A stretch of 64,000 nt of DNA. Source: Macrotrachela quadricornifera. Taxonomy: Eukaryota; Rotifera; Eurotatoria; Philodinida; Philodinidae. The notes below the pieces were generated by a model. It did not search any database. It was not told where the DNA came from and saw only the letters and a list, made by a program, of their open reading frames with translations. Positions 1-64,000 of the stretch are shown piece after piece (the stretch's first letter is position 1; the number at the start of each line of letters is the position of its first letter). Made by a program: the position numbers and the translations under genes. The DNA lies in the NCBI GenBank assembly GCA_022393335.1, contig JAJEKB010020494.1, forward strand, positions 1 through 64,000. Direction: 5' to 3'.

Positions 1-1054
1 CTCATCTACTATACTATAGAGGTACCCTTGGGTCCTCATCTGCTATGCTCCGAGGGTACCCTTAGGTCTTCACTTACTATACTATAGGGGTATCCTTGGG
101 TCCTAAAGTTAGGGATGACGCCATATATTTATTCTACTAGTAACTAAGTACGTATCGTAAAGTGCTCGTCGCTGCATCCGCTTTTGTATTAGACGAGAAA
201 CGGTCCAATCAGATGGCAGCAAAATGTAACTCGCTTATTTCATGGATAACCATCGGAGATTCTACGAGGACTTTTGTAAAGGACCCTCGATAACCTCAAA
301 TTGGCCCGAATACCCCTATCTTCCATCTTTATCTTGATGGAGAAAAACCTCCTGGAAATCTGATTGGCTGAAATTGTAACTCGCTTATTTTATGGACAAC
401 CATTGAAGATTCTATGAGGACTTTTGTAGAGCACCCTTGATAACCTCAAATTGGCCCGAATACCCCTGTGTTCCGTCTTTATATTCATGAAGAAAAATCG
501 CCTCGAAGTCTGAGTGGCTGTTACAAAAGGATTTCAGCCAATCGGATTACGAGACGGTTTTTCTCCATCAAGATAAAGATGGAACATAGGGGTATTCGGG
601 CCAATTTGAGGTTATCAAAGGTGCTCTACAAAAGTCCTCGTACAGTGTCCAGTGGTTGTCCATGAAATAAGTGAGTTACAATTTCAGCCAATCAGATTTC
701 GAGGAGGTTTCTCTCCATCAAGATAAAGATGGAAGATAGGGGTATTCGGGCCAATTTGAGGTTATCGAGGGTTCTTTACAAAAGTCCTCGTAGAATCTCC
801 GATGGTTGTCCATGAAATAAGCGAGCTGCATTTTGCTGCCATCTGGTTGGACCATTTCTCGTCTAATACAAAAGCGGATGCAGCGACGAGCACTTTACGA
901 TACGTACTTAGTTACTAGTAGAATAAATATATGGTGCCATCCCTAACTTTAGGACCCAAGGGTACCCCAACAGTATAGCACTTGAGAACCCAAGGATACC
1001 CCTATAGTATAGTAGATGAGGACCTAAGGGTACCCTCAGAGTATAGCAGATGAG
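1..1054. repeat. Large palindrome (foldback element) clipped by the window edge
   Basis: Base i pairs with base 1055-i at every anchor tested: 101 with 954, 141-150 with 905-914, 371-380 with 675-684, 516-520 with 535-539. The arms are therefore collinear with no net indel over about 520 bp, around a short spacer at 521-534. Each arm holds two copies of a unit of roughly 150 bp, recognisable by the GTAACTCGCTTATTT motif near 226 and 376. The outermost 100 bp of the left arm is minisatellite in inverse orientation to that at 951-1533, so the palindrome probably continues beyond position 1. No transposase is seen. It could be a non-autonomous foldback transposon or a palindromic duplication. 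Confidence 0.9.
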
Positions 1055-1533
1055 GATCCAAGGGTACCCCCATAGTATAGTAGTTGAGAACCTAAGGGTA
1101 CCTCCAAAGTATAGCAGATGAGGACCCAAAAGTCCCCATAGTATAGCAATGGAGGACCCAAGGGTACCCCCATAGTATAGAATATGATGACCCAAGGGTA
1201 CCCCCATAGTATAGGATATGAGGACCCAAGGGTATCCCTATAGTATAGTATCTGAAGATCTAAGGGTACCTTTATAGTATAGTACGTGAGGACCGAAGGG
1301 TCCCCTATAGTATAGCATATGAGGACCTAAGGGTATCCGCATAGTATATCATATGGAGACCCAAGGGTACCCCTATAGTATAGCATTTGAGGACCTAAGG
1401 GTACTCCTATAGTATATCACATGATGACCCAAGGGTACTCTATAGTACAGCGCTTATGGACCCAAAGGTGTCCCCAATATATAGGACTTGAGGACCCAAA
1501 GATACCCTTATAGTATGGCACTTGAGAACTTAG
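951..1533. repeat. 34-bp minisatellite, about 17 copies
   Basis: Tandem units share the core GACCCAAGGGTACCCC followed by a TATAGTATAG motif. Successive GACCCA starts at 1155, 1189 and 1223 give a 34-bp period. Units diverge towards 1500. The reverse complement of the same array occupies 1-104, on the other side of the palindrome. An ORF running through it on the minus strand is a by-product of the repeat, not a gene. Confidence 0.92.
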
Positions 1534-2303
1534 GAGTAACCTCTTATAAAGAAGTATCAAAAGTTGTAATGCTCAAGTGTCTTTGATATGAGCTTTGACT
1601 CTGACATAAGCCCATGCGACCACCACAAACAAACTTGATTTTCTAGTATGAGCTTCCTTTGAATCGAGAAAATAACAAAAAAATAAACAAGAACTTCTCA
1701 TTTCTAAATAGAAATAACAGTAATTTCATAACTCTAAATGAGAACGGTAGTGATTGGATTTGAGATTTTTTTAAAAATAAAACATTTTTGGTTATTATTA
1801 TATTGTTTATAACAGTTTTTTAAAAAAGTTATTGTTATTGATCTGTTATTTATAACAATAACAAAAAAAAGTTATTGTTATTTATAACAATAACAAAAAA
1901 ATGTTATTGTTATTTGATAACAATAACTTTTTTGTTATTGTTATTGTTATAAATAACAGATCAATAACAATAACTTCTCACCCCTACACATAATAGTCTC
2001 TCCTTCATTCAATTAGTTTCTTGGGTTTCTTATATATTGCTCATTTATTGTTTGTTTGCTGTGCAACGAAAGAAATAGTATACTACGAAACCAAGAACTA
2101 AAAAGTTTTTGAAAATGATCTAAAAGGAAAGAAAAAAAATCTGTTTTAGGCGTTGATGAAAACATCTGCTCAATCGTGACCGAATTCAGGAATATTCTTC
2201 CTCTTAACGATATGGTTTTAGATAAGAAGACTATGCTATCTTTTCATTTCTATTTTTACTCTCTAGATAAAATATTTATTGTCTCAATTGAAACAAAAAT
2301 TTT
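1534..2303. other. Non-coding stretch upstream of the giant gene
   Basis: AT-rich sequence with no supportable coding region. It contains the perfect 29-bp inverted repeat described separately, several further GTTATT/AATAAC alternations, and the presumed promoter and 5' UTR of the gene starting at 2304. No clear TATA box could be chosen. Confidence 0.5.
1828..1974. repeat. Perfect 29-bp inverted repeat with GTTATT/AATAAC-rich loop
   Basis: Positions 1828-1856 are the exact reverse complement of 1946-1974. The loop of about 90 bp is itself made of alternating GTTATTGTTA and TAACAATAAC blocks, so several alternative hairpins can form. It may be a small MITE or simple-repeat expansion. No target duplication was identified. 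Confidence 0.85.
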
Positions 2304-5300
2304 ATGGCTAGAGTTGGGTTTGATTTGGGTAGAGCACGCACCCAATTAGCAACGCAACTCGAGAGAGTGCTCGATCAAAATGGTGAAGCGAGACCTGTTT
2401 ATGATATTGTTGATTCTATTATGGACAATGTACGTCGTCTTCAAGGTGATATTTGCATCGAAATCGCTCGAACGATATTCTCGCCGTATGCATCACGCGC
2501 GATTAATCATGCATCATTTACATTAGCTTGCAAGATGGTCCGTTTGGTCACCTGGTGGCTAAAAGTTAAAGCGAAGGAAATACCAAGCAAACCTGTCTTG
2601 GAAATCGTACGTGAACGTCGAATCGCCAAACCAGTTCCACAACCAAATGGAAAAATTATGATGAAGTATGTAATACTACTATTTTTATACGAAAACTGTT
2701 TTCAATTGACAGATTGTTCTAATTATATAACATCACACTATTTTTCTGAAATGCAGGAAGTAGTACACTTGATAATCAGTACATTCGTTATTGAAAGTAT
2801 GGTGTTCTCTGCTCATCAACGATAGTACTATAGAAAAGTTAGACCTAAGATATATGTTGAGTTAGAAATCGAAAAATACACTTCCCGAGTAGACCAGTTA
2901 AATCATTGATGAAAATTTTTACAGCACTACTGTGTCCATGGCTCTATGAGATGAACGTTCAACATTCAGTGTGCGATGAATGGCGCAAAACATATAATTC
3001 ATCACTGCACATCAAGTTTGATTTTTCGTAAAATATTTCATATTGTAATTGGAGTGACAGATGTTGGGTTCTTTATTTATTTTTTCGGTATATCAAATTT
3101 TCAAATGGTCCTGCCAATTGATACTGGGACCTCTTTTTGAATTGATGAGGAGTTTTCAATAAATCCCTATGTATTTTTGAATAAATCACATAACTCTTCG
3201 GTACTTGCTTGCATCCTTGCGATGTGAATGCGTGGAAATAGATTTAAAAAACTCATTGCATACATGCCTACCTACAGCATGGATTTGTTGAAATACTGAC
3301 ATAGTTAGTAAATGTAATAAATCCGCATGAATCCAATTAAGTCTTCAGGAAAAACAAATCTCAAAAAGATAAATTCTGATATGGTCTCGAGGATCTAAAA
3401 AAAAGAAAATGTGCTGTAAACTTTTCCCTAAGGATGATGAACTTTATGGACCTGTTATAGACGAGTGGACGACGAGAACAAGCCATTAACATTACTTCAT
3501 CTGATTCGATTATTCAAAACTACACAATGTTCAGGTAAAGAAATAAGTAGTTTGATTGAGTTGCTCACTGCTTGTGTCTTGTACGATGAAAATGGAGCTG
3601 TTGATATGAAGCCCTACCTAATTCAACCTGAATATTTCGAACCAATCTGGCGTTTATATTTCGATCCATTGATCATCGAATCAGCTAAATGCACCGCCGA
3701 TCCCGAAGCAGGAAAACAAGCACAAGGACAAACATCTTACTCAGCACAGAAACCGATCACAGTGAAATGGTCAGACGGTCGAGAAGACTTTTCTAGCAAA
3801 GGAATTATTGATCCTCGTGAACGCATTGATGAACTAGTTCATCATGCACTGAATGCTTGTACAATGCAAAATCAATTCATACAATTGCTCGATTCAATGA
3901 ATTTGAGTTTTAATAAATCGGATTATGCACTAACTGCTTGGATTCGTTTGTATCGTCATTTTGTGACACTCAAACTATTTGATAATGACATCAATCGAGT
4001 ACTATTCGAAAAAGTGTTCGCTATCAACATACGTTCACTATTAGCAATCGTCAATCTTATCAATGAATTATTTGAAATATGGCCACATCTCAACGATCCG
4101 ACAATTGTCGAATCGGTTTCATGTAGTATTGCACGACTCATTGAAAACATTATTGCATACGATACAAAGGAATCGTATACACTCGTCGAACAATTAATCA
4201 GACGAATATGTGCTTCGACACCAGCGCACAGTGTTCGTGGTCATTTATGTTTCTACTTTTTAATGCACGATGTTTTAATACTTTGTAATTCGGCTAACTT
4301 GATAACGGCTATCAAAAAGGTCGATTTATCTGTTCTTATTTGGTATGCCGATTATGTTATCTCAAAGAAAGATTATAGTGAACAGCATCGACCATATCTT
4401 TTATCTATTCTTAAACATGTAAGTGTATACAGTGAACATGATCTACTTCATGAATGCATCGAACGTGCTGCATCTGGATGCAATAATGACGAAACAGTTG
4501 GATTTGAATTGATTGAAAATTCTCTTTGTCCGACGAGTACATTGCCCACATATGTGCTTCATGCATCGGTCGATCGAATCAATCAATTTTTGATTTGCAT
4601 GAAATTGCCTAACGCTATTAAATATGTCAATATTCTTCTACTGATCGCTGAAAATCTTGCTAAAAGTCCTCAAATACAAAAATATCTATTTCGTTTTGAT
4701 TTCTATACTTGTCTTCAATCATGGCTTGTTCAACTATTCTCCTCCTCTGACATTGAATCAATCCAATCGACAGTATTCATCGTTCGTATTCTTCAGCTTC
4801 TACTCGATATGGCTTCATCGAAATATTTTAAGCATACCGATGATATTGCTTATTTCCTTCTTGATATTTGTGCTAATAAGATCATAAATATTGATTTCAA
4901 AAATAATAGTCCACTGGTACACATCATTGTCTTTCTTTCGTCACGCTCGAACATTAACGATTCTCGTTTTGATATGACGAACATTTTCATAAATTTATTT
5001 CAATTTCTAAAAAGCAGTGATGCATCTCTTGTTGCTGCTTGCACATCTCATCTTGTCTGTCTTTCACATGAGATTACGAAATCAGTGTCACGAGAGATAT
5101 GGATATCACTACTCACTCCATTCGTACCTCAATTAATGGGTCTTTTGGGTTGTGGTGGTCAATTAAAATTAGCAGCGACAAATATTCTTGCGCAAGTACT
5201 CAATCTAACGCCAACTGAACGTGAAGCACTACCACTTAATGTTTCATCAACTAAAGACACTGATGCAGATCTTGAACTGGACGTTGACAATGACAAAATT

Positions 5301-8226
5301 CAACAACAACATGCATTTTTTACAACTGAAGCTAAAAATAAGCAAGATTATGTTCAGGTGCGACATAATGATTTTGCCGATGCTGACAAACTTTTACGTA
5401 AGCTAAAATCATCTCAATTCTATAAAATGGACAGTCATCTTCGACACTATCTGACACATACACAGCCACATCTACCTCATTCGATACCTGTCACATCTAC
5501 TCACGAGAAAGATCAGGCTCGGCTCACTTTGACAGCTACAGCACGGGAAAATGTAGCAAAAGTCATGGAAGTAATCAATGATCCCGTTCCAATCTTACTC
5601 GAAGGAAGCACTGGTGTCGGCAAAAGTGCAAGTATAATGGAAGCTGCCTATTTGTGCGGTCGTCGAGAATTAGTTCGTTACAATATGTCATCACGCGTCA
5701 CAATTGATGATCTTCTTGGTAAAGTTGCACTTGTATTTGATCCTCGAACTAATTCAACTGTGTTTCAATTTGTTGATGGCCCATTTACTAAAGCATTCTC
5801 AAAGGGTTATTGGCTTCTTTTGGATGAACTCAATCTTGCTCAAGATACAGTACTCCAGGCAATCGAATCAGCACTCGATACAAAAGAATTGAAAATTAAC
5901 AATACAAGTTCAGCTCAAGAGTCAGTTGTCATTCATAAGAAACACAAAGATTTTCGCCTTTTTGCTACACAAAATCCAAATTCAGGATTTTTCAAAGGCA
6001 AACGAGAAAAACTATCGGCTTCATCCCTTTCTCGTTTTCGTCCAATGATATTCAAAGTTATGCCCGATGAAGAATGGCGGCAAATTGTTGAAATTCGTTT
6101 GAAACCATGTTTTCCAGAACAAGCTAAAAGTCTATCCGAAGATCTTGTCTCGAAATTTAATGCTGAAATCAAAAAACTACTTGCAGAGAAAAATTTCGAA
6201 GAAATTGGTCCATATACTGAAATATCGATTCGAGAACTTCTGAAATGGATCAATTTGTTAATATGGGAAAAAGAGAAAAATCAATGGCCGACCGAAATTA
6301 AAAAGCAAGTTGCTGTACTTAGTTTTGGCGCTTGGTGTATTTACGGTGCTCGATATCGTTATAAAGGTCGAGACAGAATAAAAAGAATGCTGGAAGAGTT
6401 AGAATGGCCTAAAGCTGCTATTTATTCAATCAAATTTACTGTTAATCAACAGGACGATGAATGCAAAATCAATTTTGATAACATTCAATGTCCAGCTCGT
6501 ATTGATACGATAACCGATGATGTTGAATATGAATGGAGTCGAACATTTAAAATGGCCGGTTTGTCGATTGAATTTATACCCGACGTTTGGAAGGTAGCAT
6601 TTCAAGTTCACACAGATGTTCATCGTACTATTTTAACTGACGAATTCATTAATTCGTATGGAATCTATCGAATCAATCGAGCCTGGTTATGGGATTGGTT
6701 AGTAGCGGCAGCTCGATCATCCATTCTGAAAATAATGAACAAATTCGTACAATGTGGTCTCAATATGTATCAATCTCGATTTCGACACACTCGAGCTCGC
6801 GCTCTTATTGAATCATGTTTCAAAAAACGTTTCAACATCGAATTCAATACAGATATTCAATATTCTTCATCATCGACTCGTGCCGATCTACCTTATGCGT
6901 TGACAGATCGAGCATTAAGTGTACTCAAACAAGTTTGTTTCAATCTTCGAATCAAACAACCAATACTTGTTACTGGTGGAGAAGCATGTGGTAAATCGGA
7001 ACTTCTTCTTACACTTGCTTGGCTTCATTCCAAACGTGTCCATCAACTCAATATCACACCAGAAACTGAACCATCATCTCTCATTGGTCAACTTGTTCCG
7101 AATGATACGCAAGATCCAACAGATCCAACTTTTGGTATGATTAGATTGATTTTACGATCTATTATAAAAAAAGAAGACAGAAAATAATCATGAGCCAAAG
7201 AAACACAGGAATGAAAACAGCTAGTGAAGTGTACTTGTCATTGATTAAGATAAAGTTTCATATCACGTAAAGATATATAAATATTGACAAATTAGGTGAA
7301 TGCTGACAATGGTAGAATGACATTTGCCTTTAATTAATATTAAATATTAAGGTAGACAACACATATAGAAAAGTTGTTCTCTTTCGATATGTTCAAAACT
7401 AAAGACAAATATGACCCTCGATTCTGCACGGCGTATTACTCGAACCGGAGCCTATGTTCGTAAGATGTACTATTTTCGAAGCTTTAAAGATAATGTTTAT
7501 AAATCGTAAATCAAATGAACTACACGTACTCATATTTAAATATATCAAAAGAAAACAATTTCTCTATCTACTGACTAAATTAGAACCTTATTTTGATCCG
7601 AAAAATATATTTTCAAAATGTCATGCTTAAACTCACTTATATTAATCCATTGTTGACTAAATTCATGTTTTGTATACCATACACTTCTTTCTGTCACTTG
7701 ATGATAAATATATACCACTAGCTATATCTGTTTTCAAAATGTTTGGCTTTCAGTCAAAGATTTTCAAAGTGAAGACATGTTTTTTTTACAAAGAATGACG
7801 AATAATATCAGTAATGACAGAAACATTTTTACATTTCGAAAAAGTTTTCATTCGTTTACTCTTTCAGGTGAATTTTTAGCAGAAAGGATTGGAATACTTC
7901 AGTTCTCTGACTATGACCTTGAAGTTTTCGCTATGGAATGTAGTCACTACCAAAAAAAGTATTTGCCTCCGAACTACGTAGTATTCATGCCAAAATAAAA
8001 AAGGAATAAAAATTCTTTTGAATGGTTTGGAAAGAGAAATTACCCTTAACCCTCCGATGCCGGAGCTAATTTTTGGAGATAATATGATAGCATATATTCG
8101 TATTCCATGATTTTGATTGCTGGACCAGTATTCTTTCCGAAATTAGATTATTTTCCTCTTCAGCTTACTTGCAACTGACAATTAGATAGAAACTGAAAAG
8201 AATAAATATCAGAAGAACAAGGGCGG

Positions 8227-8264
<38 letters not shown>

Positions 8265-11200
8265 TAGAGATTCTGGGACAATAATCATCTTCTCGAAGGT
8301 TCTGGACAAGAATATTGAAACTAGACCAGGTGTGACGTCATGTACAAAAGGAATGCGAGAAAGAAAGGATATGTATGAGATGTGAAATAAGCAGGAAAAA
8401 AAGAGAAATGCACTAGAAGAGGATAAAAAGAGATAGTGAAAATAGATGCGCGTCATCGATGAATATCAAAAGAACGCAAGAGAAGAAAGATGTATGATTG
8501 TTATACAGTACTGTTCACAATGACACTGTGATGATAACAATACCAAAAGAAAAGAGAAAACATTCTCATGACTGGATTGACACAGATATATTAAAAATAC
8601 CGAGATAGTTTTGTTGAATGTCTATATCCTATTGTGGGGTCCAAATGGACCCCGCTTAGGCATCCGAGGGTTAAAGAACACAGCTTGTGCAGCATTAGTT
8701 TGTATGTTTCTTCACTGCATGTGTTCAAACTTTCGTTAAACTAACATTGTATTGATTTGTCATTTACAATGAAAATTGTAATTATAATACGTCTTGACTA
8801 TTTTACATCGAAAATATGTAAGCTTTTGGGAGATCCGTAATTTCCATTGAATTCTATGTAATGCTGCGAAAAGTTTGAAAATATATAATATTTACATTAA
8901 ATTATATATAAACGTCAGTTACCCTAATTGAGTGTCAGAATTACCACAATAGATTATATTTCATATAAATTTATTTATTCTTTATTATAATGACAATTGA
9001 TCATAAATTTCTGATTCCTTTCCTCAAATGAGCAATAAAACTTTCTTTTTACATGCAATGTAGTAACGTCAAATCACCAAATCAATGACAGTAAACATTA
9101 TCAATCGAATAATTGAAGTAATGATCAGTGGTCATATAGTTAGTTTTGAATCTGTCAAGAAAATACGAATAAATCAGAGGATTTTTTTTGAGAATATCGA
9201 TAACTTGACCTCGTTTGATTCATGCATATATTGATACATCTAAGTGTATAATGGGTAATTTGAGGATAGATGTCTTTTTTCGGTAGATACTCTAAGAAAA
9301 TGTCCATTTTTGACAGCATATATATATTGTATTAGGTACTAAACTCATATGGCAACATGGCGCTGTGACAGCAGCTTACGTAAGTGGTGATTGGGTTCTA
9401 CTTGACAATTTGGCTACGGCTGAATCATCCGTTTTGGAACGCCTAAATCCAGTTCTCGAGCAAAAGCCAATGCTCACATTAACTGAACGAGGTGATATTG
9501 AAGAACAAATTATGCACTCTGAATATCAACTTGTAGCAACAATGACTCCACCTATTGGTCAACAACAATCATCAGTTAGTGGTGCTAGTGTTGAACTTTC
9601 ACCTGCACTCTACAATCGATTTGCTATCGTTCACATGGATGATATGCCATTCAATACGATTGAAAAATGTGACAAAGAACTTGACCAGTTAGCTCATATT
9701 ATTTTATCTGACGAGCCTGATATAGATCATAGTTTGGCTGTATCTCTTTGCAAAACAATACTCTCATCTTACAATAACAACAAACAAAATTTTCCAACAT
9801 TAACTCTACGAAATATTGTTCGTTTACTTGATAGTACATATCTTCTACATCTTCAAAATAAAAATACACTCTCATTTCCTTCAGCACTTTGGACAGCATT
9901 TCATGTCACTATTGCCAATCAAATTAAAGGGGCGACTAATAATGATGTCAAAAATGAATTAATCCACAAAGTTGAAAATCTTCTTAGCAAAGGTAAAGAC
10001 AAATTACAACAACCAAACTTTATCACAATGGTCAATGATAATCCTGAACATATTTTGACAGCGTCACGACAGAAATATGCTGATGCAGTACTTGGTGCTG
10101 TCGCATGTAATATTCCACTTTTGCTCGAAGGTCCAGCTGCTGTCGGTAAAACTGCACTCATCTCCCATCTATGTAAACATATGAAGGCCGAATCATCGAC
10201 AACACAAATAAGTCTAGAGCGAGTAAATAACACGGATACAACTACAATTCAAGATTATCTCGGTTCATTTTTGCCCAGTAACGATGGTTTCGTATTCAGA
10301 AAAGGTGCATTATACTCGGCAATGACTAATGGATCTTGGTTTCTTGCCGATGAATTCAATTTGGCGGATCCATCAGTAATGAACATGTTATTTCCATTGC
10401 TTGAAGGAAAAAATTCAATCACCATACCAACTAGCGGTAAAATCATTTTAGCTAAGCCGGGCTTTCGTTTTTTCGCTACTCAAAATGATGCTTCCTATGC
10501 AAATCGACATCGTCTGCCTGATTCATTGCGTAATCGTTTTCTTGAAGTTCAATTTAGTGATTTTCCTAAAAATGAACTCTCTCAAATCATTGAAAAACGT
10601 CAAGAACAAGAAAAACAGAGACCAACAATTTTGGATACTAAGAATGCTAATGAAATTTCGACATTTTATCATCGAATTATTAATAAACCAACACGAATTA
10701 CTTTTCGTGAAATCGTCAAGTGGTTACATCGTCATTCTCTCTTGTCACCCACTGTAGAACTATGGCCAACTATTGGTATTTCTTTATTATGTACCAGATA
10801 TTCTCACATGTCAAAAGTACGCAAGGAACTAATCGATGATTTTAATAAAGTATGGTCGTTTCGTCTCGGTACTATCACTAGTGAATTTATAGCACCGATC
10901 GAAATTGAAGAAATTGCGGGGGATCAAGTTCGTTTTGCTGAAAATGAACTGTCAGTCAAAATTGAATCAGCAAAACTTTCGAACAGTGATCTATGGAATA
11001 CAAACAATCAAATTGAACCACCAGAAACATTTAAACGTTGTCTAGTACGAATTGCTCATGCTGTTCGAGCACGTGAACCAATACTTCTTGTCGGACCAAC
11101 ATCATGCAAATCATTACTTGTTGAAACATGGTCACAAATAACCAATCGTTCGAACGAATTAATCAAAGTTCATTTAACACCGGACACTGAAGCTGGTGAT

Positions 11201-14200
11201 CTTATTGGTGAAATACGCCCACATTCATTTCTCGATCTATTAAAACAATTGCCAATGTTAGCTGAATCTGTTCTTCTTCGTATTAAATGTCTCTATCGTT
11301 CATCGAATGACAAAGGCGAACTGCCAAATAATGCTCAAAATAAAATAAAAACTTTAACGGATTTAATCAAAAATTTACCATCGGCTATAGCTGAATTCGA
11401 ATCGAACTATGCTCGAAATGAAAAACGACTTCGTGAACAAGAAGAATTATTTGACGATTCATCGAATATGCAAAAGGGAATGGAAATGCATCAATTACCT
11501 GCTACATCTGAATTAATGGGTGATACAGTGAAAAATATCATCGAAACAGCAAATGAAGAAACTGATCAGCAATATCAATCATATATGGACAACTATTACA
11601 TGGCTGGCAACGAAGAATTTGGTGAATCATTTAACGTTGAATCCAAGGATGTCAGCAGAGCAACATACGGTAGAAACGATCATACGGGCTTTTACGACGA
11701 TGGTTTTGAATCAAGCAGTACGAATGCAATAAAATCATGCAATTTTTATGACGACGGTTTTGGCGAAACAAAAGATGAACAATTGACGACAAAGATTAAT
11801 GAACGCGCTGATACTTCTGATGGCTATTTGTATGACGATGGTTTTGGTGAAACAGCCAGTGAACAACCAAAGGTAAAAAGCAGTGACATTGTCAATATTT
11901 CTGAAGGCAGTTTATATGATGATGATTTTGGTGAAGCAGAAAACGAACAAACAAAGATAAGAATTAATGAAGGCAACGATATTTCCGAAGACAGTTTGTA
12001 TGATGATGGTTTTGGTGAAACAGTCAGTGAACAATCGAAAGCAAAAAGCAGTGCTATTATCAACACACCCGTCAACGACTTGTATAACGACGGTTTTGAC
12101 GAAATAAAAGGCGAACAACCAAAGACAAAAATGACTACTGTTACAGATTTTTCTGTCGAAAACGAAACTGTTGATGATAATCTTTACGATGATGGCTTCA
12201 ACATGTTACCTTACATGACCACAAGCAGTGAAATCCAATCCGAAGAAACAACAGCAAATACTACAGATGACAGTTTTCGTGATTATCCACCCTTGACAAC
12301 GATGTCGGGCAATAACAGTAGTGATCAAATAACAATAGATGATAGTGGTAATCAAAATCGACATCTTGTTGATGAAACAATGTTTCCAGACAGTCTAATA
12401 AAATGTGTTGATGATCTGTTATATGAATATGACCGTCTGTTTGAACACAAGTCATTTGAAACATTCAATCAAGATACTACACTTCAAAACTATTATGACC
12501 GTTTCAAATCCATTTGGGAAACACTCAATGCTTGCGGTACTGATCGAACAAAACCTATCTTTCTATTCAATGATGGACCAGTAACAGTGGCTGCCAAGCA
12601 AAGTGGAATTCTGTTTCTTGAAGATCTTGATTCACCGAGTCAAGCAGTTATTGAACGGCTTAATTCTATGCTTGAACCATCGCCAACATTTGCTCTTACC
12701 GAAGACATTACTAGTCAAATCAATGATAAGTCCAAAGGTCAATTAGATATCCAATTATTGTTACACTTTCAAGTTTTTGCTAGTGTTCATCAAGAACAAG
12801 AACATCAACTTTTAAAATTGAGTCCAGCTACTCGATCTCGATTTACAGAAATCCACATTTCACCGTATACAGATACCGATATTGAACATCTACTCATTGG
12901 TGAATTGATCAAACGTGGTTTAAATCGTAATAAAGCCAATCAATATGTTTCGATAATGTTCTCGCTGCGTAAAGCTGTTCGAGAACATCATTTATGGCGA
13001 CTTAATAATGATATTCAACTTTTATTTCGTTGGATTGATTTTATTTTCAATCAACATTCAGGACTTTCGTTCGAACAACGTCTCTGTCTCGGTGCTCGAT
13101 TTTTCTATTTTGATCAATTGCCTATGGCGTTACATAATACTATATACGAAAAATGGACTCAACAACAAGGAGATACAAAATGGAAAGAATACATTCCCAT
13201 GTTTCAATCACCTGATGCAATCCATGGTGCACGAACTCTTGAATCTATAAAAAATAGTGACATTAACTCAACGTTTCCGTTACCATTCGAGATTGGAGAT
13301 GACTATATTGCTCTTCGATATACCGGTGTGCGATATACTTGGATAAATGACAAACCAATACCGACAATCGACGAAATTAGACGTCGTTTCGCTGACAATG
13401 TGCCTACGCCGACATTACTCAATCAAATTGCTCGTATATTTGCTGCAACATCATCAAAAACACCACTTCTTCTCGAAGGACCACCTGGCATCGGTAAAAC
13501 TCATGTTGTTACACAAGTATGTAAATTATTGAGCAAACAATGTGAACGAATCAATATGTCAGCAAATACATCACTTGATCAATTGATCGGTTGTATTATA
13601 CCACGTTGTATGAATGGTCGTCGTGTATTTGAATGGCAAGATGGTAAAGTACTCGATGCGCTAAGAAATAAAAGTTGGATATTATTTGATGAATTGAATC
13701 TTGCATCGCCTGAAGTTCTCGAAGGTTTAACACCATTATTCTATCGTGGAGCAAAATCATTCAATGTACCATCAACACATGAATCTATTGATACATCGTC
13801 GGTACTTATATTTGCAACAATGAATCCAGCAACAATTGGTGGTGGACGTAGTAAATTACCTCGATCTATCACGAATCTATTCACGACTGTTCAACTTGAA
13901 GATTACAAAATTGATGAACTTCGTATTATTCTTAGCGATTTATTCCGAAAGGATAAAGAGAACAAGGATAAAGAGAATAAGAATAATAAGAGTAAGGATA
14001 AAAAGAATGAAAATAAATCGACAATCAATGAGGAACAATTATCGGAAGTTTTTGATTTACATCAAAAAATTAAACAAGATATTGAACGTGGTATCATTGG
14101 CTCAATGGGTGGTCCCTACGAAATGAATTTACGTGATCTATCCAAATTTCGTGATGTCTTTCTTGGTTCAATTCGAAATCAATTGGATCACTATCAATAT

Positions 14201-17200
14201 ATCAATGCAACTGAAAATAAAGTACATGATGAAAAATTCGACATCGGCGAAAAGACAAAATTATCGATACGAAAATTTGCACAAGTTGTATATGCCTGCC
14301 AATTTCAAGGGCAACACGATTTTAAACATGTCTGTCATTTAATAAATGAAAATTTTAAAATAGAGAAAAGTCTCGAAAAATGGGAAAGTGATCGATCCAT
14401 TGATATGGCTATTGAAAATGTTGTTCGAATTGGCTCGATATATATTGATGCCGGTAGTGAAGATCCAAATCAAACAAAGAATGGTCTCATTCATACTAAA
14501 CAAACAATAGAACAACTTGAATTATTGGCTGCAGCATGCCAATCTAGACGTGCTATTTTACTCGAAGGTGATATTTGTTCGAGAAAAACATCTCTTGTCA
14601 TTGAACTAGCTCGTATAACACGTAATCGTCTTAAAGTTATTCAATTGCATGAAAATTTTGAAACATCCGATTTAATTGGTACATGGTTACCAACAACAAT
14701 TCAAACACGAGATAATATATTATTTGAAAAAATTGATAGACTTTTCAAACAACTATCTAAAATGCTATTTCTTGTTTGTATGCCACTACTTAATTATGAA
14801 AGTAATCGAGTTCTATTTACGAAATTTGAATCGATTATGCAACAACGAGGTACATTAATTTCTACTGATAGTACAATTACAACTATGATCAATCATATTG
14901 AGCGTCAAAAAGATGCTCTTGAAGATATCAAAATTCTACTTGAACCTTTAAATAAAATGTTTCAAATGCCTGCTCAATTAAAAATACTTCTTACATATTA
15001 TGTTAAACAGGCAGATTATTTTATTTTGAAATTAGATGATCTCAAACATAGCGATAATGATAAGAACGAAATGGGCTTTTCATTTGTTGAATCTGAATTA
15101 GTCGAAGCAATTCGTGAAGGTTGGTGGGTTCTATTGGATAATGTTAATTCGGCTCCACCTGAAGTACTCGAACGGCTAAATTCGTTAACTGAAGATAATC
15201 CTATGTTATCCTTATACGAAAAGTCAAGCGATGATAAATTGAATGAAGATAATGGTATTCATCTAAATTTTCGATTATTCACAACAGCCAATCTTAATCG
15301 AATTCATTCGAATAAGCTTTCGTCAGCATTTCTCAATCGAGTAATTAAAATTTGGTTACCTTCCATAGATGCTAATATCAATATCGAAACACCTGATTTA
15401 ATGCGATCACATGATCTTTATGAATTACTTTGCGCTCAATTGGCTGATGTGCCTGCTGGAAGACAATTAGCTGAATTACTTCTTCTCACTCATTATAAAG
15501 TCAAGCAAGATGTCAAAGAAAATAAACTTACGTATCCAACCGATTATTCAGTAACTTACAGACAATTGGATCAATGTGTACGAACTATGCTTTATCGTGT
15601 TAACGAACAAATCAATCCTGTATCAGCATGTTATTGGTCAATTCTTCGCTGTTATGCATCTCTTCTATCAGATGAAGAACAATATCATTACTTTGTTAAA
15701 AGTCTACAAGATTCTATGGATAAACTTCAACTTAACACAATAACAATATTTTCTACATCGGAACGTATCGATATTAAACAACCACTTTGGGTACAAGATT
15801 CAAATAAAATTCAAGTTGAACTTATTGGAATTGAACGTTGTCTTGTCGAATTTATTTTCGGTATGATTGAATGTATTTTACTATTGAAAGATCGATCGAA
15901 AGAAACTAATTACGAATTACTCAACATATTTCTCGATGAAATTCTACTTCGAATGTATCCAAATAATCCAAATTTGAATAACATAAAACAATTAATAATA
16001 AAATCAATAGAAAATGATGACAATGAAAAAGTCGATGATCCATTCGAATCATTGAAACAACTCAAACTTATTGAATCACCAATCCATATTCAACAACAGA
16101 CTAATGTTGAATTTAATCTTCAAGAATTAATTAAAAAAACAAATAATTTGAAACCATCAGTTGATAAAGTCTGTTCACTTTTACATATATTCATTGGAAA
16201 TACATCATTCACCGATACAGAAGAACGTCATAATTTTCTAGAACGTGTCATTTCAATGGCACAAGTATTTACTAATTTTCTTTCATCATCACATCTTTCG
16301 TCAACTTCATTTGATTCTTCTCAAGGGCAAATTATTGCTAAATGTTGTTCTCAACTTATTGGTCTTGTCAATCCAATTTTAACATTTAAAACAAAATGTA
16401 TTTCTTATCAAATATTTCAAGAACCAACATTTATCGATGCTCAAATTCAATTTCGTACTCATATGTTTCAAAATTTTCAAAGTGGTCTTATTTGGGCATT
16501 TGAACGTGCACATGCTGCACCAATTATGTCAACACGAAAAGATTTTAATATACTTATGGCTGATTTTCTCAATAAAGGATATCACCAAGTTGATCAAGTC
16601 AATCCAATTAAATATTATCATTTACTTATGCAATGGATTGGTTTACAATGGACATTTGAATCATTTTTAACCAAGAATGTTCAAAATGCGTTACAAAAAA
16701 ATAATTGTATTACATTAGATTTTATTATTGAATGTGAAACAAAATTGTGTTGTCATTTATTGACAGAACAAATTTCATTAGCCATTGAACAATGTATTCA
16801 AGCGTTACCATCTGAGACGAGTACAATACAGAATGATTTTATTAATACAAAAACTGCACTTGATGATAAACAAAATGAAATTGATGAATGTCATAAGAAG
16901 ATTGAAGCCATTGAAAAAGTAGCTACTGAAGAAAATGACATGGATGATGATGTAGTACTGATAAACATGGATCGAAAACGACCATCAGGAATCGCACGAT
17001 ATGGATCCGTCTTTGATCCAAATAGTATATTAATTGATGGAAATGAACCATTGAAAAATCTTTCTAAGCAACGTGAAACACTTCAACAACAATATAACAA
17101 TCTTTTGCAGCAGTATAATAATTATTCCGTAAGACGAACAGAAACTGTAGAAAAAGCAACGAAAGCACGACATGAATTTCAAAATTCAATGAAAAATTTA

Positions 17201-20200
17201 TTTGTTCATGAAAATTGTAAATTTCTTTATGAACGTTTTCAATCACCTGATTCAAATCAATTGAATCGACTCATTGAACATCTTTATAATTGTCGGCAAA
17301 ATCCATCACTTATTGAAACAAATGATGTACTGAATGTTCAAGCTGTATTACGAACTGAATTTGGTCATACATTAATTGATAATAATGAAATTTTAGAAAA
17401 TCCACTTATACTTTTTATTTGTGGTTTTTTCTTTTTACCATCATTTATATCACGAGCGTCTCATATAAGTGTTATATCGTCATGGAATGAGTTATGTAAT
17501 CAAGAAAAAATAATTGATTTTCGTTCACTTAAACCGCATTGTATAATTTTTTATTGTCCGAGTAAAAAATCTGAAGATTGTTGTTTAATATCAGTCAAAA
17601 ATTCTGTTCGTTTTATGACAATAACTATGTGGAGTTTACAATGTGATATTCCCACTAGTGAACTCGATCAAATTCTATCAGAAATATTACCAGAAAATAT
17701 TGAACGACGTTATTATTCAAAACAACTTACATATGAAGGAAATATTTCTAATATAAATTATCAAACATTTGGTATATCATGTCTTATTCTACTTCAGCAT
17801 GATCCTGCTTGGAAAATCGATTCACAATTGTCATTAACTAGTACAGAACTGTATAATAAAGTAACACATGTCTATTTACAATTAAAACAATTTTCTCAAC
17901 ACAATGTTATAAAACGAAAAGAACCAGGTAAAATAACTTATCAAAATCTTGTTCGATTTCAAAATGATTTCAATGAACTTCATAATGAAAAAACTGATGA
18001 TGAATGGATAACAATTATGAAATTATTTAGCTTATTAAAAAATTATCAGAATACATTTTCATCTCTTAATAGTCAAAATCTTTTACAAGATGTTAATAAT
18101 TACATTCAAACAATTCAACCATTGAATATTAATAGTCATATAGCATCACTTGCCTATATAAAACCATTTGGTACAAAATATGCATGTATTACTATGATTG
18201 ATAAATATTTACGAAGTTTATTAAATAACAATACTCTTAATAATGAACAATCATTTGATGAAAAGATAGAACATTTTCAATTACTTTTTCAATTTATTGA
18301 AGATAGTATTCGTTTATTTAAATTACTTACTCTACATATTATTTATGGAAGTGAACTAATTTTAGATAAATTATATGAAACAACACCAGATACAATAATT
18401 CATCTTGAAATGATATTTAATTCAACTATTTCAAAAATTGATTTAAATGAAAATGGACTTTATGTTCGCACTATACAAAATGAACAATATTTTGATCAAA
18501 TACAAACTCAACTTAATAAATATTTCGATGATATGTATTTTACACCATTTATTAATAAATATAATCTTGAAAAATTTGTTTCTTCAATATTTCCATTATT
18601 TCGTGAACGTCAACATATCGATGAAATTAAGTCAAATATTTCAACTGAAACATCAACAAAACAATTTACTTCAGTTGATGAAGATCGAAAACAAAAACGT
18701 ATTGACGAATGTATGAGAAAATTAAATAACTTATTAATAGAAGCTGATAAATTACCAATACGTCCACATGAAATAATTAATCGTATACGTAATACAGTTG
18801 CACAACTTCAATCAATTGATGTTAGTAAAGATACAGATGGTAAAATTGAAATAATTCTTGCTGAAGAACCAACATTAACTGCGCAAATTAATTTATATAG
18901 ACAACAAATTAATCGACAGACGATATTAAAAAGTCATATACCAAATATAAATTCAATAACACCATTAACAAATGATGATATTCAATTAGATAATTCTACA
19001 ATTGTTACATCAAATTATGAAAAACATTTCGATATACAACAAAAAAAAATTACTGAAGAAAGTTCATCTCGTTCATTTAAACAACTTGAACAAGTAACAC
19101 AACTTATTAATCAACAAGTTGCTAATAGAACTTGGATTAAAGTTTTTTCATTGATTACATCTGATAAATGGATTTCAAATAGTTCAATTTCAAATGATCT
19201 TAAAACAGCTATATCATCATTAAATAATAATTTAGCTATACAACTTGAACGAATACTTTCATCTACAAATACGCAAAATGATGATCAACAAATACTAACA
19301 CTTGCAGACAATATAACGCTTGCTTATATTCAATTTCGACATAATCTTTTAACTGAAGAATCAGAATATCAACGTTTATCAAATTATGATATGATTTCAA
19401 ATTTATCATCAGCTATGAATAATTGGAAACAAGTATTTCAAGTTCATTTTCTCAATATGTTTGAATCAGTTCAAACAATTACACATGATTTAACATATAC
19501 TAGAAATTGTATTAAAAATTATACAAATGATGCTAGTTGTTGTCTTTTACCAATTATTCTTCGACCTGAAGACATTTTATGTTTACTTGCACCAGAACAA
19601 TTAACAGCTATTAGAATTATTTCATCTAATTATACAAAAATCAATGATTATTTATCTGATCCATTATTAATGGAAACACATTTTAATAAATCAACTTTAA
19701 TTAATTTTGATCAAACAATTGAATTATCTAACATACTGAATACTAATACTTGTTTATCAAGTTTCATGTATAATAATGATCCAACAAAAATGTTAATCAA
19801 TCAAGACAAACATATTATCTTTATTGTTCAAAGAGCTATAGCTATATCACAACAATTAATTGATTTATGTACTGATTCATCTGCTCAAAATGGTTTTCTT
19901 ATGAAATTAGCAACAAGTGTTGCTGAATTATTTCCTATTCAAATAGCATCTGCATTTTCAATTATCATTCTTGCTAATTGGTCAGCATTAAGTTTATGTG
20001 ATTTCGAGCATCGTGATCAAATTGATTTATCAATATTAAGAGATGATGAAACTAAAATAAATGTACTTAAAAATGAATATCAACAAACTGAAAAATTATG
20101 TAGTGAACAGAAGGGAAAAATTGAAGAACTTGAAAGAAAACTTCAACAAGAATATACCATTAAGAATGTAGAAGAAAATCCAACTTTAAAACGAGAAGCA

Positions 20201-23200
20201 CAAAAGAATATTGATATATTAAATAAGACGATTAAAATTGAAAATGAATTTTTAACAACAAATGAAGAAAAACTTGTATTATTGAAAAATGATATCGAAC
20301 AACGAAAAAATACGTATACTATAGCACAGCAAATTGAACAACAAAAATGGATCGATCGAGTTAGTAAACGAATTAAATTAATTTCAAATCATGTTCAAGA
20401 ATGTATACAAATAATTGAAGAAAAATCTACTGAAAAATCGACAACAGTAGATACAACGAATGTTGGAGTCAGTTTACTTAATATTATAATAGAAATTGCT
20501 CGACATCAACTCAATCAATCAGAACCAACAGCAAGTTTCATTATCAATGATCGTGATATTCATCGATTGAAAAATGTTAAAAAAACTATTAAAGATATTG
20601 TAGAGAAATTAAATGATGATGCAAATCTTCTTGCAAACAAACATAAAGATCCAACATATAGATTTTTACATTTCTATTTTAATATAATGAATATTGGTCT
20701 TGATGCGATGATTAATTCTATATCAAGTTGGTCTATCTATTCAAAACGAACTCAAACAAAACAAATGTTAAGTTTTATTACAAACAAAAAAAGAAGAGAT
20801 TTTTGTAATCTCAATGCATTCATTCGACAAAGTGGTTTAAATTTCATCGAAAATATTTATCATAATCAAGATATAACTAAATTAGAAGTTAATATAAGTC
20901 GACGAATTAAACTTGATGTTGGAAATCTTATGTCAGTTATTTCTGGTGATAATAGTGATTTTATTCAACAATCACTTGTTCAATTTCAACGTTTTATATA
21001 TAATTTATTAATAACTGGTTGTCGTTATGTACAAGTTCAACATGGTTGTACACGTAATTCACTTGATGATCTATTGAGTCCAATGACACGTGAACAGATT
21101 GATCCACATTTACCAGAAAGAGAAACTGACATTTTACAATTTATTGGTACGAGTGCAAAACAATTTCGAAGTCGTATTGAATCATTACTTTATCAAGTTC
21201 TTCATATTACATTTGGTTTTAATACAAATATATTTAGTCTTGTTGATAAATTAGATTCATCGATTCAAACTGTTGATCAACTTCTTCTACCATCATCATA
21301 TATGATTATGCAATTGTGGCGTACTATAAATACGCTTATAAATAATATTTCAACTAAGTTAACTGAAGATGAATATAATGAACTTGATAAATTATGTAAT
21401 ATATTCGGTCAAATGAGTGATATAAATCAAAAACTTAATGATGAAGATGTTTTTTTGAGTGAACAAATTAAATCAGATTTAATTGTTAATCTATTTAAAT
21501 CAATTCAAGATCTATGCCATAAATTAGAAAAAAATCGTTCAAAAATGAAGAAATTTTGCGATGAATTATTAAATTTATTATATATTACAATTAAAGAAAT
21601 TATTCGTGGTTTTATTAAAGCAGAAAAATATCAAATACGAACAAAACTGGATTCTAATGATAGAAAAATAAAATCATTTCATTTACTTTTCGATCAAACA
21701 AAAAATTATGGTGGTATTCAATTTGCTGATATAAAACAATTGATGGAAAATAAAGAAATTCTTTCTAGTACACAAATGACAAATGATAAACGAAAAAAAT
21801 ATATACCAAAATTTAAAAAAAATCAAATACTTTATTTTTTATTACTTGGATTAATTGATAATATGGAATATATTATTATGGATATGTCATTTGAACCTAT
21901 CAGTTATGATCTTTTAGAAAAATTGCTTCAAACAATTGCAACATTTTATACAGATGCACAAAACATATTAGAAACATCATTATTTAAATTTATTGATAAT
22001 GAAAATGAAATTAATAAACTATTCAATATCTTAGATAAAGCATGGCAATTACAGAAGACTTTATTTCTCAATCAAGTTACTAATAGTAATAGTCATGCTG
22101 AAAATAAACTTAATGAACTTATTGGAGCAATAGGTGATGTTCGAACACATACTCAATTGACTAATAAAGCTTCGAATGATTGGAAAACAGCTTCAAACAC
22201 TTTGATTGAAAAACGTAAAGAAAAACGAAATAAAAATCGCATTTTTCTCGAGACAATTGTATCGAGTGGATTAGAATTCGTATTTAAAGGATTCAATTTT
22301 GCAAAATCGATCTTTTCTAGTTCGGCATTATATAGTGCCGATGACATATATGGTGTATGTCTCGAAAGAATCCATTCTTACATGTTATCACAGCAACTCG
22401 GCAATGAAAAGATTTTCATAATAGCTCCTCAAGATCTTGTTAAAAGACTAACATATTTGATTCAAACATATTTGATTCAAACATATAACCAGAAATCCTT
22501 ACATTTTCTTTTAACACAATACGGTTTCGAAGAATTAAAGAGTCTCGTACAACTAACGATTACATGTCAGCCGCCAATCAATCACTCAATATTAATTGAA
22601 TTCATTCTCCACGACAAAAGCTCAGTGTCTATTACCTTTTTATTAACCGATGCAGATAACATGTTTCAATTGTGTATGAGACCAAATGTCAAATATATTA
22701 CAATTCAACTTGACCATAATATATGGAACAAGATCAAATGGTCGGAAGTTAATCATCAGAAATATAAATTGGCTGCAGACAATCGAACTATATTTGTACA
22801 AGCCAATACGTTATGTTCCAATCAAGCTTATTTTACAGCTCATAAAAAGAGTAATATACAATATCAATATTATGACACGAGTGAAAAACTAACAAATACC
22901 AATTTACTGCAAGATCTCGACAAGCTGGAAGATATATTAATCGATTTGAAACAAGAAAAAGAAAATCAACAAAAATTCAATGAAGACGAAAAATATATGA
23001 AAAATTCACCAATCAAGCGTTTCCTGGATGAATTAAGTTCAAATCATACCGATATTAATCATATGATAGAACTGAAAGTTTCACTGGAAATTCCCAAATT
23101 ACTTACAGCAAACAATCTTATTGAGTTATGCAAAAAATTACCTAGTCGAGAAGTTTTGGAAAAAGCACAAAATAAAACAACAGTTATGGCCAATAGTGTT

Positions 23201-26200
23201 ATTACTTATAATGCATCTATTTCAATAAATGATATCGATGAAAAAGGTGACATTGATAAACAATTTACTCATGAGATGATATATGCATTAAATACTGGAG
23301 AAAATTGTCAGTCCCGAATGAAAGAAAAATTAGATTCAATTATTGCATCAGTTTGTGATGTTCGAGTTCAACTTCTTATTTCTTATGCATGGATACATTC
23401 AATAAATAATGATGAACAGAATGTATCTGAAAAAACTATGAAAACTTTATTTGAAGAAACTACAAAACTCTATACACTTTTACGTAAAAATAATGAAAAT
23501 TTAAATCGAATAACTGCATGGACAAAATTAACAAAACAAGCTGAATACATTTTTAAGACAACAAATCGATCAACTAATTTATGGCAAGAAATTCGTGATC
23601 TAATGACAACACCTTTAATGATAGAAGATGATATACAAGATGCATTTTTAAGATCAAAATTAGCTGGTGATGCACATGTTTGGCTTCATATTCCTGATGA
23701 ATTATCACAAGAAGCAACTAATATTGTATGTGAACCTCAATTAGTAGTTGTTAACTTTGGTCTTATTCTCAGTGGTATTCGTCAACGTATTACTCAACGA
23801 ATTACTGTACATAATGAGACTGACAAAGATTTTAATGTTCAAATTGAGCGTAAACAACAAACAACAAATTCTAAAAATATTGAATTCGATTTTAGTATGA
23901 CACCTGATATAATAACTGTACCAGCAAAAGACATTAGTGATATTGATGTTCTTTTTAAAACACCGGAAAATTACATAGGTGACATTTTTGAAAAACTCGA
24001 TTTAAAGATCGATAACACATTATCATTAAATGAAACAATACAATTTCAAGCTCAAATAGTTAAAGTCGATCTTGAAATTGAATCAGGCGCAATAAAATTA
24101 GTAGAAAATAATATAGAATTTTGGGAAATTGATTTTGGTCGAGTACCATGTGGTAGTACACCAATAATTCAATCAATTATTTTGAAAAATGTTCTCAATT
24201 CAAAACTAAACGTTAATGCTCAACAACAAACTAATGAAACAAACTATCAATCACATTTAAGTATTGTCAAAGGTGAATTTATGATAGATGGTAAAATGAC
24301 AGCAACACTCAATTTGAAACTTGAACCAGCTGAAAATAATTTTATTGATGAAAATTTTGAAGCTATTATTTGTCTTTCGATAAGTCCATCAAAAAGTCGA
24401 AAATGGCTTAAAGCTAAAGCATTAATTCGTCGTCCTCTATTATCAATTTCTTATCAAAATGATCTTAAAATTGAAAATTCAAAACCAGCTGGTACATTAA
24501 CTATATCCGATTTCTATGTAGGTGAATATCGATTAGTTCCACTTGAATTTAAAAATACGGGTGAAACTGATTTTGTATTTTATCTTACAATAACAAATTC
24601 AGATTGGAAATATAAAAATACAAGTCTTAAAATGAATGAATCAACAATAATTAATATTCCAATACAATTGTCTAAACAAAAAATTCGAGAAACATTTACT
24701 CTAAATATTCAATTCATTAACATAAGACGAAATATTACATTACAAATTATTGCTGAAACATCAACACCTCGTTTGGAATTACCATCGATTATTAAGAAAG
24801 CAATTGAAATTAAACAAACAGCCGATGTAGAAGCATTGTTTGATACAGATACAAAATCTTTAAAACCAATCATATTCAAAGAAATTTTCAAAAATACGGG
24901 TCAAGCAGCAACAATTGTTTCATTTACACGTTTTCTATCGATGAATAAAACTGATTCATTAGATATAGATATGATGATGAAACCAAACAACATAAAAAGT
25001 GAATCAAATAAAACCGATACATTAGACAAAAATATGACGATCCAACCCAACAAATCGAAAATCGAATCAAGTAAAGAAACCGAAGTGAGTTTTATTTACC
25101 AACCAGTCAATCTATGCGATTTAAAAGGTTATATTGAACTTGAATCGAATTGTTCATCTCAATCAAAAACAATCGAATTCTCTCTTAATATTCAAAAACC
25201 AAATTTTCTTGCGTTTCCTCGATCAATAATAGAATGGGGAAAAATTGAAATTGGAGAAAACAAACAATTATTACTCGCAGTTAAGAATATTGGTACTAAT
25301 GTATTACGATTTCGAGTAGAATCTGCTAAATGTCTACAAGAATTTGTTAAAGAAGCATTTATTTCAACCGAATCTCACGACAAACTTTCGATGGAAAAGC
25401 CATTTAGAATCAATCCGAATGAAATAGTAAAATTTAATATTGGAATAAAATGTGATCAAATTGAAGATGTATCACCATTTATTGAACTTGCTGAATTTAA
25501 TTTACAGAGTTTGTGTGATTCAGTTATGTCTATTGATGGATTATTGATAGATCGTACGATTACAACAATGGTTATCGGTTATCAAGGTGATTTTAATCCA
25601 ATATTTGATCCATCGAGACGAAAACAAACGACGTCAATAGATTGGAGTAATCTTCAATTAATACCATTAAAGAAAATTCGAGAAATTACAACAAATATGA
25701 CTACATATGAGCCATATTCATTAATTATTACAATGGCTTACGCTTCTTATGCTGCTAGTTCAAATAAAATTACTACAATTCCACAAAGTCAGAATGATTG
25801 GGAATCATTATTACAGAAAATACATATTGCAAGCAAGAATCTTGCAGCTCCATTAACTGTACGTGATATAAATGGGAAAGCATCTATCGATATTATCAAA
25901 TTACTTAATGAATATTTTCAAGTCGACATAAAACATCCTGAATTCTTTCATCATTTAATATTCTTTAACAATTCATTTGATTCTATCCATTTATCAATAC
26001 CAATTCGTCTAAAACTCTATGCTATAATCAATTCAACAATTAATAATGATGAAATTTATACAATGCAATCATATATCACAACAGTTTTAAATGTTTACAA
26101 TACAATTAATGATAAAAATAATCTATGTTCTATTTCATTAAGAACAATGTATAAATGTATTTGTAAAGATCCGTTAATGCCTTCCTGTCTTAAACCATTT

Positions 26201-29200
26201 ATTCAATATATTCGTCTTGCTAAAAAACCAGTAACAAATATAAATAATATTGAACCTGTACTTATCGAAGGTATGCGTTCATCGAAAAGTTTATCAACTG
26301 ATCTCTATGATTTATTAACATCAAATTCGACTGATATCAAATGGACATTAATTTTCTCATGTATACCAACTGAAATTAAACAAATTGTAACTAATTTGAT
26401 TGATCCAAAAGGTGATGTTTATTCTACTTTACTTTCATGTCATTTAACTATAGCTTCGTTATATAAATATGCTAAGTGGCAAAGAATTCTCCTACAAGGT
26501 TTACAATTGACTGGACGACCTTGGATTAATGTCACCGAAAAGGACAAACGATATTTTTTGTCAGGTATCTTGACCAATCAAAAGGAGCTCATCGATCTAC
26601 TTGTATCAAACGAAAACAAGGACATCTTCAAAGTTATTGTTCAAAAAGCGACTCGTGTTATTCTAGACTATTTTAAATGTTCAGACAGGTTTTCGAATAT
26701 TGAAAAACTTCTGAACAGCTCAGATGCGTATCATGGCATCCCTTGCAAACTTTCGGATTTAGGTTACAAAGCAAACGATACTAGACAGAATCTTGCTTCT
26801 GCTATAGATTTCTGTAGACAAACTACTGTTGCACAACATTACATCACTCGATATTGTGAAATTCTACGTGCAATGCTTGCATTGCCAACTAATCAATGGA
26901 TTTCAGTTCAAGCACGTGTAATAAACTTTGCTACTCTTCTCATAGATGTACAACTACGTCAAAATAGTACAATTGATCAAATTCTTATTGATGCAATGTT
27001 GTTAGCAGCCGAATTTGATTCAGATTCGACTAAATGGTCTCAATTACAAGAACAATTTAAACGTGCTGTCACTACTCGTGATTCAAATAATTTAATTAAT
27101 TTTACTAATACAATGGCAATATTCAATGATAAAAGTTTATCAGAATCACAAATTCATCAAACGATTACACATATTAATCACGTTTACACAAGTGAAACCA
27201 ACATAAATACATTTGAACATGCATTTCAACTTTGTAAGATAATGATGACAAAAGATGACATCGCTAAACTTGAACAAAAACGTCAAATTATTGAAACAAT
27301 ATCATCCACACAATCAATGATCGATATATTGTCGACAATAGCAACTGATATTTTATTTCCTATTGAACTTCAACAGTCAATCAAAGCCTATCTTCATCTT
27401 ATTCATCTTCCAGTGAAATTAACTATGGATAATACCGATCTCAATGAACAAACTCAATTCGAACTACTTGAACAAATTGTTCCATCGTGGTTAACATTAA
27501 ATAATGGAATATCAAAAACAAATCAATATTATTTCAATGTTTTATCATCATTTTTAACATCATTACATGGTTTACTTCTATCACGTAATCAACCATTCAA
27601 AGAACGATTATATACACTTGCATTAACAACAGCTCTTTGCACGTTGTCACATTGTCGATTCTTAGAACATATAATTAATAATCAATCACAACAAAACCCA
27701 ATGAGTTCGAAATCAATTGTTAAATGTATTCGAAAGAAAATAGTTCAACATGATCAAATTGATTCGACAATATCAAGTGTTTCTACTCCTACGCTTGATA
27801 AAAATCCCATGAATATCAGCGATACAGACCAATCGAAACGACCAAAATTAATTGCCCAACCTTCGCTTATTAATTCTTTACCTGAATATTCACCATCGAT
27901 GCTTCAAAAAATGTCTGATTTTATGAAAGATTATTTTGATAATCGAATTCTGCAACAAAGATTCATTCAAGATTCTGATAAACTTCGTGATATTATTGAA
28001 CAAGCATTGACAAACCGTCAAAATATTGATCAATGGGTACTAGCATTCATGAAATTCAATTTAACATTTCATCATAATCTCGAATTAGATAAAACAACAA
28101 CAATTACTCAAGGTCATAATATTATTGAACATGGTCTTCGTCTTCTTTTAAATTCACTTGTAATAAAACGTGTTTTAGAATCATCATTTTCTCGTATTGG
28201 CGTTCAATTTATAATTACGGATATTGCTCGCATTGAAAAATGTCTTCTTTCTCTTCATCTAGAAAAGTATCCACTTCTCAGACAGACATTATATCAGCTT
28301 CAAATTGATCTTACTCGCATTAAGCAAACATTACCATCAAAAACGTTTATACCTATTTCGACTAATCCTACACAAATACAAACTAATACTAATGCTCAAC
28401 AGCAGCAATCATCGACAACATCAAATCAAGATGCAAATAAAAATGATACCAATAATAATTCTCAATCGCCAGAAAAATCTGATTCCAACAAACCAATGAG
28501 TGCTAGCGAATGGCTCAAAGAAATGAAGAATGATGGTACTGCAGGCATTAGTAATATTAAGAAGAAAGCACAAAATAGTTCACAAAAACCAACAACTTTG
28601 ACAAATGCAAATACACATTTTCAATACAAAAAAGATAAAATACAACCACTTATTAACAGTCTCTTACCACCAAATGTCAAAATTCAAGCAATGGCAGGAG
28701 TAAGTACAACAGGAACTAACTATGATAGCTTACAAGCTGAAATAGAGAATATAAATGCTCAAAATATTCAAATTGATTTAACAGAAAATGCATTACGTGA
28801 TCATATGAAAAAACAATCGGAATTAATTGAACAATATAAGAAATTAGCTACTAAACAAGCGACAACAAGTTTCGATGAAGCTCTTAAAGATCGAGAGGAA
28901 CTTGAATATGATAAAAAAATCGAACATTGGACATATAAAAAACTTGTGACATCAAAAACAATTGCATGGATGATTGATACAATGTTAGAAGAATTTCGAA
29001 AAGATTGGGAAAAATTAATGAAAGATCGAATTAATGAAATGGAAATTCATTGGTGCATTATGATTGATAATTCTGGTTCAATGAGTCTTCACCGAAATTC
29101 AATCTATGAAAGTTTAGTTGTACTCATGGAATTATTACGTAAAATGGAATTTAAATTTTCTGTTGCACGATTTGGTGGTCGAGCTAATCAAAAAATATTG

Positions 29201-32089
29201 AAAAATATGAAACAACGTTTTACTGATCAAGATGGGCAATTTGTTCTCGAAAGTATTTCATTCGATGAAGGTACATATCCAGCAACTGGCTTAGCAAGAA
29301 TTGCTGAAAAAGTTTTTCCAGCAAAAACATCTGAACCAACTGCTCATCAACTTGTTCTTATGATCACTGATGGCCTTACACAAGAACGTGATGATAAAAA
29401 TTTTTCAAGTACAATTAGTACGAATAAAATCAAACTTGGTATTATGTTTCTTGAAACAGTTGAAGAATCATCAAGCAAGAATTTATTAGATTCGCTTGCA
29501 GTATTAAATCTCCATCATAAAACTTTAAAAGCAAATGCTATGGCAACATTAGCATTGGAATTAGCCGGTCTCATGATGTTAATGCTTGATGCATGTTTTA
29601 CCACTCAAAGTGCATCTCATAGTACTGATTTCATATCTCGTAGAGAACAAACAATAAACATTGAAAAACCCACATATGATGCACAACAGCAACAACAGAC
29701 AATTTCATCTATTGAAGAAAAAGAAAATTCAATTTATGAAACAGAATATCGTCTTAACTACAAAATTAGCGAACCAAACGAATCTATTCCAAAACTTGAT
29801 CGTCTCGATAAACAACAAATCATTGAATATCTAACGCCAGGAAAAATTTATACAAACTATCCAACAGCAGCAGATGAGCTTCGCCAATTCTATCAAACAT
29901 TGTCTATTGGTTCAGAATTCAATGATGAGCATTCATGGGATTCACATGAACGACGTCTTACAGGACTTATTGATGAACTTACAACAATTCTTAGTGACGT
30001 TGTGTTTCCTGTAAATAAATTTACTCGACGTCGAGCAGCTCTTCGAGGATCCTCACTCTATCTACCTGGTTTGATTAAAGCAATGACAAGTGAATGGTCA
30101 TACAAGAAAATATTCAGTGCAAAATTAGCTGGAGGTAGACGAGATCATGCTGCTTGTATTGTTCTTGATGTTTCAACATCGATGTTCGGACTACTTGGCA
30201 AAGGCCTACATGAAACTGTAGTAGTATTAGCTGCTGCATTTCAAAAGATGGGTTTAGAAAATTTTGGAATTATTGTTTTTGGTAGTAGAGTTCGTTTGAT
30301 TAAAACTAATGAACAACCATGGGATTCTGTATCTAAAGTTATACTATCACAACAGATTCGATTCGATCAAGATGATGATACAAAAGATGCGGAAGCAATC
30401 GAAAGTGCTATTGATCTTCTTATCAATTCATCAACACGAGGCGAAAAGAAAATATTTATTATCACAGATGGTTATGGAAATTCTGGCAGTCGTCTTCCAC
30501 TCGTTCAACAACGTGCCGAAGATGCAAATATCGATCTAATCGCAATGGCTATCGGTGACGATCGAACGAATTTATATGGCAGTTACAAACGTTATCTTCG
30601 ATGTACAACACCATATGGTCTACCAAAAGCCCTTCGAGCTCTCTTTGATAATGATTCACCGAGCGAATCGTTTGATCAACCAATAGGCAGGAAACGACGT
30701 GGTGATCTACCTCAAGATACACGAGATAAAGATAGTCTCTTTACCGATATGAAAAATAGCAAAATATTTAGTAAAATAATTGAAAACTTACAAGGTGAGC
30801 GTGAAAAAATGCTTGTCAATAGTGGCGATCCACCATCACATATGAGATGTGACATATGTTTCTGCATTGATTGTACGGGTAGCATGTCACGATGGTTGTC
30901 GGAAACAAAAACTCAAATGAAATTTATTATTAAAGAAATCAAAAAGCAAATTGGAGAAAAATACAAATCACTTAAATTGCAACTTTGCTTCGCGATTGTT
31001 GCTTTTCGTGATATTGGAGATGACAAACAGTTTGACACACTCGATTTTACAGAAAATGAAAATATGGTTATTAAATTTATCGATGGATTAAAAGCATATG
31101 GAGGTGATGATTTACCTGAAGATGTGATGGGTGCTTTAAATGAATGTTTAGAATTGAAAAATTGGAGTAAATCCAATGCTCGATTCATTGTGTTGATTAC
31201 CGATGCACCCGGTCATGGACAAGATTTGAATGATGATCCATACGATAGATTTCTGAACGGAACAAAACATACGGTAGCATCAATTTGTGATCGTCTTTTG
31301 AAGAAAGATTCAGAAATTGAATTCATGTTCTGTTGTATCAATCCGGCGGCTACTCTCAAAATGCAACAAGCATTAATACAACATTATGATAGTAAAAAAG
31401 CTCAGACAGGTAAAGAATTTAAAGTAATAAAATTATTTGGTGAACAATCGATTGATTCACGATCGTTTCATTTTGTTTTTGTTCTCGATGAATCGGGTTC
31501 GATGAATGGAGATCCTTGGAAAGCTCTAGTTCAAGCTTATCAAACCTTTCTAAGTCGACGAAAAAATGATCAAGGTGGTAATGATTTCTTTTCGATCGTT
31601 CAATTCGATTCAAGTGCTGAGTTAGTTTGTCAACGACAACGATTGGCGGCAACACCTCAACAGCTAAATATGCGTGGTGGTGGAACAAATTATCTCACAG
31701 GACTTGAATGTGCGGAGTCAGTTATTGCACAAGATACCTCAAAATCTTCGGTCGTCACGATATTCATGTCAGATGGTGACGATTTTGGACCAGATCCATT
31801 GCCAACAATGAGAAAACTTCGTCAAAGCTATGCGAGCAATCATAATTTCATATGTCACACAATCGCATTCGGTTCTGGTGCCGCATCCGGCAGTTCAGCA
31901 GCAAATCTTTTAAAACAAATGGCACAAGAAGGTGGTGGTACCATGCATCTAGCATCGACAAATGTGCAACTTGTGAATGCTTTCAACCAATTAGCAGCCG
32001 ATTGCACAGTGACTGGAACATTAGTTGCTCAATTTGCCGAAATTCTTAGCAAAGAAGTTAGTTTAAAAATCATGGTTGACTATTTGTGA
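2304..32089 (+). CDS. Giant midasin/dynein-type AAA+ protein with ASH-like cassette and four VWA domains
   Basis: Proposed CDS: 2304-2665, 3461-7134, 9336-32089, predicting 8,929 residues. Introns are GTATGT..TTATAG and GTATGA..ATTAG, and every junction keeps phase. ATG 2304 is chosen because exon 2 has no upstream ATG and opens after a stop at 3438. Exon 1 is the least certain part. Six AAA+ modules have Walker A glycines near residues 836, 1293, 1611, 1932, 2727 and 3090. Walker B is DE at 909, 1684 and 2797, but DN, ED and DN in modules 2, 4 and 6. A linker with coiled-coil stretches follows, about 3400-6140. About five NFG/DFG-type ASH-like beta domains span roughly 6144-6768. Four VWA domains have MIDAS aspartates at 7923, 8290, 8524 and 8730. 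Midasin has the same ring but a single terminal VWA and no ASH cassette, so this is a relative, not ordinary MDN1. An ATP-driven remodelling role is inferred; substrate and location are unknown. Confidence 0.8.
2666..3460 (+). other. Proposed intron 1 of the giant gene
   Basis: Donor GTATGT at 2666 and acceptor TTATAG ending at 3460. Exon 1 ends two bases into a codon and the next exon supplies exactly one base before the long frame, so the join is in phase. An alternative acceptor at 2756 gives an immediate stop and a 122-residue product. cDNA is absent here, so the junction is inferred. Confidence 0.5.
8046..8674. mobile_element. piggyBac-like MITE in an intron
   Basis: TTAA at 8046-8049 and TTAA at 8671-8674 bound a 621-bp interval. 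Its ends are CCCTCCGATGCC on the left and the reverse complement of CCCTCGGATGCC on the right, 11 of 12 identical. TTAA duplication with CCC-starting ends is the hallmark of piggyBac-type elements. A subterminal perfect hairpin, GGGGTCCA-AA-TGGACCCC, lies at about 8636-8653. There is no transposase ORF, so it is non-autonomous. Confidence 0.75.
8231..8262. repeat. (AT)16 microsatellite
   Basis: Sixteen uninterrupted AT dinucleotides lie within the intronic piggyBac-like MITE. Confidence 0.95.
11690..12199 (+). repeat. In-frame YDDGF repeat array inside AAA4 of the giant protein
   Basis: Seven copies of a [FL]Y[DN]D[GD]F motif start near 11690, 11744, 11828, 11911, 11996, 12080 and 12182. Repeats 2 to 6 have a spacing of about 84 nt (28 residues). 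Several copies continue as GFGET..EQ. The array sits between Walker A (residue 1932) and Walker B (residue 2441) of AAA4, in an acidic insertion of about 430 residues. Repetition is visible at both DNA and protein level, consistent with recent tandem expansion. Confidence 0.9.
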
Positions 32090-32849
32090 AACTTGATCAA
32101 AAATTTTTATACTGTACTCGTTTGATTGCTTTGATTAACTCTAATTCATATAAATGAAGTCTATACTGTAATTCTTCTATTATCGTAATAAATATAGTCC
32201 AGATAACAGATACATGTTTTCGTCATAGTGTCTTTGAGATTTCACTCTTTGACTTCCGACGACCTATAGATATACACGTCCTAATATTTGTTCACTGTTG
32301 ATATATACCTCACATATTGATTAGTCTCTGCAAGATTGCTCTCTCTCAGCTTATTATCATTTTAAGATATTCCAAGATGTGAATATTCCTTCTCTATATT
32401 AACTTCTATAGTATTATGACTTGTAAAATCATAAAGGTTATAAGTTATCTCATTTCGAAACTTGTACATATCTTTTCTCTCTTTCCTGTCATATGAATTC
32501 TTTGCCTTTCTTTTGTCATTGCACATGACGTGACCTTTTCTCTCTTTGATGTTCTCTTTCAAGAACTTTCCAGTAGATTTTCAGCCTCTCTCAATTTCTC
32601 TAATATATAACGGGTGGCCCAGATTAAATGAAGGGTTTAGTATTTTAGAGATTTCTTTCTTATTTTCTCTTACTATAAAGAAATCATTTTTACCAAAAGA
32701 TGGATCTTGAAATTCTCTAAAAAACCATATACTTTCAAAATGAAAACCTACTTTAAAAATATTAAAAAAAATAAACAGTAATATCGTATAAAATGCTTCA
32801 CTTTCAAACTAATTAGTTATGCATAGTGAATCCCCATATTTTGTATTCC
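32090..32849. other. 3' UTR and intergenic spacer
   Basis: AT-rich sequence after the giant gene. A 66-residue minus-strand ORF at 32362-32562 is composed mainly of K, E, R and N and shows no domain. Nothing else is recognised before the left terminus of the long-TIR element. Confidence 0.5.
32187..32192 (+). promoter_or_regulatory. Candidate poly(A) signal of the giant gene
   Basis: AATAAA about 100 nt after the TGA stop codon ending at 32089. It is the first canonical hexamer downstream. Confidence 0.5.
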
Positions 32850-33199
32850 AAAGGACAGGGGCGCATAAGGCCCTGATTTGGCCCCTTGGACTTTTTCGTA
32901 TTATATCCAGCACAATCATATATAGAATGAAAGAGTTTCAGTTGGCGAGTATTTCTATACTAGATTTCAAATACATTTGAAATACAGTTGAGGATTTCTT
33001 CCTGCAGACTTCGAATAGTCTTATTGCAAAAAAATGCTCATGACATAATGGTCTTTTAGGTCAATTTCCTATTTATAAATTTTAGAAATTCATCTTCTAT
33101 TATAGCTCATTGGATAGCTCTTTTCACGGGCTACAAAACCACAAGTAGCGCTCGTCTAAAGACTCGCTCAGCTCTTTCTCGTAGAAAAAATGTTTCTAA

Positions 33200-33680
33200 A
33201 CCATCATCAAGCTATTTATTTATAAAATTAAAGAAAAAGTCGAACTCAGATATAACTTCCTCGACCGCAACTGCTTTCGATCAAACCTTATAAAACCAAA
33301 CGTTTTTTGCAAAAAAAGCGATCCTTTGTGTAAAAAAATGGATCGGAAAAAAATTTTAAAAAACCGACTTCAGATTTGAATTCCTCGATCCCGATTACCT
33401 TTCGGTCAACCCTTATACAAAAAAAATTTTTTTTGTAAAAAAAGTGGTCCTTTGTATAAAAAAATCGATCGGAAAAAATTTTAAATAACTGACATCACAT
33501 TCGGATTCCTAGACCTCGATTACCCTTCGGTGAACCCTTATAAAAAAAATTTTTTTTTGTAAAAAAGTGATCCTTTGTGTAAAATAATCGATCCGAAAAA
33601 AAGTTTTAAAAAACTAACATCAGATTCGGATTCCTCGACCTCGATTACCTTTCGGTCAACCCTTATGTTTTTTTGACCCT
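33200..33680. repeat. 124-125 bp tandem repeat, four copies
   Basis: The motif TTCCTNGACC followed by CGATTACCTTTCGGTCAACCC recurs with starts at 33257, 33381, 33506 and 33631. The copies are separated by A-rich and T-rich tracts around GATCGG. They lie within the left half of the long-TIR element and have no counterpart in its right half. A diverged single copy occurs near 53590-53735. Confidence 0.85.
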
Positions 33681-34228
33681 GCGGATATACAAGCAATCAA
33701 GCAAGCAGACAATTTATGTTTGCAAGACTCTTCTCTACGAGAAAGAGAATATAGTTTTAAAAACTACTGAAGATGGGCCAAGGAAAAAGACCAAGACCAC
33801 AAAGTAAAAACTATGTCTATTTTTACATATGATTTAACATACTTGATTGATGATTTTTTTCTAAAAGTCGTATAAGGGAGTTTCTGATATAGCTCATTGG
33901 ATAACTCTTTTCATGGGCTACAAAACCGTATAGTTTTTAAAACTATTAAAGATGGGCCAAGGAAAAAGACCAAGACCACAAAATAAAAACTATGACTATT
34001 TTTACATATAATATAACATATTCGATTGATCATTTCTTCTAAAAGTTGTATAAGCCAGCTTCCACTATAGCTCATTGGATAGCTCTTTTCACGGGCTACA
34101 AAACCGTATAGTTTTTAAAACTATTAAAGGTGGGCCAAGAAAAACGTCTAAGACCACAAAGTAAAAAGTATGCCTACTTTTATATATGATATAACATATT
34201 TGATTTACGATTCTTTCAAAAAATGTTT

Positions 34229-34252
34229 TTATGCTAACTCCTGTTAGCATAA
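34229..34252. repeat. Short perfect hairpin at the inner edge of the TIR element
   Basis: ATGCTAAC-TCCT-GTTAGCAT forms an 8-bp stem with a 4-nt loop. It sits where the left repeat block of the foldback element gives way to unique sequence. Confidence 0.7.
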
Positions 34253-35937
34253 ATGGTCAGATTATCTGTTCTGTCAGCTATAAAGTCCTAGTATTTCTAG
34301 ATTCAGAAAAATGAAAACACTATAATTAAATACGCAGATGTTGTTTTTGTAAATCGGTATGGACATTGATACTGTGTCTTGTTGTTATGTTTTTAAATCA
34401 TATGCGACATCAGTTATCATATGGCTTTCATATTACGATTGAGATGTAACTTATTTTATCCATGTTAAATAGTTGTGTAACAACGGTTGGCTTCATCGCT
34501 CTAATGGTCATGAGGCCTAATTGGACCTCACTTCTTCCGGTTAAAAAAATCATACAATTTTTGGATAAACATTCTTTTAAATATTGTCATATTCACACGC
34601 TGTTCTTTAGAATTCGTTAAATAGGTGCTGATGAACTATAGTTACATATCCTATCATTCTATTGTTAACACTCTGTGAACGAAATTAATTCTATGCTTGT
34701 TGATCATGCACGCAAAGAGAAAAAGGCGGTGCAGGCAAATATACTGCGGATATAGTGTGTCGAAATGAACATATATAGGGATTAAGATATCTCGAATATT
34801 TTTTTTCTTTCTCATGAAAAGAATAGACACGCAAGAGATGGTGAGAATCGTTGGGAAGGAAGGAGAAAAAGAAACCGTATCAGCTGTATATCAGCACAAA
34901 CATTCTACGTGACATGAAGAACAACAGAAAACACATAACGCCAACGTTATTTTCTCCGAATTTGTTGTACCGCCGTTTGATTGTCTAATTGAAAAAAGGA
35001 CCATATATCTATTACAAAACTATATCGTGTGATAATACGTATTCTATTATACCTCGTGAAGCAATCATTCGAAGCTGTGTTTGTGAAAATCGGACTCGTG
35101 AAGGTGATCCAAAGTATTCAGTCATCACTTCACTGCACTGGCTCATACAACTTTTAGAAAAAATCATCAGTCAAATATGTTAAATCATATCTAAGAATAG
35201 ACACAGTTTTTACTTTGTGATAACTTGTGGTGTCAGACTTTTTTGTTGGCCCACCTTTAATAGTTTTAAAAACTATATACGGTTTTGTAGCCTGTGAAAA
35301 GAGCTATCCAATGAGCTATAGTGGAAGCTGGCTTATACGACTTTTAGAAGAAATGATCAATCGAATATGTTATACTATATGTAAAAATAGTCATAGTTTT
35401 TACTTTGTGGTACTTTGTGGTCTTGGTTTTTTTCTTTGGTCCATCTTTAATAGTTTTAAAAACTATACAGTTTTGTAGCCCGTGAAAAGAGCTATTCAAC
35501 TAGTTATAACAGAACCTGGCTTATAGGACTTTTAGAAAAAATCATCAATCAAGTATGTTAAATCATATGTAAAAATAGACATAGTTTTTACTTTGTGGTC
35601 TTAGACTTTTTTCTTAGTCCACCTTCAGTAGTTTTTAAAACTATATGGTTTTGTAGCCTGTGGAAAGAGCTATACAATGAGCTATAATAGAAGATGAATT
35701 TCTAAACTTTATAAATAGGAAATTGATCTAAAAGACAATTATGTCGTGAGCATTTTTTTTCAATAAGACTATTCGAAGTCTGCAGGAAGAAATCCTCAAC
35801 TGTATTTCAAATGTATTTGAAATCTAGTATAGAAATATTCGCCAACTGAAACTCTTTCATTCTATATATGATTGTGCTGGATATAATACGAAAAAGTCCA
35901 AGGGGCCAAATCAGGGCTTTATGCGCTCCTGTCCTTT

Positions 35938-37213
35938 ATTACGATACTTCTGAAATGAATATAGAAATTTAATCATAAATAAATTACATGCATTTGTGTT
36001 TCCGTTTTTTCTCTTCTTATACCAATGAGAATTTATTGTTCTTTCTTAATTTTAATTTGACATTAAATGGATTTTTGAATCAAACATGTTTCCTTGCGGT
36101 TTTTCAAAAAACACTCTTAAAAACAAGCAAATGGAAAAGAAACAAATGAAAGATCGTATTACATTTTTTTATATATAAAATGGAAAAGCAGAAGCTAGTC
36201 ACAATTAGCAGCTTTCTAGATAAATGAAAAAAAGAAACAAATGTATGGTTCTCTCAAAGAGATAACTGCGAAATGATTCACTATTTATACTAAACATATG
36301 TTTCACGAGATGACATATCTTTCAAAATTTTCTTCTGTGACTAGGTATAGAATATCAACGAATTCGATGAGAATTGCCGTAATTTAATTACTCACTTATG
36401 CCGTGACATCAACACTATCAATACATTCACGATGCCGATCAGCGCATCAATTTACACATTGATATAAGAATGGGAAAAGCATTCATGGTTGTGTCTGGTT
36501 CTCTGGGTCAACATACATAGCAACTATCATTCGCTATATATATCACAGGTTAATATTGTCCTTATCCTGCATAGAGTGAAGTGACGATTTGGACGATAGA
36601 TTAGCCGAAAGTAAAAGATGTTTTTTTACTAGAATCAATTGAACTAGCTGCATAACAACGTAATTACGATTCTATCCCTGTCAGTTTAATATCAGCGAAT
36701 AAAGCATTATTCCAATCCATTAAAGCCTTTGCCGATTATAGCTATTTGGTAGCTTCTGTGAAACCAAGAGATCGATAAAATCATCAAAATAGTCTTCTTT
36801 ATTCGAGATCTCCAGCGAGAGATTGAATGACTATATTCGAAGCAGTTTGACAATTGAAATGAAGATACACTTACTAATTACCAACGACAAGATTCGTTCA
36901 AAGACAAATTGAAGCGACTAATAAATACGATAGGTGGATTGATGTCGCTCAATAATTTCTTGTCGAAAACATTAGATCGAGATATGGATAGCGTGTTTGC
37001 AGATAGCACTCTAATATAACCTGGAAGAAATCAAACGGATTGTCGATACCAATTGATTTTGGCAACTTGCTCTCAAACTGAGAAGTGACATTGATCTGCT
37101 ATTCAACACTCTTACTATTGCTATCACTATTTATTTTTTTGATGGAAAAATAGAATTAAAAAAAAATAAAAATTTTATAGAATAGTACATAATTTCGATT
37201 TATAGTCTTGTTT
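35938..37213. other. Intergenic, nothing recognised
   Basis: AT-rich sequence without a supportable ORF, RNA gene or repeat structure apart from short A/T runs. It may include the 3' region of the minus-strand ORF that ends at 37214. Confidence 0.5.
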
Positions 37214-37480
37214 TCACTTTTTCGAAGGCTGATTTGCATTACCATTGTTCAATGGTGTGTTTGAAGATTTGCTTTGATGATGATCATCATTATTTTTTGG
37301 ATTACTTTTATATCTTGGCTTTTCTTCAACGATAATATTTCTTGGTTTATTTCGATCAAATGTACCGAAATATTGATCACGATATGGTGTATCATGTTCA
37401 CAAAGAAAGATTCCTTTTTGTTGACACATTCCACAACGAATATCTCGTGGTGTTTTCTGTTGAACGGTGTTGTTTGTCAT
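37214..37480 (-). CDS. Small Cys/His-containing hypothetical protein
   Basis: This is an 88-residue ORF starting at a true ATG (37480). It has a plausible zinc-binding pattern C-x2-C-x7-C-x-H at residues 16-29 (CGMC..FLCEH), followed by a charged, Asn/Ser/Lys-rich and probably disordered tail from about residue 55. No signal peptide or membrane segment is visible. I do not recognise the family. The conserved-looking first half and the ATG favour a real gene or single exon. It could also be the last exon of a larger gene whose upstream exons I could not find. Its nearest neighbours are a TIR element and a decayed receptor, which tell nothing about function. Confidence 0.5.
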   Translation of the reverse strand: MTNNTVQQKTPRDIRCGMCQQKGIFLCEHDTPYRDQYFGTFDRNKPRNIIVEEKPRYKSNPKNNDDHHQSKSSNTPLNNGNANQPSKK

Positions 37481-38167
37481 TAGGAAATGAAAATCTGAAG
37501 TATAGCATAAACTGTTGCTTACTTATACATCTTGTTTTAAGATATCATAAAAACAAATCCTAAATGAAGACTCACAAGTTTATTGCATGTGCACGAGCTT
37601 ATTTGTGCACATTTGTTGCCGTGCAGTAAAGTATGAAAACAAAGAAAAGAACAGACGAGCGTTTATGTAAGTTGATCAAACATTAAAAACTTTTCTTCTC
37701 TATTCGATTCATTTTTTTTTTCTACAATTTTGTCATAGAAACAAAAATGTTTTAATATATTACATACATCTCTCTATTGTTTATCTTTCTTTTTATTTCG
37801 TACTTACCTGAGTGAAATAAAAAAAAGTTGTAACCGAGACAATCGAATACAAATAAAGAGTTTGATAGATGCACAAATCATGAAATAACACGTGTCCAGT
37901 GAGTATATGCTACTTTGCAGGGTCACTTCATTTTTGATGAACAGGAAAGATTACAGAATGGATTAAAACAAATGTAACTGTGAAATTACACAGATATCTA
38001 ACATCACCTTGTTTCTTTCATTATCCTTAGTAATAGAACGACAATTTTTTTATTTATTCGACAACTGGATAATCACTATTTGAAAAATGACATCCAGTTT
38101 CAATGAACATGTATAAGCACAGACAGACAAAATTCATTTACATCAAGAGATAGTTTTTATATAGAAT
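37481..38167. other. Intergenic, nothing recognised
   Basis: AT-rich spacer between the small Cys/His ORF and the receptor-like fragment. No ORF, RNA or repeat is supported. Confidence 0.5.
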
Positions 38168-38687
38168 TCATTCATGTTCATCTGACTGCAGACAGTCAAT
38201 CGATGTTGATATATCTATGTGACTGATACTTGAACATGTGAACATGGTAATTGATTTTTGTCGAAATTCTGGGAATGTAATGAAATAAGTTGGAAATGAC
38301 AAAGAACCAAGAGTAATGAAAACTGTTGTATTGCCTATGAATGGAATACAATTGTACATAACTAAATTCATTTTGTCCCACAGAGGATAAACTTGATAGA
38401 AATGACTACCTAAATTAATTATTCCATCAGTATCATAATAACAAGCAAAAATAACCATATAAAGATTGAATAAAATGAAGAAGATCGTGATAAAACAAAA
38501 TGAGTATTAAAATATTGAGTATGGTTCCTAATCCAATCAAGCCTTAATAGATAGTAATTCGCAATCAAATCCATTAGAGTTAGTGCTGCTGTTTGTGTTG
38601 CATTGCTGATTGATTCATGTCTAGCAGTGTTTTGAAATATATAGTTAGCATCGTATAAGATCCAATCTGAAATATAAAAGATATGGT
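38168..38687 (-). pseudogene. Decayed 7TM-receptor-like fragment (frameshifted)
   Basis: Two overlapping minus-strand frames read as one membrane protein broken by a frameshift near 38440-38500. The upstream frame (starting after a possible TTTCAG acceptor at about 38665) gives a segment ending in LLRLDWIRNHTQYF. The downstream frame gives a hydrophobic helix (FITIFFILFNLYMVIFACYY), a loop, and a second hydrophobic stretch (IPFIGNTTVFITLGSL). A W-I-R-x-H-T before a helix, then a loop and another helix, resembles the TM3-TM5 part of rhodopsin-type receptors that are abundant in bdelloids. Neither frame alone is complete, and no upstream exon with TM1-TM2 was found. The family assignment is tentative. 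Confidence 0.35.
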
Positions 38688-38694
38688 AAAACAA

Positions 38695-39385
38695 AAAAGT
38701 TGTTCTTATGATTAGATGATAGTACGAAAAAACCTCTTCTCCAGTATTTGGATAATACGTACGTCATTCTAAAAAGGATGAGATTCGTGACAATTGAATA
38801 TATGGATTGACAAATGTATAATTATTACTTATCTATGAAGCAAAACAATGACGTTCAACGTTCAATTAGAGGGTTAGAAAATACAGAAATCATGAAAATT
38901 AAATTCTAAATTAAGAACCTTTTTGTGGTCTACCATCACTATACTTTAACTAAATCATGTTTTTTTGTGTATTACTCATCTACTTTACAATAGAAATTAT
39001 TTATATAGATTTTGTAGAGTTTTCGACATGACATATCCTTTGAAAAAAAATAGAATACTACCATTTTCTCAAGGCAAGATACATGCTTCTTATGTTAAAT
39101 ATGATGAGAACTAGCAATATGATTTTTTTTAATTTTGAGTATGAAAGAAACCTTCAGAAGGAGATATGAGAAATTAATTCTTACAGTCTTTGTAGTGCTT
39201 TGCAGCGCACATATTTCCAAAAGAAAAGCAAGATTTTGTCATTTATTTACGTAAAGATATTCAACAGTATCATTTTGTAGTTTTTTATATAATTTTTAGT
39301 ATTGAAATTTGTTTTTTCTTATTGTATATTTCCTATTCAAAAGTTTATCGAATTAAATAGGTGTATCATTAAATAAAATAAATGT
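38695..39385. other. Intergenic, nothing recognised
   Basis: AT-rich spacer with no convincing ORF, repeat or RNA on either strand. Confidence 0.5.
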
Positions 39386-39399
39386 CGTGTAGTTTACAT

Positions 39400-40092
39400 A
39401 CACGGCTGAAGAGCGCACTTTTGAAATCAATTGTAATGTGAAAATCACTTCTCATATTCAACCTGAGCAAATAATATCATTAGCGCTATCGAATAGTGAT
39501 GAATGGATATTGAAAAATATGTTTTATTTAAATTAATCAAGATTTTAAATGCTGATGACAATTTTCCACGCCTTGAATCACTAGAAATTATTCCTAGATG
39601 TTCTTCGAACATGACATTATCGGATGGAATTTTGACACAATTCCGTTCTCATCATGTAAAACGACTAATTATACTAGAGATCGATAGATAAAGATTGATT
39701 AAGTATTCAATCGATTAAAATGATTAATTCTTGAATTAGGTAAGAATAAAAGATTCATTCATTCGAACTGTCAAAGTGTTTTTAGATGTTTGTCTCGGCA
39801 TGGGTGATCTGGAAGATTTTCTTTGGAAATTATCCTCTCTCAGACTTTTCCATCGGATCTGCAATGCTTATTATTTGATTGTATTCATCATCTTGACATT
39901 TCGGATCGAGTCTATTCATCGATACTATCTAAGTATTTTGTACATGTGAAAATACTGTCATTGACAAGTCTGAATTGGATTAAACAGATTCGTACTCTGC
40001 ATCTACAAACTTTAAATAGTTCATCTCGATTATATCGTCAATTTCTTTGGACTGAATTTTTACATATTGAACGTATTGAATCACAACGATAA
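39400..40092 (+). pseudogene. F-box/LRR-like relic in pieces
   Basis: Short open segments in changing frames read like one leucine-patterned protein. About 39435-39500 gives SHIQPEQIISLALSN. Positions 39503-39691 give FPRLESLEII..RSHHVKRLII. Positions 39823-40092 give a helical, Leu/Ile-spaced segment with LTSLNWIKQIRTLHL. Multi-copy F-box/leucine-rich-type proteins with this kind of pattern are common in bdelloids, but the identification rests on pattern only. Stops at 39690 and frame changes between segments mean no intact product. There is no F-box motif in what remains. Confidence 0.3.
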
Positions 40093-40258
40093 ATTCATTC
40101 TATTTTAACTTATTCTCCCTCGCGATTATCCTTTGTTTTATTCAAGTGATTACCTGAAAAATCAGTAAGTATTTTCATCGAATAGATATAGGAATTTTTA
40201 TGTTTGAATAATATATCTTTACTTCGAAATAAATTAACTCTGGTTTAAAATCTTAGAT

Positions 40259-43200
40259 TTATGTAGTTCTTTTCAATTTTTTCTGTTGTTCATAGATATA
40301 TTTCGTTGCTTTGGTAAATCTCTCCATTAATTGTTGATTATTTTGATCTAGTTCTCGTTCACATTCATTATCAATACTAGGTCGTAGAACATTTTTTTTT
40401 ACGTATTCTTTCAAAGCATTAGTAGCTTCGAAACTTCTGTTTGGAAGATTGAAATTATCACTTAATTGATTGATAAAATCATTCATTACATTTTGCATAA
40501 TTGGATTGTTTCTAAGTTGTTCATAAGCTTGATCAAACTGTCGTTGACATTCAAGAGCTGGTCGAAGTATTTCACGCATTTTTGTATTTAATAGATGTTT
40601 ACTTTTTTGAAATATCTCCCATTGATCTGGTGAATTGAGACTTTTTTGAAGAAGTTGAAATGTTTCTGGGGTAGATTCTCCTTTCATTGCATTCAATTGA
40701 TGAGTAGCTGTATTGAAAAGATTTTTGATCGTTAATTGCTCTTTATTTAGAACACTTTCGAATACTTTTGGTAATCCAATTTGGAACATATCTGTGACCG
40801 GAATTTTTGGCAATGCTTCAGTGATATGATTAAGAGCATAGGAAACAATCGCTTGATTATTTCCATTATAAATATGTTTGATAAGTGGAGAATGACGATG
40901 AACAATTCGAAATAGTTCTTTGGATTTCTCTCCAAATAAGGAATTTTTATCTAACATTCCTAAAAATCGATCCATAGCTAATGATGTCCCACGCTGGATC
41001 ATCTTCTCAAAATTACCGGAAACAATCGCTTCAATATCTTTATATCGTTCGGGGATATGTTTAACGAAATCCACTGCTTTCTCATCAATTCCTACCATAT
41101 TCATTCCAGCCAAGGCAATATTTGTTATTGTATTAAGATTGAATCCTTTTGTAATTAGTTGATGAGCACCAACACCAATCATTCGAATCTGTTCTATCGA
41201 TGCAATCGGTTCAACTAGACCTCGAACAAGCGGTGTTATACATAATAATTCTGTTCCATAACTGATCACTTTTTGTTTAAAATAATTAACTAGATCAAAA
41301 CCCGCAGTGATTTTTGTCGCTAGAAAAAAAAAGAATAAAAATTCATTTATTTGAAAATTAGTTTTTTACCAATAGACATATACACATCAAAACATCCTTG
41401 AAGACACAATGATGTTCCTAATTTCCAATGGCCAGCTACGCATAGAAAAACTCCTTCGACAATTTGTCCTATACCCATAAAAAAATCAAATGCTGTTTTC
41501 CACCAGCTACGTTTTGCTTCAATTTCAAAGATATATAACCAAACCAAACCTTCACTAGCCCATTCTTGATATTCAGCATGAATTTCATTTTTAATCTCTT
41601 TATAACCTGCTTTATCTAAATCTTTTAATACTTCTTTCCAACTTTCACATCGATATGAGATTTCCTGTTCTTCAGCATCAAATTGTTGTAATTGTTTTTG
41701 ACTTTCTTCAAATACTGCTTAAACATAATGTAAATACACTAATTCTGCAATACCTGTTCGATCATGCGATGTTTTACGATCAAATACTTGAATCACTTGA
41801 TTGATAGAATTTTGATTATTTTCAATATGACATAAAACTGTATTATAATGAACAATAAAATCTTCATTATCAAGTTGTAAGGCTCTTTAATATAATGATA
41901 GTGCACGTCTTCGTCGTTCATTGACATCTTTCATACAGATCATTTCTACAGCAGCAAAATTAAATGGATAAACTAATGGTTGGGAGAGATGTTGTTTCAT
42001 AGTTATAATTGATTTGTCAAGTTTTTGTCGAATATTATCTTCAAATTTTGAAAAAACGTTGATTAGCTATGGAGACATCATCTTCATCACAAAATGAACT
42101 CCATAGTTCACGAAGAGAATTAAAGCCAGGTTAAAATACATCTTCAGTAAAAGGAAGATCAACTTTATGTGAATGAGCAATATTAAGAAAACGAACAAGT
42201 AGACGATCTTTCGTTTTGATTCGTTTGACTTCTTCAGTTGCTTCTTGCATATTTTGACGTTCATTTTTGTTTCGAAGTCGTTTCCAATTTTCGACTAATT
42301 CTCTTTCATCAAGAAATCTAGATAATGCCATTGGACTGTCAGATTCTTGATACACAATTAATCGTGCTGAACCAACTTGTCCTCGTCGTCCGGCTCGACC
42401 ATATGCTTGTTGTTCCACAAGTGAATTATGTGAAATAAATGTAACAATAACATGTAAAACAGCTCGACGATCAGTCGAAGCAAATGTACCACATTCAAGA
42501 CGAATCTTTTCTAACCATGTAGCACGATTAAAAGCAAATTGACCTAAATACAATATATCAGAAGATATCGAAATAATGTGAATATTATTTACCACGATTA
42601 ATTGTAAATTCACTATCGATATATTTTGGTATAATAACCACATCAATTTCATAGACTGATTTGATAAAATTTTGTGCATCTTTGCCATCTAATGTACCAG
42701 TTAATCCATATAAATATTGATACTTTTTAAAAAGAGTGACATTGGAGTAAAATGAATCACACATTCGTTCTGGTGTCATACGTAATTGATGTTTTAATTG
42801 AAGAAATTGATGTACACCATTACTCCAATGCATATTCGTATGCGAGACACCAGTATTAGCATAATCCACAACAACAATTTCTTTGTTTTTATTAATGATA
42901 TAATCAACATCCGGTTGTAATTCATACAAAGCTCGTCGTGCACTACGTACCCATGCTGGTAATTTTGATAAAATATATTTTCGACGATATTCAGGAAAAT
43001 GAATTAAATTTTTATCATTTAATTTTGCTTGAATAAACTTATTTCCTTCTTGAATGACAAATTCATTGTTTTCTGTGAGATTATATTTTTTAAAAAATAT
43101 AAAAATAAATTTTAAAATAATATTTAATGGTTTATAACCCGGTGTTAATGATGCTAATTGTGTAAAATGTTCACGTTGATCAATAAACATACTATCAACT

Positions 43201-44584
43201 TCATCAACAATTACAATTGCATATGGTCGATCACCACGTACTTTACTTTCTAAATATAATTCTGTTCGAAGTAAATCACCTGCAAATTGATTCACGGTTT
43301 CGTAAATAATATTCACAGTATAACCAGGAGTGGCCGGTGGATCACAAAAACTATGTCCAACAGTAAGATTGAAAATTTCATAGAATGGTTTAAATTCTTC
43401 TGCATCACGTTGAGCTAGAACTTCCGAAGTAGTTATAATATCAACATATTTTCTCGAAGATGTAATGGATAAATAAGCTGCCACGAGAAAAAAATATGAA
43501 AATAGATTCGATATGTTATTGCTATTCCTTACACATGGAGATAATGATCGATTTTCCCTCGCCTGTACGTATTTGAGCTATTCGTCCTTGTTTTTCGATA
43601 AAAAGAAGTAAAGATAAAATTTGAATGTCTCTTGGTCGAACTTGTTTGCAAAGATAAATAGCTTGAATAATCACTGCAATTTAATAAAGTTCATCTTTGG
43701 AATTTCGACAATTTTGAATATCAGATGAGCACATTTTTGATGTTTGTTTTTCATAATAATTTCTTACAATTTCAAATCGTTGTTCTAAATCAACGAGATT
43801 TATAGATGAATTGTATTGACCAATTTCATGTAGAAGTGTTTGAATAGATTTATTCTTTCAGATTATCGAAAAGTATTTGTCGATATTCTTCTAAAGGTTC
43901 TTCATGCCGATAGGTATGTAATATTGGAGGTTGAATAGCTAATGATGAACGTAATGAAAGAAATTGTTGATTTAAACTAATATCATCCATAGATGCATGA
44001 TTGAATACACTAAAAGAAATGAAATGAAAGAATAATTTGAAGCTTTTCAAAAACATGTGCTTTTCTCACCGTTCATTCTGTACTTCCTGTTCGGATAAAC
44101 ATGAATTAAACAGCATCGATGATTGAGGAATTTTGACTGGTGTAAAATTGAATGAAATGCTATTTTTTTTATTATTGTCTGAGGATGATTCAACTGCATC
44201 AAGAAGACAATCAAGCCATAATTCCGATGGAATATCATTAGATTGTATAACTTGGAAAAAAGTTTCCAATGGTAATAATGGAATGATAACAACATTATGT
44301 GTGAGAAGTTCACGAAGATGCTGCATGTTATTGTTCAATTGTATTGGATTGGACTGTTCAAATTTAGTTGCCCATTCGGTAATAATTTCTAATAAACCAG
44401 TTTTTTGTTCATATGTCCATGAATCTAATGCAAATAAACGTTCACAGATAATATCAAAATGTGCGTGCGAAAGATTCGATCTTGAGGGTGAGGGTGAGAC
44501 GAAGACATGTATGTCAGAATGTAAAATGTTATTGTAGATCGTGAGGACAGGAAATCTGTCGATTTGCTTCGTGGTATTGTCCAT
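40259..44584 (-). pseudogene. SecA-like translocase/helicase gene, decayed, multi-exon
   Basis: The ATG is at 44584. Introns with clean GT-AG borders interrupt it (about 44069-44009, 43530-43483, 42592-42544, 41360-41300). The ATP-binding segment QGRIAQIRTGEGKS lies near 43580-43540. Next come the DEAD-like part with IVDEVDSMFID near 43200 and helicase C-terminal VEQQAYGRAGRRGQ near 42400. These are hallmarks of bacterial SecA. A C-terminal 336-residue helical region (40259-41269) stays open. Breaks include a frameshift near 43845 and in-frame TAA codons near 43683, 42132, 41897 and 41719, with a second frameshift near 42050. The motif V part (AGRGTD) is missing. SecA is bacterial or plastid in origin, so transfer before decay is inferred. 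Presence of introns shows it was once a eukaryotic gene. Confidence 0.7.
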
Positions 44585-46354
44585 TATCTTTTATTATAAA
44601 TATTTGTAAATGTTACTGCAAGAATTTTATAATAAACAACAAAAATTCGATTATATGTCGTGCTTACCTGTATTCGTTGTTCTTATTTAGGTAGCGCTCC
44701 TCCTCAGGATAAAATTACATGGTCTTATACAGGAGGTGACCTTCTAATTGGAGAACTGCAAAACAACTCATTTTTGGTCTTGGACTCGATTTCGGTGAAA
44801 CTTTAAGAATAGTTCTGTAACAGTTCTCATACGAGTCTATGTAATATCGTCAATACTACTTTTCGCTAATAGTACTTTCGCCATTGGCGAAATTCGTGAG
44901 GAAATTCGCTCATAAAAAAAATAAAAAATGTCCTCACGCATGATCTTTGTGACAGAAAATTTAATGAATTAAAGCCAAAGTTAATTGATGTTTATATTAA
45001 TTGAAAAGCAAAAAAATAAACGGTATCAGAAAGTTTTTTCAAAACTTTTCAACTATAAAACTTTTAAATGACAATAAATGAGTAAAAGAATAAATAGCTC
45101 TTGCTTAACTCAAGACTAAATGTAGCAGTAGATGTTTGGGATTTTGCCTCATTTTTCAGGAAAATATACGTCATCTCTCTAAAGTGAACGCCTCCTTATA
45201 CTGAACATTTTTCAAAAGTCCTAATGATGTTCACATTAGAGAGGTTTTACTGTATATTTAAATGAAATCAATTATTCGAATTGCAAATAGTCTTCCACAT
45301 CAAATATGATTAATTTATAAATAAAAAAGTTTATTTGATATAAATGATATTCACTGGTATATAATCATCAAATATATATTAATAGTATTTATATATTTAT
45401 AACTTGACACCTTCGACGTGATTCAGTTTTTTTACAAAATTCTTGTACAAATTTATTTTTGTGTGCATCTTGGACTTTTCACTATGTGTTGGTCTGTCAC
45501 TCTCTCTTTTCTGTTTGTAATATCACATGAAGCAAATTGACCATTCAGTAATTTCTTAAAAATCTTGTGATATCTTTATTATACATCGTGTCATTCGAGA
45601 AACTGAAAACTGGTCCAAGATAATCAAAATCTTGTCTTCATTATTTCAATGAGAAATACCACACTATGCAATAAATAGTTCAAACAAGAACGAGACACAT
45701 CACATGATATATTACATATAATCTTCTACTTAAGAAAAAAGAAAAAATTCTTTTTTTCTATTAAGTTTATTGATAAAATATAGTAAGTTCCATTGCGTTG
45801 GATATATTAAATATAAAAAATATTGTTAAAAAAGTGCGTTATCAGTAGAAATAAGGAAACAAGAAGAACAGATATGCACTTTAACTTGGAGAATGCAAAA
45901 GGTTGAAAGAGAAAAACAGGAAAAAAAAAAGAAATTTGCTGTAATGTTAAAAGAACATACGAACGAAAGAAAGAAAAGAATAAATACGAGAGAAAAAATA
46001 CTATACATGTAGTCAAAAGAATATAAAAATACAAGGTAAGATATATTATACATCTTGTAAACAATTTGGAGAAAGGTAAAGTTATTTAATAAGTATTTTT
46101 CAAAGAAAATTAAAAATTAGAAAAGTTGATTAAAAAACCGTTTTTGTTTCTTTATTGAAAGAATCTAATTATTCTTATAGTTGTATTTTTGTTTTATAAA
46201 AATGTAATATTTCCAGCATATATTAATTGATTAAAATTATTTAATATAATTTCTTCATTTTGAAAAATATTTTCAATTATTTTGATTTACATAAAGTATT
46301 TTTATTTCTTCGAAATATGATTTTAGAATTGAATATCAGTGTATATTCTGTAAA
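44585..46354. other. Intergenic between SecA-like pseudogene and nuclear receptor
   Basis: Mostly AT-rich. It contains one transposon end (45165-45254, listed separately), a short TTTCGCCATTGGCGAAA palindrome near 44875, and an open segment after a TATTTAG at about 44690 (SAPPQDKITWSYTGGD) that may be an exon relic but is too short to name. Two low-complexity, Phe-rich minus-strand ORFs near 45807-46064 are not called. The nuclear-receptor promoter must lie in the last few hundred bases. Confidence 0.5.
45165..45254. mobile_element. pogo/Tigger-type element end
   Basis: Read on the minus strand, the segment starts TA-CAGTAAAACCTCTCTAA from 45254 and continues with GTGAAC. About 55 bp further on is an inverted-direction GTTCACTTTAGAGAG block. 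TA followed by CAGT(A/G)AAACC with repeated TCTCTAATGTGAAC-like motifs is typical of pogo/Tigger TIRs and their MITEs. The opposite end was not found, so this is a truncated copy. Confidence 0.45.
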
Positions 46355-49300
46355 ATGTCATTCAAACGACCATTATCCAATTCATCTTCACCAACACAAA
46401 CTAATGATAAAAAATCTTCATCAATATTAGATACATGTAAAGTATGTGGTGATAAAGCTTCTATAAAAAATTATGGTGCACGATCTTGTCAATCATGTAA
46501 AATATTTTTTCGTCGAAACGGTTCTCGTCCTGAAGTTAGTGGTTTAAAATTCTTCTATTTATTTTTTAATGTAATATCATTATTAAATTTTATTTACATA
46601 GCTTGTTCATCAATGTCAATATGATAGTCATTGTCAAGTTAATATATTAACACGAAGTGTCTGTACATCATGCCGTCTTACTAAATGTTTTTCAGTTGGA
46701 ATGCAAACAATTCGTATTCGTAAAGAAGTTTACAATACTAAAAAATTTTCATCAACTATTATATCAAATAATATTCAATTGTCTAAATCCAAAGTAATAA
46801 CAGTATGTCTTAGTATTTTTCTTTTAGAAAAAGTAAAAACCTTGACCTTCCAATTAAGTTGTACTATAATATAAAAGAAGATAGAAATATAATAATATAT
46901 TTACTATCGAGAGTGGACAAGAAAGAAAATAATTGATAAACATGAATATGACTGAAATAAAAAAAGAATAGACATGAATGTTTTGAATTTCAATTTTACA
47001 ACAATCTTTTAATGGGTATTCTAGAAATAATCAACCTCTCTGTAATTTTGATGTTTTATTTCCATTACCTCTTTGATTAAAACATATTTTTTAATCCAAA
47101 GAGAGCGCTTGAAATTTTCTGTAAAAGCATATACATCTAGATCAAAAAACTGTTTTAGATATATTCGAAAAAAGATATAGAAGCAATTGTAAAAGTAAAT
47201 ATGTAACCCTCAAGTCATACTTTTTTTTTGTCATACACTTGAACTTCAAGAGATTCTTGAACAAGAAAGTCATGGACTACAGACAAATCTTGAGATCTGC
47301 ACATATTAAATGCATGAAAAAAATAGTTCGACTCGAACCGTAATAGATGGTCGCAGTTTGCATCAGAGTTGTAACCAGTCTGGAATTTTCAAATCAATCC
47401 GGTCCAACCGGTTGAAAAAATGTTTTAGATCGATAAAATGGAAATATAGCAAAAAATATCGATTTCTGTACTTTTTCCTCACGTTTTTATTAGTCTTGCA
47501 CAATAAATATATCGTGCCATAGTGGTTTAGTATCTGTAGAGCTATTAGTTGATGAATACAAGCTATTTCTCTCTCTCGAAAAGAAAGTTTGTTCTACCCA
47601 ACGTGTGATTCTTTAAGTGTAAATCTTGAATTTTTGACGTACGTTTTATCAAACAAGCTAATATTTTTTAAAATCAAAGTGCTGTCTTAAATGTACTCTG
47701 TAGCAAAGCATCAATGCGATTAGTTGAGAAGTTAATATCAAGTGACACTATTATAATTGTGCTGTTCAAGAAATAAAATAAAACCGATAAATCTTGAAAG
47801 AACACGACTGTTTTGACAGTTGCACCGAAATTTACTCTTGATAAATGTTTTAAGAGAAAAGCGACATGTTAAAAGAGTTGCAAAATTCAGTTTTTACTTG
47901 ATCTCTAAGGGGGAGTAGGAGTAAATTTTTGGACTAAGACATGTCTGTAGATCGGATAGTCTAACCATTTCAATCGACCCGGTTACAACTCTGGTTTGCA
48001 TTTCACATTTGGGTCATTAAATACAGTTTATTTTAAAACAAAATATAACTTTCTCACTAAATGAGTTTTGGGCAGAGATATTCATCGTGTCTGAAAATCT
48101 GTCGCGGTCTTAGAAAAAAAAAGCTATTAGGCCGCTACTACGATGCTTTTCAAAAAGCTTGTCAGCGCAGTCCCTTTGGGACTAAAATGTGGAACTCANN
48201 NNNNNNNNNNNNNNNNNNNNNNNNNNNNNNNNNNNNNNNNNNNNNNNNNNNNNNNNNNNNNNNNNNNNNNNNNNNNNNNNNNNNNNNNNNNNNNNNNNNN
48301 NNNNNNNNNNNNNNNNNNNNNNNNNNNNNNNNNNNNNNNNNNNNNNNNNNNNNNNNNNNNNNNNNNNNNNNNNNNNNNNNNNNNNNNNNNNNNNNNNNNN
48401 NNNNNNNNNNNNNNNNNNNNNNNNNNNNNNNNNNNNNNNNNNNNNNNNNNNNNNNNNNNNNNNNNNNNNNNNNNNNNNNNNNNNNNNNNNNNNNNNNNNN
48501 NNNNNNNNNNNNNNNNNNNNNNNNNNNNNNNNNNNNNNNNNNNNNNNNNNNNNNNNNNNNNNNNNNNNNNNNNNNNNNNNNNNNNNNNNNNNNNNNNNGG
48601 GGGGGGGGACAAAAAATTCCTCAAAAGTCCCTATAAATTATCGAAATTTTGAAGAAAAAATTACAGATTTATTAAAAATTTGTCGAGATTTTTGGAGAAT
48701 TTTAGAAATTTTTGAAAATTTTATAAAAAGTGTCGAGCAAAAAAAAGAAAATTTCTCAAGATTGAGGGGGGGCATCTCCCCCGGTCGCGACAGCCCTGCA
48801 GATAAATAAACATAGGAAACAATTTCTGTAGCGTGCCTGTTTGGAATGGAGAGAAATGTCTGTAATGGAGAGATATCTGTAATGGGGGGTGTCTGTAATG
48901 GTGATGTCCGTAAGGGGTGGAGTGGGGGGGGGGGGGGCCGCAAAACTTCGACTAAAAAGTTACACTCACATTTTTCATATGTGAGTTCCACAAAACAACC
49001 TGTCATCGTCGCGATGGACGTATCTAACTTGGAGGAACAGTCATCGACTCTTTTGTGGAGCGTCTTTTATTGCATCGTTTTATAAAAGGGGCAAAGTTTT
49101 AAGTATGTATTTTAATGTAAAAAGATTAATTATACGAATGGAGTCAAGACTTCTGGTCCACTCTTTAAATAATCTGTATTATGTTTCTAGAATGTATCTC
49201 AATTGCCAACATTAAATCTTCTACGTAGTGATTATTCTTCACTAACTAATTCTGATTGGACATTACTATCAAATATTGTGCATGCCTATGATAGATATAC

Positions 49301-50009
49301 TTCAATATCAATATTCAATCGTATTCTCAAAAATTTATCTTCATTTTCATGTGACATCGATTTCGATATATCGAATGTATTGAATATTGTTGACTCTATT
49401 TGTACGTCTGTTCAATTATTTATTAGTTGTACACCTGATTTTCAAGTCCTTACTACAAATGAACAACAATCTCTTTTTCAACGAAATTTTCATGGTATTA
49501 GTTCTTTCTCTTCTAATATTATTCATCGTGATACTAATTTTTTCGATAATCCAAAATGTTATAATACTTATATAACAATTTATGGATTAGAAAAAGTCAA
49601 TCAAACAAAACACCTTATAAAAACATTAGATTTTGATTCTGTACTTCTTAAAGTAATGGTTATAATAATAAATTTTTCTTCGAATTGTTTTATTGCGAAT
49701 TTACCTGAAAATTTCAATAATGATAGTTTTATATTTGGTACATATCGTTTATTTGGAAGTCAAAATGTTTATGTAGAATTATTATGGAAATATATGATTT
49801 ATCAATATGGTTATTCTGAAACAGTTATTCGTTTTGCTGCCCTTGTTAAATGTATACTCGATAATATTAGACTATCAGCAACTCTTTATATGAACAATGA
49901 TCTTCACCATAAATTGATGAATTATGCTATTGAAAAGATGAAAGATATACACATTCTTAGTGAAAATAGTCTGATACCATTATGGGGAAAGACAATAGTA
50001 TCCAATTAA
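46355..50009 (+). CDS. Nuclear hormone receptor, divergent ligand-binding half
   Basis: CDS 46355-46534, 46602-46793, 49191-50009, predicting 396 residues. All introns are GT-AG in phase 0 (67 bp, then 2.4 kb). The DNA-binding domain is complete. Zinc module 1 is C-x2-C-x13-C-x2-C (residues 29-49) with the P-box-like CQSCKIFFRR. Module 2 is C-x5-C-x9-C-x2-C, ending CRLTKCFSVGM, in exon 2. The KxFFRR core shows a sequence-specific nuclear transcription factor. A short hinge follows. The exon 3 part is an all-helical region of about 270 residues, best read as a fast-evolving ligand-binding domain of the rotifer type. No classical AF-2 helix was recognised at the C-terminus. Ligand and targets are unknown. 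A decayed relative of the ligand-binding half lies at 63297-63888. The long intron hosts a hAT element and an assembly gap, so an exon hidden in the gap cannot be excluded. Confidence 0.85.
47356..48001. mobile_element. hAT-like non-autonomous element with 8-bp TSD
   Basis: The 630-bp element 47364-47993 begins CAGAGTTGTAACC and ends with its inverse, GGTTACAACTCTG. It is flanked on both sides by the identical 8-bp duplication GTTTGCAT (47356-47363 and 47994-48001). CAG-starting short TIRs with an 8-bp duplication define the hAT superfamily. No transposase is encoded. It sits in intron 2 of the nuclear receptor. A truncated related copy lies at 58942-59278 in opposite orientation. Confidence 0.9.
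48199..48598. other. Assembly gap (400 N)
   Basis: Exactly 400 undetermined bases, followed at once by a G-run (48599-48608). All long ORFs crossing it are artefacts. The gap lies in intron 2 of the nuclear receptor. Confidence 1.
48609..48798. mobile_element. Possible right end of a second hAT-like element
   Basis: The segment ends GGTCGCGACAGCCCTG at 48798, whose reverse complement, CAGGGCTGTCGCGACC, looks like a hAT terminus. The left partner may be in or beside the gap: a CTGTCGCGG match occurs near 48100 but without the CAGGG start. No 8-bp duplication could be confirmed. Confidence 0.3.
48838..48932. repeat. Short minisatellite and G-tract
   Basis: About four imperfect copies of a 15-17 bp unit containing GTCTGTAATGG (48838-48905) lead into a nearly pure G-run near 48917-48930. 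Together with the G-run at the gap edge, this explains why assembly failed here. Confidence 0.75.
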
Positions 50010-53000
50010 TTTGTTTTTATTTCTTTATTAGAATTTTATTTTAAAAGAAACAGATGAACTACTAGAAAAAAAAAATTGTTTTTTTGACTAGCAACAGCAT
50101 CACCACATAATTTGACAAAAAGATATTGGAAAATATATATAAATAACGATTAAAAAATTCATTTTATTTGTTATTTTATTAAGATTTGTCATATAGAAAT
50201 GAGCAGTATTAATCAATTGGTTATTCAATGTCAATCAAAGGTATTAAAAGGAATTCCGAAAAAAATAAATAATTATATTACCACTTAAAGGTTTTTAACT
50301 GTTTTATAAGATGTCAAGATAACACTTTCAAATCTTCGAAAACCAAGAAGGTATTTCAAGGAATGTTTTTTAAGATCGGAAACTTTTATGTATTTTTGGA
50401 ATAGTTTCAGAACGTGTTTGAGTTTTCTAGAAAATGGATTTTTTTCGAGTGATCTATTTCTCTCTTAATATGTTCAATAACTACTAATATGTATACTAAA
50501 GTGAATAATGAAAATTATGAAGATATTCAAATGAAGAAAAGAAAAACTAGAACAAACTATTTACTTTTATTTCTATCATGAGATCATGAAAAATTATTAG
50601 AAGAACTAAATGAGTTAAGAGTAAATAAAAGAAAACTGACTTTTTTTCGATATTTCTCATGAGATAATGAAGTATCACAACAACTAAATGAAATTAATTT
50701 GTTTCATTAAATGCAGAAATACCATAAAGATAAGCAAATGAGTAGAAAGAAAAGTAGAATTTATCATCTTTTACTGAGTTTCTTACAAAAAGCTGCAAAA
50801 CTGTTCGATTAATTAAGTGAAGAAGAAAAAACAAAACTGATTCGTTTTGTTTTGCTTAGTGCACTAGACGTTACAGAGGATGGAGAGCGGAGTAAGACGT
50901 ATGATCAGGAAGTTGATTTCACTCCACAATAACTTTGGAAAGTTGTTTAATAGTTCAGGAAATCAGACTCATTCATCGTCGAAATAATCATGGATTTTCC
51001 TTGAATACACGTGCTTTTTTTAGAAGACCTAATTTGTATGACTGCATTATCTCAGTTATATGGAGTAAATAAAATAGCCATTCTTGATTTTCCCGGATTT
51101 TTTAATAAGATTTATCTAATATTCGATAGTTCACGAATCAGCGAGTACCACACCTTAACATTAAGAATTCTAAAATCATCAAGAGCAGTCGCTGTGTTTA
51201 TAATCGATTTTTTATAATGTCATGCAAGATAGTTAAAAATATAAAGAGTATAGATTCTCACATTCTTACATATTAACATGCATACCAAAAGAAAAAAACA
51301 TCAGTAATGTCTACTATTTGGCAAATTTCGACGGAATACAGTTATTCTTTCCGAACAAACTCAGAAGGTGACAAGATCGCGAGGATGCAATCACAGGAAG
51401 AGTTTTGTAAATACTGCATTTAAACACACGCAGAAGAAAATTAAACTAAATTAATTTATTCTATTTCTCTTATCAAATGATGCACAGCTATCAGCATAAT
51501 GAACGTTTTCTTTTTGTATTTAAATATTTATGAGACAAAATGATGCTAGATTAATTGCATACTATGAGAAGCATATGATAGGATATTGCTATGAATATGT
51601 AAGAGAAATTACGAGGTCCTTCAGGATGCTCTATGCATCTCGGGTTGACACTTGCTATTGTTTTGTAGAATTCTGTGTTTGATTTTCGCTGATCTGTATT
51701 TTAAATACACTCGTAGTACATCATATCAATGAAAACTATCATAAGATATTAAAAATTGGCATATACAAACGAACAAAGATGATGTGATGTAACTATTATA
51801 TGTTTTCTTTTAATTACGGAGGCTATACAGTTTCTTTTTACTCATTTCTCTACTTCTATTTAGTTATTTATTCATTTTGGAGAAAATGAAATGATGAAGG
51901 AACGCGCAAAATCATCCATCTATACTCGTTCTGCAACACGTAAAGTTACAATGCCGCACAGAACAAAGAAATTTATCAAATATTTGATTACGTCAATAGA
52001 TGATTTTATAAGTATTTTTTTTTTTATTTGTCGATGAGAGCGCTTGCGCACACATTACGTGTTAACCTTGTTTTCCATCATTCTTCTATCGGTAGTTTTT
52101 TCTACTTTTTAATTTGTGCAGACATCTTTTTTTTCTTCTATTCTTACAGATTTTGTTGTTAACGTGATGACAAATACTACAATTTGATACGATAACAAAA
52201 CTGATTACTGTCAATAAATGAGTTACGTTACTGCCAGAAGAGACTTCGAAAATTTTTCTACATTTGATCAAAGGACGATTTGTGTCATAGAGACACTTTC
52301 CCTAATAACGACGGGAAATAGTTCACATCTCTTGTTTGACTACATTTACAGCCATTTTACACTACACTGCAAATATTTTTGTATTTGGATAATCCTTGGA
52401 ATTTCCTCTTTCAAATGGTATGACAACGACCTTCCTACATCGTACTGCAGTGGAGATATTAGCGGTCTACGATCGAGGAGCCACTCTGCCCAAAACTTTT
52501 CGAAATACAGAAATCAGAATCGATGAGTTATATACCGAAACGCATCAAACTCAAAATTTGAAAAACTGATTACAGGTTGTTCTTCGGCCCTGGAAACCAG
52601 TACTCTGCTTGGAATGAGACAAACCTTTCCCATCTTATATCATAGGACGAAAACTTTCGAAAAGTATCCCATCTCATAGGATGAAAAATTATTTGAACAT
52701 ATTCCATCCCATACCAAGAGTTCCATGAAACAAGCATCTTTTACAAAAATTCGTTTGTTTTTATGAAGAACAGTATCGTTGTTTTGATATAGATGCTTCG
52801 CTCGTTTATTTCGACAAAACAGATGAGAAATGACTTTTTTCCTATTTGATAAATGGTTATTCAGTGATAATTTTTCGATATATTCCTATATAATCACAAT
52901 AAAATCAAAACTATGCTCAATTTAAAGATGTTTCCAACTAAAAATAGTCTAACGCCAATAATAATTTTAACTTTATCTTCTATTGTTCATTCGCCAGTGG

Positions 53001-53524
53001 TTGTGTACTTAAAGTAATATTTTCATTTATTAATCTGATGTTTCTTCATATTTTAGTATTTTGTATTCATAGAGAGGATGACATGTGTTTTTTCATTGTG
53101 GAAGTAAAGAAAAGCGCTGTGAGCTGATTTATGATAAGATTATGAAATACAAATGAAATAATTTCTTAATTTTTAGTGTAACTCGAACTGATACATGCGC
53201 TAAGAAGTTGTATTTTTTTAAAAAGGCATTTCACAAGCATGAAGTTCTATGGAATGATTCCATTTCACCCGGTGAAACATCAGTGAAATTCTTTTTTTGC
53301 CTCATGGGATGGGATAGGTCTATCCAACAACTCACGAAAAAACTGTTCAAAAAGAAAACCCGGTTTTATATACCGCGAAAGTCAGACCGTTTATGCGCTT
53401 CTCAAAAACCGGCCAAAATCGCGGTGCATAAATACCGTGGTAACCACAAGAAGAACCAATTATGCTTAATCACACCAAAGGTATATATTTTTGAAATAAA
53501 TGTATGATAATCTTACAGTCAGAT

Positions 53525-53552
53525 CTTGTATGATCAGATCTGATCATACAAG
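53525..53552. repeat. 28-bp perfect palindrome
   Basis: A perfect self-complementary sequence with no spacer, centred on TCAGATCTGA, with arms starting CTTGTATGATC. Outer flanks (CAGTCAGAT on one side, AATCTTTGATTG on the other) partly continue the symmetry. Confidence 0.95.
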
Positions 53553-53589
53553 AATCTTTGATTGATCTTATTGTCAGATTGATTCCCCT

Positions 53590-53735
53590 GGAATGGAAAA
53601 ATCATTATTTTGTTTAAAAAAAATATTCGAAAAAATCCAAAAACTAATGATACCAATGAATTCCCAGACCCCGAAAACCTTGAGTCAAACTTTATAAAGA
53701 AAAATCATCTTTTTCTTAAAAAAAGTTGAATAGTT
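53590..53735. repeat. Diverged dispersed copy of the 124-bp repeat unit
   Basis: TTCCCAGACCCCGAAAACCT at 53661, followed by TTGAGTCAAACTTTATAAAG and a T-rich tract, matches the order of motifs in the tandem units at 33200-33680 with many substitutions. It may mark a remnant of the same element family. Confidence 0.5.
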
Positions 53736-54902
53736 GAACACATGAATAATTGAATGGTTAAATAGTTGAATTCAAGTTTCAAGTTTGACATCACTACAAA
53801 ATTTTTAAACTTTGAAAAACCAAGAATGAACACATTTCTATATGGATGATTTTGATAGGTGAAATAGTAAGTAGAAAGAAAAGAGTAAACATTTTTTTTG
53901 CATTAAACGAGCACAATTCACCTCTCACTGCATGTGTCGGCGTGGTTTAGTTGGAAAAATGTTGTGCAAGAGAACTGCAAGTGAGATTGGATGTTTTTTA
54001 AGAATAATCGAAAAAAACGGTTGACGTCAACATTCATAAAAAAAATTCCTTACTAACAAGCTTTCCTCGACAATATTTGTTTTGGAATACGTGTACATAA
54101 TGCATTTCCAGCTTTTATTTTTGTCAATTTGCCTTATGTAAGTTCGGTTTTTTCAAATACGTATACAGCTGTATATTTACTGAACGTTTTCCAGCAGAGT
54201 ACCTGCGCAAATACCTAATAATTACCTGAAAGTACTTTATGTATCTCAATACCCCATTCAGATTTTGTGACATACTGGTAACAGGTGTGTTCAGATTGAA
54301 AGAAAACAAAGCTCGTAACATTGATATTAACAATTATGTCTAGTTAACTCTATAAATTGCAGCCGATTAAAAGTAAAACCGAAGGTATAAGTGACACAAA
54401 AATTGGTGAAAGCAGTTTTTCAAAATTTAAAATGACAATTTCAGACTTGAAATTATTTTATGTTTAAAAAACTTCAATTAAAAGAAAACTAACAGTGAAA
54501 TCAATAACATTTTTTAAATTTCGATCTTATATTCACAAATGAGAAGATATGTCCTAGCCAATTTGAACAGATTTGTATTAACTGAGGATGAGTAAGTTGA
54601 AAATCGGATCAATTAATATGCGAAAATAAGCTTAGCTTGATAGGTAATACTCGACATAAGCAGTTCAAATGCATTATTTGATCAGTTAATGTAGATAGTG
54701 GGCGAGTTAGCTGACTCAGTATTCATTTATATTATCTGTATCGCTAACTCTTTAACGAGCAATATTAACAGCCTAAATGACCTGTGAATTATTAGTAAGT
54801 ATTAAAAGACCAAATAATGCATTGGATCTATTTGCACACAATTTTTAATTAACTTAATTGATGTATTTCACAAAGCTATATTTGTGTACTATTTATTTGA
54901 AG

Positions 54903-55548
54903 TTTGGGGAGTGGCGAGCAGCAAAACAATACCGATAGTCATGATGTGAATCCATTTATTATTGAACTTGAAAATCTGGCTGACAATGACGAACTTGAAA
55001 CCATACCGGACGTTGTTCTTAGCAAATGCATGAAGATTTTAACACTTCTATCGGTCGATGGACGCGAAGATGGCATTTATCTGAAATCTACACCGAAGAA
55101 TCATGCTGACGCGGATCGTCTTATAGCTAAGATTAGAGAAGTGCATTTGGAACTCGGCGGTAGCGCTCTTGATCGGAATGGTTTTGTACGCGATGAATTC
55201 TCGATCGGCCATCGGTGGACAATTTTAGCACGACAATATTACTCGTTTATTGACTATTATGATAATCCAACGGTACCTAAGATTATTTTTAAACTAATTG
55301 AATGGACAGTTTTTCCCCCTGATTACAAAGATGGTTTTGCACCTGCATATCATCTTGAACGTAGTTACGATAATATGTTTGGCTTCACCTATATGTTGGG
55401 ACGCAAATTATATCCACATTACCACGAATCATTAGTGAACTTTTTTGACCGACCTCCATCATATATGGAGCTCAAAGCGCTTATTGTTGGTGATCTCACA
55501 GGAGAAGCACCACTTGTATACATCGTTGCCTCCGGCTATCGAGGATAA
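54903..55548 (+). CDS. Unrecognised protein, 5' end incomplete
   Basis: About 214 open codons from a possible acceptor (TATTTATTTGAAG, ending 54902) to a TAA at 55548. There is no usable ATG at the start: a TGA stop precedes it at 54898 and the first in-frame Met is about 43 codons in. It may therefore be a last exon whose upstream exon I could not find, or a gene that lost its start. The sequence is soluble, acidic at the N-terminus, helical in the middle (ADADRLIAKIREVHLELGG) and rich in Tyr, Pro and His after that, ending LVYIVASGYRG. There is no signal peptide or membrane segment. Codon use is visibly less A/T-biased than in neighbouring genes, which supports selection or a different origin. 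AATAAA-like motifs follow near 55640. I do not recognise the family. Confidence 0.55.
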
Positions 55549-56952
55549 TACAGTGAGTGAATAACGAAAGAAACTCATACCTACACTTGATTTTGCTATA
55601 TTGAATGAAGGATGAGCATAAAAATATCAACAAATACAAATAAAGAAAAAAAAATAAAACAAAAATTCAATGAATTAGTTCTCGACCTTGTACGCTCCGT
55701 CGTGTTACAAAAAATTTGAATTTCTGGCATATTATCAATTTTTTGCCTCTAGTAAGTTATTATTTGAGAGTCGAGTCAAGAAATATGGACCTCAAATTTT
55801 AGCTATAACTAGGCTTCTTAGTCAATAAATCTTTCCCCGAAAGTTTCAGCCAAAACAGATAACCTATTTGAGAGATGTTGGACAGGTTAACAGATTTATT
55901 TTTCTCATCCTTCTATAAAAAAATGAAATTTTTCGCGTTCAATACTTTTAGCAGAGATTGTCTATTTTCACTGGAACTTCTAGGATTAGTTATTGAATTG
56001 GAGTCGACTTTAGCCTTCAGGACGGGATTACTTTTTGAAGCTTTAGTATAACATACTTATTGATATCATAAATAAAGGAAAGAAACAGCAAAATGTGAGA
56101 ACAATCTTGACACAATCATTGTTCTGTAAAAAATCAGAAAAATATCACAAGAAATGCTGACTAATGAATTATCAGTTGATGCCGAGTTATTACGCCTATA
56201 TTTATGGCCCGTAATTATTCAAATTCGTTCAGAGGGTTATATTCAACAATCAATGAAAAAAAAGTATTTAATAAGGATTAAGAGACGTTCTCCGAGTATA
56301 TCGAGAATCGATCTGATACGCCATAACATGAGTATTTCTTTTTTTCTATGGCTGCTTTTAAAGTAACAAGAAATTTGACTACTAATCCTTGTAGAGCATT
56401 CAATTCTGTGCAAATTGAACTAACTCTCAACGTTTCCAGTGGAAGGCAATAACAGTTCAAAAATTTCGAAACAAATTTAGTGGTGATGAATTTTCATTTT
56501 TTTTATTTAGGAAAGAATTTCATTTTATCATATTAAACTATCATTTTTCTGTTGGAAATGCATCGAATCATGTACTTTCTAAAGTTTTTTGAAGTGATTT
56601 TCTGGCTAAATTATACCTAAAAAACAGTTTTCTTGCTTTTTTTCGAAAAATGTCGCTATTCAAATCACAAAGATATAATCTAAATAAAAAATGTTGTATT
56701 GAAGGACTGTTGGTCGCTTTTTGATCTGTTAACAAGAAAGGTACGTTCAAATATAGAACTAAGACTGGAAAAATGTTACTATATCAAAATACATCATTGT
56801 GAGGTATGTGTGGTAGTGCTCTTGAAAAAAGTAACCAGAATCGATGGTGTGATGAGTCGACCCTGGTGTAAAGGCGGACTCATCAAATGCTTACCATAAT
56901 TACTAATCACTCTTTCTAAGAGATCATTACAATATACGTCGTCTGTGGTGTA
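55549..56952. other. Intergenic, nothing recognised
   Basis: Spacer with short chance ORFs (60-70 residues) on both strands and no domain, RNA or repeat that can be supported. Confidence 0.5.
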
Positions 56953-57712
56953 CTACTGTTTACCTTTTTTGAAGGAAAAACACTCTCCATCTAATACATT
57001 TAACCGTGAGGGATGATGATTAATGCCTCTGATTATCTGCGATGTATTTTCGGCTTGCTCATCCTCATCAAATACTTTCTCACATTTTTGACGTAAAGCT
57101 TCTCGATCTAAGAACTCTTCTAACGCTAGATGATCGTTGAAATATTCTTCCTCATCGATTATACTATTTTCATTCACTTTCAAACTTTTAATTCATGCAT
57201 TTTTGTAGCGAGCACTTCCAGTTTACAACGACTTTATGTTCGAATACCTTCATCGAATTTCTTCAACAAAAAATTGAGTTTGTTTTTCAGTCAATCGCAC
57301 ATTTTTTTTTCTTTCTTTAGACAGTACCCACCCTTCCTTCAAATTTCATTCATATTTTCCTTGTGATTTTAAACTATATTCAACGTTAGAGTGCTCGAGT
57401 CAGAGAAACTATTTCTTGATCACCAACTCGTTCCAATTTGGATTGATATAATTGCATGGCTACATCTTTCAAGAGTAGCCTTTCAAGTTCGGAAACATGA
57501 TTACTTGTAGCAAGATGAGCAACTAGATTATTATATCTAAAAAATGTCTTTATACATCCTTCTTCATTGCATACAAATAAAATAGTTGAAGATTTAGAAT
57601 AGATTCACTCTCTTTGACTTAACCATATTAATTGTTTTTATTGACCAATCATGTATAGAGCCAGACTGCAACTCACAATCTAATTTGGTATCTTTTTTGC
57701 CAAATGTGACCT
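56953..57712 (-). pseudogene. C2H2 zinc-finger protein, decayed
   Basis: Reading the minus strand from a possible acceptor at 57713, the first segment is VTFGKKDTKLDCELQSG.. and is followed by a frame change near 57600. Next is one C2H2 finger, C-x4-C-x12-H-x5-H (CNEEGC..FFRYNNLVAHLATSNH), then LLKDVAMQLYQSKLE and a stop near 57390. Further on, another frame gives GWVLSKERKKNVRLTEKQ..LLKKFDEGIRT, an in-frame TAA, then LEVLATKMHELKV. After another shift it reads DEEEYFNDHLALEEF (56953-57183). The combination of a finger plus a GWxL..K..RFTEKQ module is found in a multi-copy family of invertebrate C2H2 proteins. At least two frameshifts and two stops make the copy non-functional. Confidence 0.55.
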
Positions 57713-58834
57713 CTTTAAAAGAAAAAAAACCTGCTAGGGCCTACACTGCAAATACGGTGAGTTAATATACCGTTTTTTTTTTGAAACTTGAAATTGTTAT
57801 AGTTAGTAATATTAAGAAGTTTAAACTGAACGGGAGAACTCGATTCTAAAATCAATCAACATTCAGACAGTTTTACGCCAAGAATTCCTTCGTCTGAGCA
57901 ACATGCATCCACAAATTCGGTAGTATTGATTACATCGTGTTTTTCATTTAAATATCTTCTGGTATGTGAGACTGCTGAAGTATCTGTGCTACGTATGTTA
58001 TTTATTTACTTAATGACTCTTGTATTACTATAAGCTCATTCATTGCTATCTGTCAGAATAATGTATAACTCACTATATGTTAGTTAGACTTTTATAAGGA
58101 ACGCGATTGCAATAATTTGTTTATACAATTATCTGTTAACTATTTCTTGTAACTATTGATAGTTATTAAAAATGATAGGTGTATATCATCATATTTCACA
58201 GAGTACGTCATTTCTTAAATGACTATTACTCCAATCAGAAAGAATTCTCTCTCATTTTAACAATAACCAAAAAATATGATTGACTACCTAAACGTTATAG
58301 AAAACTTCTTCATCATAATAAATTTTAGCCACGAAAAATTCATAATATTAATATCTTCATAGAACATTGTAAGCATTGCACTTAGAGAGTCATCTCTTTA
58401 TTTGAAATGAAGGCATGTTAAATTAGAATAACGCATCGAAATTAAACTTTACTTGAAACTTCAAGAAAAAAGGCATGTCTGCCATGGTCACGGTATTCAT
58501 TTATTGATTTTCTGAAGTACGCGAGAACCGTCAAACGCAAAACTACAAAGCCATGTCATGATTCCATTCCTAATTAATACTAATAAAATATTGAAACCAT
58601 CAGAGACACAATTTATCATCTCATTTTTCCAACAAAATAATCGAAAAATTTAAGTTTTTGCGGGGTTTTTATAGAAAAATCCCTTTTTTTACTGTAGAAG
58701 AAAAAAAAAGAATTCGTTAAAAACATTCGATTAAAATCTTTAAAAAATTAGTTTGAAAAAACTTTCTATATATGATTCGATGCGTTTTCATTTCTATCTT
58801 GCTCCTATAAAAAGTCATTCACAAAATGATCAAG
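57713..58834. other. Intergenic, nothing recognised
   Basis: AT-rich spacer. A gene upstream of the zinc-finger relic could have had exons here but none can be read. Confidence 0.45.
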
Positions 58835-58941
58835 GGTGACACGACATTTCCGCGCGCGACACTTCCGCGCACACGTCAAGTGAGGGTGAGGGCGCCGCGG
58901 AAGTGTCGTTTATACGTTACGTGCGGAAATATCGTGTAACC
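58835..58941. mobile_element. 107-bp GC-rich MITE with nested inverted repeats
   Basis: Termini GGTGACACGACATTTCCGC and the inverse of GGTTACACGATATTTCCGC differ at two or three positions. Just inside is a second inverted pair, CGACACTTCCGCG and CGCGGAAGTGTCG. The whole unit folds into one long hairpin and is far richer in GC than its surroundings. It abuts the truncated hAT copy. No target duplication was identified. Confidence 0.65.
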
Positions 58942-59278
58942 AGCTTCTTCTATAAACATAAGTGAAAAAATTCAGGATTTGGACTTAAAGAATCACATGT
59001 TGGGTAGAACTACTCTTCTTTTCGAGAGACAAAACATCTATATTCATCATTTAATAACTCTACAGATACTGAACCACTTTGTCACGATATATTTATTATG
59101 CAAGGCTAATAAAAACGTGAGAAAAAAAGTACAAAAATCGATATTTTTTGCCATATTTCCAGTTTAACCACAATAAATGACCTAATATATTAGTGAGTTT
59201 GTACCGATCTAAAACATTTTTTCAACCGGCTGCACCGTACCGGATCGGTTTGAAAATTCTGGACCGGTTACAACTCTG
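58942..59278. mobile_element. Truncated copy of the intronic hAT-like element
   Basis: Read on the minus strand from 59278, it starts CAGAGTTGTAACCGGTC and runs parallel to 47364-47650. Shared landmarks include GGTTGAAAAAATGTTTTAG, CAAAAAATATCGATTT, AATAAATATATCGTG, TCTCGAAAAGAA and TGTGATTCTTTAAGT. Similarity stops at the border of the 107-bp MITE. A 62-residue ORF inside (58979-59167) is part of the repeat, not a gene. Confidence 0.8.
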
Positions 59279-59871
59279 TCGCAAGTAACTTATACTTCTA
59301 CAGAAAGATGAATATTATTGATCGTAGTATTGATTTGTAAAAAGGTGATATGTAGTTCCACACGAACAGTTGTCGAATCGATGATTTGATGCCGAGCCAC
59401 GAAATGATTGATAGCTGATGAATTTATCTCATTCTTGAAAAGATTGATTGCTAAAATCAAGCAAGAAAACCTTTGACAAATTCATGTAAATCATTTAATA
59501 GAAAGTAGGTAGCGTTTGTAAATGAAATGATACTTCACGTTAAACCTACAAAACTTTTTCCTGCAGAATCTTCATTACCATTGACATTTCGATTTTCTTA
59601 CGCCTTTGCCAAGATCAAAGTTTACCAAATAAACTATGGTATTCGATACTAAATGTGGTTATTCAATCGATAATCTTGATAAACCATTTTAAAGTGAGTC
59701 TGTTTTCAAAATATCTCACATTTTGCTTTCAGACATATATGTGTACTCTTGAAACAATACTATAAAATACTCAACATCTCATAAAGATTGATTGCGATGA
59801 GCAAACGTGTCTAGAAATATGACTCAACTGAGTTTGTGATAGAGCGAAAATCTTACACAAAAATAACACCA
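59279..59871. other. Intergenic, probable 3' flank of the pentapeptide gene
   Basis: No ORF, RNA or repeat recognised. It contains the 3' UTR of the minus-strand gene ending at 59872. Confidence 0.5.
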
Positions 59872-62270
59872 TTACAAGAGGCAATATATAATCACGATAC
59901 CTTCATCGACAAGTATGTTGTTTGAATTGAAGAAACGAATACTCGTATTGATATTGCCCGTGATAATATCAGCTTCCACTTGGACGAAGGTCGAACCAGC
60001 ATCTATCATTCGCTTTATATATCGACTGACGTCAATCAATTGAATCATGGTAGGAGTCGTCGATGTCATTGCTTGGAAGCCACAGTTAGTATTGTTCTTT
60101 TGTTGAATGAGGATTACTGCTCTCTGACTAGACACTGTCCAGTTGATGATGTTCATCGTCGATTCATTACATGTTGGATACCCATTTCGAATGAGATTCT
60201 TATTCTTGCCTATCGATCCATCTGGTAAGATCGCTTTCGATATAGAAAAAGTTTGATCAAGTTTATCTTGTATCAGATTTTTCGACTGATTGAGATTACT
60301 TTCAGAAAAATCGACGTCATACAGTTCGCAGTCAAGAAAGTCAGCTTCAATTAGTAATGCACGACGAAAGTTCGTCTGATACAACTGAGCAAAACCTAAA
60401 TTGACTGCAATCATACTGGCATCTTCGAAGGTAGTATTATATAGATAAGTATGACGAAGATCACTTCTGTCCAGGATTGCATTCGAAAAGTTAGAACCAT
60501 TGAGATGAGTAAGAAAAAAATTCGTCTCGATGAGAGAAGCATTACGAAAGTTACTCTGAATGAGTCGAGCATAATCAATAATGGCATTGTTCATACTGAT
60601 ATTGTCTAAAAGAGCTTCTTTCAATTGAATATAACGAAAACTGCTTCCAGTGAGAATAGCTTCAGAAAAGTCGGTTCGATTTCCTCGGGCATCGAGAAAA
60701 GCAGTAGCGATAAGAAACGCTCCTCGAAAAATAGTATTCGTTAAGTTGGTGTACCAAAAATGATTTTGTGCACCCCTCACTCGAGAAAAGTTCGCATTTG
60801 CCAGGTAAGCTCTATCGAACGTGACTTTAATTAGATGAGCACGTTCAAAATTAGCTTTGTTCAAGACAGCACGAATGAAAAGTGTCTGATTGATATTAGT
60901 TTCGCTGAAATTACTACAATTGCCTGTTGTGTCCATGAAGTTTGCATTTACAAGTGATGTTCGTCGAAAATTGCTACCAACATACGACGATTTGTAGAAT
61001 AAGCCTCCATCGATTATAGCCTCTTGGAAATTCGTATGATTCAACTTAGCTCGAAAGAAATTACTATTACGAAGATCCGAACGCGTGAAAGAAGTGTTAG
61101 TTAGATCGGCGGTTGAGAAAGTCGTATTGCGAAGTGAGAGACAATCGAATAGAGCATTGCTTAGTTTGGTGCCATGAAGATAGATTTCATCGAAAGATCT
61201 AACGGGACAATCGTCTAAAACAGAAACAACAAAGAAGTGTTCTATTTCAGATGACTTTGTACTATTCTCCATTCGAAGCACGTCCAGAATACACTATTTC
61301 AATTTCGTTTTCATCAGTATCTAGATAGATGTCTTTTGAATAGTGGATCATGAGCTAATCAAGATTTACAAAGAAAAGTCGAACTTTCATCTTCCATATG
61401 ATGAAATCATTTTTAGTACTAAAAGTTATTCTCCTCAACTTACTTCCATCTTTGTCGCCCAATTGAATACCACTTAAATCTGCTTCGCTTAAAATAAGAT
61501 ACTCTGTAGGATTCTCATTGGTAATTTGAAGTAGATGTGCTTGGTGAAGACGTTGAACGAGAAGAGCCTTATGTGAAGTGCCAAATCGACGAAGTAAACT
61601 CAACACTTTGCGTTGAAGAAGTGGTATAGGTGTGCTACTCAAATTGTATCGATCGAGAAATTCATCAAGATCATGTTCATCTTGACGAGCTTGATCCTGT
61701 CGATGATGTTCGTCGATGAGATGAGAGCGATACTCTTCCATACGCCATTCATGTTGTTGTCTTTCGTCAGCTAGACGTCGTTGTGCCTCGAGTTCTACAA
61801 CCTTACGAAATTCCAATTCTTGTTGATGATATTTTTCAGTGAGATTTCGATTGGTTTCAGCATTCAATAAATTCCATTTAAGATCTTCTCTTTTTTGTCC
61901 TTGACTAAATTGTTCTGCTCGCTTCGTTAAATCCATTGTAAAATTTCGTTGCATTGACTGTTGTTCAACTTCAAGTTGTTGTTCATGTTCCCGTTGAAGT
62001 TGAGCAATGCGTTCATTCGATTGAACAAGCATTTCCATAGCTTTCTAGATGAAAAGGATGATGTGCATGGATATTACAATAGAAAAGCTCATGGTCAATG
62101 TTTATTATATGGCAAACCTGTGATTGGGTGGAAGTCGGATTGATTGTCGGTAAACGAACGATCAGAATAATGAATATAGCGGCAAGTAGACCAACGATAA
62201 CGAGATTTATAGTAAACTTGCTGACGAGCTCGAAGATTCGAGTCTTTGGAGCGCAAAGATCTGATGGCAT
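59872..62270 (-). CDS. Single-pass membrane protein with coiled coil and pentapeptide-repeat domain
   Basis: CDS on the minus strand: 62270-62118, 62044-61444, 61214-59872, predicting 698 residues. Donors are GTTTGC and GTAAGT, acceptors CATCTAG and TGTTTTAG, and all phases agree. The first in-frame ATG after a TATATAAAAG box is used. Residues 19-38 form one hydrophobic helix preceded by a short basic-containing tail, giving a probable type II membrane anchor. Residues about 55-180 are a Gln/Glu/Arg-rich coiled coil. Residues about 185-250 are helical and end in LSEADLSGIQLG. About 262-590 are A(D/N)LxxxxF-type pentapeptide repeats (for example ANFERAHL, TNFRRALL), which fold as a right-handed square beta-helix. 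A C-terminal domain of about 100 residues, with Cys pairs, completes it. Pentapeptide repeats are mainly bacterial, so the domain may be of transferred origin, though introns show it is domesticated. Function is unknown. Confidence 0.85.
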
Positions 62271-62377
62271 TGTTTTATCAGCTATTGAATTCAATGAAGA
62301 TAAAAGCAAAATCAGACAAATGTTTTTCTTGCTCCTTGGAGTATTAATGAAATGAATCTGTCAATTTTGCCTATCCA

Positions 62378-62387
62378 CTTTTATATA
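62378..62387 (-). promoter_or_regulatory. TATA box of the pentapeptide-repeat gene
   Basis: TATATAAAAG on the minus strand, about 110 nt upstream of the chosen ATG at 62270. Spacing and match to TATAWAAR are good. The initiation site would lie near 62350. Confidence 0.5.
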
Positions 62388-63296
62388 CTTTATCAAGGTA
62401 AGAATACAGATGGAAACAATGGAATCATAAGCATACACAAATCTTCAAATAATATTGACTTTAGATTCTATTTTTATTTTAAAATCACCTGCCTACATTG
62501 TCAATATTGTGTATGTGAAGAAAAAAACAAATATTTTTATATTATTCATCATAGATATCAGTTACTGATCAACAACGTCATGAATTAAATGTTCTCGATT
62601 GTCTCAAGGTAACTGACGTCAGAGGTAATGTTCACATATACATTTGATTCCACAATGTTCTCAATACATATGCATTCGAATAATTTAGGGAACAAGCTTC
62701 TCGGCTGTTCTATGATTAAGTATGATATACGTCTTGATATATAATTTGAAGCGAATGATAATATCTATTTTGATGGAGATCGTGACAGACAAAAAGACTG
62801 CTGTGGTCACCTATTAAAATATCATCTATGGTTTTATATTTATGTCAGCAACTTCGTATTACTAAGGTTTTCTGTGATTGTTTCCATAGGATACCGAAAA
62901 CATGTTTTTGAATACATTTAGATTCATATTCTATTCCTAGTAATTTGAGCGTAATTATAAAAAAATAGTTCGTTAAGGACTAATGAAACAAAACATTATT
63001 TTCGTTATGAAGAATTTGAGAAAAAGACAAATATATTTAGAAGAAAAAAGACCTTTTTGTCTTTAGATTTCTGCAATTTGATCAAATGAAATGAAGATAA
63101 AACAAATTGCAATTGTTTGATAGTATCTTCACTGCTCATTAAAAGAAATAAGAAGAGCACAACAAATCAGAAACAGATGAATTATGAATGATATTGAAGA
63201 TTTAGAACAGTTTTTCGGTGATAATGTTTCTTCTTCTACTTGTGACTGGATGATGTTTATAAATCAAATATTGCCAGGAAAGAACAATGAAAACAT
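62388..63296. other. Intergenic, nothing recognised
   Basis: Spacer between the pentapeptide gene promoter and the receptor pseudogene. A 78-residue plus-strand ORF at 62352-62588 shows no domain. Confidence 0.5.
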
Positions 63297-63888
63297 TTAA
63301 CCATCCACAGTAATATGTTCAGTCGTTTGAATAATAGAATCGACTGCATGTGTGAGTCATTGAACTTCTTCTGTTTTAACAACAGCCTTGTTTACAATAA
63401 ACAAGCCTTTTATCAGATCAGATAACAGACAAACAGCTTGTACAAGATTGTATCTGTACAGTAAATATCACCATGTTATTTCTAAGATTAATTTTATATC
63501 AAAGAAATTAATTGGAGGACTGCTGAAATATATTGTGTATTTCATGGTTGCGAAGGAAATAATGACGAGAAATAATTTCATCATACTTGTATTAAAATCA
63601 AATCGAGTTGCTATGTGTTTAGCAATCGGTATGATATCTGGATGAGTAATCATCAGCTTTAGAGTATCATAATAAGCGGAACAATCCATTAATCGAATAA
63701 GACAACCGATGAAATTTGTACACATATTATTCGTAAGTTTAAATGTATTAGCAAGTAATACTGAACGATCACTAGGAACTAACGAGAGATAATCTGCATT
63801 GTTCTTGTACAATGATTGAACTTTGTCGAATAGAAGTTGAACAAGTTCGATTACTAATGTAGATTTGAAACGTAATTTCGGAAGTAGA
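63297..63888 (-). pseudogene. Nuclear-receptor ligand-domain pseudogene (partial)
   Basis: After a possible acceptor (AAAATAG ending at 63889), the minus strand reads LLPKLRFKSTLVIELVQLLF.., SLVPSDRSVLLANTF, MKLFLVIISFATMKYTIYF and, beyond a TGA at 63468-63470, YLLYRYNLVQAVCLL. A second TGA follows before LTHAVDSIIQTTEH and a final TAA at 63297. The order LxxxDRSxLLxNTF, a hydrophobic helix and a (W)xYLLYxY motif matches nuclear-receptor ligand domains. The intact receptor in this window has LLWKYMIYQYGYSETV at the equivalent place. Two in-frame TGA codons indicate decay. The DNA-binding exons would lie beyond the right edge of the window. Confidence 0.55.
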
Positions 63889-64000
63889 CTATTTTATTCA
63901 CGCATGAATGATACAAAACAGAGACCTGCAGCTTGCATCAATAGATGGCCGCGACGGTATCACATGTTTTTCCTATCAGATAAAACGCTCAACGAATTCT
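63889..64000. other. Right edge, nothing recognised
   Basis: Upstream flank or intron of the receptor pseudogene. No coding signal can be read in the 112 bases available. Confidence 0.4.

Follow-up and report, generated by a model that had tools for sequence, protein, structure and literature searches.

The question raised by this locus is whether a giant gene of the bdelloid rotifer Macrotrachela quadricornifera, contained in a 64,000-nucleotide stretch of contig JAJEKB010020494.1 (the window), encodes a midasin or something related to midasin and distinct from it. Midasin (MDN1/Rea1) acts on UBL-bearing factors of pre-60S particles and, to our knowledge, has so far been regarded as the only protein of its kind. 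Our computational analysis shows that the product combines in one chain six AAA units arranged as in MDN1, a linker peculiar to itself, an ASH/HYDIN-type cassette and four VWA domains. We lean toward the view that the gene is intact and belongs, as a bdelloid representative, to a eukaryotic family of giant AAA+ proteins related to midasin but separate from it, for which we propose a mechanism of gripping, docking and remodelling.

The gene occupies positions 2304-32089 (+) and has three exons and two GT-AG introns, with a product of 8,929 amino acids (Table 1). The first-pass annotation had placed all its domains in one reading frame. This is not so: the window contains open reading frames of 1,240 aa (3465-7187) and 7,574 aa (9365-32089), with AAA1 and the beginning of AAA2 in exon 2 and the rest in exon 3. 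When joined, the three exons give 8,929 codons and a single terminal stop. A paralogue on contig C3018 of the same genome, whose short GT-AG intron falls at the identical codon, confirms intron 2. Within intron 2, a 629-bp insert (8046-8674) with TTAA ends and near-perfect inverted termini, by eye a short element resembling the piggyBac type, may be a partial explanation of its length relative to the 68 bp of the paralogue. Exon 1 is the weakest portion of the gene model: a single Adineta ricciae protein gives it weak confirmation through its N-terminus (27% over 96 aa, E 1e-8), and a search of the paralogue's contig gave no convincing match to it. A 7,465-aa open reading frame from a transcriptome assembly (P0025) starts at the end of AAA1 and continues to VWA4, which supports a single transcript. 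An assembly fusion is ruled out by the same module order in relatives from other assemblies.

Table 1. Features of the giant gene, in positions of the window and residues of the predicted product
Feature	Residues	Positions	Strand	Remarks
Exon 1	1-120	2304..2665	+	ATG, donor GTATGT; weak match to Adineta ricciae N-terminus
Exon 2 (N-terminal region, AAA1, start of AAA2)		3461..7134	+	Pfam; paralogue on C3018 70% identical, stop-free
AAA1	809-1098	5523..6392	+	Walker A GSTGVGKS, Walker B LLLDEL
AAA2 (split by intron 2)	1268-1577	6900..10030	+	Walker A GGEACGKS, Walker B DN
Intron 2		7135..9335	+	2.2 kb (68 bp in paralogue); GT-AG; splice site matched by paralogue
Exon 3 (remainder of AAA2 to C-terminus)		9336..32089	+	~7,580 codons, single open frame
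AAA3	1582-1878	10043..10933	+	Walker A GPAAVGKT, Walker B ADEF
AAA4, with insert	1917-2660	11048..13279	+	Degenerate Walker A GPTSCKS, Walker B LED
Insert within AAA4		11447..12289	+	Seven YDDGF-like repeats
AAA5	2690-3000	13367..14299	+	Walker A GPPGIGKT, Walker B LFDEL
AAA6	3080-3470	14537..15709	+	Degenerate Walker A GDICSRKT, Walker B DN
Long linker	3481-6100	15740..23599	+	No detectable similarity to MDN1 linker
ASH/HYDIN-type cassette	6111-6796	23630..25687	+	About five Ig-like beta domains
Region between ASH cassette and VWA1	6803-7853	25706..28858	+	In rotifer-clade rows only
VWA1	7874-8100	28919..29599	+	DNSGSM, MDN1-MIDAS type
VWA2 with upstream module	8200-8423	29897..30568	+	DVSTSM, nearest to MDN1 MIDAS cassette
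VWA3	8486-8699	30755..31396	+	VWA_4 type, DCTGSM, GGDDLPEDV
VWA4	8722-8929	31463..32086	+	DESGSM, GGGT, SDG

Several other features share the window. Upstream, at 1-1054, lie 520-nt arms that are 90% complementary and 14 nt apart, overlapped by 34-nt tandem units at 932-1571. Downstream, 761 bp past the stop codon, a segment at 32850-35937 has 292-nt inverted repeats, 96% complementary, separated by about 2.5 kb that includes tandem repeats, and looks like a mobile element. About 10 kb downstream of the giant gene is a SecA-like gene at 42131-43577 (-), possibly extending over 40262-44590 as judged by eye, whose open reading frame at 42585-43484 matches SecA_DEAD (1e-21) and the SecA cross-linking domain (6e-7). 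Farther on, at 59872-61281 (-), is a pentapeptide-repeat protein that scores to the SV2 luminal domain too.

Profiles built for each segment give the module order as N-region, AAA1-AAA6, linker, ASH cassette, rotifer-clade region and VWA1-VWA4. Pfam detects AAA_5 in five stretches of the first half of exon 3 (1.7e-71) and in one of exon 2 (1.1e-18), together with the midasin AAA lid. The six Walker A/B pairs initially read from the sequence do not hold up: a consensus Walker A is intact in AAA1, AAA2, AAA3 and AAA5, the Walker B glutamate occurs only in AAA1, AAA3 and AAA5, and the full pair is therefore confined to these last three units, which are also those that bear the glutamate across the giant family. 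None of the 15 rows that aligned at AAA4 proper has GK(S/T) in the Walker A of this unit; four further rows aligned with AAA6 instead. AAA6 has a degenerate Walker A in the window, in Bryopsis and in further members, but an intact one in rows such as Adineta ricciae, Apatococcus and P0010, and 18 of 19 rows have DN as its Walker B. Partial proteins whose best AAA1, AAA2 or AAA3 match was another unit were not counted. The YDDGF-like repeats of the AAA4 insert, seven in the window, number three in the Rotaria sp. Silwood1 orthologue and are absent from five other rotifer-clade rows checked.

The long linker called in the first-pass annotation is present. Beyond it, the claim of about five hydin-like beta domains holds: a profile match to HYDIN and the predicted fold speak for it, although the ASH/HYDIN Pfam scores of the window itself fall under the curated cut-off (26.3 of 35.5 and 21.8 of 25.5 bits). 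Precomputed Pfam annotation places PF22544 in relatives such as P0004, P0005, P0006, P0009, P0025 and P0034. When the window tail and nine relatives are combined in a profile, its ASH columns, which come from the relatives, reach the solved HYDIN chains 7n6g and 7sqc at E about 2e-5. The AlphaFold2 model of the cassette, of modest confidence (pLDDT 75, pTM 0.49), is nearly all beta, with five Ig-like units by eye. In Foldseek every match from rank 1 to rank 21 is a chain from the ciliary central apparatus (E 3e-23 to 5e-15), with low TM-scores (0.17-0.36 by query) of the kind that flexible domains in tandem may produce. The non-ciliary complex TRAPPII comes at rank 22, and ASH-like folds thus occur beyond cilia. 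Among 15 non-rotifer rows with a VWA tail, an ASH profile built iteratively on the same set, so that its matches are not independent, finds the cassette in 10 (both Bryopsis proteins, Apatococcus, Mesostigma, P0011, P0012, P0034, P0135, P0136 and, weakly at 46 bits, P0134) and gives no match in P0010, P0025, P0028, P0030 and P0133, of which P0025 does have precomputed Pfam ASH and HYDIN domains. The matches sit between ring or linker and the VWAs where those exist. The giant thus shares tandem ASH/HYDIN-type Ig-like beta domains with HYDIN and other ASH proteins of the central apparatus, from which it differs in that the cassette makes up 686 of its 8,929 residues; we know of no AAA ring or VWA tail in those proteins.

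The four MIDAS-type VWA domains proposed at the outset are borne out, with four VWA stretches in Pfam (5e-24) and MIDAS-type residues in each. VWA1, VWA2 and VWA4 have a DxSxS-type loop and the T and D loops, and VWA3 has DCTGS and GGDD-PED, the form found in its VWA_4 relatives. In profile comparisons with the MDN1 MIDAS domain, which were of single pairs with lenient E-values, VWA1 scores 98.8% and VWA2 with its upstream module 99.1%, VWA4 is weak (61.4%) and VWA3 has no match (3.3%); by the same kind of comparison VWA3 (96.9%) and VWA4 (100%) match the C-termini of giant SecA_DEAD proteins. By these profiles VWA1 and VWA2 are of MDN1-MIDAS type and VWA3 and VWA4 of another kind. A structure model of the tail, likewise of modest confidence (pLDDT 72, pTM 0.44), matches VWA structures; the five best are of a mussel byssus protein that has VWAs in a pair, and human MDN1-MIDAS in complex with the UBL of NLE1 comes next. 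MIDAS-type motifs are retained as far as algae in nearly all rows that reach each VWA, the exceptions being P0030, the VWA1 of P0134 (SGSA) and models whose ends fall inside the tail (for example P0012 and P0034); P0030 seemingly lacks VWA1, its VWA1 match being its VWA2. We also considered other sources for the tail. Of 32 pattern matches in prokaryotic contigs a single relative was confirmed, in a Clostridiaceae metagenome-assembled genome (L001) and for VWA3 only, and none of 116 viral pattern matches was confirmed.

The closest named proteins to the giant belong to the bdelloid genus Rotaria. Our family searches, which depend on shared words, returned 10 proteins from 2,068 candidates with the C-terminal part, 771 from 773 scored candidates with the ring (the best 120 of 771 listed) and 20, query included, from 2,727 candidates with the Bryopsis tail. 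Rotifer members come from Rotaria magnacalcarata, R. sordida, R. socialis, Rotaria sp. Silwood1, Rotaria sp. Silwood2, Adineta steineri and A. ricciae; green algal members come from Bryopsis sp. KO-2023, Apatococcus lobatus and a Mesvir1 entry that we read as Mesostigma viride, and there are other eukaryotes besides. Many of these relatives share the module order of the giant. Four non-rotifer proteins (P0026, P0031, P0032 and P0033) have the ring and neither ASH nor VWA, and may be incomplete gene models. A carefully built tree of 22 family and 7 MDN1 rows separates the two groups at 100/100, with the bdelloids as one clade (100/100), P0025 as their sister (100/99) and other lineages poorly resolved, and a quick tree of 27 family and 11 MDN1 rows gives the same split at 100; the rows were hand-picked, without near-duplicate rotifer rows, proteins lacking AAA5-AAA6 and most of the 95 MDN1-type rows. 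Acquisition of the gene by bdelloids through horizontal transfer from an alga or protist is conceivable, though we would not call it the likelier history. Among the matches listed there is no other named animal, while green algae and further eukaryotes are present. Yet the bdelloids form a single clade whose sister is a EukProt transcriptome that is itself possibly animal, and an ancient origin followed by losses fits too; the matches listed come from searches limited to shared words and to the best 120 of 771 proteins.

The animal's own assembly comprises 450 Mb in 5,695 contigs and holds further copies. The paralogue on C3018 is 67-70% identical to the giant and stop-free over 3,008 codons. 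Between the two, dN/dS is 0.257 (bootstrap 0.229-0.29) over 2,981 aligned codons, a value that spans the N-terminal third only, where the paralogue's contig ends; this third of the giant is under purifying selection. A divergent second giant (31% identity) lies on C4588 at ~493,400-518,100 (L019, L023 and L024), with a ring, then a 3,333-aa open stretch, and a tail that matches VWA1-VWA3 and, more weakly, VWA4; the ASH cassette was undetected. A further relative (32%) on C4146, at 109,991-115,100 (L010 and L011), is interrupted by an assembly gap; an apparent open frame of 25,048 aa with AAA_5 matches on that contig was discarded, because a run of N comes after its real piece of ~1,700 aa. In the literature, covered by titles and the starts of abstracts, with most subscription papers and all preprints outside that range, we found no description of the architecture, and we found no experimental function for any family member. 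One gene had been mentioned earlier, R. magnacalcarata g37061, with 7,479 residues, of which ~1,000 are weakly midasin-like, and "partial similarity to midasin" (Nowell 2021, PMC7943196). It is reported as an LTR insertion target, and the passages of that paper available to us give neither a domain layout nor a family. Matched by description and not by sequence, it is probably a member of the giant's family. The gene that the first-pass annotation called the best candidate for an undescribed system is no one-off: its family is present in rotifers and green algae, and a probable rotifer member was already in print.

How, then, should the giant be classified? That it is an ordinary midasin, diverged in rotifers and serving 60S ribosome assembly, strikes us as very improbable, even though its best solved-structure match is midasin (6or5, E 1.3e-112) and UniRef labels the Apatococcus member Midasin. 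The giant has, like MDN1, six AAA_5 units in one chain with the midasin lid, and the C-terminal MIDAS VWA of MDN1 is related to its VWA1 and VWA2, the latter matching the MDN1 MIDAS cassette. The rings are also in register at AAA5-AAA6: a model of these units scores 522-1,160 bits in 30 of 31 family rows (split into two matches in P0032; the remaining row, P0004, contains the end of AAA6 only) and 194-225 bits as best single match in 12 MDN1-type rows, 10 of which have a separate AAA6 match too, in the same order. However, all six MDN1 rows compared have a Walker A in every unit and the Walker B glutamate in AAA2-AAA5, as against AAA1, AAA3 and AAA5 here; MDN1 has one C-terminal MIDAS VWA where the giant has four, together with the ASH cassette; and homology between the linkers was undetected (profile-profile probability 0.1%, E 0.48). 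The acidic (D/E-rich) region that precedes the VWAs of MDN1, with maxima of 0.395-0.51 D/E per 200 aa in six of six MDN1s, is absent from the giant, whose maximum is 0.25; the top value among 14 family rows, 0.315 in P0028, lies within the ring. Canonical MDN1 stretches exist elsewhere in the same genome, on C3511, C4252 and C4526, where the best pieces are 34-61% identical to vertebrate MDN1 (the highest to zebrafish) and the summed bits are about twice what the giant obtains against vertebrate MDN1, so that the giant belongs to a paralogue family and is not MDN1 itself. On the Walker B pattern, the acidic region, the separate genomic MDN1 and the family's own clade in the tree, we reject ordinary MDN1, and the first-pass judgement that this is no plain MDN1 is upheld. 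As to an AAA E3 of the RNF213 type, the Pfam lists for exons 2 and 3 contain no RING or other E3 module.

Equally hard to credit is a decaying gene, or one borne by a mobile element, with no cellular function. A midasin-like stretch occurs in ORF1 of a giant planarian retroelement, according to the part of PMC6431247 available to us, an LTR element interrupts the midasin-like R. magnacalcarata gene in two clones according to the passages of PMC7943196, and repeats flank the giant gene. Against this stand 8,929 codons without an internal stop, the dN/dS value, MIDAS residues kept as far as algae, and Pfam lists for exons 2 and 3 that hold no transposase or reverse transcriptase family; a pseudogene is likewise unsupported, given the constraint relative to the paralogue. 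A far more substantial alternative, to which we nevertheless give less credence than to the reading we favor, is a MoxR-vWA-like machine of the cytosol that serves protein quality or conflict and has no part in cilia, in which the ASH cassette would be a protein-binding spacer and VWA3-VWA4 would couple different motors, an AAA ring or a SecA-like ATPase, to a common partner. Three SecA_DEAD giants, P0139, P0140 and the Epithemia clementina (diatom) protein P0138, terminate in VWA4, which in P0138 is preceded by VWA3; these proteins of 3,600-3,877 aa differ from the giant in having a SecA-like motor and no AAA ring. There is also the SecA-like gene downstream of the giant, possibly there by chance, although none of the eight downstream open reading frames scanned contains a VWA. 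In bacteria, MoxR-vWA pairs are proposed conflict remodellers in the portions of PMC7159879 that we could consult, which also name midasin as one such pair. Their ternary systems resemble the giant in combining a MoxR-kind AAA+ with vWA domains for proposed peptide capture, and differ in being separate genes with a third component, whereas the giant is a single eukaryotic polypeptide. Finally, the nearest folds to the ASH cassette are axonemal chains, which sits poorly with a purely cytosolic machine.

In the MDN1 cycle the tail is brought back to the ring and UBL partners are pulled off pre-60S particles; in our own data this cycle is supported solely by the titles of MIDAS-UBL structures among the tail-model matches. 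For the midasin-related family that we favor, we envision a scenario in which the tail would reach back to the ring as in MDN1, a step that may be unlike that of MDN1, the linker being not recognisably MDN1-like. VWA1 and VWA2 would grip a UBL-like or acidic client peptide via a metal ion, VWA3 and VWA4 would hold a second partner or lock the grip, and the ASH cassette would tether the whole to a large assembly. The three full sites (AAA1, AAA3 and AAA5) could then use ATP hydrolysis to pull the client off or reshape it. A ciliary or centrosomal assembly is the first candidate because the fold of the cassette is closest to central-apparatus proteins; such a role, suggested from fold resemblance alone, would be the weakest link in this scheme.

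More speculatively, and at a strength that we regard as doubtful, the giant could represent a second, old midasin-type family in scattered eukaryotes, whose catalytic AAA units alternate and whose VWA tail has two origins, docking through ASH on an assembly of the cilium or centrosome type and working there in the exchange or extraction of components. If this were true, the principle of a ring combined with MIDAS domains would serve work beyond ribosome assembly, and natural variation in the family would allow tests of how the work done depends on how many AAA sites and VWA grips there are.
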